Below are positions 1 to 64,000 of a stretch of DNA of 64,000 nt, piece after piece. The notes beneath the pieces are model-generated. The model was not told the DNA's origin and did no database searches. It saw nothing but the letters and a program-made list of their open reading frames with translations. Both the position numbers and the translations under genes were made by a program. The stretch's first letter is position 1. Each line of letters starts with the position of its first letter. Origin of the DNA: Rhodoferax sp. WC2427. Lineage in GTDB: Bacteria > Pseudomonadota > Gammaproteobacteria > Burkholderiales > Burkholderiaceae_C. The stretch lies in NCBI RefSeq assembly GCF_040822085.1, contig NZ_CP162006.1, forward strand, positions 3,162,001 through 3,226,000. The letters run 5' to 3'.

Positions 1-73
1 TCGGGGCACAGTGAAATGTCTCCAACCACGGTCTGTACTGTACTCAAAAAACCCCAAAATAGAAAATAAATTT

Positions 74-106
74 CTAAGTGATTACACTTAGAGAAAAATA
101 TTTCTC
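74..106. promoter_or_regulatory. Two palindromes upstream of iolC, candidate operator
   Basis: Two perfect inverted repeats abut in an AT-rich stretch about 100 bp before the iol operon. CTAAGTG (74-80) pairs with CACTTAG (85-91) across ATTA. GAGAAA (91-96) pairs with TTTCTC (101-106) across AATA. Nothing else in the 200 bp leader looks like coding sequence. A binding site for an inositol-responsive repressor such as an RpiR-type IolR is my inference; no regulator gene adjoins within the window. Confidence 0.4.
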
Positions 107-203
107 TACAATTTATAGTCGCCACACCTGCCACAGCTCCGTGCCGTGCACCCCGTCTTCCCGTGCCCTCGGGAACCCTTTTTCTGCATAACACCGTACC
201 TTG

Positions 204-2144
204 ATGAGCCAATTGAACTTCCCCTCTGGTCGCCGTATCGACCTCGCCTGCCTGGGCCGCCTGGCAGTGGATCTGTACGCCCAACAATTCGGCAGCCGTC
301 TGGAAGACGCACGCAGCATGGCCATGTACCTGGGCGGCAGCTCGGCCAACCTGGCCTTTGGCGTGGCCCGCCTGGGGCTCAAAAGCGCCATGCTGTCCCG
401 CGTGGGCAACGAGCAAATGGGCCGTTTCCTCACCGAAACCCTGGCGCAAGAGGGCTGCGACACTAGCCAGGTGCAGATCGACCCCGAGCGCCTGACCGGC
501 ATGGTCCTGCTGGGCCTGAAAGACCGCGACACCTTCCCCCTGCTGTTCATGCGCGAAAACTGCGCCGACATGGCGGTCGATGCCAGCGAGATCCGCGAAG
601 ATTTCATTGCCCAGTGCCGCGCCCTGGCCATCACCGGCACCCACCTCAGCACGCCGGGCACCCGCAGCGCCTCCCTGGCCGCCCTGGCCTACGGCAAAAA
701 GCACGGCGTGGTCCGCGTGCTCGACATCGACTACCGCCCGGTGCTCTGGGGCCTGACCAGCCGCGGCGCAGGCGAAAACCGCTATGTACCGGATGCACAC
801 GTGACCCAGCAGCTGCAGGAAGTGCTGCCCGAGTTCGACCTGCTGGTGGGCACCGAAGAAGAATTCTTCATCGCCGGGGGGATCGCGGGCGACCTGATGG
901 CCTGCCTGCGCGCCGTGCGCCAGCTCAGCGCCGCCACCCTGGTGGTCAAGCGCGGGGCCGACGGCTGCACCGTGATCGAAGGCGACATCCCCACCCACAT
1001 CGACGACTCCCCCACCTTCAAAGGCGAGCGGGTCGAGGTGCTGAACGTGCTGGGCGCGGGCGATTCCTTCCTGTCCGGCCTGATGGCCAGCCTGCTGCAG
1101 GGTAAAAACTGGGCCCAATCCACCCAGGTCGCCAATGCCTGCGGCGCCATCGTGGTGTCGCGCCACGCCTGCTCCGCTGCCATGCCCACACCGGCTGAAT
1201 TGGCCCACTGGTTTGGCGGCAGCCGCAACCCGAAGGTGGATGCCGACCAACAGCTCGCCCATCTGCACCGCGTTACCGCGGCCCGCCCGGACTGGAACGA
1301 GATGTGCGTGCTGGCGTTTGACCACCGCAGCCAGTTTTTCGACATGGTGCGCGAGGCCGGTGCCGACGAATCCCGCATTCCCGCCCTCAAGAAGCTGCTG
1401 GTAGAGACCGCCGAACAGGTGGAAACCAGCCACAGCCTGCAAGGCCATCTGGGCGTGCTGATCGACGGCGGCGACTATGGCCGCGACGCCCTGGCCAGCG
1501 CCACCGGGCGTGGCTGGTGGGTGGGCAGGCCCATCGAGCTGCCCAGCTCGCGCCCGCTGCGCTTCGACGGCACCCGCTCGGTCGGCAGCGCCCTGATGAA
1601 CTGGCCCACCGAGCAGGTGGTGAAGTGCTTGGTGCACTACCACCCCGACGACCACTACACCTTGCGCCTGGAGCAAGAGCAAAAAGTGCTGGAGCTCTGG
1701 GAGGCCACCCGCGCCAGCGGCAACGAGCTGCTGCTGGAGATCATCTGCCCCCGTGCCCAGACCCCCGCGGGCACCGAAGATGCCGCCGTGCTGCGCGCCG
1801 TGAAGCGCTTCTACAACCTGGGCGTGCAGCCCGAGTGGTGGAAGCTGGCCCCCATGCAGCCCCAGGGTTGGACCGACCTGGCCGCCCTGGTGGCCGAGCG
1901 CGACCCCTACTGCCGTGGCGCCGTCATCCTGGGCCTGAACCAGCCGCTGCAACTGCTGGCCGACAGCTTTGCCCAAGCCACCAACCCCATCGTCAAGGGC
2001 TTTATGGTCGGGCGCACACTGTGGGCCACGCCCTCGCTGCAATGGCTCAAGAATGAAATCGACGACGCGGCGTTTAAAAATGCCGTGGCACAGAACTTCA
2101 CTGTCCTGGTAGATGCCTGGCGCAACCGCACATCCGCCCAATAA
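204..2144 (+). CDS. iolC: IolC: 5-dehydro-2-deoxygluconokinase fused to DUF2090 aldolase-like domain
   Basis: Cytosolic myo-inositol catabolism enzyme of about 646 residues, twice the size of a plain PfkB sugar kinase. The N-terminal half (about 1-330) is a ribokinase-family kinase with a GGSSAN glycine-rich motif near residues 44-49 and the LGAGDSF signature near 283, which phosphorylates 5-dehydro-2-deoxy-D-gluconate. The C-terminal half (about 335-640) matches my recollection of the DUF2090 extension of proteobacterial IolC, annotated as a 5-dehydro-2-deoxyphosphogluconate aldolase (IolJ role). The ORF opens with a TTG directly before an in-frame ATG, and I take the ATG at 204 as start. 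It is the first gene of a tight iolC-D-E-B operon, 22 bp before iolD. The aldolase activity of the tail is family knowledge and was not judged from catalytic residues here. Confidence 0.93.
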   Translation: MSQLNFPSGRRIDLACLGRLAVDLYAQQFGSRLEDARSMAMYLGGSSANLAFGVARLGLKSAMLSRVGNEQMGRFLTETLAQEGCDTSQVQIDPERLTGMVLLGLKDRDTFPLLFMRENCADMAVDASEIREDFIAQCRALAITGTHLSTPGTRSASLAALAYGKKHGVVRVLDIDYRPVLWGLTSRGAGENRYVPDAHVTQQLQEVLPEFDLLVGTEEEFFIAGGIAGDLMACLRAVRQLSAATLVVKRGADGCTVIEGDIPTHIDDSPTFKGERVEVLNVLGAGDSFLSGLMASLLQGKNWAQSTQVANACGAIVVSRHACSAAMPTPAELAHWFGGSRNPKVDADQQLAHLHRVTAARPDWNEMCVLAFDHRSQFFDMVREAGADESRIPALKKLLVETAEQVETSHSLQGHLGVLIDGGDYGRDALASATGRGWWVGRPIELPSSRPLRFDGTRSVGSALMNWPTEQVVKCLVHYHPDDHYTLRLEQEQKVLELWEATRASGNELLLEIICPRAQTPAGTEDAAVLRAVKRFYNLGVQPEWWKLAPMQPQGWTDLAALVAERDPYCRGAVILGLNQPLQLLADSFAQATNPIVKGFMVGRTLWATPSLQWLKNEIDDAAFKNAVAQNFTVLVDAWRNRTSAQ

Positions 2145-2166
2145 CCTTGCGCAATCCATCCGCCCT

Positions 2167-4020
2167 ATGAAAACCCAAAAACTCACCATGTCCCAGGCGC
2201 TGGTCAAGCACCTGGCCGCGCTGCAAGTCGAGATGGCCGACGGCAGCACCCAGCCCTACTGTGCGGGCGTGTTCACCATCTTCGGCCACGGCAATGTGGC
2301 CGGTATCGGCGAAGCCCTGTACACCGAGCGCGCCACGCTGCCCACCTACCGCGCCCACAACGAGCAGGGCATGGCCCACGCGGCGGTAGCCTACGCCAAG
2401 GCCCAGTTCCGCCAGCGCATCATGGCCGTCAGCACCAGCATCGGCCCGGGCGCGACCAACCTGGTCACCGCCGCCGCCGTGGCCCATGTGAACCGCCTGC
2501 CGGTGCTGCTGCTGCCCGGCGACACCTTTGCCAGCCGCGCCCCTGATCCGGTGCTGCAGCAGATCGAGAACTTCCAGCACGGCGACATGAACGCCAACGA
2601 CACCTTCCGCCCGGTCACCCGCTTCTTTGACCGCATCACCCGGCCCGAGCAGATCCTGACCGCCCTGCCCCGCGCCATCCAGGTGATGACCGACCCCGCC
2701 AGCTGCGGCCCGGTCTGCCTGTCGCTGCCGCAAGACGTGCAGGCCATGGCCTTTGACTGCCCCGAGAGCTTTCTGCAGCCCGGCACCATTTACTTCCGCC
2801 GCCCGCCCGCCGACACCCGCGAGCTGGCCGCTGCCGCCGCCCTGCTCAAAACCGCCAAACAGCCGCTCATCGTGGCCGGTGGCGGCGTGCTCTACAGCCA
2901 GGCCTGGGACGCGCTGCGGGCCTTTGCCGAGAAGCACGGTATCCCGGTGGTCGAATCGCACGGCGGCAAGAGCAGCCTGCCCTGGGACCACCCGCTGAAC
3001 CTGGGCGGCATCGGCGTAGACGGCGGCCCCGCTGCGAATGAGATGGCCCGTGAGGCCGACCTGGTGTTGGCCGTAGGTACGCGCCTGCAAGACTTCACCA
3101 CCGGCTCGCACGCCCTGTTTGCCAAGGCGAAACTGCTGTGCCTCAACGTGCAAAGCTTCGATGCCACCAAGTGGAATGGCACCGCTCTGGTGGCCGATGC
3201 CCGTGTCGGCCTGGCCCAGCTCAGCACCGCCGCAGGCGACTGGAAAGCCGCCCCCGCCTGGACCACCCGCGCCCGCACCCTGGCCGCAGGCTGGGTGGCC
3301 CGTGTGACCGAGTTAACCACCGCCGTGCCCCAAGACGTGCTGCCCTACGACGCCGAAGTCATCGGCACGGTGCGCGACTCGGTGGACAACAGCGATGTGC
3401 GCGACGTGGTGGTCTGCGCCGCCGGCACCCTGCCCGCCGAACTGCACAAGCTCTGGCGTGCCACCCGGCCCGGCAACTACCACGTGGAATACGGCTACTC
3501 GTGCATGGGCTATGAGATTGCCGGGGCCCTGGGCGCCAAGATGGCCCGGCCCGACCAGGAAGTCATCGTCATGGTGGGCGACGGCTCCTACATGATGATG
3601 AACTCCGAGCTGGCCACCTCGGTGCTGCTGGGCAAAAAGCTGATCGTGGTGGTGCTGGACAACCGGGGCTATGGCTGCATCGACCGCCTGCAGCGCGCCA
3701 GCGGCACGCCCAGCTTCAACAACATGCTGGACACCTGCGCTTTTGAGGGTGGCAGCAGCCACATCGACTTCGCCATGCATGGCCGCAGCATGGGCGCAGA
3801 TGCCGTGCACGTCAAAGACCTGGCCGAGCTGAAGGTCGCCATGGTTGCCGCCCGCGCCGCCACCAAATCTCAGGTGGTGGTGATCGACACCACCCACCAG
3901 CGCACCACGGCCGAAGGCGGCTGCTGGTGGGAAGTGGCAATTCCCGCCGTTTCCGAGCGCGCAGAAGTGAACGCAGCTTTCGAGCGCTACACCGCCGCAA
4001 AAACTGAACAACGCATTTAA
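2167..4020 (+). CDS. iolD: IolD: 3D-(3,5/4)-trihydroxycyclohexane-1,2-dione hydrolase
   Basis: Thiamine-diphosphate enzyme of about 617 residues that opens the inositol-derived ring diketone to 5-deoxy-D-glucuronate. The fold order is that of acetolactate-synthase relatives: an N-terminal Pyr domain with the cofactor-activating Glu in HNEQGMAH (near residue 67), a central domain, and a C-terminal PP domain with the GDGSYMMMN ThDP/Mg motif near residue 471. The ORF stays open further upstream, but MKTQKLTMSQAL at 2167 fits IolD N-termini and leaves a 22 bp gap to iolC. A second ATG at 2188 is also possible. The next gene, iolE, starts 20 bp downstream after a purine-rich ribosome site. Confidence 0.95.
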   Translation: MKTQKLTMSQALVKHLAALQVEMADGSTQPYCAGVFTIFGHGNVAGIGEALYTERATLPTYRAHNEQGMAHAAVAYAKAQFRQRIMAVSTSIGPGATNLVTAAAVAHVNRLPVLLLPGDTFASRAPDPVLQQIENFQHGDMNANDTFRPVTRFFDRITRPEQILTALPRAIQVMTDPASCGPVCLSLPQDVQAMAFDCPESFLQPGTIYFRRPPADTRELAAAAALLKTAKQPLIVAGGGVLYSQAWDALRAFAEKHGIPVVESHGGKSSLPWDHPLNLGGIGVDGGPAANEMAREADLVLAVGTRLQDFTTGSHALFAKAKLLCLNVQSFDATKWNGTALVADARVGLAQLSTAAGDWKAAPAWTTRARTLAAGWVARVTELTTAVPQDVLPYDAEVIGTVRDSVDNSDVRDVVVCAAGTLPAELHKLWRATRPGNYHVEYGYSCMGYEIAGALGAKMARPDQEVIVMVGDGSYMMMNSELATSVLLGKKLIVVVLDNRGYGCIDRLQRASGTPSFNNMLDTCAFEGGSSHIDFAMHGRSMGADAVHVKDLAELKVAMVAARAATKSQVVVIDTTHQRTTAEGGCWWEVAIPAVSERAEVNAAFERYTAAKTEQRI

Positions 4021-4040
4021 CTAAAGAGAAGAGAAGCAAC

Positions 4041-4946
4041 ATGACCTGGAACGTACGCATCGGCATCAACCCCATCAGCTGGATGAACGACGACCTGCCC
4101 TCGCTGGGCGGCGAAACCCTGCTGGAAACAGCCCTGTCGGAAGGCAAAGAAATCGGCTACGAAGGCTTCGAGCTGGGCAACAAATTCCCCAAGGACGGCC
4201 CCGGCCTGAAAGCCAAGCTGGACGAATTCGGCGTAGCCTGCGTCTCGGGCTGGTACTCCGGCTTTTTGGGCAATGACACAGTGGAAGCCGAGATAGAGCG
4301 CTGCAAGGCCCACATGGCCAAGCTGAAATACAACGGCGTAAAAGTGGTGGTTTATGGCGAGTGCGCCGACACCATCCAGGGCCAGATCGACGTACCTGTC
4401 TCCAAGCGCCCCCGCTTCACCTCCGAAGCCCAGTGGAAGGCCTACGCCGAGCGCCTCAACGCCTTTGGCGCGCACCTCATCGCCACGTACGGCATCCAGC
4501 TGGCCTACCACCACCACATGGGTGCCTACGTCGAGTCCCCCGCCGACATCGACAAACTGATGGCCCTGACCGACCCAACCAAAGTCTTCCTGCTGTTCGA
4601 CACCGGCCACGCCTACTTTGGCGGTGCGGTCGATCCCACCGTGCTGCTCAAAAAGCACATCGAGCGCATCAACCACGTGCACTGCAAAGACGTGCGCGTC
4701 CCGGTGATTGCCCAGGCCCGTAACGACGGCTGGAGCTTTCTGAACGGCGTGATCAACGGCACCTTCACCGTGCCCGGCGACGGCGCGGTGGACTTTGAAG
4801 CCGTGCTCACCATCCTGAAAAACGCCGGTTACGAAGGCTGGCTGGTGGTGGAAGCCGAGCAAGACCCCGCCGTAGCCCCCAGCTACCAGTACGCGAAAAA
4901 GGGCTATGACACCCTGCGCGCCCTGGTTGACAAACTGGCAGCCTGA
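4041..4946 (+). CDS. iolE: IolE: myo-inosose-2 dehydratase
   Basis: Xylose-isomerase-like TIM barrel of about 301 residues, the usual IolE length, which dehydrates scyllo-inosose (2-keto-myo-inositol) to the diketone used by IolD. The N-terminus (IGINPISWMNDDLP) is characteristic. The HHHMG segment near residue 155 and the VVEAEQD strand near 271 are where metal-site residues lie in this family. AAAGAGAAGAG before the ATG is a clear ribosome site. The stop codon is only 1 bp before the ATG of iolB, so the two are probably translationally coupled. Confidence 0.95.
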   Translation: MTWNVRIGINPISWMNDDLPSLGGETLLETALSEGKEIGYEGFELGNKFPKDGPGLKAKLDEFGVACVSGWYSGFLGNDTVEAEIERCKAHMAKLKYNGVKVVVYGECADTIQGQIDVPVSKRPRFTSEAQWKAYAERLNAFGAHLIATYGIQLAYHHHMGAYVESPADIDKLMALTDPTKVFLLFDTGHAYFGGAVDPTVLLKKHIERINHVHCKDVRVPVIAQARNDGWSFLNGVINGTFTVPGDGAVDFEAVLTILKNAGYEGWLVVEAEQDPAVAPSYQYAKKGYDTLRALVDKLAA

Positions 4947-4947
4947 T

Positions 4948-5757
4948 ATGGTCAGCCCCCTCCTCGCCAAAGCCGCCCCTTTGGGCCGCGAAATCGTCAA
5001 CGTCACGCCCGAGCGCGCGGGCTGGACCCACGTGGGCTTTCGCGCCGTGCGCCTGGCCGCCGGTGAAACCGAGACAGTGGTTACTGCCACCCGCGAACTC
5101 TGCCTGGTGGTGCTCACCGGCACCGTTACCGTCACGGTGGACGGTCAAACCTACGAGAAACTGGGCACCCGCACCAGCGTGTTCGAAGAAGTCTCGCCCG
5201 CAGCCGTCTACGTGCCCGGTGGCAAGACCGTGGTGGTGCGGGCCGACACCGATGCCGAACTGGGCCTGTGTACCGCCCCCGCAGGCGACACGCCCCACGC
5301 GGTGCGCGTGATCGACCCGGCCACCATGCGCCGCAGCGTACGCGGCCAGGGCACCAACACCCGCTACGTCTGCGACGTGCTGCCCCACGACGACCCCACC
5401 GCGGCCCACCTGCTGGTGGTGGAAGTGCTCACCCCCGCCAGCCACTCCAGCAGCTACCCGCCGCACAAGCACGACATCGAGCAGCCGCCGGTGGAGACTC
5501 TTTTGGAAGAAACCTACTACCACCGCCTGAACCCACCGCAGGGCTTCGCCTTCCAGCGCGTCTACACCGACGACCGCAGCCTGGACGAGGCCTGCGCCGT
5601 GGAAAACCACGACGTGGTGATGGTCCCGCGCGGCTACCACCCGGTCACCGCCCCCCACGGATACGACCTGTACTACCTGAACGTAATGGCTGGCCCGAAC
5701 CGCTTCTGGGTCTTCAAGAACGACCCGGCGCATGAGTGGATGTTGAAGACGGCGTAG
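4948..5757 (+). CDS. iolB: IolB: 5-deoxy-glucuronate isomerase
   Basis: Bicupin isomerase of about 269 residues converting 5-deoxy-D-glucuronate to 5-dehydro-2-deoxy-D-gluconate, the IolC substrate. The C-terminal cupin holds the metal site: an HKHD cluster near residue 173, then a glutamate-rich strand (ETLLEETYYH) and PRGYHPV. The frame is open upstream into iolE, but the ATG at 4948 right after the iolE stop gives the expected N-terminus (MVSPLLAK). This is the last gene of the operon. iolA, iolG and an inositol transporter are not in the window, so the pathway must be completed elsewhere. Confidence 0.94.
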   Translation: MVSPLLAKAAPLGREIVNVTPERAGWTHVGFRAVRLAAGETETVVTATRELCLVVLTGTVTVTVDGQTYEKLGTRTSVFEEVSPAAVYVPGGKTVVVRADTDAELGLCTAPAGDTPHAVRVIDPATMRRSVRGQGTNTRYVCDVLPHDDPTAAHLLVVEVLTPASHSSSYPPHKHDIEQPPVETLLEETYYHRLNPPQGFAFQRVYTDDRSLDEACAVENHDVVMVPRGYHPVTAPHGYDLYYLNVMAGPNRFWVFKNDPAHEWMLKTA

Positions 5758-5840
5758 GCGTTGGCGGAACGGGAGCCCCCAGCGCCCGTTCCGGACCTTG
5801 TTTTTTGGTTTTTGCCTATTTTTTCAGGCATTAAAACCGG

Positions 5841-5885
5841 CTCTCACGCTTATTCCAAGAGCGTGAGCAGCTCTCTTTTTTAAAG
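5841..5885. repeat. Dispersed hairpin repeat, copy 1
   Basis: Copy of the family with core CGCTTATTCC...GCGTGAGCAGCT. Here the stem is CTCACGCT (5843-5850) with AGCGTGAG (5860-5867), followed by T and A runs. It lies just after iolB and could end the operon transcript. Confidence 0.7.
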
Positions 5886-6041
5886 TAAAAAAGGAGAGCA
5901 TTCGCTACCCGGGCGCAATAGGGCGCAATGGGGCGGCAGCGAGACGTGCCCCTCGCAAGACTCCCCCTGTCATCAAGCCTTCATCCCCCGCGCCCATGCT
6001 GGCGCAGCGGCATGTCGCCGTTGCCACCTTGCGAGATTTTT

Positions 6042-6329
6042 ATGACCTCCACCAGCACGCCCGCCATCGGGTTGCCGACCGAAATCTTTGACGCAGAATT
6101 TGAAACCGTGGGCGACCACCACCGCATGGCGGCGCACCACTTTGCGGCGGCGGCCAAGCTGCATTTGCTGGCGGCCGCGGCCGATGACGAAGGCGACGAC
6201 GAGGCCGCTGCCCGCCACGCCTACGCGGCCTACCGCCACCAACTCAACGGCACCCAGTACGCCGAGATCGCGGTGATGGACAGCGAACCGATGGAAGACG
6301 ACGACAGCCCGGAGGTCGCCCCCGACTGA
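6042..6329 (+). CDS. Hypothetical acidic protein, about 95 residues
   Basis: I do not recognise this protein. From the ATG at 6042 it runs MTSTSTPAIGLPTEIF, then an alanine- and histidine-rich helical middle (HHRMAAHHFAAAAKLHLLAA) and a very acidic tail ending in DSEPMEDDDSPEVAPD. There is no signal peptide or membrane segment. The frame is open back to 5928, but that stretch overlaps intergenic sequence and reads as low-quality protein. Histidine clusters with an acidic tail could suggest metal binding or a DNA-mimic-like surface; neither is supported further. Confidence 0.6.
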   Translation: MTSTSTPAIGLPTEIFDAEFETVGDHHRMAAHHFAAAAKLHLLAAAADDEGDDEAAARHAYAAYRHQLNGTQYAEIAVMDSEPMEDDDSPEVAPD

Positions 6330-6360
6330 GTCTGGACTCCGCCCGGGCCCGCTCTAGATT

Positions 6361-6412
6361 CAATAGCTGCTTATGCTTATGGAATAAGCGCTAGAGGTCA
6401 ATTTCTTATAAA
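6361..6412. repeat. Dispersed hairpin repeat, copy 2 (reverse orientation)
   Basis: ATAGCTGCTTATGCTTATGG followed by AATAAGCGCTAGAGG is the reverse complement of the repeat core. GCTTAT (6375-6380) and ATAAGC form the stem. It lies between two convergent genes, the hypothetical gene and the helicase, where a bidirectional terminator would be expected. Confidence 0.75.
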
Positions 6413-6424
6413 TCCTGCGACGGA

Positions 6425-7675
6425 TCAACCCGCCGCTGCAGCGGCCCGCAGCTTGTCTTTCTTGCTGGGCCGTTTGCCCTTGATGCCGCCGTTGGCTTGC
6501 GTGGGCAGGGACGGCACGGCCAGCTCGACCGGTTCGAAACCCACCACCTCTTCGCGCGGCAGGCTCAGGCCCTGGCGCTTTTCGACCAGGGCGAAATGGG
6601 CTTCGGTGTCGGCGGTGATGAAGCTGTAGGCCTCGCCGCTCAGCCCGGCGCGGCCGGTGCGGCCGATACGGTGCACGTAATCCACGGCAGAGCGCGGCAG
6701 GTCGTAATTGACGACCACCGGCAGCTCGGCCACGTCGATGCCGCGCGCGGCCAGGTCGGTGGCCACCACCACGTGCACACGCCCGGCCTTGAAGTCGTCC
6801 AGCACCTGGGTGCGTTTGCCCTGGCTGAGCTGGCCGTGGAAGGGTTCGGCCCAGATGTCGGCCTTGCGCAGCTTGTCGGCCACGATCTCGGCAGAGAACT
6901 TGGTGGCCACAAACACCAGCACGCGCTTCCAGCCATTTGTCTGCACCAGGTGGCGCAGCAGCTGGGTGCGGCGGCTGGCATCCACGGCGATGGCGCGCTG
7001 GGCGATGGCGGGCGCGGCGGTGTGGGTGGTGGGCTCGGCGGCCATCTCGATGCGCACTGGCTCGCGCAGCAGCTGGGCGGCCAGGGCCTCGATGGCGGGC
7101 GGGAAAGTGGCGGAAAACAGCAAGTTCTGGCGCTGCGCGGGCAGCAGCGTGAGTACGCGGGCCAGCTCTTCGGAAAAGCCCAGGTCGAGCAGGCGGTCGG
7201 CCTCGTCCAGCACCAGCGCGGCCACGCTGGAAAGCTGCAGGGCGTTGTGGTCCACCAGATCGAGCAGGCGGCCCGGCGTGGCCACCACAATGTCGGCCCC
7301 GCCGCGCAAGCCCATCATCTGCGGGTTGATGGAGACGCCACCAAAGATCACCGCGATTTTCAAGGGCTGCGGCAGGTGCTGGGCCAGGCCGCGAAACACC
7401 TCGGCCACCTGGGCGGCCAGCTCGCGCGTGGGCACCAGCACCAGCACGCGAGGGCGGCGTTTGCCGTCAGGGCGCGGGGCTTCGGTGAGGCGCTGCAGCA
7501 GCGGCAAGGCGAAGGCAGCAGTTTTGCCCGAGCCGGTGGGCGCGGCGGCCCACACGTCCGCCCCGCGCACAATGGCCGGAATGGCCGCGGTCTGGATGGC
7601 GGTGGGCGCGGTAAATCCCTGTTCGCGCACGGCGCGCAGCAAGGCGGGAGCAAGTCCCAGGGAGGCAAATGGCAT
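6425..7675 (-). CDS. rhlE: DEAD-box RNA helicase, RhlE type
   Basis: ATP-dependent RNA helicase of about 416 residues. All motifs are visible in order: Q motif (GFTAPTAIQTAAIP), Walker A APTGSGKT, PTRELAAQ, the DEAD box in VLDEADRLLDLGF, SAT in LFSATFP, then VATDLAARGIDV and HRIGRTGRAG in the second RecA domain. The C-terminal tail is short and basic (KGKRPSKKDK), as in RhlE-like enzymes working on ribosome assembly or RNA decay. The ORF could start at 7741, but MPFASLGLAPALL at 7675 is the family N-terminus. The symbol is by resemblance; other RhlE paralogues may exist in the genome. Confidence 0.9.
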   Translation of the reverse strand: MPFASLGLAPALLRAVREQGFTAPTAIQTAAIPAIVRGADVWAAAPTGSGKTAAFALPLLQRLTEAPRPDGKRRPRVLVLVPTRELAAQVAEVFRGLAQHLPQPLKIAVIFGGVSINPQMMGLRGGADIVVATPGRLLDLVDHNALQLSSVAALVLDEADRLLDLGFSEELARVLTLLPAQRQNLLFSATFPPAIEALAAQLLREPVRIEMAAEPTTHTAAPAIAQRAIAVDASRRTQLLRHLVQTNGWKRVLVFVATKFSAEIVADKLRKADIWAEPFHGQLSQGKRTQVLDDFKAGRVHVVVATDLAARGIDVAELPVVVNYDLPRSAVDYVHRIGRTGRAGLSGEAYSFITADTEAHFALVEKRQGLSLPREEVVGFEPVELAVPSLPTQANGGIKGKRPSKKDKLRAAAAAG

Positions 7676-7879
7676 GGGGGGTGCGTCGGGCAGGACGGCA
7701 GATTGGGGGTGGCAGTTTAACCCCGCAGTGGACACAGCCAATACGTTTGCGTGTTAAATTCAGTCTCAGCGCTTGTGCTGTCTGCGTAATTTGCTATAAA
7801 AATAGCAGCATCCACGCCTGGCCCGCTGGCACCATCCGACCAGCCCGACACCCAACTTTCACGTGAAAGAAAGCCGCAG

Positions 7880-8272
7880 TTGAGCGACGATTTTGACTCC
7901 CTGTTCGATGGCCCCGCCACAGCGGCACCTGCGGCGGCACCGGTAGACCCTGCCAATAGCCCCACTGCGTCCGTCGGTTCGGCCATGGTGACGGTGACCG
8001 CACCGCCCGAAGAAGCGCAAGCGCCGACACTGTGGCTGGCCCTGTACAAACCGGGCGCCGATGTGCGGTACGAGGGCGAACCGCACACCGTCAGCCATGT
8101 GCACATCAGCCGCAAAGGCCTGTTCGTCCGGCTCAAGGAAAAAGATGGCGTGGTGCCGGCCGAAAAAGTCGACGTCGCCCTTACGCGCGTGGTCCTGCCG
8201 CTGCACTCCTACCAGATGCCGCCCGCCCGCCTTGCGCCCCCCCTGCCGCCCGGACCGGCGCGCACCAAATAG
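7880..8272 (+). CDS. Hypothetical protein, about 130 residues, TTG start
   Basis: Not recognised. The start is a TTG at 7880 preceded by GTGAAAGAAAG, a plausible ribosome site. The N-terminal 50 residues are acidic, then alanine/proline-rich and probably disordered. The second half (about 52-115) is a compact segment: LWLALYKPGADVRYEGEP, then HTVSHVHISRKGLFVRLKEK and a VPAEKVDVALTRVVLP strand. This could be a small beta-barrel domain, perhaps for nucleic-acid or ribosome binding, but that is a guess. It ends 15 bp before a membrane protein gene on the same strand. Confidence 0.65.
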   Translation: MSDDFDSLFDGPATAAPAAAPVDPANSPTASVGSAMVTVTAPPEEAQAPTLWLALYKPGADVRYEGEPHTVSHVHISRKGLFVRLKEKDGVVPAEKVDVALTRVVLPLHSYQMPPARLAPPLPPGPARTK

Positions 8273-8287
8273 CCCCCCACAACCGCC

Positions 8288-8743
8288 ATGTACGACATCT
8301 TCAAACTTCTCCACCTCGCTGCAGCCATTGTCTGGATGGGCGGTATGACCTGCTTGCTGTTTGCACTGCGGCCGGCTGCCTTGTTGGCGCTGGAGGCCCA
8401 AACCCGCGCCCGGCTGATGGTGCAGGTGTGGCAGCGGTTTTTCCGGCTGGTGCTGGGCGCCATCGTGGTGCTGCTGGCCACCGGTGGGCACCTGTTTGGC
8501 AGCGGCATGAAAGCTGCCGGCGGGGCTGTGCCCCTGGGCTGGTGGGTGATGGCCGGCCTGGGCGTGGTGATGGTGCTGGCCTTTGGGCACATCCAGTTTG
8601 CCGGGTTTGCCAAGTTCAAACGCGCGGTGGCCGCCGCCGAATGGCCCCTGGCGGCCAAGGCGGCAGGGCAGATCCACACGCTGGTGGTGCTGAACTTTGT
8701 GCTGGGCTGGGTGGCGATTGCGGCCATCAAGCTGCTGCACTGA
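8288..8743 (+). CDS. CopD-like integral membrane protein
   Basis: Protein of about 151 residues with four hydrophobic segments: near 5-25 (DIFKLLHLAAAIVWMGGMT), 50-70 (FFRLVLGAIVVLLATGG), 82-102 (GWWVMAGLGVVMVLAFGHI) and 130-150. The N-terminal KLLHLAAAIVWMGGM with its His and the later GHIQF are typical of the CopD / copper-resistance-D-like family, where His residues may bind metal or haem. Transport of copper is family-level inference only, as no CopC or other metal gene adjoins. Confidence 0.7.
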   Translation: MYDIFKLLHLAAAIVWMGGMTCLLFALRPAALLALEAQTRARLMVQVWQRFFRLVLGAIVVLLATGGHLFGSGMKAAGGAVPLGWWVMAGLGVVMVLAFGHIQFAGFAKFKRAVAAAEWPLAAKAAGQIHTLVVLNFVLGWVAIAAIKLLH

Positions 8744-8750
8744 CTCCCAT

Positions 8751-8778
8751 GGGCTCGGGCGCTGAGCGCCCCAAGCCC
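8751..8778. terminator. GC-rich hairpin after the CopD-like gene
   Basis: GGGCGC (8757-8762) pairs with GCGCCC (8766-8771) over a TGA loop, extended by GGGCT (8751-8755) and AGCCC (8774-8778). It starts 8 bp after the stop. There is no long T run, so intrinsic termination is only possible. Confidence 0.4.
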
Positions 8779-8852
8779 TGAAAGTCGTTTCACGTTCGTT
8801 CTCAAGCTCGGCGTGTTTTGGCCGATAAGTCTGTATTCCCAGGAGAATCTCC

Positions 8853-9065
8853 ATGAACATCAGCAGCACCACCGCCGTGCAGTCCGCCACGGCGGATGCC
8901 CAAGCCCCCACCTCCGACAGCCTGAACATCCGGGTGCTGAAAAAAGCTCTGGACGCGCAGGCCGTGGCGGCCCAGGCGCTGATCGAGTCCATCCCCCAGC
9001 CCGCAGCCGCACCCGCATTGGCCACCAGCGGCAGCCTGGGCACCCAGCTCAATACTTACGCCTGA
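8853..9065 (+). CDS. YjfB-family putative motility protein
   Basis: Short cytosolic protein of about 70 residues beginning MNISSTTAVQSATADAQ, with a central helix IRVLKKALDAQAVAAQALIESI and ending GSLGTQLNTYA. The pattern 'SS...VLKKALDAQA..A.ALI' matches YjfB (putative motility protein, described from Bacillus). CCAGGAGAATCTCC before the ATG is a strong ribosome site. It is monocistronic, with a short gap to the broken flavin reductase. The role in motility is only the family's label. Confidence 0.8.
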   Translation: MNISSTTAVQSATADAQAPTSDSLNIRVLKKALDAQAVAAQALIESIPQPAAAPALATSGSLGTQLNTYA

Positions 9066-9089
9066 TCCCGCGCCTGATCACCTTGGGGC

Positions 9090-9705
9090 ATGCCCTTCCC
9101 TGCCCCTGCCCACTGCAGCTCCGTTCCCCTTGCCAAAGCCTACCGCGTGCTGAACCACGGCCCGGTGGTGCTGGTGTCGTCGGCCCATGGCGACACCCCC
9201 AACCTGATGGCCGCCGCCTGGTCCATGCCGCTGGATTTCGACCCGCCCAAGGTCACGGTGGTCATCGACAAGGCCACGTTGACCCGGCAGCTGGTGGAGG
9301 CCAGCGGTGTCTTTGGCCTGAACATCCCCTGCGCCGCCATGGCGGCGCAGACTCTGGCCGTAGGCACCGACAGCGCCCACACCGTACCGGGCAAACTGGC
9401 GCAGCACGGCATCACCACCTTCGCCGCCAGCCAGATCGCCGCGCCGCTGGTGCAGGGCTGCGTGGGTTGGCTGGTGTCGTGTCACACGCGATACGACACC
9501 TGCATGCCGGATGCTGCCCGAGCCGCACAACCAGGGCCAGTACGACCTGTTTATCGCCGAAGTGGTGGCCGCATGGGCCGATGAACGCGTGTTCAGCGAT
9601 GGGCGTTGGCACTTTGATGCCGCACCCGACGCGCCGCGCAGCCTGCATTACGTAGCCGGAGGGCAGTTTTATGCCACGGGCCAGTCGCTGCAGGTAGCCA
9701 TGTGA
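9090..9705 (+). pseudogene. Flavin reductase family protein, frameshifted
   Basis: The first frame (from 9090, MPFPAPAHCSSVPLAKAYRV) encodes most of an FMN-binding flavin-reductase-like domain (NHGPVVLVSSAHGDTPNLMA, WSMPLDFDPPKVTVVIDK, GLNIPCAAMAAQTLAVGTDS) up to VQGCVGWLV near 9475. The expected continuation (CRMLPEPHNQGQYDLFIAEV, then VAAWADERVFSDGRWHF) lies in the next frame, from about 9505 to the stop at 9705. Between them lies an extra segment of about 28 bp built as an inverted repeat (9473-9500). One net base moves the frame, and the first frame ends in unrelated residues at 9584. Either a true small insertion inactivated the gene or the assembly holds an error. Confidence 0.8.
9473..9500. 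repeat. 28-bp palindrome at the flavin reductase frameshift
   Basis: The left arm GGTGTCGTGT (9473-9482) and right arm ATACGACACC (9491-9500) are complementary at 9 of 10 positions around the loop CACACGCG. The length, 27 plus 1, accounts exactly for the change of frame in the surrounding gene. Confidence 0.65.
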
Positions 9706-9720
9706 CCCGGGCCCGATTGC

Positions 9721-9766
9721 TACAGAATAAATAGCTTCTCGTGCCGACGGAATGGGCACGAGCAGC
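9721..9766. repeat. Dispersed hairpin repeat, copy 3 (diverged)
   Basis: ATAGCTTCTCGTGCCGACGG, then AATGGGCACGAGCAGCC. The stem is CTCGTGCC with GGGCACGAG, so the sequence has changed while pairing is kept. It sits between convergent genes. Confidence 0.6.
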
Positions 9767-9795
9767 CCATTTCAGTCACAAGACCCAAACCGGCT

Positions 9796-10350
9796 TCAGT
9801 TGTCGAACTGCCGGTGGCCGTGGCCACGCCCGGGGCCGCGGTCGTCACGGCCATGGTCGTTGCGGTCATTGCCACGCCCGTGGTCGTCATGGCCCCGGCC
9901 ATGGCGCGGGCCGTTACCCCGATCATCCCAGTCGCCACGGCGGTCATGGTCAGGGCGGGGGCCGCCGCGCGGCTGTGCCCACCAGCGGTTGCGCTCATTG
10001 ACCTGCACAAAGTACACCGGCCTGCCGCAAGCGTTGTAGCGCCCGCAGTAGCGGCGCCAGTTTTTGGAGTGGCCCGGCGGCACGTACAGGTACAGCGGCG
10101 GCTCGACGATGGGGCCGCGCTGGATCAGCATGGGCTGGGCGTACAGCACCGGCGGTGGCGGGCGCGAGCCAAAGGTGATCTGGCCGTACACGCCCGGGGC
10201 CACGGCCCCGCCGACCGTGCCGTTGATGTACACGTCTTGCGCCTGGGCTGCGCCCGCACCCAAGCCACAGGCCAGCACCAACAGGGCCGCCGCAGCGCGG
10301 GCCCGGGCACCAGGCAAAAATCGGGAAAAAGAAACCGGGGAATGGGGCAT
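9796..10350 (-). CDS. Exported hypothetical protein with His/Arg/Asp/Gly-rich tail
   Basis: Protein of about 184 residues. The first 38 residues form a signal peptide: a basic start, then the hydrophobic AAAALLVLACGLGAGAAQA with a likely cut before QDVYING. The middle (VYGQITFGSRPPPPVLYAQP, then PPLYLYVPPGHSKNWRRYC) resembles small periplasmic proteins with a YVPPGH-type motif. The last 60 residues are a low-complexity run of D, R, H and G (DRRGDWDDRGN, HGRGHDDHGRGND) that could bind metal or polyanion. Function unknown. GC-rich low-complexity DNA makes shadow ORFs abundant here. Confidence 0.75.
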   Translation of the reverse strand: MPHSPVSFSRFLPGARARAAAALLVLACGLGAGAAQAQDVYINGTVGGAVAPGVYGQITFGSRPPPPVLYAQPMLIQRGPIVEPPLYLYVPPGHSKNWRRYCGRYNACGRPVYFVQVNERNRWWAQPRGGPRPDHDRRGDWDDRGNGPRHGRGHDDHGRGNDRNDHGRDDRGPGRGHGHRQFDN

Positions 10351-10457
10351 GCAGCGCTTTCGTTGTACTAAAAGAATACGTATTCAACGTGGGAGTGTGC
10401 TGGCAGGACGACAGTTCCCGGCAATCCGTGGTCTTTGCTCCCAATAAACTCCAGCAT

Positions 10458-10512
10458 CTTTTAGCCCGTTTGCGCTTATTTTATGAGCATAACCAGCTAT
10501 TTATTCGATAGC
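10458..10512. repeat. Dispersed hairpin repeat, copy 4
   Basis: TTTGCGCTTATTTTATGAGC, then ATAACCAGCTATTTATTCGA: the repeat core with several substitutions. It lies in the 245 bp gap (10351-10595) between the exported protein gene and the desaturase. I see no gene in that gap. Confidence 0.6.
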
Positions 10513-10595
10513 AATTATTCCGGCTGCACCCGCACCGGCGCGCACATCACCCGCGATCACTCCAATGCATTTTCTGGCGGTGCCGCCTGGGGCAA

Positions 10596-11582
10596 TCAGG
10601 CAGATGCCACGGCCGCCGCGCTGCGGCGCTGGCGCAGCAAGGCGGGCAGAATCTCGCGCCAGGCCGCCCACAGGCTGGGGGCAGGCGCCGGGCATTGGCT
10701 GCGGATGGCTTCGTGCAACCGGGGCAGCGCGTGGTAAGGCACCATGGGAAAGGTGTGGTGCTCCAGGTGGTAGTTCATATTGGCGTACAGAAAGCGGAAC
10801 ACAGCGTGGGTGTGGAAAGTGCGGGTGCTGGCGCGGTGGTCGTGCACGTTCTCCGCCAGGCCCGCATGCTGGGTCAGGTTGAACACCTGCGTCAGCGCGC
10901 CGCCGTAAAAGCGCGGGCCGACCACCAGTACCAGGGGCAACACGCTGTGCATCAGCACGCAGGCGGCCAGCAGCGCCAGGAAGATGGCCACATACACGCG
11001 GGATGCGCGGATCACCTTGGGCCGCTCGGCTTCGGGGATGAAATGCTGCCCGTCGGCGCTGATCTGGCCGCAGGCATGGCGCACGATGTTGGCGATCTGC
11101 GCCGCACCCGACTTGATGAAGAACAGGTCCAGCAACAGGCCGCCCAGGCGCACCGGCTGGTGCACGGCGATTTCGGCATCGCGCCCCACCATCAGCGTGT
11201 GGGTGTGGTGGCGGGTGTGGCTCCAGCGCCAGTAGTGGCCCTCGTGCAGCGTCATGAAGCCAGCCAATTGGTAGAAGAATTCATTCAGCCAGCGCGTCTT
11301 GAACGGCGTGCCGTGCGACAGTTCGTGCGCCCGGTGGTCGGCAGACGCGTACAAGATGCCATACACCGCAAACGCGGGCAGGCACCACCACGTCCCCCAG
11401 GCCAGCACCCCCGCCGTGCCGCTGGCCAGCAGCAGGGCCAGCCACAGGCCGTAGTTCCACAGGCTGTGGCGGTCATTGCGCTGCATCAGTTGCTTGAGCA
11501 GCTTGCGGTCGATGCTGGGGCTGAACCAGGGCGTGGTGTCTGGCGCATCGACATTGCCGCGCAGTGCGTAGGGATTGGGCAT
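10596..11582 (-). CDS. Fatty-acid-desaturase-fold oxygenase (MocD-like), module 1
   Basis: Membrane di-iron enzyme of about 328 residues. Three histidine clusters place it in the FA desaturase superfamily: HRAHELSHG, HTRHHTH and NYHLEHH, with hydrophobic helices between them (LWLALLLASGTAGVLAWG, VYVAIFLALLAACVLMHSVL). It is homologous to the protein at 14841-15932, and shared segments such as FNLTQHAGL, NMNYHLEHHTFPMVP and HALPRLHE mark them as paralogues. I chose MPNPYALRGN at 11582 as start; the upstream open frame crosses the LacI gene. MocD proteins of this fold act in rhizopine catabolism, and the inositol operon nearby suggests a cyclitol ether substrate rather than a lipid. That is inference. 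It faces away from a LacI-family gene. Confidence 0.8.
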   Translation of the reverse strand: MPNPYALRGNVDAPDTTPWFSPSIDRKLLKQLMQRNDRHSLWNYGLWLALLLASGTAGVLAWGTWWCLPAFAVYGILYASADHRAHELSHGTPFKTRWLNEFFYQLAGFMTLHEGHYWRWSHTRHHTHTLMVGRDAEIAVHQPVRLGGLLLDLFFIKSGAAQIANIVRHACGQISADGQHFIPEAERPKVIRASRVYVAIFLALLAACVLMHSVLPLVLVVGPRFYGGALTQVFNLTQHAGLAENVHDHRASTRTFHTHAVFRFLYANMNYHLEHHTFPMVPYHALPRLHEAIRSQCPAPAPSLWAAWREILPALLRQRRSAAAVASA

Positions 11583-11642
11583 GCTAGATCTCCGGGGGGT
11601 GGGTGAAGTGCTTTGATGGTAGGAGCGCGGCCCCCCAATTTG

Positions 11643-11680
11643 ATGCCCGTTCGGCATTCCATGGCATAAACTGGCATGCC
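11643..11680. promoter_or_regulatory. Phased GGCAT array between desaturase 1 and LacI 1
   Basis: ATGCC at 11643 and GGCAT at 11653, 11663 and 11673 are spaced exactly 10 bp apart. The first two form an inverted repeat around CGTTC, and the last lies in the palindrome GGCATGCC. The array sits between the two divergent starts and is likely the operator of the LacI-type regulator. Confidence 0.5.
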
Positions 11681-11682
11681 CG

Positions 11683-12750
11683 ATGACAGATATGTCAAAC
11701 ATGCCCGCCTCCCCACGCACACCACCCTCCTCCCGCGCCAGCATGGCCGATGTGGCCCGCGCCGCCGGGGTCAGCCCGTCCACGGTAGACCGCGTGCTGA
11801 ACGCCCGCGTGCCGGTGCGCAGCGACACTGCCGACCGCATCCACACGGCAGCACAGGCGCTGGGCTACCACCCTGTGGGCATCATCCGCGCGCGTCTGCA
11901 AGAGGTGCGGCCCAAGCGCACGCTGGGCTTTTTGCTGCAGCAGCGCAGCTCGGCTTTCTACAGCGGTCTGGCCAACGCGCTGGCCACCGCCACGCAGGCC
12001 AGCGCGCAGATGCAGGGCCGGGCCGTGGTGCGCTTTCTGGACGACCTGGCCCCCCAGGCGGTGTGCGCGCAACTGGCGCAATTGGCCCAGTCCTGCGACG
12101 CGCTGGCGCTGGTGGCCGCCGACCACCCCCACATCCACGCCGCCGTCGCCCAACTGCGGGCGCAAGGCAAACCGGTGTTTGCCCTGGTGTCCGACCTGGA
12201 TGCCCCCGAGCGCGCAGGCTATGCCGGGCTGGACAACCGGCGCGTGGGCCGCACCGCAGCGGGCTTCATCACCCGGCAGGCCGCACAGCCCGGGCAGATC
12301 GGCATCTTTGTGGGCAGCCACCGCTACCAGTGCCAGGAGCTGTGCGAAATGAGTTTTCGCTCGTATGTGCGCGAGCACGCCCCTGGCTTTGAAGTGCTGG
12401 AGCCGGTGGTGACGCTGGAGAGCGACCATTACGCCCAGGAAGCCACGCGCGACCTGCTGCAGCGCTTCCCCGACCTGGTGGGGGTGTACGTGGGCGGTGG
12501 CGGCATCGACGGCGTGCTGCAGGCCCTGCGCGACCACGTCGACCGCCACCCCGCCACACCCCTGGTGGCCGTGGCCCACGACCTCATCCCCACCACCCGC
12601 GAGGCGCTGGTGGGCGGCTACTTGCAGGCCGTGCTTTCGCATCCCCTGCCACTGCTGGCGGAGCGGCTGGTCCGTGCGATGGCCGGGCCGGTGTCATCAG
12701 CGCAGCAGATGGTGGTGCCTTTTGACATCCATACGCCGGAGAGTGTGTAA
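11683..12750 (+). CDS. LacI-family transcriptional regulator, module 1
   Basis: Protein of about 355 residues. The N-terminal helix-turn-helix and hinge are clear: MADVARAAGVSPSTVDRVLN, then RSDTADRIHTAAQALGYHP. The rest is a periplasmic-binding-protein-like sensor domain with the typical GYAGLDNRRVGRTAA strand-turn and a C-terminal PFDIHTPESV. Several ATG codons cluster at the start (11683, 11692, 11701), so the exact one is open. It is closely similar to the LacI protein at 16093-17133 (both have VDRVLN, FVGSHRYQ/L, FRSYxRExAPGF and FTPE/HTPE ends), and both stand divergent to a desaturase gene. A sugar or cyclitol effector is expected. Confidence 0.9.
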   Translation: MTDMSNMPASPRTPPSSRASMADVARAAGVSPSTVDRVLNARVPVRSDTADRIHTAAQALGYHPVGIIRARLQEVRPKRTLGFLLQQRSSAFYSGLANALATATQASAQMQGRAVVRFLDDLAPQAVCAQLAQLAQSCDALALVAADHPHIHAAVAQLRAQGKPVFALVSDLDAPERAGYAGLDNRRVGRTAAGFITRQAAQPGQIGIFVGSHRYQCQELCEMSFRSYVREHAPGFEVLEPVVTLESDHYAQEATRDLLQRFPDLVGVYVGGGGIDGVLQALRDHVDRHPATPLVAVAHDLIPTTREALVGGYLQAVLSHPLPLLAERLVRAMAGPVSSAQQMVVPFDIHTPESV

Positions 12751-13050
12751 AACAGGGCTCTAGCGCTTATTCCATGGGCACAAGAAGCTATTTATTCAAT
12801 AGCGTTTGGGTTGGAGCGTTGCGGGTGGGGTGCACACTTGCCGGGCTTCTTGGAGAAGGGTGACTGTGTTAGAGATGGGCGTATTTTCAGTCGAGCGGAG
12901 GTGGGCCGAGTGGCAGCTTGGAGGGGCAGGCAGCACTGGATAGTGGGTCCACAAAAGTCGGCTTTGGGCCCTGAACGGACATTCGCAGCCACTTATTGGT
13001 CGCTCCAAAGCGGCAGTTCGGATCTTCGTTCAAGCGGAGGAAGCGCAGCC
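12751..13050. other. Intergenic region before the PIN-like gene
   Basis: About 300 bp holding one hairpin-repeat copy at 12757-12805 and otherwise nothing I can assign. The downstream reading frame is open back to 12811, but residues there look unlike protein of the family, and a GGAGG ribosome site precedes the ATG at 13051. Confidence 0.5.
12757..12805. repeat. Dispersed hairpin repeat, copy 5
   Basis: CTCTAGCGCTTATTCCATGG, then GCACAAGAAGCTATTTATTC: repeat core with a diverged right arm, 7 bp after the LacI stop. Confidence 0.65.
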
Positions 13051-14337
13051 ATGCTGAAGTACCTACACGCGAGGGCTACCATCATAAGGAAAGCTAGCTC
13101 AGGGCCGGATGTCCACGGTTGCGTCTTCGTAGAATATAGGATGCTCGCAACCCGCGTTTTAGGTGACTGCCCCGGCTGCGGGGCCAAGGACAGCTTTGGC
13201 AACGTTTCCGTCCACGACCATGTCCTGCGTGGCTGCAAGCACTGCCGCTACCAGTCGATGGTTTGGCTGCCGGAGGTGAAGAAGAAGGTCATATATCTCG
13301 ACCAGTTCTTCTTTTCCGGAGCGATGCGCGGTGGCGACACGCGATTCAAGGAGGCTGCTAAGCGCGTCAAACGAATGTGCCACATGCAGTTGCTCGTTGC
13401 TCCGTTTTCTTCCGTGCACGAAGACGAAACGCACCAGTGGCGGGGACACGGGGGTATGACCAGCGCCCAACTGATGGAGTTCATCAAGAACACGTCGCGT
13501 GGCGCTGAGTTCAAGAAGGACTACGAAGTCGAGCACAAGCAAATCTTCAAAGCATGGGAGGCATTTCTCAAAGGCCAGCCGCACCAGTATCTTGTCGAGA
13601 CCGAGGACGCCATCAGGGGCGGCACTTTGGTCGAGTGGGACGACTATTTCCGAATCGACGTCGGCGGCTACATACGAGACGTCGAGTTGAAGCGCCGCCT
13701 GAAGGAGGAGTCGGTTAACGAATTAGTGAAGGTTCTCGACAAGTGGCAAGCGTCAACTGAAACGTTCGCTGACGCTATTGCACTGGAGATACGAGACTCC
13801 GCAAACCAGTATCTCAGCACCTACCTGACCCTAATCCAACGTTACGCCGCCGGGGATGTCGCTGCAGCCTTCGACTCACCAATGGTCGCAACGGTTGTAG
13901 AACAGATGATGCACTGGCTGCCCAAGGACCAACCGCTTCCCGAGAGAATTGCGCGGTGCATCGAGTTCTTTAAGTCACGGCATTTCTTGGAGGTCCCGCA
14001 CGAGTGGCTTTCGTCCCACATGTTCGCAACCCTGAAGGCCATGGTCCAGCAGGGCGCGTTCTCTAATCGAGAGGATGCGCGAAATCGCCTCAGCGGAGTC
14101 TTCGAGGACATCAAGCACATCTCGCGATTCGCGCCGTACTGCGATGCCATCGTCATCGACAAGTTCATGGCGGACCTGGTGTGCCGGCCCACAATTGGAA
14201 TCGAACAACGGTATGGCCCAAAGGTCTTCAGTCTGAGCAACTGGGAAGACCTGCTTGCGTGGCTTGATGGGCTGGAGGCTGGCATGAGCGAGGATCACCG
14301 ACGCGGCGTTGCAGCGGCGTACCCGGAGAGTGACTAG
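13051..14337 (+). CDS. Zinc-ribbon protein with PIN-like domain (possible nuclease)
   Basis: Unrecognised protein of about 428 residues, in DNA visibly less GC-rich than its neighbours and with mixed codon use, suggesting transfer. Near the N-terminus is a four-cysteine zinc ribbon (C40, C43, C62, C65: CPGCG and CKHC). It is followed by VIYLDQFFFSGA (D84 in a hydrophobic strand), the usual opening of PIN-like nuclease folds. A long helical middle follows, then near the end FAPYCDAIVIDKFMADLV, where a second acidic pair is expected, and a final FSLSNWEDLLAWLD. A GGAGG ribosome site supports the ATG at 13051. It has no partner gene and splits the two oxygenase/LacI modules. RNase or defence function is possible and unproven. 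Confidence 0.7.
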   Translation: MLKYLHARATIIRKASSGPDVHGCVFVEYRMLATRVLGDCPGCGAKDSFGNVSVHDHVLRGCKHCRYQSMVWLPEVKKKVIYLDQFFFSGAMRGGDTRFKEAAKRVKRMCHMQLLVAPFSSVHEDETHQWRGHGGMTSAQLMEFIKNTSRGAEFKKDYEVEHKQIFKAWEAFLKGQPHQYLVETEDAIRGGTLVEWDDYFRIDVGGYIRDVELKRRLKEESVNELVKVLDKWQASTETFADAIALEIRDSANQYLSTYLTLIQRYAAGDVAAAFDSPMVATVVEQMMHWLPKDQPLPERIARCIEFFKSRHFLEVPHEWLSSHMFATLKAMVQQGAFSNREDARNRLSGVFEDIKHISRFAPYCDAIVIDKFMADLVCRPTIGIEQRYGPKVFSLSNWEDLLAWLDGLEAGMSEDHRRGVAAAYPESD

Positions 14338-14499
14338 ATGTGAAACTGCTTTAGACCGCCTGGAAGCAGCCAATCCCGTATGTCCGGTGATGGCCGAAAG
14401 CGGCCATTCTCCCTGCTTGGCGGCAGACGCACCGTGCCGCCGCCCACCCACTCAAATACAGGCGATCATCCGCCCGGCAAAGCCTGCTCTGGAGCCCCC

Positions 14500-14814
14500 T
14501 CACCCCCCCAACTGCACCAGCACCTGCCCACCCTCGATCTTCGCCGGGTACGTCTTCAAATTCACACACACCGGCGCCCCCAGCGCCCGCCCATCGCGGA
14601 TGTCGAAGCGGCCGTTGTGTTTGGGGCACTCGACCACGTGTTCCATCACCAGGCCGTCGGCCAGGTGGACGTGCTCGTGGGTGCACAGGCCGTCGGTGGC
14701 GTAGACCTTGTCATTAAAACGGTACACGGCGTAGGTGTGGTTGTTGTGGTCAAAGCGCATCACGTCTTCGTCGTCGATATCGTCCAGTGCGCAAACGTCG
14801 GTCCAATGTGTCAT
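14500..14814 (-). CDS. MocE-type Rieske [2Fe-2S] ferredoxin
   Basis: Small electron carrier of about 104 residues. The Rieske cluster ligands are visible as CTHEH (Cys-x-His) and CPKHNGRF (Cys-x2-His), about 20 residues apart, followed by the usual C-terminal strands (KTYPAKIEGGQVLVQL). It follows the desaturase-like gene by 26 bp on the same strand, with an AAGGAGACACC ribosome site, so the two form an oxygenase-ferredoxin pair. MocE, a ferredoxin of rhizopine catabolism, has this form and the same partner type. No ferredoxin reductase (MocF-like) is in the window. A longer open frame over it (to 16020) is a shadow of the oxygenase gene. Confidence 0.9.
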   Translation of the reverse strand: MTHWTDVCALDDIDDEDVMRFDHNNHTYAVYRFNDKVYATDGLCTHEHVHLADGLVMEHVVECPKHNGRFDIRDGRALGAPVCVNLKTYPAKIEGGQVLVQLGG

Positions 14815-14840
14815 GGGGTGTCTCCTTGTGGTTGTTGAAT

Positions 14841-15932
14841 TTATGCCGCGGTGGCAGGCACCGGGCGCACCACGTAGTAGTGCGGGTCTTTGGCCTGTTG
14901 GACTAGCGCGGGAATGATTTCGCGGTAGGCGGCCACTGTGCTGGGGTATGGCGGGGGGCAGTCGGCTTTGATGGTTTCGTGCAGCTGGGGCAGCGCGTGG
15001 AACGGCACCATGGGGAACATGTGGTGTTCGACGTGGTAGTTCATGTTCCAGTACAGAAAGCGGAACACCGGGTTCATGGTGACGGTGCGGCAGTTCTTGC
15101 GGTGGTCGAGCACGTTTTCGGGCAAGCCCGCATGCTGGGTCAGGCCGAAGAAGGTGTACAGCCAGGTGCCACCCATCACCGGCAGCAGGCCAAACAAGAC
15201 CAGGGGCAGCCAGCTGCCAAAGCAGATGGCGCTGCCAATCAGCGCGGCGTACAGCAGCACCCAGACGCGGGCTTCCTTGACCATCTGCGGCCACTCCATC
15301 TCGGGCACAAAGGTCTTTTCTTCTTCGCCCAGGATGCCCAAGGCATTGCGCAGCACACGCCACAGCTCGCGCGGGCCCGATTGGATGGAAAACAGGTTGA
15401 GGAAGATGCCCACAAAGTTGGTGGGCAGCGGTACGGCGACTTCGGGGTCGCGGCCGGTGACCAGGGTGTCGGTGTGGTGGCGGGCATGGCTCCACTTCCA
15501 CACGCTGGGGCGGCGCAGCACCTGGAAGCAGGCCATCTGGTAGAGCACGTCGTTCATCCAGCGGGTTTTGAAGGCGGTGCCGTGGCCCGCCTCGTGCCAG
15601 CGCGAATCGGCCGGGCCGGTGTACAGCGTGGCGTAGACAAAGAAGGCCAGCCAGGCCCAGGCCGTGCCCCAGGTGGCCACCAGCACGGCACCGGCGGTAA
15701 GGATCAGCGCGTACCAAAGAACGGTGTCGCGGATGGCCTGCGCGTCTTCGCGCTGCATCAGCTGCTTCATGCGGGGGCGGGGCACGGCGCATTTGTACCA
15801 GCTGGCGTTGACCAGCCCGGCGGCCTGGGCCCGGTCGCCTGCGCCGGAGATCAGGTGGTAGTCGTCCTGGGTGCGGGTCCAGTTGGGAACAGTACGGGGG
15901 CCTGCGAAGGTGGTGGTTTCTGCGGTTTGCAT
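14841..15932 (-). CDS. Fatty-acid-desaturase-fold oxygenase (MocD-like), module 2
   Basis: Membrane di-iron protein of about 363 residues with histidine boxes in order: HEAGHG near the middle of the first half, HARHHTD, and NYHVEHH near the C-terminus, plus the QHAGLPENVLDHR segment shared with the copy at 10596-11582. The start at 15932 (MQTAETTTFAG) is chosen because AAGAGACAAACC precedes it; the longer frame reaches into the promoter. It is cotranscribed with the MocE-type ferredoxin. MocD/MocE act on O-methylated inositol-amine (rhizopine) in rhizobia, so an O-demethylase for a methylated cyclitol is a reasonable inference. A lipid desaturase cannot be excluded. Confidence 0.83.
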   Translation of the reverse strand: MQTAETTTFAGPRTVPNWTRTQDDYHLISGAGDRAQAAGLVNASWYKCAVPRPRMKQLMQREDAQAIRDTVLWYALILTAGAVLVATWGTAWAWLAFFVYATLYTGPADSRWHEAGHGTAFKTRWMNDVLYQMACFQVLRRPSVWKWSHARHHTDTLVTGRDPEVAVPLPTNFVGIFLNLFSIQSGPRELWRVLRNALGILGEEEKTFVPEMEWPQMVKEARVWVLLYAALIGSAICFGSWLPLVLFGLLPVMGGTWLYTFFGLTQHAGLPENVLDHRKNCRTVTMNPVFRFLYWNMNYHVEHHMFPMVPFHALPQLHETIKADCPPPYPSTVAAYREIIPALVQQAKDPHYYVVRPVPATAA

Positions 15933-16006
15933 GCGGTTTGTCTCTTGTGGGTGTGCAGTGGTAGCGGATGCTAAAACCAATGCAGCCCAGCGTGTGATGC
16001 AAAACC

Positions 16007-16041
16007 TCAAAATCCATCAAATCGTATCAAAAACCATCACC
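16007..16041. promoter_or_regulatory. Phased TCAAA repeats between MocD-like 2 and LacI 2
   Basis: TCAAA occurs at 16007, 16017 and 16027, exactly 10 bp apart, and a degenerate TCAC follows at 16037, in the gap between the divergent oxygenase (start 15932) and LacI (start 16093). It parallels the 10-bp array of module 1 but with a different pentamer. Confidence 0.45.
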
Positions 16042-16092
16042 CTTCAGGCGTAGAAACTTGCATTTATGGCAGACGGTGCGATGATCTGGCCC

Positions 16093-17133
16093 ATGAAAGC
16101 CAAAATCACCCTGCACGACGTGGCCGAGGCCGCGGGCGTGAGCACCGCCACCGTCGACCGCGTGCTCAACAGCCGCCTGCCGGTGCGCGAGGGCACCACC
16201 CTGCGCGTGATTGCCGCCGCCGAAAAGCTGGGCTACCACGCGGTGGGCCTGATGCGCGCCCGTCTGAAAGAGCGCGTGCCGGTGCGCCACCTGGGTTTTT
16301 GCCTGCAAAAACGCAACGACCATTTCTACCAAAGCCTGGCCGCCGCGCTGCAGCAGGCCGCGGCCCAGAACCAGCCCGAAACCTGCGTGGCCCACATCAC
16401 CTTCATGGACGCGCTGGAGCCCGCAGCCATTGCCGAGCAGCTGCTGGAACTGGGCGGCAAGGTGGACGCGCTGGCGGTGGTGGCCGTCGACCACCCGCAC
16501 GTCACGGCGGCGGTCGAGACGCTGTTTGAACAAGGCACGCCCTGCTTTGCGCTGCTCAGCGACATCAGCGCGCCGCACCGGGCGGGCTACATCGGGCTGG
16601 ACAACCGCCAGCGTGGCCGCACCGCCGCCTGGGCCGTCAGCCGCCTGAACCGGCAGACCACGGGCGAAGTAGCGGTGTTTGTGGGCAGCCACCGCTACCT
16701 GGGGCATGAGCTGGCCGAGATCAGCTTTCGCTCCTACCTGCGCGAAAACGCGCCCGGCTTCAAGGTGCTGGACACGCTGGTGAACCTGGAAGACCCGCAG
16801 CTCGCTTTTGAGGCCACGCTGGAGCTGCTGGCACGCCACCCGGATCTGGTGGGCCTGCACCTGACCGGCGGCGGCGGCGCGGGCGTGATCCGGGCGCTGC
16901 GCGAAGAGGCGGGGGACCGACAGCTGGTGGTGGTGTGCAACGAGCTCAACGCCACCACCCGGGCCGCGCTGATCGACGGCGTGGTGGACCTGGTGATCCA
17001 CACCCCGCAAGAGCGCCTGGCCCAAACGGCCGTGGCCCAGATGCTGGCCGCCACCCTGCCCGGCGCGGTGGTTGCCGGGCCGCAGCAAAAGCTGCTGGCG
17101 ATGGACTTGTTTACGCCGGAGAACATGGCCTGA
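16093..17133 (+). CDS. LacI-family transcriptional regulator, module 2
   Basis: Protein of about 346 residues. Helix-turn-helix: ITLHDVAEAAGVSTATVDRV, then LNSRLPVREGTTLRVIAAAEKLGYHAVG. The sensor domain includes GYIGLDNRQRGRTAA and FVGSHRYLGHELAEISFRSY, mirrored in the paralogue at 11683-12750. The frame has earlier ATGs at 16066 and 16081, but MKAKITLHDV at 16093 is the natural LacI start. It is divergent from the oxygenase-ferredoxin pair and probably represses it. The effector is likely a cyclitol or derived sugar, given gene context only. Confidence 0.92.
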   Translation: MKAKITLHDVAEAAGVSTATVDRVLNSRLPVREGTTLRVIAAAEKLGYHAVGLMRARLKERVPVRHLGFCLQKRNDHFYQSLAAALQQAAAQNQPETCVAHITFMDALEPAAIAEQLLELGGKVDALAVVAVDHPHVTAAVETLFEQGTPCFALLSDISAPHRAGYIGLDNRQRGRTAAWAVSRLNRQTTGEVAVFVGSHRYLGHELAEISFRSYLRENAPGFKVLDTLVNLEDPQLAFEATLELLARHPDLVGLHLTGGGGAGVIRALREEAGDRQLVVVCNELNATTRAALIDGVVDLVIHTPQERLAQTAVAQMLAATLPGAVVAGPQQKLLAMDLFTPENMA

Positions 17134-17145
17134 GCCCTGGCGCAG

Positions 17146-17212
17146 CGCTATTCAAAATATAGCTGGTTACGCTTATTCCATAGGCGCAAACGGCCTTTTT
17201 CTCTTAAATGTT
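17146..17212. repeat. Dispersed hairpin repeat, copy 6
   Basis: TATAGCTGGTTACGCTTATT, then CCATAGGCGCAAACGGCC and a T run. It sits between the convergent LacI and UPF0303 genes. Confidence 0.65.
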
Positions 17213-17214
17213 TA

Positions 17215-17685
17215 TCACACCAGCGTTTGCAGCACCGCCACGGCCAGGGCGTGGTCCTCGGCCTGCGGCAGGCCCGACACCGTGACGGTGCCCAGCACCG
17301 GGCCCACGCCGCGGATGCGGATCGGAAACGCGCCGCCGTGGGCGGCAAACTCGCGCGGGTCCAGGCCGGTGGCGGCATCAAAATCGGTGCCCTTGCTGCG
17401 GTACAGCGTGCCCATGTAGAACGAGCTGCGGGCGAAGCGGCGCACCACATTGTTCTTGCGGCGCACCCAGTCCACGTTGTCGGGGTTGCAGCCCTCCATG
17501 GCGTGTTGGAACAGTTGCAGATCGCCCACGCGGATGTCCACCAGCACCGACTGCCCGGCCTGCCGCGCCGCGTTCACAAGGCCCAGACCCAGGTTCAGGG
17601 CGGTCTCGCTATTGAAGCGGCCAAATTGCAGGGTTTCTTCCTGGCGCAGCAGCTCTTGCAGCAGGGTTTTTTCGTCTTCGATCAT
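17215..17685 (-). CDS. UPF0303 / HbpS-like haem-degrading-domain protein
   Basis: Protein of about 156 residues matching the UPF0303 family along its length: ELLRQEETLQFGRFNSETAL, LGLGLVNAARQAGQSVLVDI, NPDNVDWVRRKNNVVRRFAR, LDPREFAAHGGAFPIRIRG and TVTVSGLPQAEDHALAV. The fold is that of GlcG/HbpS, small-molecule or haem binding proteins often encoded beside oxidoreductases. It is the third gene of a minus-strand operon after the Gfo/Idh/MocA and GMC genes (14 bp after GMC). The start at 17685 gives MIEDEKTLLQEL. Its biochemical role here is unknown. Confidence 0.85.
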   Translation of the reverse strand: MIEDEKTLLQELLRQEETLQFGRFNSETALNLGLGLVNAARQAGQSVLVDIRVGDLQLFQHAMEGCNPDNVDWVRRKNNVVRRFARSSFYMGTLYRSKGTDFDAATGLDPREFAAHGGAFPIRIRGVGPVLGTVTVSGLPQAEDHALAVAVLQTLV

Positions 17686-17699
17686 CGATGTCTCCGGAA

Positions 17700-19208
17700 T
17701 TAGAAAGTGGCCAAGTGTTTGCGCACGTATTCTCCTACCCGCAGGCCCTGCGCGGCCACGGTCAGCGCCGGGTTCAGCGCGGCAGACGACGGGAAGAAGC
17801 TGGCATCCACCACAAACAGGTTGGGGTGGTCGTAGGCGCGGCACCAGGGATCCAGCGCGGCCTGCGCCGGGTCGCTGCCCATGCGCACCGTGCCGCACTG
17901 GTGCGAAGGCGTGTCGATACCAAACGGGCGGCTCAGCACCGCCGCAAAACCCAGGCCGCGCAGCAGCGCCTTGGTGCGCGCCACCAGCGTGGCGTGGCTG
18001 GCCATGTTGGTGCGCTGCCAGTGCAGCTGCGCGCTGCCGTCGGCCAGCGGGCGGATGGTGCTGTCGCGGTGCGGCAGGTCTTCGGACATGGCCAGCCAGT
18101 CCACGCTGTGCCGGGTCAGCAGGCGGCCCGCCCAGCGCGGCAGCAGCGGTAGGGCCGAACGCACCATGGGCTCCTGGATGTTGCCCAGCATCTGGATGTG
18201 GCCCAGCTGCGTGGGGTGGGCCGGTACGCCATCGTAAAAGTCGTTCAGCGCCAGGGTTTTGGTGAAGCGTGTGGTGTTCACCGCCCCCGGCAGCATGCCC
18301 ATCAGGCAGCTGGTGTTGTGGTTCATGTAGTAGCGGCCCACGCTGTCCGAGCTGTTGGCCAGGCCGCGCGGGTGCTGGGCGTTGGCCGAGCGCTGCAACA
18401 GCAGGGCCGAGTTGATCGCCCCGGCGCTCAGGATGAACAGCGGCGCGCGGATGGTTTGCACCTGGCCCTGGTGCAGCACTTCGGCGGCCACGATGCGCTG
18501 GCCACGTGCATCGGTCAGCAGGCGCAGCACCTGGCTGCCGGTTTGCAGGGTGACGTTGGGGTGCTGCAAGGCCGGGTCGATGAGCCGGGTTTCGGCATCG
18601 CCCTTGGCCCCTACGGCGCAGGGGAAGGCATCGCAGGTGCCGCAGCGCACGCAGGTTCCGCCTTGGTGCAGGTCCACGGCAGACGGCATGTGGAACGGGT
18701 GCAGCCCCTGGGCGGCCAGCTTATCGGCCAGCGCACCGATCAGCGGCTCGTGCGGGATGGCGGCGTGCGGGTAGGCACTGGAGCGCGGCGGCTCGGTCGG
18801 GTCCTGCCCGGCCTGGCCGTGCACGCCAAACACGCGCTCGGCCTCGGCGTAGTACGGCTCCAGATCGGCATAGGTAATGGGCCAGGCGGGCGAGGTGCCG
18901 TCGGCGTGCTCGGTGGCCTCAAAGTCGCGCGCCCGAAAGCGGAACATGGCTGTGCCATAAAACTTGGTGTGGCCGCCCACAAAGTAGTACTGGCCGGGCT
19001 GGAAGGGCTGGCCCGCGCCGTCCAGCCAGCGCTCGGGGGCGCGGTAGCGGCGCTGGGCAAACACCGCTTCGGCGTCGGTGTTTTGCGGCTCGCGCGGCAG
19101 GCGTTCGCCGCGTTCCAGGATCAGGATGCGGGCCCCGGTGGCGGCCAGGCTGCGCGCCATGGCCCCGCCGCCCACGCCGGAGCCGATGATGACAATGTCG
19201 GCGTCCAT
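17700..19208 (-). CDS. GMC-family FAD oxidoreductase
   Basis: Flavoprotein of about 502 residues oxidising an alcohol, probably a polyol. The N-terminal Rossmann motif is GSGVGGGAMARSLAATGARI followed by LILERGE. YYFVGGHTKFYGTAMFRFR is the FAD-covering loop, and the C-terminal PSHQCGTVRMGSDP and SAALNPALTVAAQGLRVG carry the usual GMC His/Asn region. An unusual CVRCGTCDAFPC cluster near residue 185 (four cysteines in twelve residues), followed by GAKGDAETR, is seen in one GMC subclass and could bind metal or an iron-sulphur centre. No signal peptide or twin arginine is visible. It lies 5 bp after the Gfo/Idh/MocA gene. Confidence 0.88.
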   Translation of the reverse strand: MDADIVIIGSGVGGGAMARSLAATGARILILERGERLPREPQNTDAEAVFAQRRYRAPERWLDGAGQPFQPGQYYFVGGHTKFYGTAMFRFRARDFEATEHADGTSPAWPITYADLEPYYAEAERVFGVHGQAGQDPTEPPRSSAYPHAAIPHEPLIGALADKLAAQGLHPFHMPSAVDLHQGGTCVRCGTCDAFPCAVGAKGDAETRLIDPALQHPNVTLQTGSQVLRLLTDARGQRIVAAEVLHQGQVQTIRAPLFILSAGAINSALLLQRSANAQHPRGLANSSDSVGRYYMNHNTSCLMGMLPGAVNTTRFTKTLALNDFYDGVPAHPTQLGHIQMLGNIQEPMVRSALPLLPRWAGRLLTRHSVDWLAMSEDLPHRDSTIRPLADGSAQLHWQRTNMASHATLVARTKALLRGLGFAAVLSRPFGIDTPSHQCGTVRMGSDPAQAALDPWCRAYDHPNLFVVDASFFPSSAALNPALTVAAQGLRVGEYVRKHLATF

Positions 19209-19213
19209 GGCCT

Positions 19214-21215
<2,002 letters not shown>

Positions 21216-21219
<4 letters not shown>

Positions 21220-21229
21220 CCTAGATCAG
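21216..21229. promoter_or_regulatory. Fnr/Anr-type box upstream of cbpA
   Basis: TTGACCTAGATCAG matches TTGAT-N4-ATCAA at 8 of 10 positions. It overlaps the AraC stop codon and lies 117 bp before the cbpA start. Low-oxygen control is inference from the motif. Confidence 0.4.
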
Positions 21230-21346
21230 CCTGCGCGGCACAGTTCCCGCCATGATGGACCGGTGCACCTGCTATGTGCTGCACCGCACAGACTCCGTAC
21301 GCCCGCCGCCCTACGGTGGGGCTGCGCAAATACAAAGGCCACCCGC

Positions 21347-22255
21347 ATGCACTACAAAGACTACTACGCCACGCTGGACGTGCCGCGCGATGCCAGCCTG
21401 GACCAGATCAAGAAGGCCTACCGCAAGCTGGCGCGCCAAACCCACCCCGACATGTCCAAGGCCACCGACGCCGAGGCCCGCTTCAAGGAAGCTGCCGAGG
21501 CCTACGCCACGCTGAAAGACCCCGAAAAGCGGGCCGCCTACGATGCGTTGGGCCACCCCAAAGCGGGCGAAGAATTTGCCCCGCCGCCGCAGTGGCGGCA
21601 CGAGCACGCCGCCGATGCCGCTTCGTTCGACGACCTGGACCTGGCCGACCTGCTGGCGGCGCTGGGCCGGGGCCACCACCGCGGCGGCGCCCGCGGGCCG
21701 GTCGCCACCCCGGGACACGACTACGAAAACACCGTCCAGCTCAGCCTGGAAGACGCGCACCGCGGCACCACGCTCAGCCTGGACCTGAAGGAAGCGGGTG
21801 GCACCCGCACCCTGGAAGTGACCATCCCGCCCGGCACCCGCGAAGGCCAGAAGCTGCGCCTGCGCGGCAAGGGCGGCAAGGGCCGCCACGGTGGGCCCGA
21901 TGGCGACATCTACCTGCACATCACGCTGGCGCCACACCCGGTGTTCCGCGCCGACCACCACGACCTGTATTTCGACCTGGCACTGGCCCCCTGGGAGGCC
22001 ACCCTGGGTGCCGAGATCGAGGTGCCCACGCTGGACGGCCCGGTGGTGCTCACCGTGCCCGCAGGCACCCGGTCCGGGCGTAAGCTGCGGCTGCGTGGCC
22101 GGGGCCTGGCGCAGGGCAAGGCGGCCAACGGCGACCTGTATGCGCTGGTGCATATCGACGTGGCCCCCAAGCCGTCCGAGGCAGAGCGCGCGCTGTACCA
22201 GGAGCTGTCGCGCATTTCGCACTTCAATCCCCGCGCCCCCAAGGAGACCCCATGA
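21347..22255 (+). CDS. cbpA: CbpA: DnaJ-class co-chaperone
   Basis: Protein of about 302 residues: J domain 1-68 with the HPD motif at 33-35 that stimulates DnaK, a short linker rich in His and Gly, then two C-terminal substrate-binding beta domains (TIPPGTREGQKLRLRGKGGK and the repeat-like VPAGTRSGRKLRLRGRG). There is no cysteine zinc domain, which separates CbpA from DnaJ. The frame is open back to 21188, but MHYKDYYATLDV is the true N-terminus. It overlaps the start of cbpM by 4 bp, so the co-chaperone and its modulator are coupled. E. coli CbpA is also a curved-DNA binder of stationary phase. Confidence 0.95.
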   Translation: MHYKDYYATLDVPRDASLDQIKKAYRKLARQTHPDMSKATDAEARFKEAAEAYATLKDPEKRAAYDALGHPKAGEEFAPPPQWRHEHAADAASFDDLDLADLLAALGRGHHRGGARGPVATPGHDYENTVQLSLEDAHRGTTLSLDLKEAGGTRTLEVTIPPGTREGQKLRLRGKGGKGRHGGPDGDIYLHITLAPHPVFRADHHDLYFDLALAPWEATLGAEIEVPTLDGPVVLTVPAGTRSGRKLRLRGRGLAQGKAANGDLYALVHIDVAPKPSEAERALYQELSRISHFNPRAPKETP

Positions 22256-22578
22256 ACCTCACCCTCATCGAATGGGTCTGGCTGGATGCCAGCGAAACCA
22301 TGACGCTGGACGAACTGTCCAGCTGCTGCGGCATCACCCCGGCCGACCTGCAGGAACTGGTGGAGTACAGCGCCCTGGTGCCGCTGCAACCTGCCACCCA
22401 GCCGCCGCTCTTCAGCGCCGAATGGGTCACCCCGCTGCGTACGGCAGGCAAGCTGCGCAGCGACTTTGACCTAGACCTGTTTTCCGTGGCCCTGCTGCTG
22501 GGCCACCTGAACCGCATCGAGGCCCTGGAGCGGCAAGTGAAGTCGCTCCAGGCCCTGATACCGGCCCACATGGCCTAG
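22252..22578 (+). CDS. cbpM: CbpM: chaperone modulator
   Basis: Protein of about 108 residues. A winged-helix-like N-terminus (IEWVWLDASETMTLDELSSC, CGITPADLQELVEY) is followed by a coiled C-terminal helix (LLLGHLNRIEALERQVKSLQ). This is the CbpM pattern: a specific inhibitor that binds the J domain of CbpA. It starts inside the cbpA stop (ATGA overlap). CbpM is related to MerR-type HTH folds but is not known to act as a DNA regulator here. Confidence 0.9.
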   Translation: MNLTLIEWVWLDASETMTLDELSSCCGITPADLQELVEYSALVPLQPATQPPLFSAEWVTPLRTAGKLRSDFDLDLFSVALLLGHLNRIEALERQVKSLQALIPAHMA

Positions 22579-22605
22579 TCCCCCCTAAAACCCCTGGAGA
22601 ACCTC

Positions 22606-23181
22606 ATGCAACACTACCAAATTGCGGTTGTCGTCGGCAGCCTGCGCAAAGAGTCGTTCAACCACCAACTGGCCGCGGCCCTGGTCCGGCTGGCGCCGTC
22701 CAATTTTTCGTTCAAGATGCTGCAGATTGGCGACCTGCCGCTGTACAACCAGGACGACGATGCCCACCAGGCCGAACAGGTGATCCGTTTGAAGCAGGAC
22801 ATTGCGGCCTCCCAAGGCCTGCTGTTCGTCACGCCCGAATACAACCGCTCCATCCCCGGTGTACTGAAGAACGCCATCGACCACGCGTCCCGCCCCTATG
22901 GCCACAACGCCTGGGCCGGCAAACCCGCCGGGGTGCTGGGGATGTCGGTCGGGGCCATCGGCACGGCGCTGGCGCAGCAGCATCTGCGCAACATCCTGGC
23001 CTACCTGGACGCGCCCACCATGGGCCAACCCGAAGCCTTTCTTCAGGCCAAAGAGGGGTTTTTTGACGCCGATGGCAACATCGGTGCGGGCAGCAAGGAG
23101 TTTTTGCAGGGCTGGATGGACCAATTTGTGGTGTGGGTGCAAAAGCAGTCCCACACCATCGCCAGCATGGCCGCAAAGTAG
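22606..23181 (+). CDS. NADPH-dependent FMN reductase / quinone reductase
   Basis: Flavodoxin-like protein of about 191 residues. GSLRKESFNHQL near residue 12 is the FMN phosphate loop, FVTPEYNRSIPGVLKNAIDH near 76 the conserved isoalloxazine loop, and GKPAGVLGMSVGAIGTALAQ the third signature. The family (YieF/ChrR-like) reduces quinones and other electron acceptors with NAD(P)H and gives general oxidative protection. It begins 27 bp after cbpM and may be cotranscribed. Confidence 0.9.
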   Translation: MQHYQIAVVVGSLRKESFNHQLAAALVRLAPSNFSFKMLQIGDLPLYNQDDDAHQAEQVIRLKQDIAASQGLLFVTPEYNRSIPGVLKNAIDHASRPYGHNAWAGKPAGVLGMSVGAIGTALAQQHLRNILAYLDAPTMGQPEAFLQAKEGFFDADGNIGAGSKEFLQGWMDQFVVWVQKQSHTIASMAAK

Positions 23182-23212
23182 GCTTCCGCCCCCGCCACCG
23201 GTTTATTTCACT

Positions 23213-23263
23213 ATCTAAAATATAGCTGCTTGTGCTTAACCCATAAGCACCAGCAGCCAAAAA
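23213..23263. repeat. Dispersed hairpin repeat, copy 7
   Basis: ATATAGCTGCTTGTGCTTAA, then CCCATAAGCACCAGCAGCC. The stem GTGCTTA/TAAGCAC differs in sequence from other copies while remaining complementary. Confidence 0.65.
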
Positions 23264-23398
23264 TGCTGGAAACCCGATGGGCAAACCGGCGGCGGCGCAC
23301 ACCCGGTAGCGGTGCCCGTGAAGCCTCCCTGGCGCGCTTGTCCTACACGCGATGGGCCCTCGGCGGTGTGCAATGGGAGCTTGCTACTGGAGCCCCCT

Positions 23399-23737
23399 AT
23401 GTCCCTTCCATTTCTGAAAGTGCTGTCGCAATACGATGGTGATACCTACATCAACAACCCGATAGAAGTCGGCTGGCTGGTCACGCTCAAACAGCAGGGG
23501 CTGGTAGAAGCTGACATCGGCCCGGCAGCCCTCACGCTCTACCCCAGCCGCCCCCCGATGTACGCAATCGTTCGCGGCCTCACGCCCAAGGGCTACGCGG
23601 CACTGGGCATGCAGCCCCGGCGGCGCTATCCCTTCTGGAGCACCCTGTTTGGCTTTCAGCGCCGGAAGTTTCCCAGGCTGACATTCCGCAGCCAAGAGGC
23701 CCAGGCTACGCTGGGCTGGTGGGGTTGGCTGGCGTAG
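23399..23737 (+). CDS. Hypothetical protein, about 112 residues
   Basis: Not recognised. MSLPFLKVLSQYDGDTYINN is followed by VGWLVTLKQQGLVEADIG and a PSRPPMYAIVRGLTPKGYAA segment, which could be a small winged-helix-like fold, then a basic stretch (RRRYPFWSTLFGFQRRKF). The end overlaps the 3' end of the convergent AraC gene by about 32 bp. The ATG at 23399 is the first within a sensible N-terminus. Real-gene status is likely but not certain. Confidence 0.5.
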   Translation: MSLPFLKVLSQYDGDTYINNPIEVGWLVTLKQQGLVEADIGPAALTLYPSRPPMYAIVRGLTPKGYAALGMQPRRRYPFWSTLFGFQRRKFPRLTFRSQEAQATLGWWGWLA

Positions 23738-24656
23738 CCGGTACCGGCCCTGTACCCTCGGGCACCAGCATGGATTCCAGCGCCTTCAACCGAAACGCCC
23801 GCGGGCTCAGGCCGGTGTGCTTGCGAAAAAAGCGCCCAAAGTAGGTCTCGTCGGCAAAGCCCAGGCTGTCGGCCAGCTGCTGGATGCTGTTGCTGGTGTA
23901 GACCAGGTCGCGCTGGGCCTCGTGCACCAGCCGGGCGTTGATCACATCCAGGCTGGACATGCCCAGCACCTCGCGGCACAGGCGTGAGAGCTGGCCCGGC
24001 GTGATGCCCAGCTGCTCGGCATACGCGGTGATGGGCAGGTGCTGCTTGAAGCGCTCGTCCACCATGGCGCGAAATTTCTCGATCTGCTGGGTTTTGCGCG
24101 GGTTGCCCAGCGCCTGCGCGGCCTGCTGCACCTGGGCCAGCCGCGCTACCTGCACGCACACCGCGGCCACCAGCGCCATGCCCGCATTCACCTGTCCGGC
24201 CGAGAGCAGATGCGCTTCGCGCTCGATCGACAAAAACAGCGGCATCAACAATTCCGCATGGCCGCTGCTACCGTCCAGGGTGATGATGGCGGGCTTGCGG
24301 ATGGTGGGCAGCAGCCCCGGCATGGCCACCGCCGCCAGCGACTCCAGCGGCCGCTGCGCCGCCGTCACCACCGGCCCGTCCATGTCGTCCGAGAAGCTGA
24401 AAGCATGCACGGTTTGTGCGGGAATCAGCAGCAGGCAGGGCGCTCTGACGGCAAACTTACCATGGTCGATCTGCACCTCGGCCGTACCCTGCAACAGGTA
24501 CAAAATCTGCAGAAACGCATCGTGTTTGTGGGGCCGGATCTCCCAGTTATAGGGGCGGGAGCGTTGTGGAATCCACTCAAAATCGAACGAGCTTTGCCAG
24601 CCCGGCGCGGCCTGGTCGCCGTACAGCGCGTAGTTCGGGATAACCCTGGTTGCCAC
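23706..24656 (-). CDS. AraC-family regulator, PobR/HpaA-like
   Basis: Protein of about 316 residues. The N-terminus (IPNYALYGDQ, then RSRPYNWEIRPHKHDAFLQI, LYLLQGTAEVQID) matches regulators of 4-hydroxybenzoate and hydroxyphenylacetate use. The C-terminus is an AraC DNA-binding domain (YAEQLGITPGQLSRLCREVL, LADSLGFADETYFGRFFRKH, GLSPRAFR). It is divergent from the SDR-FAD-NIPSNAP operon at 24777-27641, which it probably activates in response to an aromatic or alicyclic acid. That effector class is inferred from the family. Confidence 0.88.
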   Translation of the reverse strand: MATRVIPNYALYGDQAAPGWQSSFDFEWIPQRSRPYNWEIRPHKHDAFLQILYLLQGTAEVQIDHGKFAVRAPCLLLIPAQTVHAFSFSDDMDGPVVTAAQRPLESLAAVAMPGLLPTIRKPAIITLDGSSGHAELLMPLFLSIEREAHLLSAGQVNAGMALVAAVCVQVARLAQVQQAAQALGNPRKTQQIEKFRAMVDERFKQHLPITAYAEQLGITPGQLSRLCREVLGMSSLDVINARLVHEAQRDLVYTSNSIQQLADSLGFADETYFGRFFRKHTGLSPRAFRLKALESMLVPEGTGPVPATPANPTSPA

Positions 24657-24776
24657 ATCGATCCCCTGGGTACGTGTTCAAAGATGCACGAACTGTCTGG
24701 GTTTTCGCGTGAATTGTCAAACCGGTATTTGCCCGGCATTTGAACAATAGGGTCTTCAAATAACAAGGAGACCCGC

Positions 24777-25589
24777 ATGCCCGACACCCCCCGCCATTGG
24801 CTGCAACTCGACGGCCAGGTCTGCGCCGTCACCGGCGCGGCCAGCGGCATTGGCGCCGCCATCGCCCGCAGCCTGGCCCAGGCCGGTGCCCGTGTAGCCC
24901 TGCTCGACCGCGACCTGGCGGGCTGCGAACACATCGCCAGCGAGCTCACCGCCCAGGGCGCATCGGCGCTGGCCGTGGCCTGTGACGTGGCCTCTGAAGC
25001 CAGCGTGCAGGCCGCCGCCCAGCAGGTGCAGGCCGCCTGGGGCCCGGCCTACGCCCTCATCAACAACGCTGGCATGCTGCGTGCCGGGGGCCTGGCCGAG
25101 GTCAGCCTGGACGACTGGAACGCGGTGCTGGCCGTCAACCTCACCGGCTACCTGCTGTGCGCCCGCGCTTTTGGCGCGCAGATGCGCCAGGCCGGGCGCG
25201 GCAGCCTGGTGCACGTGGCCTCGGTCTCGGGCCTGACCCCGCAAACCCACAGCGGGGCCTACAGCGCCAGCAAGGCCGGGGTGCTGCTGCTGTCGCGCCA
25301 GCTGGCGGTGGAATGGGGGCCGCAGGGTGTGCGCAGCAATGCGGTGTGCCCCGGGATGGTTCGCACCGCGCTATCGGCCAAGTTTTACGAAGAACCCGGC
25401 TTTGAGGCCAAGCGCGCCGCCGTCACTGCCAGCCGCCGCGTCGGCGAGCCGCAGGACATTGCCGATGTGGCCCTGTTCCTGGCCAGCCCCCGCGCCGCCT
25501 ACGTCAACGCCGCCGAGATCGCAGTGGACGGCGGCATGACCTCCATGCTGATGGACATGGTGCCCCGCCCCGGTTTCAACGCTACCTGA
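24777..25589 (+). CDS. SDR-family oxidoreductase 1
   Basis: Classical short-chain dehydrogenase of about 270 residues: cofactor motif TGAASGIG at 19-26, NNAG in ALINNAGMLRAGG, a catalytic Ser in VASVSGLTPQTHSG and YSASK with Tyr near 162. It ends with an IAVDGGMTSMLMDMVPRPG tail. AACAAGGAGACC precedes the ATG. It is the first gene of an operon with the FAD dehydrogenase (11 bp downstream) and NIPSNAP gene. A likely role is oxidation of a ring alcohol to the ketone used by the flavoprotein. Confidence 0.9.
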   Translation: MPDTPRHWLQLDGQVCAVTGAASGIGAAIARSLAQAGARVALLDRDLAGCEHIASELTAQGASALAVACDVASEASVQAAAQQVQAAWGPAYALINNAGMLRAGGLAEVSLDDWNAVLAVNLTGYLLCARAFGAQMRQAGRGSLVHVASVSGLTPQTHSGAYSASKAGVLLLSRQLAVEWGPQGVRSNAVCPGMVRTALSAKFYEEPGFEAKRAAVTASRRVGEPQDIADVALFLASPRAAYVNAAEIAVDGGMTSMLMDMVPRPGFNAT

Positions 25590-25599
25590 GAACAACACA

Positions 25600-27306
25600 A
25601 TGAACCCCAAAATGGAATACGACCTCGTCGTCGTCGGCTCCGGCGCAGCCGGCCTGGCCACCGCCATCACCGCCCGCAAGCGCGGCCTGGATGTGGTGGT
25701 GCTGGAGAAAGAACCCGTCTTCGGCGGCACCACCGCGCTGTCGGGTGGCGTGCTGTGGATCCCGCTGGGCCCGCATGGCCGCAAGCAAAACCCGGCCGAC
25801 ACCCTGGACGCCGTGCGCACCTACATGCAGCAGGAAACCGGCAAGTTCTATGACGCCGCAGCGGTCGAGGCCTTTTTGGCCCAGGGCCCGAAGATGGTGG
25901 AGTTCTTCGAGCGCGAAACCGCCGCCCAGTTCATCCCTACCATGTACCCCGACTACCACCCCGACGCGCCCGGCGGCGTGGACCTGGGTCGCTCCATCCT
26001 GGCCGCGCCCTACGACATCCGCGGCCTGGGCAAGGACATGGCGCGCCTGAAGCCGCCGCTGAAAACCATCACTTTCATCGGCATGATGTTCAACTCGTCC
26101 AACGCCGACCTGAAGCACTTCTTCCAGGCCACCAAGTCGCTGACCTCGTTCGTCTACGTGGCCAAACGCCTTGTCACGCACCTGAAAGAGCTGGCGCAGT
26201 ACGGGCGCGGCATCCAGGTCACCAGCGGCAACGCGCTGGCAGCCCGCCTGGCCCAGTCGGCGCTGGACCTGGGCATCCCCATCCTGACCAGCACCCCGGT
26301 GCGCGAAGTCACCCTGTTCGACGGCCGCGCCACCGGTGTGCTGGCCGACGGCCCCGACGGCCCCTGCCGCATCACCGCCCGCCAAGGCGTGGTGCTGGCC
26401 TGCGGCGGCTTTCCGCAAGACATCCAGCGCATCGCCAAGGCCTACCCGCACCTGCAACGCGGCGGCGAACACCTGTCGCCCACGCCCCTGGGCAATACCG
26501 GCGACGGCGTGGCCATGGCCGAAAAACTGGGTGCCACGGTGGACATCCGCTTCGAGGACAGTGCCGCCTGGATGCCGGTCTCGCGCGTGCCCTACCGCGA
26601 CGGCACCTTTGGCGTGTTCCCGCACCTGCTGGACCGCTACAAGCCCGGCATCATCGGCGTGCTGCGCAACGGCCAGCGATTCACCAACGAATCCAACTCG
26701 TACCACGACGTGGGCGCGGCCCTGGTGCGCGCCTGCGCGGGCCAGCGGGACACCGCCATGTGGCTCATCTGCGACAAGCCCACCATCGCCAAGTACGGCC
26801 TGGGCTACGCCAAGCCCGCGCCCATACCGCTGGGCGGCCACCTGCGCAGCGGCTACCTGGTCAAGGGCAACACCCTGGCCGAGCTGGCGGCCAACGCCGG
26901 TATCGACCCCGCCGGACTGGAGCAGACCGTGCGCCACTACAACAGCGGCGCGGTGCGCGGCGAAGACCCGGCCTTCCACCGCGGCAGCACCAGCTTCAAC
27001 CGCTACCTGGCCGACCCCGACCACCAACCCAACCCCTGCGTGGCCCCGGTGCAGACCGGCCCGTTTTACGCGCTCAAGGTGGTGATGGGCGACCTGGGCA
27101 CCTTCGACGGTATCCAGACCAGCGTGGTGGGCGAGGTGCTCAAGCGCGACGGCACGGCGATTGCCGGCCTGTACGCCGTGGGCAACGACCGCGCCAGCGT
27201 GATGGGCGGCAAGTACCCCGGCGCAGGCATCACCCACGGGCCCAACATGACGTTTGGCTTCATCACCGGCAACCACATCGCCGACCTGGCGGGAGCCGTC
27301 CAATGA
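25600..27306 (+). CDS. KstD-like FAD-dependent dehydrogenase 1
   Basis: Flavoprotein of about 568 residues of the 3-ketosteroid delta-1-dehydrogenase / fumarate-reductase-like family. GSGAAGLATAITARKRGLDV, then VVLEKE and FGGTTALSGGVLWIP form the FAD site. LACGGFPQDIQRI and GLYAVGNDRASVMGGKYPGA, then GITHGPNMTFGFITG close it. The family inserts a C=C next to a ketone in six-membered rings (steroids, 4-oxocyclohexanecarboxylate). Two paralogues lie at 30491-32188 and 33938-35653. The end overlaps the NIPSNAP start by 4 bp. The substrate is unknown; a steroid is unlikely since no other steroid genes adjoin. Confidence 0.88.
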   Translation: MNPKMEYDLVVVGSGAAGLATAITARKRGLDVVVLEKEPVFGGTTALSGGVLWIPLGPHGRKQNPADTLDAVRTYMQQETGKFYDAAAVEAFLAQGPKMVEFFERETAAQFIPTMYPDYHPDAPGGVDLGRSILAAPYDIRGLGKDMARLKPPLKTITFIGMMFNSSNADLKHFFQATKSLTSFVYVAKRLVTHLKELAQYGRGIQVTSGNALAARLAQSALDLGIPILTSTPVREVTLFDGRATGVLADGPDGPCRITARQGVVLACGGFPQDIQRIAKAYPHLQRGGEHLSPTPLGNTGDGVAMAEKLGATVDIRFEDSAAWMPVSRVPYRDGTFGVFPHLLDRYKPGIIGVLRNGQRFTNESNSYHDVGAALVRACAGQRDTAMWLICDKPTIAKYGLGYAKPAPIPLGGHLRSGYLVKGNTLAELAANAGIDPAGLEQTVRHYNSGAVRGEDPAFHRGSTSFNRYLADPDHQPNPCVAPVQTGPFYALKVVMGDLGTFDGIQTSVVGEVLKRDGTAIAGLYAVGNDRASVMGGKYPGAGITHGPNMTFGFITGNHIADLAGAVQ

Positions 27307-27641
27307 CGACCGCCAAGCCGCTGATCGACCACCGCACCTACACCATCGCGCTGCGCAAGATGCCGGAGTTTCTGGAGGTGTTCAACCGCCTGGCCATGCC
27401 CATCCTGATGGAGACCCTGGGCCACCCGGTGGGCTTCTACACCAGCCTGGTGGGGCCGCAAAACCAGTTTGTGCACCTCTGGGCCTACGACGACCTGGCC
27501 GACTACGAGCGCCGCTGCTTCGCCCGCGACACCCACCCCCACTTCGGGGCCTACCTGGCGGCCTCGGGGCACTTGATCACCGCACAGGAGACGCGGCTGG
27601 TGAAGGCGGTGCCGATGGCCGTTTTTTCTGGCGCTATTTGA
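27303..27641 (+). CDS. NIPSNAP-family protein, single domain
   Basis: Dimeric ferredoxin-fold protein of about 112 residues: IDHRTYTIALRKMPEFLEVF, then GHPVGFYTSLVGPQNQFVHL, WAYDDLADYERR. It overlaps the FAD dehydrogenase stop (ATGA). NIPSNAP domains recur in catabolic clusters beside flavin enzymes and may act as small isomerase- or decarboxylase-like partners; the role is not established. A second, double-domain version lies at 29792-30418. Confidence 0.88.
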   Translation: MTTAKPLIDHRTYTIALRKMPEFLEVFNRLAMPILMETLGHPVGFYTSLVGPQNQFVHLWAYDDLADYERRCFARDTHPHFGAYLAASGHLITAQETRLVKAVPMAVFSGAI

Positions 27642-27702
27642 TTTATAGCTGCTCACGCTGATGGAATGGACGCAGGACGGTCAATCGGCTTATAAATCCG
27701 CG
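27638..27702. repeat. Dispersed hairpin repeat, copy 8 (reverse orientation)
   Basis: TTATAGCTGCTCACGCTGAT, then GGAATGGACGCAGGACGG and TTATAAATCC. It overlaps the NIPSNAP stop. The rest of the 27642-27914 gap is unusually AT-rich (to about 27850) and holds no gene I can see. Confidence 0.7.
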
Positions 27703-27914
27703 TAAAAAAAAGCCAATACCGACCCAATCTGCCCAGGGCCGAATACCCAATTCCATTTGCGCCATCTAGATACAAACCTTAATAGACTTTAGGTGAAACT
27801 AAAGTTACTGTTAGTTACTAATTCAGGTAGCCAACAGCCGATCCACAAAAGCGACCGCGATGTGATGCGATTTACGGAGTAAGCACCCAAACAAGAAATA
27901 ATTGGAGAGCAAAA

Positions 27915-28973
27915 TTGTCGTATGAATCGCGCCCCACGGACAGCATCGTCAACAACTCTTGGGCTTACAGCCTGATCAACAGTATTGCCTTTCACCCGTC
28001 GGAAAATTTATTTTGCGCGGCATTTTCATCGGTCAGCCAGTTGATTAACTTCAAGGTCGACCGTTTCGGGCAAGCCCGCGTCAGCCAGGTCATCAAAAAT
28101 CCCGAAGCGCTTCTGGACGGGCCACAGCATGTGGTTTTCTCGCCGGATGGGCAGAAAATCATTGCGGTCAATTGGAGCAGTGAAACCTTCACCATTTACC
28201 AGCGCGAAGCCGACCAGCGGTATGCCACCGTGCCCATCGCCTGCATTCCGTTTCCCACGCCGTTGCAGGGCTTCAAACCCCATGGCATGGACGTTTCACC
28301 GTCTGGCAAACTGCTGGCGGTGGCCTTTGGTTGGACATCCACCCACCCCAAAGCCATCGGCCTTTTCAGGTTTGACAGTGCAGGCCCATCGATGCAGTTG
28401 CTCGATTGGATCCCGGATGATCGCTTGCCCGGCGTACCCAAAGGCATCGCCTTTTCTCCAGACGAGAGCAGTCTGCTGGTGACCTACGCCGACCTGAATA
28501 GCATCTGCATTTACGCCATAGACCGTGTCACGGGCCAGCTCAACCAGGCGCCCACACAAACCTTCGAAGGCGAAAGCACCCGGTTGTTCCGCCCGGAGGA
28601 CATCAAGGTGGCGCGCGACGGCCACAGCATTACCGTGTCGAACAGCAACGCCGACTGCGTCAGCTCGTATGCTTTTGACGCCACCCACAACCGCATCCTG
28701 CAACAGACGCCGACGCAGGAGCTGGCAAATCCCGATGCCCACCTGCGGTTTCCGCACGGCATTGCGTTTTCGCCGAATGGCGCGCTGCTGGTGGTCAGCC
28801 AATTTGGCCCGCTGCCGGTCACCAGCAACGGCGACATCATTTTTGGCAAAGAAACGCCCCGCAACCAGGCCAAGATCAATATCTACCGGCACCGGCAATC
28901 GCACCCGGCCCTGCAAGGTTCCGACTGGCGCCGGTCGTGGTCTTCGCTGATGCGCCTGGTGGGTCCGCGCTAA
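27915..28973 (+). CDS. Beta-propeller (lactonase / YncE-like) protein
   Basis: Protein of about 352 residues with repeating blade motifs: IAFHPSENLF, VVFSPDGQKIIAVNW, MDVSPSGKLLAVAFGW, IAFSPDESSLLVTYAD, IKVARDGHSITVSNSN and IAFSPNGALLVVSQFG. This is the six- or seven-bladed YVTN/6-phosphogluconolactonase-like fold. The start is a TTG at 27915 behind GGAGAGC, giving MSYESRPTDSIVNN. No signal peptide is seen. Base composition around its 5' end is lower in GC than the flanks. It converges on the TIM-barrel gene with a 4 bp overlap. Hydrolysis of a lactone from the FAD/SDR steps is possible, but the fold is also used for binding only. Confidence 0.78.
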   Translation: MSYESRPTDSIVNNSWAYSLINSIAFHPSENLFCAAFSSVSQLINFKVDRFGQARVSQVIKNPEALLDGPQHVVFSPDGQKIIAVNWSSETFTIYQREADQRYATVPIACIPFPTPLQGFKPHGMDVSPSGKLLAVAFGWTSTHPKAIGLFRFDSAGPSMQLLDWIPDDRLPGVPKGIAFSPDESSLLVTYADLNSICIYAIDRVTGQLNQAPTQTFEGESTRLFRPEDIKVARDGHSITVSNSNADCVSSYAFDATHNRILQQTPTQELANPDAHLRFPHGIAFSPNGALLVVSQFGPLPVTSNGDIIFGKETPRNQAKINIYRHRQSHPALQGSDWRRSWSSLMRLVGPR

Positions 28974-29782
28974 TTTACCGCCTCCAGCAACCGGCGCGAC
29001 GCCGCCAGCGCCTGGCGCGCCCACTCCACATCGCCCACCTGGGCGGCCCGTACCTGGTGTGGCACTTCCACGCTGACGGGCACGTCGGCGGGCAGCGCGG
29101 CAAAGATGGCGGCGGGGTCAATTCCACCCTCGCCCGGCAGCAGGCGCTCGCAGCGGGCGGTGTGGATCATTTGCTCTACCGTGAAATTTTTGCCTGCCGG
29201 GGCGTCGCAAATCTGCGCGTAGTGCAGCAGGCCGGGCGGCAAGGCGCGCAGGTCGTCCAGCGTGGTGTGGGAGCGGGCCACGTGCAGGGCATCGACCAGG
29301 ATGCCCGCATTGGCCGGGCTGCCCGCGGCCCGCACGGTGCGCAGGGCGGCCTGGGCATCGGGCACCGCCGTCCAGGGCATGAACTCCAGATCGGCCGTCA
29401 AGCCGTAGGGCTGCAGCAACGCGCACAGCCGGGCGTAGTTGTCGGCCAGGCGCGCCAGGTCGGTATCGTCCCCGGCCACTAGCACGGCACGGGCCCGCAG
29501 CGCAGCGGCGGCTTCGAACATGGGCAGGTAGGCCTGCGGGTCAAACGCGGCATCGATGCGGACGATCTCGATGTCGAACACGCCCACCCCGGTGTCGCGC
29601 TGCGCCGCCAGGGTTTCACGCAGGATGGCGGCATCGCCCAGCAAGGGCTGGTACGGCGCGCCGGGTGCATTGGGGCGCAGGCGCAGGCCCACATGGCCGT
29701 AGCCCAGTTGGGCGGCGGCGGCCAGCATCTGCGGCGGGGTGAGGTTGGCGGCAGTGAGGTAGGCGAGGGAGTAGCTGCGCAT
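28970..29782 (-). CDS. Xylose-isomerase-like TIM barrel (sugar isomerase / dehydratase family)
   Basis: Protein of about 270 residues of the AP-endonuclease-2 / xylose isomerase fold. Candidate metal residues fall where expected: E133 in DLEFMPW, D164 and H167 in LVDALHVARS, Q190-D193 in QICDAP and E239 in VSVEVP, with LPGEGGID before the last strand. Relatives include inosose dehydratase IolE and 3-dehydroshikimate dehydratase. With the AroE-like and KstD-like genes beside it, ring dehydration leading to an aromatic product is attractive but unproven. It is the last gene of the iclR-FAD-NIPSNAP-TIM operon, 9 bp after the NIPSNAP gene. Confidence 0.82.
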   Translation of the reverse strand: MRSYSLAYLTAANLTPPQMLAAAAQLGYGHVGLRLRPNAPGAPYQPLLGDAAILRETLAAQRDTGVGVFDIEIVRIDAAFDPQAYLPMFEAAAALRARAVLVAGDDTDLARLADNYARLCALLQPYGLTADLEFMPWTAVPDAQAALRTVRAAGSPANAGILVDALHVARSHTTLDDLRALPPGLLHYAQICDAPAGKNFTVEQMIHTARCERLLPGEGGIDPAAIFAALPADVPVSVEVPHQVRAAQVGDVEWARQALAASRRLLEAVN

Positions 29783-29791
29783 GGCCGTTCC

Positions 29792-30418
29792 TTATTTCAA
29801 GGGCGATACCGCGGTGGGTAGGGCGATGGTGGAGAACATGTTGGTGGTCAGGTGCGCAGGCCCGCCCTTGGGGGGCCAGATGCCCTGGGCCACCGCGTCG
29901 GCGCGGGCCTTGCTGCGCGCGTCCAGCGTGGGGTAGGCCCAGATGTTGGTGAAGCGCAGCGGCCCGTCCAGCGCCACCATGGCCACCACGCAAGGCGACA
30001 GGGCTTCGCGCGGTGGCACATACTGTTCCCACAGGTCGATGGTGGCCTGCACGCCGCCCGGCTTGATGCCGTAGGTGCGGATCTCGTACACCGGGCCGGT
30101 GATGCCCGATTCGGCCGAGGGGCGCACCGGTTTCATCCACGGAAAGCCTTTGTAGCTGTGCACTTCCAGGCTCTGGAAGATGCTGGCGCAGCCAAACGCG
30201 TCGGCGCTTTGCTGCGTGCGGCCACGCTCTTTTTGCAGCGCGGCCAGGTCGGCAAAGCCGCGCAAGACAACCATCTGGTTGAGCTGGCCGATGTCGGTGA
30301 ACCAGCAGCCCAGCAGTTCGCCGCTGGCGTCCTCCGCGCTGGCAAAAGCCTGCACGTTGGTGGCGGCCTGGCCTGCGGTGCCGAAAGGCAGGGTCATGGT
30401 GGCGAGTTCGTAGTACAT
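29792..30418 (-). CDS. NIPSNAP-family protein, tandem domains
   Basis: About 208 residues made of two NIPSNAP domains. The first (1-100: MYYELATMTLPFGTAGQAAT, GCWFTDIGQLNQMVVLRGFA) is followed by a second (about 108-205: GPVYEIRTYGIKPGGVQATI, RFTNIWAYPTLDARSKAR). The FTDIGQLNQMV and FTNIWAYPTL strands mark the same position in each. It follows FAD dehydrogenase 2 by about 72 bp containing a repeat, on the same strand, and precedes the TIM barrel. The role is unknown, as for the single-domain copy. Confidence 0.87.
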   Translation of the reverse strand: MYYELATMTLPFGTAGQAATNVQAFASAEDASGELLGCWFTDIGQLNQMVVLRGFADLAALQKERGRTQQSADAFGCASIFQSLEVHSYKGFPWMKPVRPSAESGITGPVYEIRTYGIKPGGVQATIDLWEQYVPPREALSPCVVAMVALDGPLRFTNIWAYPTLDARSKARADAVAQGIWPPKGGPAHLTTNMFSTIALPTAVSPLK

Positions 30419-30430
30419 GGTGAAAGTCCT

Positions 30431-30497
30431 TGGTTGCTATGGAATAAAGAGCTGCTTACGCTGATGGAATAAGCGCTGGAGGCCTATTTTTTATAAA
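30431..30497. repeat. Dispersed hairpin repeat, copy 9 (reverse), supplying a stop codon
   Basis: AGCTGCTTACGCTGATGGAA, then TAAGCGCTGGAGGCCTATTT and TTATAAA. The TAA stop of FAD dehydrogenase 2 (30491-30493) and its last codons lie in the T/A-rich end of this copy. Confidence 0.7.
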
Positions 30498-32188
30498 TTG
30501 ACGCCAGCTGCGTGGTGGGCGGCTATGAAGCCGAACGTCATCGCCGGGCCCAGCGTGATGCCGCCGCTGGGGTAGGTGCCGCCCATCACGCTGTGCATGT
30601 CGTTGCCGCCCGCGTACAGGCCGGGGATAGGTTGGCTATGTGCGTCCAGCACCTGGGCGCTGGCGTTGGCGCGCAGCCCGGCGAAGGTGCCCAGGCTGCC
30701 GGGGACCACCTTCACGGCGTAGAACGGACCCCGGACCAATGGGGCCATGCAGGGGTTGGAGTAGCCACTGGCTGCGTCGCCTTGCACCTTGTTGTAGGGG
30801 GTGTCGCCTTTGGCGAAGTCGGCATCCACGCCCGCCAGCGCCTGCTGGTTGTAGCGCGCCACCGTGGCTTGCAAGCCTGCTGCGTCGATGCCGCAGGCCC
30901 GTGCCAGATCGGCCAGGGTGTTGCCGCGCTGCAGGTAGCCGTTGCGCAGCATCGCGCCCATGGGCATAGGGGCCGGTTTGACGGCGCCCAGGCCGTAGTG
31001 GCGGATGAAAGCGTGGTCGCACACCAGCCAGGCCTGCACGGGCAATCCAGCGGGGGTGGCGGGCGTGGCGGCCAGCAGGCTGCTGACAAAGTCGTAATAG
31101 GAGTCGGCCTCGTTGGTGAAGCGCTGGCCTGCGGCGGTCACCGCGATCAGCCCCGGCTTGGCGCGCTCGACCAGGTGCGGGAAATGGGCTACCGAGCCAT
31201 CGGCACGTGGCACCAATGACACCGGGGCCAGGGCAGCAGCCTGCACCGCATCGCGCGCCACCTGGCCGCCCGCTGCCTCGCCCAGACGCAGGCCATCGCC
31301 GGTGTTGCCCCGCGAAGCGGCCGACCAGTGTTCCTGCCCGGTGGGCGCGTGCGGCAGCAGCTGTTTCTTGCGCGCCGCATCAAACGGAAAGCCACCGCAG
31401 GCCAGCACCACGCCGCAACGGGCCCCTACCTCCATACCATTCACCACCGCGCCGACCACCCTGCCCTGCTCCACCAGCAAACGCTGCGCCGGGCTGTTGG
31501 TGCGGATCTCCACACCCTGGGCAAAGGCCGATGCCGCCAGCCCGGCCACCAGCGCATTGCCGTTGACCAGCCGCATGCCGCGCCGGTAGCGCAGCAGGTC
31601 GGCGAAGTGGCGCAACACCAACTTAGTGACGTACCCCAGCGAGGCAGGCTTGCGCAGCGCATTGAAGAAATGCCGCAGCTCGGCCCCCGAGGCAATGCCC
31701 ATGCCCCACAGCGTGGTTTCCTGGAGCGGCGGTTTGAGCCGTGCCATCTGGGCACCCAGGCGGCGGCCATCAAACGGCGCAGCGCAGATCGAGCGCCCCC
31801 CCAGCGCCGCATGCGGGTTGCGGCCATGGAAATCGGGCACGCCATTGCCGTCGATGAACTGCAGAGCGGTCTGCGTGCGAAAGAACTCCACCATGCGCGG
31901 CCCGGCCTGCAGAAAAGCCTGCACCCGCGCCGCGTCAAACTGCGCACCCAGCTCTTGCTGCAGGTAGGCCGTAGGCGTGGCGATGTCCTCGGTGATGCCC
32001 GCGGCGGTGGCCAGCGGGTTGCGCGGCACCCACATCCAGCCGCCCGACCAGGCGGTGGTGCCGCCAAACTGCGGCTCTTTTTCCACCACCAGCACCTTCA
32101 GGCCCAGGTGGGCGGCGGTGACGGCGGCAGACAGGCCCCCGGCGCCGGAGCCGATGACCAACAGGTCGGTGTGTTCGGTGGCGGCCAT
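30491..32188 (-). CDS. KstD-like FAD-dependent dehydrogenase 2
   Basis: Flavoprotein of about 565 residues: GSGAGGLSAAVTAAHLGLKV, then LVVEKEPQFGGTTAWSGGWM form the dinucleotide site. LACGGFPFDAARKKQLLPHA and GLYAGGNDMHSVMGGTYPSG, then GITLGPAMTFGFIAA are the C-terminal FAD signature. MAATEHTDLLVIG at 32188 is chosen as start; the open frame upstream runs into the IclR gene in another phase. It is 2 bp after the IclR stop, so regulator and enzyme are in one operon. A different member of the same family as the copies at 25600 and 33938. Confidence 0.88.
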   Translation of the reverse strand: MAATEHTDLLVIGSGAGGLSAAVTAAHLGLKVLVVEKEPQFGGTTAWSGGWMWVPRNPLATAAGITEDIATPTAYLQQELGAQFDAARVQAFLQAGPRMVEFFRTQTALQFIDGNGVPDFHGRNPHAALGGRSICAAPFDGRRLGAQMARLKPPLQETTLWGMGIASGAELRHFFNALRKPASLGYVTKLVLRHFADLLRYRRGMRLVNGNALVAGLAASAFAQGVEIRTNSPAQRLLVEQGRVVGAVVNGMEVGARCGVVLACGGFPFDAARKKQLLPHAPTGQEHWSAASRGNTGDGLRLGEAAGGQVARDAVQAAALAPVSLVPRADGSVAHFPHLVERAKPGLIAVTAAGQRFTNEADSYYDFVSSLLAATPATPAGLPVQAWLVCDHAFIRHYGLGAVKPAPMPMGAMLRNGYLQRGNTLADLARACGIDAAGLQATVARYNQQALAGVDADFAKGDTPYNKVQGDAASGYSNPCMAPLVRGPFYAVKVVPGSLGTFAGLRANASAQVLDAHSQPIPGLYAGGNDMHSVMGGTYPSGGITLGPAMTFGFIAAHHAAGVNL

Positions 32189-32190
32189 GG

Positions 32191-33009
32191 TCAGGCGGAA
32201 TAGATTTTTTTCAGGCCCGCCGCCGCATTGGCCCGGGGCTGGTTGAAGAACGGCGAAGCCCCGCTGGCCGCGGCCAGCTGCGCCGCCAGCGACACCAGAT
32301 CGCCACCCAGGGCCTGCATGCGCTCCAGCGTGAAGCGGGCCGACGGCCCGGCGATGCTGATGGTGCCCAGGGCCTGGCCCGCCAGGCACACCGGGGCGGC
32401 CATGGCGTTGAGGCCGGGGGTGTAGGTTTCTTGGGTGAGGCTGTAGCCGCGCGCACGGGTGGCCTGCACCAGGGCCATCACCTCCTGCAGGGTCTTGGGG
32501 GCGTTGGGGCCGAACTCTTCCACCGGGCCCACGCCCTGCTGGGCCACCAGGGCCAGGGCATCGTCGTCGGCCAGGGTGGACAGCCAGGCCAGGCCGGAGG
32601 ACGAGCAGGAAATGCGCGCATCGCTGCCCATGTCGGGGTCGTAGCGCAGGCCCTGGCGGGCGCCCTGGGCACGGGCCACCCAGGTCAGGCGGTTGCCGTC
32701 CACCACGGCCAGACGCACCAGCTCGCCCGAGATCTCGGCCAGGCGGTCCAGCAGCGGCTGGGCGATGTCGACGATGCCGGTGTTGCTCAAAAAGCTCAGT
32801 CCCATGGACACCAGCTTGGTGGTCAGCAGGTAGTCACCGTGGTCGCGCGTCTGGCGCACGTAGCCGCAGCGGGCCAGGTCCACCAGCAGGCGGTGCACGG
32901 CGCTGCGCGGAATGTCGAGCCGGTCGGCAATGGCCGCCAGCTCCAGGCCACCGCCGTGCTGGGACAGCAGCTCCAGGATGGCGAGGGTTCTCTCTAAAAC
33001 ACCGTTCAT
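32191..33009 (-). CDS. IclR-family transcriptional regulator
   Basis: Protein of about 272 residues. The winged helix is LAILELLSQHGGGLELAAIA, then DRLDIPRSAVHRLLVDLARC. The effector domain contains GLAWLSTLADDDALALV and the GYSLTQETYTPGLNAMAAPV region typical of IclR. It is divergent from the AroE-like/FAD3 operon and is the first gene of its own operon with FAD2, NIPSNAP and TIM barrel, so it likely controls both. Effectors of IclR regulators in catabolic clusters are commonly aromatic or hydroaromatic acids. Confidence 0.92.
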   Translation of the reverse strand: MNGVLERTLAILELLSQHGGGLELAAIADRLDIPRSAVHRLLVDLARCGYVRQTRDHGDYLLTTKLVSMGLSFLSNTGIVDIAQPLLDRLAEISGELVRLAVVDGNRLTWVARAQGARQGLRYDPDMGSDARISCSSSGLAWLSTLADDDALALVAQQGVGPVEEFGPNAPKTLQEVMALVQATRARGYSLTQETYTPGLNAMAAPVCLAGQALGTISIAGPSARFTLERMQALGGDLVSLAAQLAAASGASPFFNQPRANAAAGLKKIYSA

Positions 33010-33054
33010 GGCTTGCTCGATTGTGTGTGGCGATGCTGCATCATACCAAAATCA

Positions 33055-33075
33055 GAATTTAATTCAATACTTGAA
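33055..33075. promoter_or_regulatory. Overlapping palindromes in the iclR-aroE-like promoter
   Basis: GAATTTAATTC (33055-33065) and TTCAATACTTGAA (33063-33075) are perfect inverted repeats sharing three bases, in an AT-rich gap between divergent genes. Binding by the IclR protein is the natural guess. Confidence 0.45.
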
Positions 33076-33141
33076 TACTATTCCACTTTTGACTATGATT
33101 CCGACATTCCAACCCAACTTTCACGTGAAGGAGACTTTTCC

Positions 33142-33936
33142 ATGACCGAACCCCTCAGCGGTGCCACCCGTATCCACTTCATCGTGGGCGACCCGATCGC
33201 CCAGGTGAAATCGCCCGCAGGCGTGACCCAGGCCCTGCAGGCCCAGGGACACAACGCCTATGTGGTTCCGGCCCACGTGGCACCGGCCCAATTGGCGGCC
33301 TGGGTCGACGGCGTCTCGCTGGCACAGAACGTGGACGGCATCATCGTCACCGTGCCGCACAAATTTGCCTGTTTTGACCTGTGCGCCACCACCTCGGACC
33401 GCGCCGCCTTCCTGCACACCGTGAACACCATGCGCCGCAACCCCGACGGTACCTGGCACGGCGACATGTTCGACGGCCTGGGCTTTGTGTCCGCCCTGCA
33501 AGACAACGGCTGCCAGCCCGAGGGCAAAAAGGCCCTGCTGGTCGGCGCAGGCGGCGCGGGCTCGGCGATTGCCCACGCGCTGGTGGTGGCCGGGGTGAGT
33601 GAGTTGGCCATCTTCGATGCCGACACCGCCCGTCGCACCACCCTGGTAGACCGCCTGGCGGGCCTGGGCCGCTGCGCCGTCACCCACGGCAGCGCCGACC
33701 CCACCGGGTTTGACATCGTGCTCAACGCCACGCCGGTGGGCATGCAAGAGGGCGATCCGTACCCGCTGGATGCCGACAAGCTCCAGAGCAGCATGTTTGT
33801 CGGCTGCGTGATCACCGCGCCCGCCATCACGCCGCTGATCGCCGCTGCCCGTGCCAAGGGCTGCGGCACCATGACCGGGGCCCACATGTTTGCCCGGGTG
33901 CGCGACCTGATGGTGAACTTCTTGCTGGAGAAGTGA
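33142..33936 (+). CDS. AroE-like shikimate/quinate dehydrogenase family protein
   Basis: Protein of about 264 residues: substrate domain with VGDPIAQVKSP and VTVPHK, then an NAD(P) fold with GAGGAGSAIAHAL at 135 and NATPVGM. Compared with AroE, Lys74, Asn95 and Asp111 are present. The first Ser of the HSxSP motif is Val22, and the C-terminal Gln is replaced by His248 (GAHMF). So a biosynthetic shikimate role is unlikely and a related carboxylated cyclohexanol substrate is expected. AAGGAG precedes the ATG at 33142; the open frame from 33013 runs through promoter sequence. The stop is 1 bp before FAD dehydrogenase 3. Confidence 0.86.
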   Translation: MTEPLSGATRIHFIVGDPIAQVKSPAGVTQALQAQGHNAYVVPAHVAPAQLAAWVDGVSLAQNVDGIIVTVPHKFACFDLCATTSDRAAFLHTVNTMRRNPDGTWHGDMFDGLGFVSALQDNGCQPEGKKALLVGAGGAGSAIAHALVVAGVSELAIFDADTARRTTLVDRLAGLGRCAVTHGSADPTGFDIVLNATPVGMQEGDPYPLDADKLQSSMFVGCVITAPAITPLIAAARAKGCGTMTGAHMFARVRDLMVNFLLEK

Positions 33937-33937
33937 G

Positions 33938-35653
33938 ATGCAGGTCCTTTCCTCGTTAAGCGCCCTGCCCGAAGCCTCCGCCTACGACCTGGTGGTCGTC
34001 GGCGCGGGCGGCGCGGGCATGGCCGCCGCGCTCTTCGCGGCCCTCGAAGGCCAGCAGGTGCTGCTGGTGGAACGCACCGGCCACGTGGGCGGCACGACCG
34101 CCTGGTCGGGCGGCACCACCTGGATTCCGGGCACCCGGCACTCCGCCAGCGTCAACCCCACCGACACCCTGGCCGATGCGAAACGCTACCTGGACAACGC
34201 CGTGGGCGACCGCAGCCCGGCAGCGTTACGCCAGACCTTTCTGGACCATGGCGCGCAGGCGGTGGACGTGCTGGAGAACCGCACCGAGCTGCACTACCGC
34301 GCCTACCCCAAGCACCCCGACTACATCTCCGATCTGGGTGGCTCCACCCTGAACGGCCGGGCGCTGGAGCCCCTGCCGTTTGATGGCCGCCTGCTGGGCC
34401 CGCTGTTCCCGCTGGTGCGCCCGCCCATCCCCGAATTCACCGTGCTCGGCGGCATGATGGTGGACCGCACCGACATCAACCATTTGCTCGCTCTCAGCAA
34501 ATCCTTGCGCTCGTTCCGGCACGCCTGCAAGCTGCTGACCCGCCACGCCACCGACCGCCTGCACCACCCGCGTGGCACCCGGCTGGTGATGGGCAATGCG
34601 CTGGTGGGGCGGCTGCTGCATTCCTTGTCAAAACACGCCAACGTGACCCTGGCCCTGCACACCTCGGTGCAGCGCATCCAGCGCGGCGCCGACGGCATCC
34701 AGTCCGTCACGCTGGTGCAAGAGGGGCAGCGCCGCACCGTGGCCGTACGCAAGGGCCTGGTGCTGGCCAGCGGCGGCTTCAACCGGCATCCGCAGCTGCG
34801 CCAGGACCTGCTGCCCGGCATCGCCGCCGACTGGTGCCCGGCCGCCCCCGGCCACACCGGCGAGGCCCACGGCCTGGCCCAGCACGCCGGTGCGCACTAC
34901 GGCCCCGGCGGCCTGAGCCCGGCGTTTTGGGCACCGGTATCGAAACGCCAGCGGCCCGACGGCAGCACCGCCGTTTTCCCGCACTTTATGATGGACCGCG
35001 CCAAGCCCGGCATGCTGGCGGTGAACCAGGCGGGCAACCGCTTTGTGAACGAAAGCACCTCTTACCACCTGTTCGCGCTGGCCCTGCAGCAGCAGCCCGG
35101 CATGGCAGGCTACCTGGTGTGCGACGCCAAGGCCCTGCGCAAGTACGGCATCGGTATGGTGCGCCCCGGTGGCAAGGGGCTGGAGCCCTTTTTGGCCGAC
35201 GGCTACCTGGTGCAGGCCGACACGCTCGACGCAATGGCGCAGAAGCTGGGCATGCCCGCACCGCACCTGCAGGCCAGCGTGGCCCAGATCAACGCCTACG
35301 CCGAAACCGGTGTGGACCCGGACTTCCAGCGCGGCAGCACCGCCTATTCGCAAAACATGGGCGACCCCAGCGCGGGCGGCAAAAACCCGAATCTCGGCCC
35401 GCTGCGCGAAGGCCCGTTCTATGCGGTACGCCTGTACCCCGGCGACATCGGCGCATCCACCGGTTTTGCCACCGACGGCGATGCCCGCGTGCTGGGCGAA
35501 GACAACACCCCCATCCCCGGCCTGTACGCCGTGGGCAACGACATGCACAGCATCATGGGCGGGGTCTATACCGCGCCCGGCATCACGCTGGGGCCGGGGG
35601 TGGTGTTCGCTTATTTGGCGGCGCGCCACGCATCGGCGCGGCGGCCTGACTAG
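33938..35653 (+). CDS. KstD-like FAD-dependent dehydrogenase 3
   Basis: Flavoprotein of about 571 residues. The FAD site is VVGAGGAGMAAALFAALEGQ, then VLLVERTGHVGGTTAWSGG. LASGGFNRHPQLRQDLLPGI and GLYAVGNDMHSIMGGVYTAP, then GITLGPGVVFAYLAA complete the family signature. It is tightly coupled to the AroE-like gene. The alcohol-to-ketone step of the dehydrogenase followed by ring desaturation is a consistent inferred sequence. It shares less central sequence with copies 1 and 2 than they share with each other by eye, so distinct substrates are likely. Confidence 0.88.
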   Translation: MQVLSSLSALPEASAYDLVVVGAGGAGMAAALFAALEGQQVLLVERTGHVGGTTAWSGGTTWIPGTRHSASVNPTDTLADAKRYLDNAVGDRSPAALRQTFLDHGAQAVDVLENRTELHYRAYPKHPDYISDLGGSTLNGRALEPLPFDGRLLGPLFPLVRPPIPEFTVLGGMMVDRTDINHLLALSKSLRSFRHACKLLTRHATDRLHHPRGTRLVMGNALVGRLLHSLSKHANVTLALHTSVQRIQRGADGIQSVTLVQEGQRRTVAVRKGLVLASGGFNRHPQLRQDLLPGIAADWCPAAPGHTGEAHGLAQHAGAHYGPGGLSPAFWAPVSKRQRPDGSTAVFPHFMMDRAKPGMLAVNQAGNRFVNESTSYHLFALALQQQPGMAGYLVCDAKALRKYGIGMVRPGGKGLEPFLADGYLVQADTLDAMAQKLGMPAPHLQASVAQINAYAETGVDPDFQRGSTAYSQNMGDPSAGGKNPNLGPLREGPFYAVRLYPGDIGASTGFATDGDARVLGEDNTPIPGLYAVGNDMHSIMGGVYTAPGITLGPGVVFAYLAARHASARRPD

Positions 35654-35800
35654 GGAAAACCCCTGCGGGCCATGCAGGAAATGTCCTGTTCATGGCCCGA
35701 ATCGTTGGTGAATTAAAGCCCCCTACAAACCAAAATTCAGCTGCTTTTTGACAGAGGGCGGCAGACACCGCGCGTTTCAAAACCGAGTGAGGAGACAAAC

Positions 35801-35896
35801 ATGCAAAAACCAATTACTACAATTTTCATAGCTTCTTGCGCTTATTCCATAAGCGCTAGCAGCCTATTTTCCTTAAATCCTGCCGACCTGGCCTGA
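35801..35896 (+). CDS. 31-residue leader ORF built over a hairpin repeat
   Basis: ATG at 35801 follows GAGGAGACAAAC, the same style of ribosome site as the genes at 36713 and 40056. The frame encodes MQKPITTIFIASCAYSISAS, then SLFSLNPADLA and stops at 35896, 3 bp before the ATG of the SDR. The SDR has no ribosome site of its own. Copy 10 of the hairpin repeat covers most of the coding part. It may be a translated coupling leader or the 5' remnant of an earlier gene. Confidence 0.45.
   Translation: MQKPITTIFIASCAYSISASSLFSLNPADLA
35822..35878. repeat. Dispersed hairpin repeat, copy 10
   Basis: ATAGCTTCTTGCGCTTATTC, then CATAAGCGCTAGCAGCC with the full CGCTTAT/ATAAGCG stem. It lies inside the leader ORF. 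Confidence 0.75.
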
Positions 35897-35899
35897 AGC

Positions 35900-36682
35900 A
35901 TGGCCACCCTCCCCATGGTCGCGGTGGTCACCGGTGCCGCCGACGGCATCGGCTGGGCCACGGCGCAAAAACTGGCCGCCAGCGGCTACCGAATTGCACT
36001 GCTGGACCTGCGCGCTGAGGCGGCCCAATCCCGCGCCGCCGAGCTGGGCCCCGGGCACCTGGGCCTGGGCTGCGACGTAACCCAGCCCGACAGCGTGGAC
36101 GCGGCCATTGCGGCGGCCCGCACGCTGGGCCGCATCGCGGTGCTGGTCAACAACGCGGGCATTGGCGACCAGACCGGTCCCACGGTGGCGCAAGACGTGG
36201 CCGCCTTTGACCGGGTACTGGACGTGCACCTGCGCGGCACCTTCCTGGTCAGCCAGGCGGTGGCCAAAGCCATGCTGCACGACACCGGCCACCGCGCCAT
36301 CGTCAACCTGGGCTCCATCGCCAGCAGCACCGGCCTGCCCGCCCGCAACGCCTACAGCGCAGCCAAGGCCGGGGTGATCGGCATGACCCGCGCCATGGCC
36401 AGCGAGTGGGCCCGCGATGGCATCCGCGTGAACGCCGTGGCCCCGGGCTACGTGCGCACCGCGCTGGTGGCCGAGCTGGGCCGCAAAGGTGCCATCGATC
36501 TGCCGGGCATTGCCCACCGCACGCCGCTGGGCCGCATGGCCGAGCCGCACGAGATCGCCGAGGCGATTGCCTTTCTGGCATCGCCCCAGGCCAGCTACAT
36601 CACCGGCGTGGTACTGCCGGTGGACGGCGGCTGGACGGCCTTTGGTGCGCCGGAGTCGGCCCTGGCGACGCTGGCAGCCTGA
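35900..36682 (+). CDS. SDR-family oxidoreductase 2
   Basis: Classical SDR of about 260 residues: TGAADGIGWATAQKLA near 13-28, LVNNAGIGDQTGP, NLGSIASSTGLPA with the catalytic Ser, and YSAAKAGVIG. The C-terminus reads ITGVVLPVDGGW. The start at 35900 has no clear ribosome site, and translation probably depends on the leader ORF ending 3 bp before it. It precedes the ABC importer genes on the same strand, tying the enzyme to uptake. Confidence 0.9.
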   Translation: MATLPMVAVVTGAADGIGWATAQKLAASGYRIALLDLRAEAAQSRAAELGPGHLGLGCDVTQPDSVDAAIAAARTLGRIAVLVNNAGIGDQTGPTVAQDVAAFDRVLDVHLRGTFLVSQAVAKAMLHDTGHRAIVNLGSIASSTGLPARNAYSAAKAGVIGMTRAMASEWARDGIRVNAVAPGYVRTALVAELGRKGAIDLPGIAHRTPLGRMAEPHEIAEAIAFLASPQASYITGVVLPVDGGWTAFGAPESALATLAA

Positions 36683-36712
36683 CCCATTTTTAAAACTGGA
36701 GGAGACACAAAA

Positions 36713-37564
36713 ATGTTGGCTATCAACCTTTTCAACGGCCTGGTCTACGGCGCATTGCTGATCGTGATGTGCTCGGGGCTGGCGCTGATCTATGGGCTGC
36801 GGCGGGTGGTGAACTTTGCCCACGGCTCGCTCTACATGCTGGGGGCCTACCTGGGCTATTCCATCGCCAGCCACAGCAACTTCTGGGTGGCGCTGGTGGC
36901 GGCCCCGGCGGTGATGGCGCTGCTGGGCGTGCTGCTGGACCGCTACGGCTTTCGCCTGCTGCAAGACCGCGACCCGCTCAGCGTGGTGCTGGTGACCTTT
37001 GGCCTGCTGCTGATCATCGAAGACTTTGTGCAGAGCGTGTGGGGCAAGAGCAACCTGTCGGTGGCCGCCCCCGAGGCGCTGAACACCTCGGTCGACCTGC
37101 TGGGCACGCCGGTGCCCGCCTACCGGCTGGCGGTGATTGCCGTGGGCGCGCTGGTGGCGCTGGGCCTGAGCCTGTGGCTGCGCTATTCCAAGGTGGGCCT
37201 GTTTGTGCGGGCCGCCAGCACCGACCCCACCACCACCGCCATGCAGGGAGTGAACACCGACGTGCTCAGCGCCGGGGTGGTCGGCCTGGGCACCGCACTG
37301 GCCGGGCTGGCCGGGGTGGTGGCCGCGCCGTTTCTGTCGCTGTCGCCGTCCATGAGCAGTGACGTGATCATCGATTCATTCGTGGTGGTGGTGGTCGGCG
37401 GCCTGGGCTCGCTGGTGGGGGCGTTTGTGGCCGCCATGGTGCTAGGCATGGTGCAGGCCCTGGGTGCCGTGTACCTGCCCGACCTGTCGGCGGTGCTGCC
37501 CTTCGTGATCATGGTCGCCGTGCTGGTCTGGAAGCCCGCGGGCTTTGCCGGCAGCCGGACCTGA
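36713..37564 (+). CDS. HAAT-family ABC transporter permease, LivH type
   Basis: Inner membrane permease of about 283 residues with eight or so hydrophobic segments (LFNGLVYGALLIVMCSGLAL, IYGL; LVVAVVGGLGSLVGAFVAAM type end). YGLRRVVNFAHGSLYMLGAY is the LivH hallmark. GGAGGAGACACAAAA precedes the ATG. It is the first of a permease-permease-ATPase-ATPase-binding-protein set at 36713-41237. The family moves branched-chain amino acids, urea, amides and also aromatic and alicyclic acids, so the substrate is read from the cluster only. Confidence 0.92.
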   Translation: MLAINLFNGLVYGALLIVMCSGLALIYGLRRVVNFAHGSLYMLGAYLGYSIASHSNFWVALVAAPAVMALLGVLLDRYGFRLLQDRDPLSVVLVTFGLLLIIEDFVQSVWGKSNLSVAAPEALNTSVDLLGTPVPAYRLAVIAVGALVALGLSLWLRYSKVGLFVRAASTDPTTTAMQGVNTDVLSAGVVGLGTALAGLAGVVAAPFLSLSPSMSSDVIIDSFVVVVVGGLGSLVGAFVAAMVLGMVQALGAVYLPDLSAVLPFVIMVAVLVWKPAGFAGSRT

Positions 37565-37578
37565 AAGAGGAAATCAAC

Positions 37579-38559
37579 ATGTCTATCCAACGTATCACTC
37601 TATCCACCGCAGGCGCATTGGCAGTGGGGGCCGTGGTGGCGGCCACCGTCACCTCGGGCACGGTCTTGTCGCTGCTCACGCAGGCCATCATTTACGCGGT
37701 GTTTGCCAGCGGCGTGGGCCTGCTGCTGCGGCAAAACGGCATGGTCAGCTTTGGCCACGCGCTGTTCTTTGGCGCAGCGGGCTACGGCGTGGGCCTGCTG
37801 CTGCAAATGCAGGCCATGCCTGCCGAGGCGGCCATGCTCGTCACCCTGCTGGTCCTGACCGCCGTGGCCTTTGTAATGGGGCTGGTGATTGTGCGGGTGC
37901 CCGGTGTGGCCTTTGGCATGCTGACGCTGGCGGTGGGGCAGATGTTCTACCTCACGGCCTCGCGCTCCCGCGGCCTGACCGGCGGTGCCGACGGCATGAA
38001 CATCGAATGGCCCGCCACGCTGTTTGGCCTGCCGATGTCGCAGCTGCTGAAGTCTTCGCACATGTTTTTGCTGTGCTGGACGGTGCTGGTGCTGGTACTG
38101 CTGGCCCTGGCCCTGCTGCTGCGCAGCCGCTTTGGCAGCATCACCGAGGCGGTGCGCGACAACGAGGAGCGGGCCCGTTTCATCGGCATCCGCACCCTGC
38201 TGCCGCGGGCGGCCATCTACGCCCTGTCGGCCCTGGTGACCGGCGTGGCCGGTTTGCTGTCGGCGCTGAACACCGGCTTTGTGTCGCCGGAAAACCTGCA
38301 CTGGAGCCTGTCGGGCGTGGCGCTGATGATGGTGGTGGTGGGTGGCTACAAGGCCCTGTGGGGCCCGGCGCTGGGTGCGGTTGTGTACTTCCTGGCCAAG
38401 GACATCCTGGGCGACTACGCCAACCACTGGATGGCCATCTTCGGCGTGGCGCTGATCACCGTGATCGTGTTCTCGCCCACCGGCATCGCCGGGGCCCTGG
38501 GCCGCCTGGTCCGGGCCAAAACACCTACCCCCGCCCTGCGCACCGCGCCCGGGCACTGA
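37579..38559 (+). CDS. HAAT-family ABC transporter permease, LivM type
   Basis: Second permease of about 326 residues. LLRQNGMVSFGHALFFGAAG is the LivM signature, FGSITEAVRDNEERARFIGI is the EAA-like loop that meets the ATPase, and several hydrophobic spans surround them. It begins 14 bp after the LivH-type gene and ends 11 bp before the ATPase gene. A long open frame overlapping it in another phase (from 37545) is only upstream read-through of the ATPase frame. Confidence 0.92.
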   Translation: MSIQRITLSTAGALAVGAVVAATVTSGTVLSLLTQAIIYAVFASGVGLLLRQNGMVSFGHALFFGAAGYGVGLLLQMQAMPAEAAMLVTLLVLTAVAFVMGLVIVRVPGVAFGMLTLAVGQMFYLTASRSRGLTGGADGMNIEWPATLFGLPMSQLLKSSHMFLLCWTVLVLVLLALALLLRSRFGSITEAVRDNEERARFIGIRTLLPRAAIYALSALVTGVAGLLSALNTGFVSPENLHWSLSGVALMMVVVGGYKALWGPALGAVVYFLAKDILGDYANHWMAIFGVALITVIVFSPTGIAGALGRLVRAKTPTPALRTAPGH

Positions 38560-38570
38560 GAGGAACCCCC

Positions 38571-39290
38571 ATGAGCAACTATGTTTTGGAAGCCAACGAC
38601 GTGGCCATCCACTATGGCGGCGTGAAGGCCGTGGACGGTGTCTCGCTGACGCTGGAGCGCGGCCAGATCCGCGGGCTGATCGGCCCCAACGGCGCGGGCA
38701 AGTCCACGGTGATCGATGCCATCACCGGCCGCACCCGCCTGACCCGTGGCACGGTGCACCTGGCCGGGCAGGACGTGACCGCCCTGGGCGCCACCCAGCG
38801 CCGCATGCGCGGGCTGTCGCGCAGCTTTCAGCGCACCAGCATCTTTGGCCAGATGGCAGTGCGCCAGCAGGTGGAGCTGGCCTCGCACAAGATGGGCGTG
38901 GCCGACTCCGGGGCCGATGCCGACGCGGTGCTGCAGGAGCTGGACCTGCTGCCGCTGGCCAACGCCACCGCCGAAGACCTGGGCTACGGCCAGCAGCGCC
39001 GCCTGGACCTGGCGCTGGCCCTGGTAGGCCGCCCGCAGGTGCTGTTGCTGGACGAACCCATGGCCGGGCTGTCGGTGCAGGAATCGCACGACCTGGCCAA
39101 GCACCTGAAGGCGCTGACCTCGCGCTGGGACGTGTCGGTGCTGCTGGTCGAACACGATATGGACGTGGTCTTCGGTATCTCCGATGTGGTCACGGTTTTT
39201 GAACTCGGCCGGGTGATCGCCAGTGGCGCACCGGCCAGCGTGCGCGCCGACCCGCGCGTGCGCGAAGCCTATTTGGGGAGCACAGCATGA
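38571..39290 (+). CDS. HAAT-family ABC transporter ATPase, LivG type
   Basis: ATPase of about 239 residues: Walker A GPNGAGKST, Q-loop in RSFQRTSIFG, a signature replaced by YGQQRRLDLALAL (LSGGQ form altered to YGQQR, as usual in LivG), Walker B VLLLDEPMAGL, and the switch His in LLVEHDMDVV. The ATG at 38571 follows GAGAGGAACCCCC. It overlaps the next ATPase start by 4 bp (ATGA). Confidence 0.93.
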   Translation: MSNYVLEANDVAIHYGGVKAVDGVSLTLERGQIRGLIGPNGAGKSTVIDAITGRTRLTRGTVHLAGQDVTALGATQRRMRGLSRSFQRTSIFGQMAVRQQVELASHKMGVADSGADADAVLQELDLLPLANATAEDLGYGQQRRLDLALALVGRPQVLLLDEPMAGLSVQESHDLAKHLKALTSRWDVSVLLVEHDMDVVFGISDVVTVFELGRVIASGAPASVRADPRVREAYLGSTA

Positions 39291-39991
39291 ATGCCCTGTT
39301 GAAACTCGACGCGGTGAACGCGTTCTACGGTTCCGCCCACATCCTGCACGGCCTGAGCCTGGCGGTGCACCCCGGCGAGCGGGTGGCGCTGATCGGCCGC
39401 AACGGCGTGGGCAAGACCACGGTGGTCAACACGGTGTTGGGCCTGGCCGCGCTGCGCGGCGGCAGCGTGCGCGTGGGCAGCAAGACCCTGCCGCGCCCGC
39501 GCCCCTACATGGCGGCCCAGCAAGGCGTGGTGGTGGTGCCGCAGGGGCGGCGCATCGTGGCCAACCTGACGGTGGAAGAAAACCTGCAGCTGGGTGCCGC
39601 CGTGGGCCGCAAGGGCCCGTGGAACGTGCCCGAGATCTACAAGCTCTTTCCCATCCTGCAGGAGCGCGCCCACACCCCGGGCACCGCCTTGTCGGGCGGC
39701 CAGCAGCAGATGCTGGCGGTGGGCCGGGCACTGATGGCCAACCCCGCGCTGATCCTGCTGGACGAGCCTACCGAGGGCCTGGCCCCGGTGATCGTGGACC
39801 AGCTGGCGGTAATTTTCAACCGGGTGGCCGACCAGGGCACGGCCCTGCTGCTGATCGAGCAAAACATGAGCCTGGTGGTGCGCGTGGCCGCACGCTACTG
39901 CGCCATGGCCAAGGGCGCGGTGGTGGCCGAAGGCCCAGTGGAGAACAGCAAGGCCTGCCTACAAGATCTCGAAGCCCACGTGATGGTTTAA
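39287..39991 (+). CDS. HAAT-family ABC transporter ATPase, LivF type
   Basis: ATPase of about 234 residues: Walker A GRNGVGKTT, signature LSGGQQQMLAVGRALMANPA, Walker B LILLDEPTEGLAP and IEQNMSLVV. Typical LivF order and length. It is coupled to the LivG-type gene by a 4 bp overlap and followed after 64 bp by the binding-protein gene. Confidence 0.93.
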   Translation: MNALLKLDAVNAFYGSAHILHGLSLAVHPGERVALIGRNGVGKTTVVNTVLGLAALRGGSVRVGSKTLPRPRPYMAAQQGVVVVPQGRRIVANLTVEENLQLGAAVGRKGPWNVPEIYKLFPILQERAHTPGTALSGGQQQMLAVGRALMANPALILLDEPTEGLAPVIVDQLAVIFNRVADQGTALLLIEQNMSLVVRVAARYCAMAKGAVVAEGPVENSKACLQDLEAHVMV

Positions 39992-40055
39992 GGCGCATTC
40001 CCTTTTTTATCGGCAACCGGGCCGCTTCCGGCAATTTGATTCAGGAGACAAAACC

Positions 40056-41237
40056 ATGTTCACAAAAAACCGCATCCTCGCCGCCCTGGCACTCACCGCC
40101 GCCCTGCCCCTGGCCGCCTTGGCCCAGGGCAAGGAGCCCGTCAAGATCGGCCTGGTGTCGTCCAAGTCGGGCGTGTTTGCCCAGCAGGGCGAAGAAGTCA
40201 TGCGCGCCGTGCAGTTCGCCATCGACGAGGCCAACGCCAAAGGCGGGGTGGATGGCCGCAAGGTCGAGGTGCAGACGGCCGACGACGAAGGCACGCCCGA
40301 CGCGGGCCGCCGCGTGGCCGAAAAACTGGCGCGCGACGGCTACAACCTGCTGATCGGGGCGATTCCCTCGTCCATCTCGCTGGCGCTGGCGCAGAATCTG
40401 GAGCGCTGGGACGCGGCCTACTTTGCCGTGGCCAGCAAGTCCGACAAGCTGACCGGCGACACCTGCCGCCCGCGCAGCTTCCGCACCAACCATTCCGACG
40501 CGATGGACATGGCCATGATCGGCCAGTGGGCCAAGGGCTTCAAGGAAAAGTCGTTTGCCGTGCTGGCCGCCGACTACGTCTGGGGCCGTGACTCGGGCGA
40601 ATCCTTCAAGAAAGCCGTGGAAGCCCAGGGCAAGACCGTGCCGCTGAGCCTGTACGTGCCGATGGGCACCAAGGACTTCTCGCCCTACATCGCCCAGCTC
40701 AAGGCTTCTAATGTGGAAGCCATCTGGGTGGCGGAAACCGGCCGCGACGCCATCGCGTTTGCCAAGCAGGCGCAGGAGTTCGGCCTGATCCCGGCGAAAA
40801 AGCTGATCGGCCACTCGCTGATCCTGAACTTCATGATCGAAGGCTCGGGCGAAGCGCTGAAGGACACCATCGGCACCATCCCCTACGCCGTGGACATCGA
40901 CACACCGCGCAACAAGGCTTTTGTGACCGCCTGGAAGGCCAAGTTCAACCGCCTGCCGTCCGACAACGAAGGCGGGGCCTACAACGGCACCCAGGTGATT
41001 TTTGAAGGCGTGAAGAAGGCCGGCAGCGTCAAGCCTGGCGATGTCAGCAAGGCCCTGCGCGGTGCCCAGATCGACTCCATCTACGGCGACGTGACCATGC
41101 GCGCGCAAGACAACCAGCTGGTGCTGCCCAACTACGTGGGCCGCGCCAAGGTGGCCGACGGTGTGCTGCGCGCGGTGATCGAGCAGCGCTTCGACCCGTC
41201 GCTGACGCCCGCACCCTCGCCCCTGTGCAAGATGTGA
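40056..41237 (+). CDS. ABC transporter substrate-binding protein (periplasmic, LivK-like)
   Basis: Periplasmic protein of about 393 residues. Residues 1-23 form a signal peptide (MFTKNRILAALALTAALPLA, ALA) with a cut before QGKEP. The mature part begins KIGLVSSKSGVFAQQGEEVM, RAVQFAIDEANAKGGVDGRK, the type-I fold of amino-acid/amide/aromatic-acid receptors, and has ADDEGTPDAGRRVAEKLARD and YVPMGTKDFSPYIAQLK. AGGAGACAAAACC precedes the ATG. The ligand is not deducible; cluster context favours a carboxylated ring compound. Confidence 0.9.
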   Translation: MFTKNRILAALALTAALPLAALAQGKEPVKIGLVSSKSGVFAQQGEEVMRAVQFAIDEANAKGGVDGRKVEVQTADDEGTPDAGRRVAEKLARDGYNLLIGAIPSSISLALAQNLERWDAAYFAVASKSDKLTGDTCRPRSFRTNHSDAMDMAMIGQWAKGFKEKSFAVLAADYVWGRDSGESFKKAVEAQGKTVPLSLYVPMGTKDFSPYIAQLKASNVEAIWVAETGRDAIAFAKQAQEFGLIPAKKLIGHSLILNFMIEGSGEALKDTIGTIPYAVDIDTPRNKAFVTAWKAKFNRLPSDNEGGAYNGTQVIFEGVKKAGSVKPGDVSKALRGAQIDSIYGDVTMRAQDNQLVLPNYVGRAKVADGVLRAVIEQRFDPSLTPAPSPLCKM

Positions 41238-42067
41238 TGGCAGCGGTGGCCCACTCCACCGCGGTGCACGCCCTGGTCACCGGTGCCACCGGTGGCATCG
41301 GCCAGGGCATCTGCTTCGCACTGCTGGCCCAGGCGCAGAAGGACGGCGTCCCCATCCACATCAGCGCGGCGGCCTCGCAACCCGGCGCACGGCTGGACGC
41401 GCTGGTGCAGGCCTTGCGCGATGCCGGGGCCAGCGCCTACGGCGTGGCAGGCGACATCACCGAGCCCGCGCAATGCGCCGACCTGGTGGCGCAGGCCCAG
41501 GCGGGCGGCGGCGACCTGACGGCCCTGGTGTGTAATGCCGGGGCCTCCGGCCCGGGCCGCCTGGCCGACCTGCCGGTGGCGCAGTGGGACCGCACCTTCC
41601 AGCTCAACACCCGCTCGGCCTGGCTGCTGGCCCAGGCGGCCTACCCGGCGCTGGCACGCACCCGCGGCAGCATCACCGCCATCGCGTCCATGTCAGGGCT
41701 GACACCACACCCCGGCTACGGCGCGTATTCGGCGGCCAAGGCTGCGCTGGTGATGCTGTGCCGCCAGCTGGCGCAGGAATGGGCGGTGGACGGCATCCGC
41801 GTCAACACGGTGTGCCCTGGCATGGTCCGCACGCCGCTGACCGAAGCCGTCTACCTGGACGCGGCCACGCTGCAGCAGCGCCAGGCCCTGGTGCCCCTGG
41901 GCCGCATCGGCCAGGCCGAGGATGTGGGCGCGGCGGTGGCGTTCTTCACCAGCGCGGCCGCCGCGTACGTCACCGGCCAGAACCTGCTGGTGGACGGCGG
42001 CATCTCGGACCACATGCTGGGCCTGATTCCGGGGCGGCCCGGCCAGCCGCCGGTGGGCAGCCGCTGA
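41237..42067 (+). CDS. SDR-family oxidoreductase 3
   Basis: SDR of about 276 residues: VTGATGGIGQGICFALL at the N-terminus, VCNAGASGPGRLA, ASMSGLTPHPGYGAYSAAKA and a VDGGISDHMLGLIPGRPG tail much like that of SDR 1 (VDGGMTSMLMDMVPRPG), suggesting related substrates. Its ATG overlaps the stop of the binding-protein gene (TGATG), so it belongs to the transporter operon and ends it. A GTG at 41225 is an alternative start. Confidence 0.9.
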   Translation: MAAVAHSTAVHALVTGATGGIGQGICFALLAQAQKDGVPIHISAAASQPGARLDALVQALRDAGASAYGVAGDITEPAQCADLVAQAQAGGGDLTALVCNAGASGPGRLADLPVAQWDRTFQLNTRSAWLLAQAAYPALARTRGSITAIASMSGLTPHPGYGAYSAAKAALVMLCRQLAQEWAVDGIRVNTVCPGMVRTPLTEAVYLDAATLQQRQALVPLGRIGQAEDVGAAVAFFTSAAAAYVTGQNLLVDGGISDHMLGLIPGRPGQPPVGSR

Positions 42068-42109
42068 TCCTAGAATGGGGGCTCCCCCTTCGGGTCTTGC
42101 TGCTCCCCC

Positions 42110-42355
42110 ATGAACGAAATACCCAACCTGTCGGCCCTTGGCCTGGCGCTGCCCAGCCCGGCCTACCTGGCGGGCATGCTGCTGTTTAGCCTCATCGGCT
42201 ATGTGTCCTACCGCCGGGGCCGCCGCAACGCACGCGGCGTGCTCACCGGGACCGGGCTGGCGCTGATGCTCTACCCCTACGTGGTGCCGCAAACCTGGCT
42301 GCTGTGGCTGGTCGGCGCGGCGATGTGCGGTTGGCTTTATCTCAAGTGGAACTAA
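42110..42355 (+). CDS. Small membrane protein, about 81 residues
   Basis: Two or three hydrophobic spans (AYLAGMLLFSLIGYVSY, VLTGTGLALMLYPYVV, TWLLWLVGAAMCGWLYL) with a basic loop YRRGRRNARG. This resembles small uncharacterised membrane proteins widespread in Betaproteobacteria. Function unknown. It is separate from the SDR gene by 42 bp. Confidence 0.7.
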   Translation: MNEIPNLSALGLALPSPAYLAGMLLFSLIGYVSYRRGRRNARGVLTGTGLALMLYPYVVPQTWLLWLVGAAMCGWLYLKWN

Positions 42356-42405
42356 GCGCTTTCGGGTGCATACTAAAACTGTTCTGCAACCGCTAAAGAT
42401 GCCCC

Positions 42406-42552
42406 ATGCCCGAAGAAACCCCGCCTCCTGCGTACCAGGAAATCACCCCCCGCTTTGGCCGCCTGCTGGCGGTGTGCGTGGCGGCCGTGCTGTTTTGCGG
42501 CGGGCTGGTGTGGTTTGCGGGCACCTACCTGTTGGACTGCTGCGGTCCCTGA
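42406..42552 (+). CDS. Small single-span membrane protein, about 48 residues
   Basis: A short ORF reads MPEETPPPAYQEITPRFGRL, then LAVCVAAVLFCGGLVWFAGT and YLLDCCGP. The proline-rich cytosolic start, one transmembrane helix and a double-cysteine end look protein-like, and codon use fits the genome. It ends 10 bp before the next gene. No ribosome site is obvious and homologues are not known to me. Confidence 0.5.
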   Translation: MPEETPPPAYQEITPRFGRLLAVCVAAVLFCGGLVWFAGTYLLDCCGP

Positions 42553-42562
42553 TCGGCACCCC

Positions 42563-42871
42563 ATGAACATCACTTCCTCCACCGCTTCGATCGCCCTGTC
42601 GGGCCTGCAGTCGGCGCAAACGCGGCTGCAGGTGTCGGCCCACAACATCGCCAACAGCCAGACCGAAGGGTTTCAGCCGCTGCAGGTCGCGCAGAGCACC
42701 CAGACCGGCGGCGGTGCCAGCACCCAGATCACCCGCTCCAGCCAGCCCGGCACGGGGCTGGAGGCCGACGTGGTGGCCCAGTTGCAGGCCAAGAACGCAT
42801 TTTTGGCCAACCTCAGCGTATTCAAAACCCAGGATGCGGTGCTGGGAACGCTGCTCAACGCGCAAGCCTGA
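42563..42871 (+). CDS. Flagellar basal-body-rod-like protein, short
   Basis: About 102 residues: MNITSSTASIALSGLQSAQT, RLQVSAHNIANSQTEGFQPL matches the N-terminal helix and (A/S)xNIAN motif of flagellar rod proteins (FlgB/FlgC/FlgG type), and the end (KNAFLANLSVFKTQDAVLGT, LLNA) matches their C-terminal coil. The middle domain is missing. No flagellar gene adjoins, so it may be a solitary paralogue. The frame is open upstream over the small membrane protein, but the ATG at 42563 starts the motif. Confidence 0.75.
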   Translation: MNITSSTASIALSGLQSAQTRLQVSAHNIANSQTEGFQPLQVAQSTQTGGGASTQITRSSQPGTGLEADVVAQLQAKNAFLANLSVFKTQDAVLGTLLNAQA

Positions 42872-42886
42872 AGCCGCCCGATCTCC

Positions 42887-44617
42887 GTGGAACCCCGTCC
42901 CGACGATCTCTCCACCAGCCAGGCGCTGGTGATCGACAGCCACGCCACCTCCCGCTCCATCCTGGTGGCACAGCTGCGGGAGTTCGGCCTGGGCAAGGTG
43001 GTGCAGTGCGTCAACACCACCGCCGCGCGCAAGCTGCTGGAGCAAGAGCGCTTTGACGTGGTGCTGTGCGAGCACGCGTTTGAAAGCCGGGGCTTCTCCG
43101 GGCAAGACCTGGTGGACGACCTGCGGCGCAACCAGCTGTTGCCGTTTTCCACCGTATTCATCATGGTCACCGCCGAAGCCACCTACGCCAAGGTGGCCGA
43201 TGCCGCCGAATCGGCGCTGGACGGCTATCTGCTCAAACCCCACAGCGCCAACAGCCTGGGCGAGCGGCTGTACCAGGCACGCACCCGCAAGCTGTCGCTG
43301 CGCGAGATCTTCGAGGCCATCGACAACGGCAACTTCGACCAGGCCGCCCGCCTGTGCCTGCAGCGCTTTGCCGCCAAAGGCCCGTTCTGGCTGTACGCGG
43401 CGCGCATGGGTGCCGATCTGCTGCTGCGCACCGGGCAGTTCGAGGGGGCGCTGACGCTGTTGAACGCGGTGATTGCGGCCAAACCCATGCTCTGGGCCCG
43501 GTTGGGCATCGCCCGCACCCTGCTGGAAAGCGGCCAGGCCTCCAAGGCCGCCAGCGCGCTGGAGAAGCTGCTGGCCGAGAACCCCGACTACGCCGACGCC
43601 TTCGACATGCTGGGCCGGGCCCAGTTTGAGCTGGGCAAGCACCCGCAGGCCCTGGAGGCCTACCAGAGCGCCGCCCAGCTCTCGCCCCACTCCATCACCC
43701 GGGCCCAGAACTTCGGCATGCTGATGGCCTACGTGGGCGACCGCAAACAGGCCGAGCAGCTGCTGGAACGCACCGTGCGCATGGGCATGGACTCGAAGAT
43801 GCTGGATTGCCAGGCCCTGGTGCTGCTGGCCGTGTTGCGGCTGGAGTCCGGCGACAAAAAAGCCTTGCTGCGCTGCCAGGAGGATTTCAAACGCGTGGCC
43901 GCCCGCAGCGCCGACCCGCTGCGCACCGAGCGCCAGGCCGCCACCATCGCCGCCCTGGTGCAGGTGCAGGAGCAGCAGTACCCCGCAGCGGTGGACACCG
44001 CCAAGATGCTGGCCGGGCAGCTCACCACCCCCGAATTCGACTTTGAAGCCGCCACCAACCTGCTGGCCCTGGCCTGTGTGCTGGCGCAGCGGCGGGTGTC
44101 CATCGACAAGATCGAGGCCTCCATCGATGCGCTGGGCATGCGTTTTTGCACCACCCGGGCCTTGAGCGAGCTGCTCATCACCGCGGCGGCGGCCCACCCG
44201 GCCCATGCCGAACGCATCCGCGCCTGCAACGCCCAAATCACCAAGATCACCGAGAGCGCGATCTCGCTGAGCCTGCACGGCGACCCCCGAGGGGCGGTAG
44301 ACAACCTGCTGGCCCACGGCCACACCACCCTGAACGCCCGGTTGATCGACACCGCCTTTTTGGTGCTGCAGCGCTACGGCGACACCATGGAGGGCGGTGC
44401 CAGCCGGATGGCCCACGTGCAGGACCTGCGCAGCCGCTTCGCCCCGGCCCATGGCCGCTCGGTACTGGGCGAGCCCCAGCGGCCTGCGGGCGCGCTGATG
44501 CTGCGCACCGGGGGTGGCGCCAAGGCCCGCGCCCTGCCCGGCTGGCAGCCAGCCGAGCCGCCCATTCCACGGCATGCATTTTTGCCACCGGGCCTTCTTC
44601 CTTCCGATCCACCCTGA
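42887..44617 (+). CDS. Receiver-like domain fused to TPR repeats
   Basis: About 576 residues from a GTG start at 42887. Residues 12-130 form a response-regulator fold (ALVIDSHATSRSILVAQLRE, VLCEHAFESRG, FIMVTAEATYAKVAD, DGYLLKPHSANSLGERLYQA). The phosphoacceptor position holds Glu62 instead of Asp, while the Thr (VTAEA) and Lys (LLKPH) are kept. Residues about 150-500 are alpha-helical with TPR-like units (ARLCLQRFAAKGPFWLYAAR; YADAFDMLGRAQFELGKHPQ, ALEAYQSAAQLSPHS). It is likely a protein-interaction regulator with a locked receiver. Its partner is unknown. Confidence 0.8.
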   Translation: MEPRPDDLSTSQALVIDSHATSRSILVAQLREFGLGKVVQCVNTTAARKLLEQERFDVVLCEHAFESRGFSGQDLVDDLRRNQLLPFSTVFIMVTAEATYAKVADAAESALDGYLLKPHSANSLGERLYQARTRKLSLREIFEAIDNGNFDQAARLCLQRFAAKGPFWLYAARMGADLLLRTGQFEGALTLLNAVIAAKPMLWARLGIARTLLESGQASKAASALEKLLAENPDYADAFDMLGRAQFELGKHPQALEAYQSAAQLSPHSITRAQNFGMLMAYVGDRKQAEQLLERTVRMGMDSKMLDCQALVLLAVLRLESGDKKALLRCQEDFKRVAARSADPLRTERQAATIAALVQVQEQQYPAAVDTAKMLAGQLTTPEFDFEAATNLLALACVLAQRRVSIDKIEASIDALGMRFCTTRALSELLITAAAAHPAHAERIRACNAQITKITESAISLSLHGDPRGAVDNLLAHGHTTLNARLIDTAFLVLQRYGDTMEGGASRMAHVQDLRSRFAPAHGRSVLGEPQRPAGALMLRTGGGAKARALPGWQPAEPPIPRHAFLPPGLLPSDPP

Positions 44618-44623
44618 ACCCAC

Positions 44624-44685
44624 AGGACTTACGCAAGTTGGCCCTGTAAGCCCGAAGGGCGATACAGGGGCGCTGCGCAAGTCCT
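44624..44685. repeat. 62-bp nested palindrome before ureD
   Basis: Outer arms GGACTTACGCA (44625-44635) and TGCGCAAGTCC (44674-44684) pair at 10 of 11 positions. Inner arms CCCTGTA (44642-44648) and TACAGGG (44663-44669) pair fully. It resembles a terminal inverted repeat element of MITE size. No transposase gene is near. Confidence 0.55.
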
Positions 44686-44702
44686 AACCCATTATTTAGA
44701 CG

Positions 44703-45533
44703 ATGTCCTGGCACGCCCAACTTGACCTGAACTACCGCCTCGAAGCCGCCCGCAGCGTGGCCCGCCACCAGCACAAAGGCCCGCTGCGCATCCTGCAAAG
44801 CCTGTACCCCGAGGGCGACGCCATCTGCCACAACGTGCTGGTGCACCCACCCGGCGGGCTGGTCGGCGGCGACACGCTGGACATCACCGTGCAGGTGGAG
44901 TCCGGTGCCCACGGCCTGATCACCACGCCTGGAGCCACGCGTTTTTACCGTTCGGCGGGCGAACTGGCGCTGCAAAACACCCAGATCCAGGTCGCCGCTG
45001 GCGGGCGGCTGGAGTGGTTGCCCACCGAGGCGATTTGCTACCACCAGTGCCATGCCGAAAACCGGGTCCGCTTCCAACTGGCGCCCGGCGCGGAACTGAT
45101 CGGCTGGGACGTGACCGCCTTCGGCCTGCCGCAGGCGAACCAGCCGTTTGCCCAGGGCCGCTTGGTGCAGCACCTGGAGCTGCCCGGCGTGTGGCTGGAG
45201 CGCGGCTGCATCGATGCGCGGGATAGCCGCCTGATGGACAGCCCGCTGGGCCTGGCGGGCTACAAGTGCATGGCTTCGTTGTTCTTTCTGGCGGGCAGCA
45301 AGTTGGACAAGCACCGGCAGGCGGCGGCGCTGGATGTGGCCCGGCAGGTGATCGACGCCCACAGCCTGCACCGTACGGCTGGCGCCACCAGCCCCGACGG
45401 CCAGGTGGTGGTGGTGCGGGTGCTGGCCCCGCTGGTCGAGCCCGCGATGGACCTGGTCAAACAGGTGTGGGCGGCGTGGCGGGCGCACTTCTGGGGCTTG
45501 TCGGCCACCCGCCCCCGCATCTGGGCAATGTAG
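44703..45533 (+). CDS. ureD: UreD: urease accessory protein, orphan
   Basis: Urease maturation scaffold of about 276 residues: LRILQSLYPEGDAICHNVLV, HPPGGLVGGDTLDITVQVES, TTPGATRFYRSAG and LEWLPTEAICYHQCHAEN are the family hallmarks, ending in FWGLSATRPRIWAM. UreD joins UreF and UreG in loading nickel into urease. Here it stands alone: the next gene is on the opposite strand and no ureABC, ureE, ureF or ureG lies in the window, while urtABCDE starts 13 kb away. Either the rest of the urease cluster is elsewhere or a rearrangement split it. Confidence 0.92.
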   Translation: MSWHAQLDLNYRLEAARSVARHQHKGPLRILQSLYPEGDAICHNVLVHPPGGLVGGDTLDITVQVESGAHGLITTPGATRFYRSAGELALQNTQIQVAAGGRLEWLPTEAICYHQCHAENRVRFQLAPGAELIGWDVTAFGLPQANQPFAQGRLVQHLELPGVWLERGCIDARDSRLMDSPLGLAGYKCMASLFFLAGSKLDKHRQAAALDVARQVIDAHSLHRTAGATSPDGQVVVVRVLAPLVEPAMDLVKQVWAAWRAHFWGLSATRPRIWAM

Positions 45534-45540
45534 ACAAAAT

Positions 45541-45588
45541 CAGGCCCTAGCGCTTATTCCATAAGCGTGAGCAGCTATCAAAAGCCTA
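45541..45588. repeat. Dispersed hairpin repeat, copy 11
   Basis: CCTAGCGCTTATTCCATAAG, then CGTGAGCAGCTATCAAAAGC: the cleanest copy, with stem CGCTTAT/ATAAGCG. It lies between ureD and the convergent cyclase gene. Confidence 0.85.
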
Positions 45589-46674
45589 GCCCGCACCCAC
45601 CAGCATCTGCACAAACATCTGCAGCTTGGTGTTGGTCTCGGCACCCAGGGCGGTGAACTCCAGGCCGGCCAGCAGGTGGCCGTCTTCGTGCTTGACCTTC
45701 ATCACCCGGGCGTAGATATCGGTCACCGGGTATTCCACCAGGGTCATGTCGAAGTTCAGCTTCACGTCAAAACCCACCTCGATGGGCAGGTCCAGCTCCA
45801 CCAGCACGCCGTGGTAGCCGATGTCCAGGATATGCGCCTTGATGGCGTTGGGCAGCACGGTGGTGCCCTCCAGGATCTGCAGGCTGCAGGGGATGCGGAC
45901 CTCGGCCCGGTGGCTGCGGCGGAACTCCTGGCGCGGCACCTTCAGGTGCAGGCTGGGGATGGCGATCAGCTCGCGCACCTTCACCGGCACCAGCTTGCCC
46001 GCCACAAACACCTCCACCGGCTCGGTGGCCGACACCGTGCCGTGGCAGCGCTGGTAGGTGGTTTCGCTGATGAGGACCTGGCCGCGCAGGCTGAAGGACT
46101 CGATACGCGAGGCCAGGCTGACCTGGTTGCCGATCACGGTGTACTGCGAAAACGCTTCTGATCCAAAGCGGCCTGCAATCACCGAGCCGGTGTTCAGGCC
46201 GATGCCCATGAACAGCTCGGGCATGCGGCCCCGTTGGTACTGGTCGTTGAGCAGGCGCATGGCCAGCTGCATCTCCACGGCGCAGGCCATGGCGCGCATC
46301 ACGTCGTCGGGCCGCTGCACGGGCGCACCAAACAGCACGGTCATGGAGTCGCCGGTGAACTTGTCGATCACCCCCTGGTAGCGGTAGATCACCTCGCTCA
46401 TGCGCTCCAGGCACAGGTTGAGCATGGTCACGATGGTGCCGGCGGGCTGCGACGAGGTGAGCGCGATGAAACCACGCAGATCGGCCACCAGAATGGTCAC
46501 CTCGCGGTTGACCACCGGCAGGCTGGCGGGGTCCGGGCTGCCCAGGGCTGCATCCAGGATGGCCCCCAGCTCGGCCTGAACGGCGGGCGACACCGGCGCA
46601 CCGGTTTCTCGCGCCAGCAGCGCCTGCAGGCGACTGTTCGCCTCGGTCCTCGGATCATTTTTCATGCGGTTCAT
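45586..46674 (-). CDS. Class III nucleotide cyclase fused to PilZ domain
   Basis: About 362 residues. The cyclase domain (about 55-225) has metal Asp residues in VADLRGF and TGDSMTVLFG, the base-recognising Lys in VIDKFTGD, and GSEAFSQYTVIGNQVSLASR, IE. The C-terminal part (about 250-355) is PilZ: RRSHR (RxxxR) and DIGYHG in place of the usual [D/N]xSxxG. It probably makes cAMP under cyclic-di-GMP control, although the missing Ser may weaken binding. It has no membrane span. Substrate specificity is not decided by sequence inspection. Confidence 0.83.
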   Translation of the reverse strand: MNRMKNDPRTEANSRLQALLARETGAPVSPAVQAELGAILDAALGSPDPASLPVVNREVTILVADLRGFIALTSSQPAGTIVTMLNLCLERMSEVIYRYQGVIDKFTGDSMTVLFGAPVQRPDDVMRAMACAVEMQLAMRLLNDQYQRGRMPELFMGIGLNTGSVIAGRFGSEAFSQYTVIGNQVSLASRIESFSLRGQVLISETTYQRCHGTVSATEPVEVFVAGKLVPVKVRELIAIPSLHLKVPRQEFRRSHRAEVRIPCSLQILEGTTVLPNAIKAHILDIGYHGVLVELDLPIEVGFDVKLNFDMTLVEYPVTDIYARVMKVKHEDGHLLAGLEFTALGAETNTKLQMFVQMLVGAG

Positions 46675-46748
46675 GTCCCAAATAGGTTAGCCAAGCCAGA
46701 ATAGAGCGGCATCCGATTATGGTCAAGATGCAACGCCCTGAAACAATT

Positions 46749-47960
46749 TCACGCCGCAGACACCCCATCGGCCTTGAACATGGCCTTGATGCCGCGCACC
46801 GCCTGGCGGATGCGGGCCTCGTTTTCGATCAGGGCAAAGCGCACATGGCCGTCACCGTGGTCGCCAAAGCCGATGCCGGGCGACACCGACACCTTGGCCT
46901 TGGCCAGCAGCTGGGTGGCAAATTCCAGCGAGCCCAGCGCCGCGTAGTGCGGCGGGATGCGCGCCCAGATGTACATGCTGGCCTTGGGGCAATCGACCTG
47001 CCAACCGGCCTCCATCAGGCCCTTGTAGAGCACGTCGCGGCGGCTTTGGTAGGTGGCGGCAATCTCGGCCACGCAGCTTTGGTCGCCCTCCAGCGCGGCG
47101 ATGGCGGCCACCTGCAGCGGCGTGAAGGTGCCATAGTCGTGGTAGCTCTTGATGCGCGCCAGGGCCGCCACCAGGTCGGGGTTGCCCACCATGAAGCCGA
47201 TGCGCCAGCCCGCCATGTTGTAGCTTTTGCTCAGGGTGAAGAACTCCACCGCAATGTCCTTGGCACCCGGCACCTGCATGATGCTGGGGGCCTTCCAGCC
47301 GTCGAAGGTGATGTCGGCATAGGCCAGGTCGTGCACCACGAAGATGTCGTGCTTCTTGGCCAGGGCCACCACTTTTTCGAAGAACGGCAGCTCCACGCAC
47401 TGTGCCGTGGGGTTGCTGGGAAAGCCCAGCACCATCATCTTGGGCTTGGGGTAGCTGCCGCGGATGGCTTTTTCCAGCTCGCCGAAGAAGTCCACACCCT
47501 CGGCCATGGGCACGCTGCGGATGTCGGCCCCGGCAATCACCGCGCCGTAGATGTGGATGGGGTAGCTGGGGTCGGGCACCAGCACGGTGTCGCCGCGGTC
47601 CAGCGTGGCCAGCATCAGGTGCGCCAGGCCTTCCTTGGAGCCGATGGTGACGATGGCCTCGCTGTCGGGGTCGATGTCGACCGCATACCGGTCCTGGTAC
47701 CACTTGCTGATGGCGCGGCGCAGGCGCGGAATGCCCTTGCTGGCCGAATAGCCGTGGGTGTCGGGCCGCTGCGCGACCTCGGTGAGCTTGGCGACGATGT
47801 GGGCCGGGGTGGCCCCGTCGGGGTTGCCCATGCTCATGTCGATGATGTCTTCGCCGCGGCGGCGCGCGGCCAGCTTGAGTTCGGCCGTGATGTTGAAGAC
47901 GTAGGGGGGAAGCCGGTCAATGCGCGCAAAACGGCGCTTGCCTGCGGGGGATGCAGCCAT
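46749..47960 (-). CDS. alaC: Alanine-forming aminotransferase AlaC, class I PLP
   Basis: PLP enzyme of about 403 residues: [20 protein letters not shown] at the N-terminus, [52 protein letters not shown] and the PLP lysine in [20 protein letters not shown]. Glutamate-pyruvate (alanine) transaminases of the AlaC/YfdZ type carry these features. It is not part of a visible operon. In Betaproteobacteria it often precedes hom (homoserine dehydrogenase); that is not seen here on this side. Confidence 0.9.
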
Positions 47961-48038
47961 GGGGTAATTCTCACGTAAGCGCCCGGAACCGTCCGAGCGA
48001 CGTGGCCTGCCAATGGGGGCAGGCCCGACGCCATGGTA

Positions 48039-48413
48039 TCAGGCGCTGAGGTTGACCAGTTGTCCGGTCGCTTGGCCCTGCGCATTCACCACGGGCGGCA
48101 GCAACAGCGATGCCGTGGGCGGGTCGGCGTACAGGCGGGATACGGGGCTCGGGCTGGGCGCCCGGGGCTCGTTTTGGGCCGTGCGCAGGGATTGCACGTA
48201 GTTGGCCACCAGCTGGTTGCTGCGTTCGGCCAGGGCGCGGGCGTTCTCCTGGCTGACCTGGGCGGTGCGGTCGGCGCTGTCGGCCTGGCGGCGCAGGTCG
48301 TCGGCGGTGTTCTGGGCCTGCTCGGCATCGCGCCGGGCCTGGACCACGCGCGTTTTATCCGCCGAGAGCGACGGTGCCGCGCTGCTGCTGAAGGCGATGC
48401 TGCTGCTGACCAT
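48039..48413 (-). CDS. Hypothetical coiled-coil protein with VNxQGQxTG tail
   Basis: About 124 residues. The N-terminal Ser/Ala stretch (MVSSSIAFSSSAAPSLSADK) is followed by a long helix with heptad character (ARRDAEQAQNTADDLRRQAD, SADRTAQVSQENARALAERS) and a tail PPVVNAQGQATGQLVNLSA. The tail matches that of the next gene upstream on the same strand (PVVNSQGQTTGRIVNTTA). Function unknown. The pair probably form an operon. Confidence 0.65.
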   Translation of the reverse strand: MVSSSIAFSSSAAPSLSADKTRVVQARRDAEQAQNTADDLRRQADSADRTAQVSQENARALAERSNQLVANYVQSLRTAQNEPRAPSPSPVSRLYADPPTASLLLPPVVNAQGQATGQLVNLSA

Positions 48414-48434
48414 GGCAAACCCCGCAGCGCAGGC

Positions 48435-48626
48435 TCAGGCGGTGGTGTTGACGATGCGCCCGGTGGTTTGGCCCTGGCTGTTGACCACGGGTTTGGGCGG
48501 CTTGGATTCCTGGACCTCGGAGGCCTTTTTCAGGTCCGCATCGTCGGGCCGGGCCGCACGGTTTTGCGCTTGCTGGGGAGCAGAGGTCGGCTGTGCGGTC
48601 TGCCGATAGACTGAAGAGACATCCAT
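48435..48626 (-). CDS. Small hypothetical protein with VNxQGQxTG tail
   Basis: About 63 residues: MDVSSVYRQTAQPTSAPQQA, then an acidic/basic linker ending KPPKPVVNSQGQTTGRIVNT, TA. CAGGAGCCCGAC before the ATG at 48626 is a strong ribosome site; the upstream ATG of the longer frame is less likely. It shares its last 17-18 residues with the neighbour at 48039-48413, a shared binding or export tag at a guess. Confidence 0.65.
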   Translation of the reverse strand: MDVSSVYRQTAQPTSAPQQAQNRAARPDDADLKKASEVQESKPPKPVVNSQGQTTGRIVNTTA

Positions 48627-48734
48627 GTCGGGCTCCTGGGTTGGTTTCTTCATTCTAGGAGCGCACACGTTTGTATGCAACGGCCAGGAACGCCCGGCAG
48701 GTGCTTCCTTGCCGCGCAGATAGAATTTATAATA

Positions 48735-48784
48735 AATAAGCCTCCAGCGCTTATTCCATCAGCGTAAGCAGCTACAAAAACCAT
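48735..48784. repeat. Dispersed hairpin repeat, copy 12
   Basis: AATAAGCCTCCAGCGCTTAT, then TCCATCAGCGTAAGCAGCTA. Arms AGCGCTTA... and ...CAGCGTAAGC can pair. It lies just before the EamA transporter. Confidence 0.75.
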
Positions 48785-48795
48785 AGTTACCACCC

Positions 48796-49674
48796 ATGCC
48801 CACGTCCCTCCCCCTGCGCCACTTTTTACTTGCCTTGGCCGTGGTGGCCGTGTGGGGGAGCAACTTTGTGGTGATCAAGGTGGCGCTGGTGCATTTTCCG
48901 CCGCTGCTATTGGCCGCTTTGCGGTTTGCGCTGGCGCTGCTGCCGGCGGTGCTGTTTCTGCCGCGCCCGGCGGCCAGCTGGCGCAACCTGGCGGCATATG
49001 GGCTGCTGATTGGCGTGGGGCAGTTCGGCCTGCTGTACATGGCCATGCAGGGGCATATCTCGCCGGGGCTGGCATCGCTGGTGGTGCAGGTGCAGGTGTT
49101 TTTCACCATCGGCCTGGCGATGCGGACCACGCACGAGCGGGTGCAGGCCTTCCAGTGGTGCGCGCTGCTGCTGGCGGTGGCGGGCATTGCGGTGATCGTG
49201 CTGCACACCGACGGCAGCACCACGCCGCTGGGGCTGGCGATGGTGGTGGGCGCGGCGCTGTCGTGGGCGGGTGGCAACACGGCTTCACGCCAGGCGGGCA
49301 AGGTGGACATGCTGGCCTACGTGGTCTGGTCCAGCGCGTTCGCGGTACCGCCGTTGCTGCTGCTGTCGCTGGTGCTGGAAGGCTCCGGCGCCTGGCGCAC
49401 CGCCATCAGCCAGGCCGATCTGCCCAGCTGGCTGGCGCTGGCCTGGCAGGCCTGGGGCAACAGCCTGTTTGGCTACGCCGCCTGGGGCTGGCTGCTGGCC
49501 CGCCACCCGGCGGCCACCATCACGCCCACGGCCTTGCTGGTGCCGGTGTTTGGCATGGGCGCTTCGGCCTGGTGGTTGGGTGAGCCGCTGCCCGCGTGGA
49601 AGCTGGTGGCGGCGGCGCTGGTGATGCTGGGCCTGGTGCTGAACCTGCTGTGGCCGCGTTTACGGTCGCGGTAA
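48796..49674 (+). CDS. EamA-family (DMT) transporter
   Basis: Inner membrane protein of about 292 residues with ten hydrophobic spans in two EamA repeats: FLLALAVVAVWGSNFVVIKV ALVHFPP at the start, GQFGLLYMAMQGHISPG at the end of repeat 1, LGLAMVVGAALSWAGGNTAS opening repeat 2, and PTALLVPVFGMGASAWWLGE near the end. This is the drug/metabolite exporter superfamily, usually amino acid or metabolite efflux. Substrate unknown. Confidence 0.9.
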   Translation: MPTSLPLRHFLLALAVVAVWGSNFVVIKVALVHFPPLLLAALRFALALLPAVLFLPRPAASWRNLAAYGLLIGVGQFGLLYMAMQGHISPGLASLVVQVQVFFTIGLAMRTTHERVQAFQWCALLLAVAGIAVIVLHTDGSTTPLGLAMVVGAALSWAGGNTASRQAGKVDMLAYVVWSSAFAVPPLLLLSLVLEGSGAWRTAISQADLPSWLALAWQAWGNSLFGYAAWGWLLARHPAATITPTALLVPVFGMGASAWWLGEPLPAWKLVAAALVMLGLVLNLLWPRLRSR

Positions 49675-49715
49675 CACCGGTTGGGCCCCCATACGGGTAT
49701 GCGACAACTTAAAAG

Positions 49716-49737
49716 CTTTGTTGCAGATATTACAAAG
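49716..49737. promoter_or_regulatory. Inverted repeat before phasin 1
   Basis: CTTTGT (49716-49721) and ACAAAG (49732-49737) pair perfectly across 10 bp, about 95 bp before the phasin start, a spacing typical of a dimer operator. The regulator is unknown; a PHA-responsive one would be logical. Confidence 0.3.
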
Positions 49738-49832
49738 AACCGGTCTGCGTCCCAAAAACCCATGAACCATACTGGCCTTGGATAGGGCCATTGCGGCCGT
49801 ATCCCCGCGTGGCTTTTACTGAAAGGTGCATC

Positions 49833-50303
49833 ATGAATGAAAAATCCCGATCCCCTGCAGCCCAGGCGCCCACCACCCAGAATCTGGCCGGACCCTGGAG
49901 CTTTTTGACCGACCTCCAACGGCGGCAAATGGCTATCACTACCGAGAATGCATGTGCCGTTTTCCGCAATATTGAAGCGACCCGCTCCGTGCAGCAACAA
50001 ACCGCCCAGAAGTCTCTGTCGCAACACGAATTGGCCGCACAACAGCTACAAAAACCCTGCGAACCTGGTGAGTTGCTGGCCATCCAATCCAACTTACTGC
50101 AGTCCATGGTGCAAGGTGCGATGCAGTACTGGCAGCAGCTGGGCGCCATTGCGCTGAAATCGCAGGTGGATCTGATGGAAGGTAGCAAACACATCCTGAC
50201 GCCCGTGGCCGAAGACCCGCTCAAACCCATATTGCAGGCTTGGCAGAACTCCCTGGCCCACACGTTCAACGGTGACGAACAGCGCGCCAGCACCACCCAC
50301 TGA
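49833..50303 (+). CDS. Phasin-family protein 1
   Basis: About 156 residues, helical: WSFLTDLQRRQMAITTENAC, AVFRNIEATRSVQQQTAQKS LSQHELAA and NLLQSMVQGAMQYWQQLGAI. It matches a PHA-granule-associated phasin and its paralogue at 53900-54367, as shown by the common features ...RRQMA, QHE, PxxLLxxQSxLLQ and AYWQQLGA. It would coat polyhydroxyalkanoate granules and control their size. The start at 49833 (MNEKSRSP) follows GAAAGGTGCATC. A DUF6629 gene converges on it. Confidence 0.82.
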   Translation: MNEKSRSPAAQAPTTQNLAGPWSFLTDLQRRQMAITTENACAVFRNIEATRSVQQQTAQKSLSQHELAAQQLQKPCEPGELLAIQSNLLQSMVQGAMQYWQQLGAIALKSQVDLMEGSKHILTPVAEDPLKPILQAWQNSLAHTFNGDEQRASTTH

Positions 50304-50324
50304 CCCCCGCCCCAACACGGTGGA

Positions 50325-50990
50325 TTACGAGCCCAAAGGGTGGTGTTGCCCCCAACGCTGCAACAAGGCCTGCCCCTTGAAATGCAGCAACACGACGCCG
50401 CTCAACATGGCCGCCAGGTAACACCAGACCGAGATGAACCAGGTGCTGTACACCCCATAGGCCACCGCCAGCGATAGCAGCGCCAGCCCCCCGAATACCC
50501 GGGCCATGCGCTGCGTGGACAGCAACAGGCTGACGGTGGTGGACACCACGTACAGCAGCATGGTCACCACGGCAAAAAAATGCGGTGCCAGGTAGGCAAT
50601 GTGCTGACCCAAGGGCTGGGACACCACGCCGTAGACCAGCACCTGGTACAGCAGCCAGGCGCTTGCCACGCTGCCCGCCAGCACGAAAACCACCAGCGTC
50701 CGGCGCCGGCGACCCGGTGGCTCCAGCAGCAACACGGCCACCGGCACAAACACTGGCCACAGCACGTGCGAAAAAAACACGTAGGCGTAGGTGAGCCCCA
50801 CATTCAGCGCAGGCGCCTGGTAGCGGAAGGTGAGCCAAATCACGCCCTCGATCGCCTGCTGCAGCGCAAACAACAACGGAATGGCCGCAAACGGCCGCTC
50901 GCCGGGCGTGCGTGCCTGCGTCCAGGTGACGGAGCCCACACCCGCCAGAAACACGCTGGCCGTGAAGCTGGCGGTGGCGGAAAAGCACAT
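50325..50990 (-). CDS. DUF6629 membrane protein
   Basis: About 221 residues beginning MCFSATASFTASVFLAGVGS with six to seven hydrophobic spans (AAIPLLFALQQAIEGVIWL, YAYVFFSHVLWPVFVPVAVL, FFAVVTMLLYVVSTTVSLLL, LLSLAVAYGVYSTWFISVWC, YLAAMLSGVVL). The MCFSATASF start and QQAIEGVIWL motif are marks of DUF6629. Function unknown. It begins just inside the gap after the pat-like stop (1 bp) and is probably its operon partner. Confidence 0.85.
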   Translation of the reverse strand: MCFSATASFTASVFLAGVGSVTWTQARTPGERPFAAIPLLFALQQAIEGVIWLTFRYQAPALNVGLTYAYVFFSHVLWPVFVPVAVLLLEPPGRRRRTLVVFVLAGSVASAWLLYQVLVYGVVSQPLGQHIAYLAPHFFAVVTMLLYVVSTTVSLLLSTQRMARVFGGLALLSLAVAYGVYSTWFISVWCYLAAMLSGVVLLHFKGQALLQRWGQHHPLGS

Positions 50991-50991
50991 G

Positions 50992-53697
50992 TCAGGCCCC
51001 CGCGGCAGAGGGGTCCGCCTGCGCGCCCAGTGCCAGGTGCAGCGAGAAAATATCCGCGGCAGGCCCCGGCTGCACCGCAAACCCGGCCTTGCGGGCCAGC
51101 ACCGCCATGGCCTTGTTCTGTACCAGACACTGGCCCACCACCTCTTGCGTGCCGCGCTGGCGCAGGTAGGCCAGCATCTCGTCCAGCATCAGGCGGCCCA
51201 GGCCCTTGCCTTGCCAGGCGGAAGCCACCTGCAAGGCGAACTCTGCCGTCTGGTTATCGGGGTCACAGACCACCCGGATCTCGGCCGCCATGGCCTGGGC
51301 GGCAGCGTCGCCCGGGGTGAGGGCAATGAAAGTCATCTCGCGGTCGTAGTCGATCTGGCTGTAGCGGGCCAGCTCGGAATGCGGCACCTCGCGGCGCGTC
51401 AGAAAAAAGCGCAAACGCATGTCGGCGGCACTGGCATGGGCATAGAACGCCTGCAACCGCTCGCCGTCTTCGGGCTGGATCGGCCGCACCCGCAGCAGGG
51501 TGCCCGCCACGGCCACGGTGTGCTCCAGCTCTTGCGGATACGGGCGGATGGCGGGCGCCACCGGCTGCCCGCGGCCCGGGCCGTGCAGCCGTATGCGCAC
51601 ATCCAGCGCCAGCACGCCCTGAGCGTCGGCCAGCAGCGGGTTGATGTCCAGCTCGGCCAGCAGCGGCAGGTCGCAGGCCAGTTGTGCGACCTGGCGCAGG
51701 GTGTCCAGCAAGGCCGCCTCGGGCACGGCCGGGCGCTCGCGGTAGCCCGCCAGCAGCCGGGCCAGACCGCTGCGCTGGACCAGATCCCGCGCCAGCGCGG
51801 CATTCAGTGGCGGCAGCGCCACCGCATGCTTCTGGCTCAGCTCCACTGCCGTCCCCCCCTCGCCGAACAGCAGCACCGGGCCGAACACCGGGTCGGTGCT
51901 GATGCCCACAATCAGTTCATGGGCCTGGGGCCGCAGCACCATGGCCTGCACCGTGAAGCCCTGCACCTCGGCCTGCGGCCGCAGGCGGGCCACCCGCTCC
52001 AGCATGCCCTGGGCCGCGGTGCGCAAAGCCGCCTCGGAGTCCAGGCCCAGCGCCACGCCACCGACATCGGACTTGTGGACGATCTGCGGCGACACAATTT
52101 TCAGCGCCACCGGAAAGCCCAGGCGGTTGGCACAGGCCACGGCATCGTCCACCGTGGAGGCCCGCTGGCTGCGCTGGGTGGGTATGCCGTAGATCTCCAG
52201 CAGGTTTTGCACCTGGGCCTGGGTCAGCCATTCCTGTCCGGCCTGGGCCGCTTGGGCCACCAGGGCCTGCGCCTGGTCGCGCTGGGGTAAAAATGCCTGG
52301 GGCGTGCTGGCTGGCAGTTCCAACAGCGCCGCCTGGTTGCGGGCATGCTGCACCAGCTGCAGCCAGGCCGCCACCGCCCGCTCCGGGGTGTCGTAGCTGG
52401 GCAGACCGGCTTGCGCCATGGCCGTACGCGCCGCTGCCACCACCGTGCCGCCCAGCCAGCACGTCAGCACCGGTTTACCGGCCTGTGCCAGCAGGGGCAG
52501 ACAGCCCGCCGCGATGTCGGTCGCCGACACCATGGCGGTGGGCGCATGCATGAACAGCACGCCGTCCACCTCGGGGGCCGCCAGCAGCACCTGCAGGCCG
52601 TCCAGATAGCGCTGCAGGGGGGCGTCGCCCACGATATCCACCGGGTTGCCATGCGACCAGGTGCTGGGCAGGCAGGCGCTCAAAGCGGCCAGGGTCGCCG
52701 GGCTCAGCAGGGCCAACTGGCCGCCATTCAGATCCAGCGCGTCGGCGGCCAGCACCCCCAGGCCACCACCGTTGGTCAGGATCGCCAGGCGCTCGCCCAG
52801 CACGGGCCGGGCATGGGCCAGGGTTTCGGCCGCATCGAACAAGGCCTCCAGCGTGTCCACGCGCAGCATGCCCGCCCGGCGAAAAGCCGCGTCAAACACC
52901 ACATCGGCCCCCGCCAGCGCCCCGGTGTGCGAGGCGGCCGCGCGCGCGCCATCGGCACCGCGCCCGGCCTTCACCACAATCACCGGCTTGTTGCGCGACG
53001 CCGCCCGTGCCGCCGACATGAATTTGCGCGCCGCCTTGACCGACTCCATGTACACCAGAATGGCCCGGGTGGCGCTGTCGCTGGCCAGGTAGTCGAGCAC
53101 GTCGCCAAAGTCCACGTCGGCACTGTCGCCCAGGGAAATGAAGTGGGAAAAACCGATGCCCCGGGCCTGGGCCCAGTCCAGCATGCCAGTGGCCAGCGCG
53201 CCCGACTGGGTGACAAACGCCAGCCGCCCGGGTGACGCGTTGCCGGGTGCAAAGCTGGCATTCAGGCCCACATCGGGCACCAGCGCGCCGATGCAGTTGG
53301 GCCCCAGAATGCGCAGCAGGCTGGGCCGGGCGGCCTCCAGCATCGCCTGCTCCAGGGTGCCGGTACCGTCGGGGCTGGGCTGCTTCAGGCCCGCGCTGAT
53401 GACGATGACCGCCCGGGTGCCCTTGCGCCCCAGCTCGGCGATCAGCCCGGGCACGGTGTGCGCGGGGGTGCACACCACGGCCAGGTCGGGCACCTGCGGC
53501 AGCGCGGCCACGTCGGGCCAGGCGGGCTCGCCGTCCACCTGGGCGTGGCGCCGGTTGACCAGCCACAGCGGCCCCTGAAAACCGCCCTGCTTCAGGTTGC
53601 GCAGCACCAAAGACCCCAGGCTGCCGGGCCGGTCCGAAGCGCCGATCAAGGCGACCGAACGGGGATGGAACAAGGCTTCCAGGTGGCGTACGCTCAT
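50992..53697 (-). CDS. Pat-like CoA ligase / GNAT acetyltransferase
   Basis: About 901 residues in order: CoA-binding domain (FHPRSVALIGASDRPGSLGS, 10-130), succinyl-CoA-ligase-like domains (ILGPNCIGALVPDV; LTNGGGLGVLAADALD, 140-450), ATP-grasp (about 480-710: AQEWLTQAQVQNLLEIYGIP, KIVSPQIVHKSDVGGVALGL) and a C-terminal GNAT domain (740-890: VRPIQPEDGERLQAFYAHAS, FALQVASAWQGKGLGRLMLD EML). This is the ADP-forming acetyl-CoA-synthetase-like lysine acetyltransferase (Pat/YfiQ), which modifies Acs and other enzymes. An Fnr-type box lies 65 bp upstream of the start. Confidence 0.9.
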   Translation of the reverse strand: MSVRHLEALFHPRSVALIGASDRPGSLGSLVLRNLKQGGFQGPLWLVNRRHAQVDGEPAWPDVAALPQVPDLAVVCTPAHTVPGLIAELGRKGTRAVIVISAGLKQPSPDGTGTLEQAMLEAARPSLLRILGPNCIGALVPDVGLNASFAPGNASPGRLAFVTQSGALATGMLDWAQARGIGFSHFISLGDSADVDFGDVLDYLASDSATRAILVYMESVKAARKFMSAARAASRNKPVIVVKAGRGADGARAAASHTGALAGADVVFDAAFRRAGMLRVDTLEALFDAAETLAHARPVLGERLAILTNGGGLGVLAADALDLNGGQLALLSPATLAALSACLPSTWSHGNPVDIVGDAPLQRYLDGLQVLLAAPEVDGVLFMHAPTAMVSATDIAAGCLPLLAQAGKPVLTCWLGGTVVAAARTAMAQAGLPSYDTPERAVAAWLQLVQHARNQAALLELPASTPQAFLPQRDQAQALVAQAAQAGQEWLTQAQVQNLLEIYGIPTQRSQRASTVDDAVACANRLGFPVALKIVSPQIVHKSDVGGVALGLDSEAALRTAAQGMLERVARLRPQAEVQGFTVQAMVLRPQAHELIVGISTDPVFGPVLLFGEGGTAVELSQKHAVALPPLNAALARDLVQRSGLARLLAGYRERPAVPEAALLDTLRQVAQLACDLPLLAELDINPLLADAQGVLALDVRIRLHGPGRGQPVAPAIRPYPQELEHTVAVAGTLLRVRPIQPEDGERLQAFYAHASAADMRLRFFLTRREVPHSELARYSQIDYDREMTFIALTPGDAAAQAMAAEIRVVCDPDNQTAEFALQVASAWQGKGLGRLMLDEMLAYLRQRGTQEVVGQCLVQNKAMAVLARKAGFAVQPGPAADIFSLHLALGAQADPSAAGA

Positions 53698-53761
53698 AAA
53701 TTTCCCATTGAAGTTCTACTCCCGATAGCGCCAAGCTTAGTGACAAGCTGCAGGCTGAAAA

Positions 53762-53775
53762 TTGCGCCAGATCAA
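53762..53775. promoter_or_regulatory. Fnr/Anr-type box between pat-like and phasin 2 genes
   Basis: TTGCGCCAGATCAA fits TTGAT-N4-ATCAA in its right half and TTG on the left. It is 65 bp before the pat start (minus) and 125 bp before phasin 2 (plus). An identical box sits at the same distance before phaC. Confidence 0.5.
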
Positions 53776-53899
53776 AGACATTGTGGCGTGCGGTGACCAG
53801 AATAAGTTATCAGCCTGAATACCCTGACATCAAGCTGACGCCGATGCCACGGCACAGCCGCCGCATTTACATCTTCCTCCAAACCCGCAAAGGAATGCC

Positions 53900-54367
53900 A
53901 TGACTGACAAAACCCGCTCCCCCGCCACGAGCCCAGTGGCACCGTCCGCAGGGTTGGCGCCCTGGAACATTTTTGCCGATTGGGGCCGCCGCCAGATGGC
54001 GATGGCCGCAGAAGGCACCTGCGCCATGCTCCGAAACGTAGAGGCCTTGCGCACCCTGCAGCAACAGGTGGCCCACCAGGCATTGGCGCAGCATGAGGCC
54101 GCGGCAGAAAAGCTGCTCAAACCCTGCGACCCCAACGACTTGCTGTCCGTGCAGTCGGCGCTGCTGCAATCCAATATGCAAAACGCGCTGGCGTATTGGC
54201 AGCAATTGGGGGCCTCGGCCATCAAGGCCCAGGTCGACCAGATGGACGGCAGCAAACAGCTCCTGAAAATGCCGGTAGACGACCCGCTCAAGCCCGTGCT
54301 ACAGGCTTGGCAGCACGCCATCGCCAGCCCGTTCAACAGCGCAGGGTACCGCCCCAACGCGCACTGA
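53900..54367 (+). CDS. Phasin-family protein 2
   Basis: About 155 residues: MTDKTRSPATSPVAPSAGLA, WNIFADWGRRQMAMAAEGTC, AMLRNVEALRTLQQQVAHQA, LLSVQSALLQSNMQNALAYW QQLGA and MPVDDPLKPVLQAWQHAIAS. It is similar to phasin 1 along the whole length. It converges on phaC, ending 12 bp away, so granule-coat protein and polymerase adjoin. Probably controlled with pat through the shared Fnr-type box. Confidence 0.85.
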   Translation: MTDKTRSPATSPVAPSAGLAPWNIFADWGRRQMAMAAEGTCAMLRNVEALRTLQQQVAHQALAQHEAAAEKLLKPCDPNDLLSVQSALLQSNMQNALAYWQQLGASAIKAQVDQMDGSKQLLKMPVDDPLKPVLQAWQHAIASPFNSAGYRPNAH

Positions 54368-54378
54368 AGGGCCCCCGC

Positions 54379-56130
54379 TTACCCCTGGTGCACATAGCGG
54401 CCCGGTGCGGCCAGGGGGGCACCGTCCAGCAGGGGCTGGGCCACCGGTTGCGCGGCAATCTTGTGGCCCGCGTGCTGGCCCAGCCAGTCGCTCCAGCAGG
54501 TCCACCACGAGCCCGGGAACTGTTCGGCGGTGTTGAGCCAATCCAGGGGGTCTGCCGGTGCCTGGCCCACTGCATGGGTGGCAAACCGGTAGCTGGCCTT
54601 GGCATGCGCCAACGGCCCGCCAGGTGGGTTGACGATGCCCACGTTGTGCCCACCCGAAGTCAGCACAAAGCTGACCGGGCTGTGCGCCAGCCCCTGGATT
54701 TTGTAGACCGACCTCCAGGGCGACACGTGGTCGGTTTCTGTGGCCACCACGAACATCGGAATCTGGATGTCCGACAGCCGTATTGGCACCCCCGCCACCC
54801 GGTAACGCTCCTCGGCCAGATCGTTCCGCAGGTACAGGCGGCGCAGGTATTCGCTGTGCATGCGGGCAGGCAGGCGGGTGGCGTCCGCGTTCCAGGCGCG
54901 CAAGGCGGTCATCGGTGTCTGGGCCCCCATCAGGTACTCATGGACCAGCTTGGACCACACCAGGTCCCGTGAATTCATCAGCGCAAAAGCCCCGGCCATC
55001 TGGCGCCCATCCAGGAAGCCGGGTGCGGCCATCAGGTCCTCCAGGAAGGCGATCTGGCTCTCGTCGATGAACAGCCCCAGCTCGCCCGGCTCGCGAAAGT
55101 CGGTCTGGGCGGCCAGCAGGGTCAGGGTTTTCAGCGGATTGGATTCCGCCCGCCCCAGGCTGGCCGCCGCGATCGCCAGCAAGGTGCCCCCCAGGCAATA
55201 GCCCACCCCCTGGATACCCGCCCGGGGCCGCAGTTTGCGCACCGTCTTGAGCGCGGTCAGGACACCCTGCTCCAGATAGTCGTTCAGGCCCAGGTCGCGG
55301 TCGTGGGTATCGGGGTTCTTCCAGGACACCATGAAAACGGTCTTGCCCTGCCCCACCAGGTGCCTGACCAGCGAGTCGTCCGGCGTCAGGTCCAGGATGT
55401 AGTACTTCATGATCCAGGACGGCACCATCAGCACCGGCTCGGCATCCACTTCCGCCGTGCTGGGCGCATACTGGATCAGCTCCATCAGGTGGTTGCGAAA
55501 CACCACAGTGCCGGGCGTCACGGCCACCGTGCTGCCCGGCTTGAACGCATCCACCCCGCGCGGCTTGTCATCGCCCAGCACCGCCAGCGCGTCCCGCCAC
55601 CAATTGCCCATGCCGTTGAGCAGATGGCTACCGGCGCTGCTCCATATGTCCCGCAAGACCTGCGGGTTGGTGGCGATGAGGTTGGAGGGCGAGCCCATGT
55701 CGAGCAACTGCCGCGTGGTGAAGTTCACCATCTCGGTGTGGTGCCGCGACACGCCGCGCACGCCGGTCATCGCCTCGTGCCACCACTGCTCTCGCAGCAA
55801 AAAAGCCTGGGCCAGGGTGGAAAACGGTGGGGTATGCCACTCCGGCGGCGCAAAGCGCCGGTCCCGCTGCGTCGGCTCCACGCAGGGCGGGCAGCCCCCG
55901 GCCCACGACTGCGGCAGGTACTGCCACCACTGCACCGACTTGCGCAACGCGCTTTCGGCCAGCTCGGCGTGCTTGGTCGGCGACACCGCCAGGTGCACCA
56001 ACCAGTCGGCATAGGCCAGGGCCAGCGCCGCTGGCGACAGGCCCTGCGACAAGCGGGCCAGAAAAAGTTTCAGCGGCAGGTCCAGTGGCGCCGGACCATG
56101 CCTTTCGGGGTGGTTTTCAAAGGTCTGCAT
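54379..56130 (-). CDS. phaC: PhaC: poly-beta-hydroxyalkanoate synthase
   Basis: PHA polymerase of about 583 residues, the size of class I synthases. The catalytic Cys lies in the lipase-like box GVGYCLGG near residue 312. VPSWIMKYYILDLTPDDSLV, VFMVSWKNPDTHDRDLGLND YLEQG, and the final His in TSGGHNVGIVNPPG support an alpha/beta hydrolase fold with all triad positions. The ATG at 56130 (MQTFENHPERHG) is preferred to a GTG at 56178. An Fnr-type box lies 66 bp upstream. The protein polymerises (R)-3-hydroxyacyl-CoA on granules. phaA and phaB are not in the window. Confidence 0.93.
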   Translation of the reverse strand: MQTFENHPERHGPAPLDLPLKLFLARLSQGLSPAALALAYADWLVHLAVSPTKHAELAESALRKSVQWWQYLPQSWAGGCPPCVEPTQRDRRFAPPEWHTPPFSTLAQAFLLREQWWHEAMTGVRGVSRHHTEMVNFTTRQLLDMGSPSNLIATNPQVLRDIWSSAGSHLLNGMGNWWRDALAVLGDDKPRGVDAFKPGSTVAVTPGTVVFRNHLMELIQYAPSTAEVDAEPVLMVPSWIMKYYILDLTPDDSLVRHLVGQGKTVFMVSWKNPDTHDRDLGLNDYLEQGVLTALKTVRKLRPRAGIQGVGYCLGGTLLAIAAASLGRAESNPLKTLTLLAAQTDFREPGELGLFIDESQIAFLEDLMAAPGFLDGRQMAGAFALMNSRDLVWSKLVHEYLMGAQTPMTALRAWNADATRLPARMHSEYLRRLYLRNDLAEERYRVAGVPIRLSDIQIPMFVVATETDHVSPWRSVYKIQGLAHSPVSFVLTSGGHNVGIVNPPGGPLAHAKASYRFATHAVGQAPADPLDWLNTAEQFPGSWWTCWSDWLGQHAGHKIAAQPVAQPLLDGAPLAAPGRYVHQG

Positions 56131-56195
56131 GGCATTCCAAAGTGCATGGCAAAAACCGCCATGCGCAGATGTTTCCACAAGCCGCCGCGGTAATT

Positions 56196-56209
56196 TTGCG
56201 CCAGATCAA
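56196..56209. promoter_or_regulatory. Fnr/Anr-type box upstream of phaC
   Basis: TTGCGCCAGATCAA, identical to the box at 53762-53775 and placed 66 bp before the phaC start. Two identical boxes at one spacing support a shared low-oxygen regulator, such as an Fnr/Anr-type activator. Confidence 0.5.
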
Positions 56210-56310
56210 AGGCGTTTGCACTTCACCGCAAAGATCCGCGCGCAGGCTGCGCACGGGTGTCAAACACCTTGCTTGCCTGCCACGACCTGGGTCGCTGCGA
56301 ATCTATGGGT

Positions 56311-56361
56311 AAAAACAGGCCCCTGCGCTTATTCCATCAGCATGAGCAGCTATTAAAACCA
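56311..56361. repeat. Dispersed hairpin repeat, copy 13
   Basis: CCCCTGCGCTTATTCCATCA, then GCATGAGCAGCTATTAAAAC. It lies between the HDOD gene end and the phaC promoter. Confidence 0.8.
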
Positions 56362-56373
56362 TAGTAAGTCGAA

Positions 56374-57789
56374 TCAGGCTGCCGGGGTCGCTCCGCGCAC
56401 CGTGTTTTCGGCCGCCCAGGCCCAGGCTTCGCCCGACAGTTCCAGCACACGGGCGGCGCTGGCAAAGCCATCGGCGACCACGCTGGCTTCGCTGGAAGTC
56501 TGGTTTTCCACCTCCAGCGCGGTGCGCAGGTAGACAAACCAGGGGCCGGACTGCGACAACAGGGCTTGCGCACCCTCGGGTGGCAGGCTCAGGGTGGCCA
56601 CCACTTCGGCCGGGGCCATTTTCAGGATCAGGCCCAGCATCGAGGCCAGGCCCAAGGTGAAGAATCGGCCCGGCTCGGACTCGCCGCGCTCCATGGCCAG
56701 CAGCTCGACCAGCCGCGCGCGCCACAGTGCCACCTCTTGCAGGGCCGACGACAGCTGGCGGCTGCCCGCGTACTGCATCAGCATCAACGACAGCCAGCGG
56801 TGCAGGTCGTTGCGGCCCAGCAGCATGACCGCCTGGTCGATACTGCCCACGCCGCCCAGGTGGGCGTAACTGGCGCTGTTCATGCGCTGCAACAGGCGCA
56901 CCGACACGCCAATGTCGCCCTTGATGTCGCCCACGATCACCGCCGTGTCGGCCCCCGCCGCCAGCTTGCTGATCAGCAGCGCCACGCGGCCCACTTCGGG
57001 CGCCAGCGGACTGGCTTCGGCCACCGTTTTAGCCATGTCGGAGGCGGCCAGGCGGCCGCTGGCCAGGCGCACGCCCGCCTGCAGGGTGCGCTCCAGGTCG
57101 TCCACACTGGCCATGTCGGTGGCGATAAACGGAATGTTTTCCAGGCCCGCCGGGGGTGCCTTGACCGCAGCGACCAGCCCGGCAACCGCCTCGGGCGAGG
57201 TGGCCCGGACCAGCAGGAAGTCGGGTTTGGAGCCCATGGACTGCTCGGCCCCCCAAGCCAGCTTGGCCCCCACCGCGCGGAACTCGGCCACTTTGGCGGC
57301 TACGCCCTGCATCACCTCGGGGGACAAAGATGTCGCCGCCGCATTGAACTCCACGCCAATTACCGTGCCCGTGTCATTTTTAGGCACCACCGCCAAGGCC
57401 AGCAAGGCCGCAGGCAGGCGCGCAAAACCAATGCGCCCGTCCATGGCCACCAGCCGCGCCGCTACCAGCACCGCGGCCACGTGCGCCGCCTGGGCCACCG
57501 GGTCAGCGCCCATCGCCAATCTACGCAGGGCCCGGTCGTCGATACGGAACTCAAAACCCGCCACCTGCCCGTTGGCGCCCATCAAGGGCCGCCGCGCCGC
57601 CAGGGCGACCAGCTTGGGGTGGACAGGAGCGGGCGCCGGTGCCGCAGCGGCCGACGGCGGGCTGGCAACCGGCGGGGTACGGCCAGCGCGCGCAATAGGC
57701 GCACCCGAGGGAAGAGCGGCGGGCAGAGCGGCAGGAGAAGGCGCACCACCAAACAACTTGGCCAGCACACGTTGGAAAAAAGAGGTCAT
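56374..57789 (-). CDS. HDOD-domain signalling protein, degenerate EAL N-terminus
   Basis: About 471 residues. Residues 1-70 are a Pro/Ala-rich linker. RRPLMGANGQVAGFEFRIDD opens an EAL-like region with no EAL catalytic motif (YuxH type), and the second half is an HDOD domain (DIKGDIGVSVRLLQRMNSAS, VGSIDQAVMLLGRNDLHRWL, SLMLMQYAGSR). Such proteins sense and relay cyclic-di-GMP or other signals without enzyme activity. The start MTSFFQRVLAKLFGG at 57789 is preferred over upstream open frame. It has no TM segment. Its partner is unknown. Confidence 0.83.
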   Translation of the reverse strand: MTSFFQRVLAKLFGGAPSPAALPAALPSGAPIARAGRTPPVASPPSAAAAPAPAPVHPKLVALAARRPLMGANGQVAGFEFRIDDRALRRLAMGADPVAQAAHVAAVLVAARLVAMDGRIGFARLPAALLALAVVPKNDTGTVIGVEFNAAATSLSPEVMQGVAAKVAEFRAVGAKLAWGAEQSMGSKPDFLLVRATSPEAVAGLVAAVKAPPAGLENIPFIATDMASVDDLERTLQAGVRLASGRLAASDMAKTVAEASPLAPEVGRVALLISKLAAGADTAVIVGDIKGDIGVSVRLLQRMNSASYAHLGGVGSIDQAVMLLGRNDLHRWLSLMLMQYAGSRQLSSALQEVALWRARLVELLAMERGESEPGRFFTLGLASMLGLILKMAPAEVVATLSLPPEGAQALLSQSGPWFVYLRTALEVENQTSSEASVVADGFASAARVLELSGEAWAWAAENTVRGATPAA

Positions 57790-58064
57790 GGGCTTAGAAC
57801 TTCGTCCAGTGAAGGAACTAGGGTGCAACAGGGGTGCGACAGCCCTCACTTTATCGCCTTCCACATGAAATTGTATGAAGTTGTTACCTTTAAATGCGCG
57901 GCCTCGCCAGCGCCGCAACGCGGCTCCACCCTGCGCGCCGCCGTCGGTGCCAGCCCCGGCATCCCCCGAATGAGGGATGCCGAAAACCGCCATCGGGGCT
58001 AAATTTCCCAGTGCGGCCACCCGCTCACCACCCACCGCAACGTCCACTACCCGGAGGAACCCCC

Positions 58065-58667
58065 ATGAACACCGATACCGTGATTCGCAAAGTGCAAGAG
58101 CTCGTGAACGTCACCGTGGACGGCCGGGCGGGGCCGCAGACCTGGCAGGCGATCTTCGAGCGCATTGCGGGAAAAGCGCTGCCCAAGACAGCCTTGTTTG
58201 TGGGCAAGGTCGATGAACGCAGCGAGAAGACCATCGCCACGCTGCATCCGCAAGTCGCCCCCCATGCCCGAAGCCTGGTCCAGCGCGCGGCATCCGTGGG
58301 CATCGAGATCAAGATCATCGGCGGCACCCGAACCTTTGCGGAGCAAGATGCCCTGTTTGCCCAGGGCCGCACCAAGCCGGGCCGGCGGGTGACCAATGCC
58401 AAAGGCGGGGAATCGAACCACAACTTTGGCATTGCGTTCGACATCGGCGTATTCAATGGAAAAACCTACCTGGGCGAATCCCCGTCGTACGACGTGGTGG
58501 GTGCCCTCGGCATGGACCTCGGCCTGGAATGGGGTGGCGCCTGGACCACGCTGGTCGACAAGCCGCACTACCAGTTGCGCCCGGTCTGGGCGGACCACCT
58601 TTCAGAGCGCGAAATGCTGGCCGAGCTGCGCGAACGCGTCGCGCAGGGCAAGGATGTGTACGCCTAG
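58065..58667 (+). CDS. M15 L-alanyl-D-glutamate endopeptidase (endolysin-like)
   Basis: Zinc peptidase of about 200 residues cutting the peptidoglycan stem peptide. An N-terminal helix (VIRKVQELVNVTVDGRAGPQ) resembles a peptidoglycan-binding repeat. The zinc site is SNHNFGIAFDIG (His near 119, Asp near 126) and the last His in DKPHYQLRPVW near 168. GGAGGAACCCCC precedes the ATG. There is no signal peptide, so export would need a holin-like or unusual route, as in phage endolysins, yet no phage genes adjoin. Confidence 0.88.
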   Translation: MNTDTVIRKVQELVNVTVDGRAGPQTWQAIFERIAGKALPKTALFVGKVDERSEKTIATLHPQVAPHARSLVQRAASVGIEIKIIGGTRTFAEQDALFAQGRTKPGRRVTNAKGGESNHNFGIAFDIGVFNGKTYLGESPSYDVVGALGMDLGLEWGGAWTTLVDKPHYQLRPVWADHLSEREMLAELRERVAQGKDVYA

Positions 58668-58680
58668 TTTTTCTAGCCAA

Positions 58681-58730
58681 ATATGCCGATAGCGCTTATT
58701 CCATCAGCGTAAGCAGCTATAAAAACCGCA
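58681..58730. repeat. Dispersed hairpin repeat, copy 14
   Basis: CGATAGCGCTTATTCCATCA, then GCGTAAGCAGCTATAAAAAC. It lies between the endopeptidase gene and the convergent urtE stop. Confidence 0.85.
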
Positions 58731-58735
58731 GCAAT

Positions 58736-59428
58736 CTAAATTGCCACCAGGTTGCGCACGCCGTTGGCTTCCATGTCCTTGCCCAGGCCGCGGGCGATGA
58801 ACTCGCCGCGCTCCATGACCAGGTAGTCGTCGGCCAGCTCCTGGGCGAAGTCGTAGTACTGCTCCACCAGCAGAATCGCCATGTCGCCCCGGTCGGCCAG
58901 CATGCGGATGACGCGGCCAATGTCCTTGATGATGCTGGGCTGGATGCCTTCGGTGGGCTCGTCCAGGATCAGCAGCTTCGGCCCCGCCGCCAGCGCACGG
59001 GCAATCGCCAGCTGCTGCTGCTGCCCGCCCGACAAGTCGCCGCCGCGCCGATGGATCATCTGCTTGAGCACCGGGAACAGCGTGAACAGCTCGCTGGGTA
59101 TCGGCGTGCTGGCGCTCTTGTAGGCCAGGCCCATACGCAGGTTTTCTTCCACCGTGAGCCGGGCAAAAATCTCGCGGCCCTGCGGCACAAAGCCCACGCC
59201 CGCCCGGGCACGCTCGTACGGCGTAAAGCCCTGGATGGCCTTGCCGTCGAGCTCGATACTGCCGGTCTTGATAGGCACCAGCCCCATCAGCGACTTGAGC
59301 AAGGTGGTCTTGCCCACCCCATTACGCCCCAGCAGCACGGTGACCTTGCCTTTGGTGCATTGCAAGCTGACATCCCGCAAGATGTGGGAGCCACCGTAGT
59401 ATTGGTTGATGTTTTTGACGTTCAGCAT
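58736..59428 (-). CDS. urtE: UrtE: urea ABC transporter ATPase
   Basis: ATPase of about 230 residues: Walker A GRNGVGKTT, signature LSGGQQQQLAIARALAAGPK, Walker B LLILDEPTEGIQPSI. The N-terminus MLNVKNINQYYGGSHILRDV is that of UrtE. The ATG at 59428 is used; the frame is open beyond it. It is the last gene of the minus-strand urtABCDE set (59891-63437 upstream). The 462 bp gap to urtD is longer than usual and full of repeats. Confidence 0.93.
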   Translation of the reverse strand: MLNVKNINQYYGGSHILRDVSLQCTKGKVTVLLGRNGVGKTTLLKSLMGLVPIKTGSIELDGKAIQGFTPYERARAGVGFVPQGREIFARLTVEENLRMGLAYKSASTPIPSELFTLFPVLKQMIHRRGGDLSGGQQQQLAIARALAAGPKLLILDEPTEGIQPSIIKDIGRVIRMLADRGDMAILLVEQYYDFAQELADDYLVMERGEFIARGLGKDMEANGVRNLVAI

Positions 59429-59478
59429 GGAAGGTGCGACCGGTTGAGGTTGGACTTTGAGACGTTGACTCCGAACCG

Positions 59479-59564
59479 CCAATAGGGGTCGGAGCCCAAA
59501 TGCGGGAAGCACAAGGCTCGCCCCGCCAGCAGGCAGCGCGCAATTGGGATCCGACCCCCATTGG
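59479..59564. repeat. Inverted repeat with 21-bp arms
   Basis: The left arm begins CCAATAGGGGTCGGAG and the right arm ends CCGACCCCCATTGG. The arms pair at 19 of 21 positions across 44 bp. A mobile-element relic or structured RNA is possible. Confidence 0.55.
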
Positions 59565-59792
59565 CTAAGCACCCCCTGTCGCGCCCTAGGCGCGATGCCC
59601 GGCAGCGCCGGGCCGATCCCGCTCCCCGGGGTCCCCCTCTGCAATGCGCCGAGGAGCGCAGCTTTGGGCGGATCAGGGCTGGCGTCTGTTTGAGCGCAGC
59701 GAGTTTAGCCAGACCCCGCCCAAAGCGAGCACCGCAGGTTCCCGTAGCGCCAGCGGAGGGCGCTGGCAGTGGGGGTGGCCTTTTCTTTGGTG

Positions 59793-59820
59793 ACTTTCTT
59801 TTGGCCACGCAAAAGAAAGT
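59793..59820. repeat. Perfect hairpin, widespread betaproteobacterial repeat
   Basis: ACTTTCTTTTG (59793-59803) and CAAAAGAAAGT (59810-59820) pair perfectly around GCCACG. From memory, this CTTTTCTTTGGTGACTTTCT-type element is common in Comamonadaceae intergenic DNA. Confidence 0.65.
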
Positions 59821-59890
59821 TACTGCGCCGCCGGGCGCATATCCCGGCCGAGGACGCCCATTAACGCCAACCCGAAACAGGGATGTGCCG

Positions 59891-60766
59891 CTACCGCCCA
59901 AGATACACCTCAATCACCCGCTCATCCGCCTGCACCTGGTCCAGCGTGCCCTGCGCCAGCACCGAGCCGTCGCACAGCACGGTGACGATCTCGCTGATGG
60001 TGCGGATGAAGCCCATATCGTGCTCCACCACCATCAGCGAATGCTTGCCTTTGAGGGTCAAGAACAGCTCGGCAGTGCGGGCGGTTTCCTCGTCGGTCAT
60101 GCCGGCCACGGGCTCGTCGAGCAGCAGCAGCTTGGGGTCTTGCATCAGCAGCATGCCAATCTCCAGCCACTGCTTTTGCCCGTGGCTGAGGTTGCCCGCC
60201 TGGCGGCCCACGCTGTCGGCCAGGTGGATGGTGACCAGCATCTCGGCCAGCTTGTCGCTCTGCGCCGAATCCAGCTTGAACAGCATGGACGATTGGACGC
60301 TCTTGTCCATTTTCAGCGCCAGCTCCAGGTTCTCGAACACGCTGAGCTGCTCGAACACCGTGGGCTTCTGGAACTTGCGGCCAATGCCCAGCTGGGCAAT
60401 TTGCGGCTCGTTGTGGCGCAGCAAATCGATGGTGCTGCCGAAAAACACCGTGCCCGAATTGGGCCGGGTCTTGCCGGTGATGATGTCCATCATCGTGGTC
60501 TTGCCCGCACCGTTGGGGCCGATGATGCAGCGCAGTTCGCCGGGCGCGATGTCCAGCGACAGGCCGTTGATGGCCTTAAAACCGTCAAAGCTCACATGCA
60601 CGTCTTCCAGGTACAGGATGCGGCCATGGGACACATCCACCTCGCCGGGCGTGTGCACCCGCGAAAAACCGGCTTCGCGGCCACCGGACTCGGTGTTGCC
60701 CGACACATAGGCGGGGTCCTTGGCGGCCAGGCGGCGCGCGCCCTCTTCCATCAGATCGGGGGTCAT
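59891..60766 (-). CDS. urtD: UrtD: urea ABC transporter ATPase
   Basis: ATPase of about 291 residues: Walker A GPNGAGKTT, RKFQKPTVFEQLSVFENLEL, signature LSHGQKQWLEIGMLLMQDPK, Walker B LLLLDEPVAGMTDEE and VVEHDMGFIRTI. The urea-type LSHGQKQWLEIG is a good UrtD marker. The start overlaps the urtC stop by 4 bp, and the N-terminal extension (about 45 residues) is common in betaproteobacteria. Confidence 0.94.
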   Translation of the reverse strand: MTPDLMEEGARRLAAKDPAYVSGNTESGGREAGFSRVHTPGEVDVSHGRILYLEDVHVSFDGFKAINGLSLDIAPGELRCIIGPNGAGKTTMMDIITGKTRPNSGTVFFGSTIDLLRHNEPQIAQLGIGRKFQKPTVFEQLSVFENLELALKMDKSVQSSMLFKLDSAQSDKLAEMLVTIHLADSVGRQAGNLSHGQKQWLEIGMLLMQDPKLLLLDEPVAGMTDEETARTAELFLTLKGKHSLMVVEHDMGFIRTISEIVTVLCDGSVLAQGTLDQVQADERVIEVYLGR

Positions 60767-61866
60767 GCTTTGGCTCCCTTTAATTTCTTCACCAAACCGA
60801 CCACGCCATCAGGGAGAAACAGCGTGACGGCAATAAACAAGGCACCCAGAAAATACAGCCAGAACTCGGGGTAGGCCACGGTAAGCCAGCTCTTGGCCCC
60901 GTTGACGATGAAGGCCCCCAGAATCGGCCCGATCAGCGTGGCGCGCCCACCCACCGCCGCCCACACGGCGATCTCGATGGAGTTGGCCGGGCTCATTTCG
61001 CTGGGGTTGATGATGCCCACCTGGGTCACGTACAGGGCACCGGCCACACCGCACATCACGGCAGAGATCACCCAGATGCTGAGCTTGTAGCCCAGGGGCG
61101 AATAGCCCGAGAACATGACCCGGGTTTCTGCGTCGCGGATGGCCTGCAGCACGCGGCCATACTTGCTGCCCACCAGCCACTTGGCAAACAAGAAGAAGCC
61201 CAGCAGCGTCAAGCCCGTCAGCACAAACAAGACCATGCGCATCGAGGTGGTGGCCATGGGCATGCCCAGGATGCGCTTGAAGTCGGTAAAGCCGTTGTTG
61301 CCGCCAAAGCCGGTTTCGTTGCGGAAGAACAGCAGCATGGCCGCAAAGGTCATGGCCTGGGTGATGATGGAAAAGTACACGCCCTTGATGCGCGAGCGGA
61401 AGGCAAAGAAGCCAAAGACCAGCGCCACCAGGCCGGGGGCAAACACCACCAGAAACAGCGTGGCCCCAAAGCTGCCACTCAGCGCCCAGTGCCAGGGCAG
61501 TTCTTTCCACGACAGGAACACCATGAAGTCGGGCAGATCACTTTTGTAGTTGCCGTCGTGGCCGATCTGGCGCATCAGGTACATGCCCATGGCATAGCCG
61601 CCCAGTGCGAAAAACATGCCGTGGCCCAGGCTCAAAATGCCGGTGTAGCCCCAGATCAGGTCCATGGCCAGCGCGGCAATGGCGTAGCACATGATCTTGC
61701 CGACCAGGCCAATGGCGTAGTCGCTCATGTGCCAGACGCTGTCGACCGGCACCACCAGGTTCAGCAGCGGTGCCACCGCGCACACCACGATCAGCGCCAC
61801 GATGAAACTGGTCCAGCCGGAGCGGGTCAGCAGCGGTCCTTTGGTTGGTAAATTAACTTTGCTCAT
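60763..61866 (-). CDS. urtC: UrtC: urea ABC transporter permease
   Basis: Permease of about 367 residues with eight to ten hydrophobic spans (TSFIVALIVVCAVAPLLNLV, IMCYAIAALAMDLIWGYTGI, LSLGHGMFFALGGYAMGMYL, LFLVVFAPGLVALVFGFFAF). The ATG at 61866 (MSKVNLPTKGPLL) is chosen; it overlaps the urtB stop by 4 bp. GYTGILSLGHGMFFALGGYA is a LivM/UrtC mark. Confidence 0.93.
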   Translation of the reverse strand: MSKVNLPTKGPLLTRSGWTSFIVALIVVCAVAPLLNLVVPVDSVWHMSDYAIGLVGKIMCYAIAALAMDLIWGYTGILSLGHGMFFALGGYAMGMYLMRQIGHDGNYKSDLPDFMVFLSWKELPWHWALSGSFGATLFLVVFAPGLVALVFGFFAFRSRIKGVYFSIITQAMTFAAMLLFFRNETGFGGNNGFTDFKRILGMPMATTSMRMVLFVLTGLTLLGFFLFAKWLVGSKYGRVLQAIRDAETRVMFSGYSPLGYKLSIWVISAVMCGVAGALYVTQVGIINPSEMSPANSIEIAVWAAVGGRATLIGPILGAFIVNGAKSWLTVAYPEFWLYFLGALFIAVTLFLPDGVVGLVKKLKGAKA

Positions 61867-63437
61867 GCTTCTGCACTCCGGCCCTTCATGGCGAAAATTC
61901 CTTGGGGGCGCTTCTGGATGAAGATGATGATCAACACCAGCACGGCAATCTTGGCCAGCACCGCGCCGGTCCAGCCCTCCAGAAACTTGTTCAAAATGCC
62001 CAGGCCCATGGCGGCGTAGACGGTGCCCGCCAGCTGGCCCACGCCGCCCAGCACCACCACCATGAACGCGTCCACGATGTAGCCCTGGCCCAGGTCGGGG
62101 CCGACGTTGCCTACCTGGCTCAGGGCGCATCCGGCCAGCCCGGCGATGCCCGAGCCCAGCGCAAATGCGTAGGTATCAATACGCGCGGTGTTGACCCCCA
62201 TGCACGAGGCAATAGGGCGGTTTTGCGTGACCCCGCGCACAAACAGGCCCAGTCGGGTTTTGCCGATCAACCAGCCCACGCCCAGCAGCACGGCCACGGC
62301 AAACGCGATGATGACGATGCGGTTATAGGGCAGCGACAAGTTAGCCATGACCTGCAGGCCGCCGCTCATCCACACCGGGTTTTCCACGCCGACGTTTTGC
62401 GCGCCAAACAGGCTGCGCACGCCCTGCTGCAGCATCAGGCTGATCCCCCAGGTGGCCAGCAGCGTCTCCAGCGGGCGGCCGTACAGGAAGCGCAGCACGC
62501 TGCGCTCCAGCGCCGCGCCCACCAGGGCCGATGCCAAAAACGACACCGGCACGGCGGCCAGCAGGTACCAGTCAAAGGCACCCGGCAAATACTTGAGAAA
62601 AACGGTTTGCACCAGGTAGGTGGCGTAGGCGCCGATCATCATCAGCTCGCCGTGGGCCATGTTGATCACGCCCATCAGCCCATAGGTGATGGCCAGGCCC
62701 AGGGCCACCAGCAGCAGGATGGAGCCCAGGCTGATGCCGCTGAAGATGGCGCCCAGCTTGTCGCCCCAGGCCAGCGAGGCCTCGACCTTGGCCAGGGCGG
62801 CGTTCAGGGCCACTTTCACATCGGCATCGGGTTCAAGGGTCAGGCGCGCCAGCAGCACGGTCTTGGTGCTGGGGTTGCCGCTGTTGGCCAAGGTGGTGGC
62901 GGCTTCCAGGCGGCGGGCCTTGTCGGTGCTGCCCAGCAGCAGGGCACCGCGCAGCAGGCCCAGCTGGTCTTTGATGGCGGGGTTGGTTTCGGCGGCAAAG
63001 GCCTTTTCCACCAGCGCCAGCTTGTTCTCGTCGGGCTCGGCCAGCAGGGTCTTGACCGCGGCGGCACGCAGCTTGTCGTCTTTGGAAAACAGCTTGACGG
63101 CGGCCAGCGCATTGTCCAGCTCGCTGCGCATCTGGTTGTTGTTGATGATGTCTTCGGCATCCGCGGGCAGGGCCACGTCGGCACCCGTGATCGGGTCTAC
63201 CGCCTTGTCGCCTTGCAGCAAAAATACCTTGTCGCCCAGGGTTTTGACCTGGTCGTCGGAGAGGGCCTGGATGAAGGCGACGGTCTTGTCGTCGGCGCTG
63301 ACCACGGCCTTGTTCAACGCCTCGATGCGCGTCTCGGTTTCGCCAATGGCCAAGCCTTTTACCTCGTCAGCGCTCAGTGCATAAGCGTGACCAGCTACCA
63401 AAAGCGTAGCAGCAATGAGTAGTTGTCGAATCAACAT
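61863..63437 (-). CDS. urtB: UrtB: urea ABC transporter permease with exported N-terminal domain
   Basis: About 524 residues. A signal peptide (MLIRQLLIAATLLVAGHAYA) is followed by an alanine-rich exported region (about 21-215: DEVKGLAIGETETRIEALNK, MRSELDNALAAVKLFSKDDK), which is usual in UrtB, and then the permease (220-520: ISLGSILLLVALGLAITYGL, MGVINMAHGELMMIGAYATY). Part of the signal peptide is coded by sequence that resembles the dispersed hairpin repeat (63370-63409). Partner of UrtC. The operon order is urtA-B-C-D-E on the minus strand. Confidence 0.92.
   Translation of the reverse strand: MLIRQLLIAATLLVAGHAYALSADEVKGLAIGETETRIEALNKAVVSADDKTVAFIQALSDDQVKTLGDKVFLLQGDKAVDPITGADVALPADAEDIINNNQMRSELDNALAAVKLFSKDDKLRAAAVKTLLAEPDENKLALVEKAFAAETNPAIKDQLGLLRGALLLGSTDKARRLEAATTLANSGNPSTKTVLLARLTLEPDADVKVALNAALAKVEASLAWGDKLGAIFSGISLGSILLLVALGLAITYGLMGVINMAHGELMMIGAYATYLVQTVFLKYLPGAFDWYLLAAVPVSFLASALVGAALERSVLRFLYGRPLETLLATWGISLMLQQGVRSLFGAQNVGVENPVWMSGGLQVMANLSLPYNRIVIIAFAVAVLLGVGWLIGKTRLGLFVRGVTQNRPIASCMGVNTARIDTYAFALGSGIAGLAGCALSQVGNVGPDLGQGYIVDAFMVVVLGGVGQLAGTVYAAMGLGILNKFLEGWTGAVLAKIAVLVLIIIFIQKRPQGIFAMKGRSAEA
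63370..63409. repeat. Repeat-like sequence inside the urtB signal peptide
   Basis: Position by position, bases 63371-63410 match copy 11 (45551-45590) at 34 of 40 sites, including ATAAGCGTGA intact and AAAGC...TAGC. The stem arms are partly lost. It covers urtB codons of about residues 10-23. Confidence 0.6.
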
Positions 63438-63512
63438 GGAGTGGCCTGTTGGTTGGGCATGGAAGCGATACCAAATCTGTATGCAAATAGTGTTCCAGCA
63501 GACCCCGCCTGC

Positions 63513-63551
63513 CGAAAAAAAAGGCGCCTCTCGCCTGGTGCGAAAGGCGCC
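63513..63551 (-). terminator. Rho-independent terminator after urtA
   Basis: On the minus strand GGCGCCT and AGGCGCC arms (plus-strand 63523-63529 and 63545-63551) form a hairpin followed by eight T residues, 24 bp after the urtA stop. It would cut urtBCDE transcription below that of urtA, fitting a binding protein needed in excess. Confidence 0.75.
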
Positions 63552-63574
63552 CGAAGAAAAAAGCAGGGACGTGC

Positions 63575-64000
63575 TTACTTCTTCACTGGCTCATCTGGCT
63601 TGCCAGCATTGCCTTCGATGAACGGGCTCCATGGCACGGCCTTGACCGGGCCGGGTGTCTTCCACACCACGTTGAACTGGCCGTCGGCCTTGATTTCGCC
63701 GATGAACACCGACTTGTGCAGGTGGTGGTTCTTGGCATCCATTTCGGACACGATGCCCGAGGGTGCGTTGAACTTCTGGCCGGCCATGGCCGCGATCACC
63801 TTGTCGGTGTCGGTGCTGTTGGCTTTCTTCACGGCCTGGGCCCACATGTTGATGCCGATGTAGGTGGCTTCCATCGGGTCGTTGGTCAGGGGCTTGTCGG
63901 CACCGGGCAGGTTCTTGGCCTTGGCGTAGGCCGACCACTTCTTGATGAACTCGGTGTTGGCCGGGCTCTTGATGGTCATGAAGTAGTTCCAGGCAGCCAG
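63575..64000 (-). CDS. urtA: UrtA: urea-binding protein, 3' part
   Basis: C-terminal 141 codons of the periplasmic receptor; the 5' end is beyond the window. LAAWNYFMTIKSPANTEFIK, KWSAYAKAKNLPGADKPLTN, DPMEATYIGINMWAQAVKKA, NSTDTDKVIAAMAGQKFNAP and IGEIKADGQFNVVWKTPGPV match UrtA. An ATG at 63979 is internal and not the start. It binds urea or short amides and delivers them to UrtBC. Confidence 0.9.
   Translation of the reverse strand: MAAWNYFMTIKSPANTEFIKKWSAYAKAKNLPGADKPLTNDPMEATYIGINMWAQAVKKANSTDTDKVIAAMAGQKFNAPSGIVSEMDAKNHHLHKSVFIGEIKADGQFNVVWKTPGPVKAVPWSPFIEGNAGKPDEPVKK

Follow-up and report, generated by a model that had tools for sequence, protein, structure and literature searches.

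Aromatisation of cyclohexanecarboxylate by the chc system of Sinomonas cyclohexanicum was reportedly described by Yamamoto et al. 2021. As outlined in an excerpt of PMC9795900, an SDR oxidises the alcohol, and KstD-like desaturases then aromatise the resulting ring ketone acid. Quinate and shikimate catabolism uses QuiA, QuiB and QuiC (excerpt of PMC4213383). The locus studied here combines features of both. It lies in a window of 64,000 nucleotides (the whole stretch of DNA analysed) from Rhodoferax sp. WC2427, 18 kb of which encode three KstD-like flavoproteins (FAD1-3), three SDRs, two NIPSNAP proteins, an AroE-like dehydrogenase, a QuiC/IolI-like TIM barrel, AraC and IclR regulators and a HAAT importer, as classified with Pfam and NCBIfam. 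With moderate confidence, and on the evidence of sequence, we propose that two nested gene modules in this region act together to break down hydroaromatic acids (those with a saturated six-membered ring), converting them to an aromatic acid.

Every protein class listed in the preliminary description (IclR regulator, desaturases, SDRs, NIPSNAPs, propeller, barrel, AroE-like enzyme and HAAT system) was recovered in its place by Pfam or NCBIfam (Table 1). The genes had been taken as a single region; the shared gene set stands, but the region is two conserved modules with separate regulators, one nested inside the other. Module I consists of iclR-fad2-nips1-tim, divergent from aroE-fad3, and module II of araC, divergent from sdr1-fad1-nips2-sdr2-HAAT-sdr3. 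The starts of fad2 and aroE were set to 32188 and 33142 instead of the longest-ORF starts, and nips2 (112 aa), found by HMM and frame reading, shares its first 4 bases with the end of fad1. All three NIPSNAP matches in the 4.78 Mb genome fall within nips1 and nips2, and three of its five strongest FAD_binding_2 matches sit in the region, a concentration greater than chance would give.

Table 1 Features of the two modules, with positions in the window and the model scores obtained.
Feature	Position	Strand	Assignment
araC	23706..24656	-	AraC-family regulator, module II; HTH_18 77.7 bits
sdr1	24777..25589	+	SDR dehydrogenase, module II; adh_short_C2 216 bits
fad1	25600..27306	+	KstD-like flavoprotein, module II; FAD_binding_2 307 bits
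nips2	27303..27641	+	NIPSNAP protein, module II; NIPSNAP 73 bits
lactonase-like propeller	27915..28973	+	probable bystander; Lactonase 46.7 bits (Pfam)
tim	28970..29782	-	QuiC/IolI-like TIM barrel, probable dehydratase, module I
nips1	29792..30418	-	two-domain NIPSNAP protein, module I; NIPSNAP 95 bits, two stretches
fad2	30491..32188	-	KstD-like flavoprotein, module I; PRK06134 868 bits, cut-off 747 (longer ORF scored)
iclR	32191..33009	-	IclR regulator, module I; HTH_IclR and IclR_C
conserved putative operator region	33063..33099	.	between iclR and aroE
aroE	33142..33936	+	AroE-like ring-alcohol dehydrogenase, module I; closest solved chain 4k28, 156 bits
fad3	33938..35653	+	KstD-like flavoprotein, module I; PRK12843 877 bits, cut-off 758
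sdr2	35900..36682	+	SDR dehydrogenase, module II; adh_short_C2 220 bits
HAAT importer	36713..41237	+	two permeases (BPD_transp_2 x2), two ATPases (ABC_tran x2), binding protein (40056..41237; Peripla_BP_6 263 bits), module II
sdr3	41225..42067	+	SDR dehydrogenase, module II; adh_short_C2 191 bits

Conservation was assessed over 80 of 115 confirmed TIM loci, from related genomes that are not independent; once those truncated at a contig end had been removed, 61 had 5 kb or more upstream of tim, 68 had 3.5 kb or more downstream of it and 45 had 9 kb or more on each side. The five core genes of module I occur together in 52 of the 61 testable loci. When the best 25 of 172 and the best 25 of 404 matching plasmid records were compared, 17 were common, and 16 of these carry tim and aroE within 12 kb. 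Polaromonas jejuensis, Hydrogenophaga flava and Limnohabitans are among the cultured bacteria that have the genes. The lactonase-like propeller, a real Pfam match that had been counted among the pathway proteins, was rejected as a member, as a match is present in just one of the 80 related loci (L034), and it probably lies outside the system. A 15-mer in the iclR/aroE gap recurs with at most three mismatches in 25 of 28 such gaps, and a genome-wide search at no more than one mismatch returned the iclR/aroE copy alone. IclR would bind this single operator and so govern module I in both directions; that the site also controls module II was considered but found no support, the 15-mer being absent from that module. 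Module II has araC adjoining sdr1 in five other loci (L118, L119, L122, L123 and L124), one of which (L119) also has sdr3; the AraC regulator scored best on the HpaA model (171 bits, below the cut-off of 275). The importer ascribed to the region as a whole is a complete HAAT system, but one that goes mostly with module II (12 of 14 loci), while carriers of other types adjoin module I elsewhere. None of the UrtA-E/Liv equivalog cut-offs was reached by its components (UrtB 187 against a cut-off of 250, UrtA 118 against 493 and LivG 203 against 362 bits).

In the proposed degradative route, the HAAT system of module II would import a hydroxylated cyclohexane carboxylate, the SDRs would oxidise its ring alcohol and FAD1 would desaturate the ring beside the ketone. 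The AroE-like enzyme of module I would then oxidise a shikimate-like ring hydroxyl, FAD3 and FAD2 would add ring double bonds, and the TIM barrel, as a QuiC-like metal-dependent enzyme, would eliminate water to give protocatechuate or a close relative. A balanced example would be dihydroshikimate, for which one alcohol oxidation, one desaturation and one dehydration (C7H12O5 - 4 H - H2O) lead to protocatechuate (C7H6O4). The NIPSNAP proteins perhaps act in tautomerisation or isomerisation; the structure model of NIPSNAP-1 is poor (mean pLDDT 54). Class III extradiol dioxygenases scoring above their cut-offs in the genome are candidates for protocatechuate cleavage. Protocatechuate 3,4-cleavage was rejected: the genome's two intradiol matches are separated by 2.46 Mb and have their best scores, below the cut-offs, on catechol/chlorocatechol 1,2-dioxygenase models, so that no pcaGH pair was seen.

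We examined the flavoproteins at the KstD catalytic positions Tyr119, Tyr318, Tyr487 and Gly491. All four are kept in FAD1 (15/15 sequences) and FAD3 (53/53, except the glycine, 52/53). FAD2 has three, with phenylalanine replacing the first tyrosine in 66 of 66 sequences, which counts against joint aromatisation. A variant of the chc route, in which the SDRs oxidise acids of the 4-hydroxy- or 4-oxocyclohexanecarboxylate type and two desaturations give 4-hydroxybenzoate for PobA, through module II alone or both modules, is possible but unlikely. Two consecutive desaturases are described for the chc route in the PMC9795900 excerpt, the genome encodes a PobA above its cut-off (663 bits against 538.7), and FAD1 and sdr2 reach 547 bits on ChcC2 and 216 bits on ChcB2, respectively. 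Every Chc model nevertheless stayed below its cut-off: ChcC2 (900; the other two FAD proteins, 477 and 413 bits), ChcC1 (1000; 312, 320 and 299 bits for the three FAD proteins) and ChcB2 (350; sdr1, 180 bits). The described route, moreover, has no need of the dehydratase, the AroE-like enzyme and the NIPSNAP that form the conserved core here.

That the modules belong to unrelated pathways, chance neighbours retained by generalist bacteria of similar types, seems improbable to us. Such a reading would fit the separate regulators, the lack of the IclR site in module II and the loci in which either module occurs without the other alongside: in other genomes module II is found with no module I beside it, and seven nips2 stretches lie apart from tim, including one with fad1 and nips2 only (L121) and one with nips2 only (L120). 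It would also fit one genome (G122) with nips2 and no tim at threshold, and four with tim and no nips2. Against it, among 150 genomes of the family, tim is present in 16, nips2 in 13 and both in 12, so that tim accompanies nips2 in 12 of 13 genomes versus 4 of the 137 others (Fisher 1.3e-13, kinship being handled only by sampling about one genome per genus). The two markers co-occur even where they are 584 kb apart (G080) or on different contigs of a two-contig genome (G018). The preliminary description had named independent operons that never co-occur as an outcome contrary to its reading; the gene-set search in other genomes found co-occurrence instead, in the module I core and in these markers alike.

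Catalytic Lys65 and Asp102 are invariant in the AroE-like enzyme (61/61), while Ser14 and Tyr215 on the carboxylate side of AroE are replaced by valine and threonine in all 61, which could mean that C1 bears no carboxylate and counts against an acid substrate. On NCBIfam aroE (TIGR00507) the protein scored 133 bits, below the cut-off of 200.2. In the TIM barrel, Glu133, Asp164 and Gln190 are conserved in 81 of 81 sequences and Glu239 in 80, with one gap; we presume these to be metal ligands. Alignment with QuiC1 showed the metal ligands and a Q-x-x-D-A stretch in common. Against our reading, Foldseek places IolI above QuiC1. The NCBIfam QuiC model is a two-domain model (cut-off 1200) on which the window protein, the barrel domain alone, scored 18.6 bits. 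A separate QuiC-like barrel and AroE are encoded at 1.92-1.93 Mb of this genome, leaving a second dehydratase unexplained unless its substrate differs. Taken as a whole, the active sites would suit a hydroaromatic acid.

Neighbouring genes in relatives bear on the same question. After tim, an acyl-CoA dehydrogenase and a CoA-transferase (acd-cat) are found in 49 of 68 loci, which suggests a carboxylate convertible to a CoA ester. The pair is absent from this region, which speaks against our reading, and the best acd match elsewhere in the genome is 37% identical and was taken as a paralog. quiC or aroQ occurs within 10 kb in 10 of the 45 fully flanked loci, against a baseline of 3% that is assumed and not measured; records of Paracoccus, Gemmobacter, Bradyrhizobium and Sagittula likewise have one of these genes close to tim. 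Counting against an acid, genes for a sugar-type ABC system, a kinase and an aldolase follow the cluster in Rhizobium ACO-34A. Cyclitol or sugar-like catabolism, with the AroE-like enzyme and an IolI-like barrel acting on a ring that derives from an inositol or a sugar and bears no carboxylate, is nonetheless very doubtful, as the QuiC/AroQ neighbours, the acd-cat pair and the KstD-like desaturases are all hard to place in it. That the FAD proteins are true ketosteroid dehydrogenases degrading steroid or terpenoid rings is scarcely credible: the 3-oxosteroid dehydrogenase 7p18 is the best solved relative of FAD2 (308 bits) and FAD3 (262 bits), but the FAD proteins fall below the equivalog cut-off of 788 (PRK07843; 407, 402 and 386 bits), and the genome has no match to KshA_C, one steroid marker.

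Aromatisation of a hydroaromatic acid, the reading we favour, retains the alicyclic-acid logic of the preliminary description, which agrees with the active-site residues, neighbourhoods and co-occurrence; its one-block arrangement does not hold, and substrate and aromatic product are put forward here as predictions. More tentatively, the genes may represent a widespread, undescribed aerobic route for hydroaromatic acids such as dihydroshikimate and 3,4-dihydroxycyclohexanecarboxylate, built on a constant AroE-like/TIM pair with interchangeable desaturases: KstD-like flavoproteins, an acyl-CoA dehydrogenase acting once CoA has been transferred or, in Rhodococcus, a flavoprotein of OYE-like type. 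Five relatives have acd-cat and lack fad2/fad3. The route might make carboxyl-rich alicyclic dissolved organic matter available to freshwater Burkholderiales such as Limnohabitans, Rhodoferax and Polaromonas, and the genes would serve as markers for tracing its consumption. If our proposal is correct, saturated six-membered-ring plant acids would become aromatic compounds usable as food by a new breakdown route for cyclohexane carboxylates, recurrent in many Burkholderiales and some Alphaproteobacteria and unnamed in the libraries searched. Bacterial NIPSNAP proteins would gain a testable pathway setting, and likely substrates could be assigned to a group of AroE-like enzymes and of QuiC-like barrels.

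The gene set is described in no title or abstract among the open-licence PMC papers searched; the route probably resembles a known one, carried out by another set of enzymes that is as yet unstudied. Among partial parallels, the Listeria TIM barrel Lmo2234 (2g0w) is 23% identical to the barrel of the region. In the Escherichia coli ydiB-aroD-ydiF-ydiO locus an AroE-family gene has genes for a CoA-transferase and an acyl-CoA dehydrogenase nearby; the parallel extends only to the acd-cat part of the relatives, absent from the window, and their acd scores 225 bits on PRK12341 (YdiO), below the cut-off of 537. With the chc system the region would share SDR oxidation of a ring alcohol and KstD-like desaturation of a ring ketone acid. 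It differs in adding the AroE-like enzyme, TIM barrel, NIPSNAPs, second regulator and HAAT importer, in its sub-threshold ChcB and ChcC scores, and in having no P450 among the genes scanned in the region. With quinate and shikimate catabolism it shares an AroE-fold dehydrogenase, a QuiC-fold barrel with the same metal ligands and, in relatives, quiC/aroQ neighbours. The barrel is 29% identical to a QuiC over 144 aa, and the AroE carboxylate residues are replaced; unlike that system, the region has ring desaturases, which are expected only for saturated rings.

Module I (iclR-fad2-nips1-tim, divergent from aroE-fad3) lies nested within module II (araC, divergent from sdr1-fad1-nips2-sdr2-HAAT-sdr3), and together they make up the 18 kb region. 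The gene classes listed in the preliminary description are all present in the window. Across the genome, a single contig of 4.78 Mb, the three NIPSNAP matches all fall inside the two NIPSNAP genes of the region (nips1 and nips2), and three of the five strongest FAD_binding_2 matches also sit there. Judged from their residues, the KstD-like flavoproteins FAD1-3 are likely to be ring-ketone desaturases. The features with coordinates are listed below. A short peptide encoded in the gap ahead of the response-regulator/TPR gene resembles a flagellar rod protein.

Features of the window and of related loci
Location	Feature	Remark
14500-23181	Rieske-domain protein, LacI regulator, Gfo/Idh/MocA oxidoreductase, AraC regulator, FMN reductase	Upstream; possibly a separate catabolic region
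27915-28973	Lactonase-like propeller	Between both modules; relative among 80 loci only in L034 (Rhodoferax sp. OV413)
42887-45533	Response-regulator/TPR protein, then urease accessory protein UreD	
L013:5481-12801	Shikimate dehydrogenase, OYE/BaiCD-like flavoprotein, AKR, Gfo/Idh/MocA, KstD-like flavoprotein, TIM barrel	Rhodococcus plasmid; actinobacterial counterpart
L125:9663-11280	tim doubled, in tandem	
L073	tim doubled, in opposite orientations	

The window proteins were mapped onto 80 loci carrying relatives of the QuiC/IolI-like TIM barrel gene tim at 62-91% identity, the 91% relative coming from the same genus (G039). Loci with 5 kb or more of sequence upstream of tim numbered 61, and in 52 of them module I was complete, with iclR, fad2, nips1, aroE and fad3 all present at thresholds of 55-60% identity. 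Among the nine incomplete loci, L020 is short of only an over-threshold iclR (its own is at 47%), and all five genes are missing from L038, L042 and L051. Five loci (L022, L026, L046, L054 and L091) carry tim with the acyl-CoA dehydrogenase and CoA-transferase genes acd and cat, lack both fad2 and fad3, and, except for L022, have an AroE-like gene; it is as if an acd/cat ring-desaturation system substitutes for fad2/fad3, or vice versa.

Module II recurs as sdr1-fad1-nips2 with araC, sdr2 and the HAAT importer. Where at least 9 kb was available either side of tim, sdr1, fad1 and nips2 occurred together in 14/45 loci, 12 of these 14 having HAAT, which was also found in two further loci (L025 and L046). 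Seven nips2 stretches that are distant from tim or do not contain it were also read (L118-L124): three (L118, L119 and L123) hold an unbroken run of araC, sdr1, fad1, nips2, sdr2 and HAAT, L122 has this run without sdr2, L124 has araC, sdr1, fad1 and nips2 without HAAT, L121 just fad1 and nips2, and L120 just nips2. The entire module I lies between nips2 and sdr2, as in the window, in 10 of the 13 loci with both genes (not between them in L041 and L073; tim alone between them in L022). It is this arrangement, together with module II standing alone elsewhere, that identifies the region as one module nested in the other.

The survey of both modules used one set of 150 family genomes (tim at E ≤1e-60, nips2 at E ≤1e-25), of which 16 had tim, 13 had nips2 and 12 had both (Fisher p = 1.3e-13). 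The sole correction for ancestry is a tally by genus, giving tim in 15/141 and nips2 in 12/141. The two genes are close together in four genomes (the window genome, G039, G051 and G118), 584 kb apart on a single 2.6 Mb contig in G080, and on different contigs in the two-contig G018; six other pairs are also on different contigs, some perhaps through fragmentation. Independent operons that never co-occur had been envisaged as the alternative; given the 12 genomes with both, the genes do not act like unrelated operons, although a shared lifestyle could also be the source of this co-occurrence.

Between iclR and aroE lies a conserved site, TTCAATASTTGAATA, with an ATTCCACTTTT block after it. The 15-mer was matched at ≤3 mismatches in 25 of 28 gaps, including that of the window (not in L031, L060 or L066), and is single in the whole genome at ≤1 mismatch. 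Of these 28 gaps, 20 to 25 contain the top-ranking 9-mers, vs 0 to 3 after shuffling. We infer that IclR binds here. Two promoter-like matches in 27600-36000, one on each strand and both overlapped by the 15-mer, are weak evidence, because shuffles average 1.0 such match.

Neighbouring genes hint at the substrate class. acd and cat follow tim in 49/68 loci with enough downstream sequence; in all but one of the 55 loci with acd, this gene has the orientation of tim and starts no more than about 400 bp away. Its profile scores for acryloyl-CoA reductase (279 bits) and cyclohexane-1-carbonyl-CoA dehydrogenase (239 bits) were below cut-off, and its best match in the window genome is at 37% identity. 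Of the 45 loci flanked fully on both sides, 10 have quiC or aroQ. Records of Paracoccus alcaliphilus, Gemmobacter, Bradyrhizobium and Sagittula also show one of these genes about 8 kb or less from tim. On the Rhodococcus plasmid the OYE/BaiCD-like gene adjoins that for shikimate dehydrogenase, and a PRK12839-type KstD relative adjoins tim. Counting against the hydroaromatic-acid pointer is Rhizobium ACO-34A, in which the genes after the cluster are of sugar-type ABC, kinase and aldolase classes. Carriers vary among loci (HAAT, TTT, MFS and others).

The genome encodes a class III dioxygenase (PRK13366, 571 bits vs cut-off 317), a gallate dioxygenase (498 vs 412 bits) and PobA (663 vs 538.7 bits), and, at 1.92-1.93 Mb and so outside the region, a second QuiC-like barrel and an AroE-type gene; protocatechuate and its rival, 4-hydroxybenzoate, are thus both possible products. 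Beyond the observed gene content, modularity, coupling and conserved site, a saturated cyclohexane (poly)ol carboxylate fits best as substrate, a judgement we consider evenly balanced; dihydroshikimate serves as an example for balancing atoms and is not a finding. We rate the system as a new variant of aromatisation via oxidation and ring desaturation.
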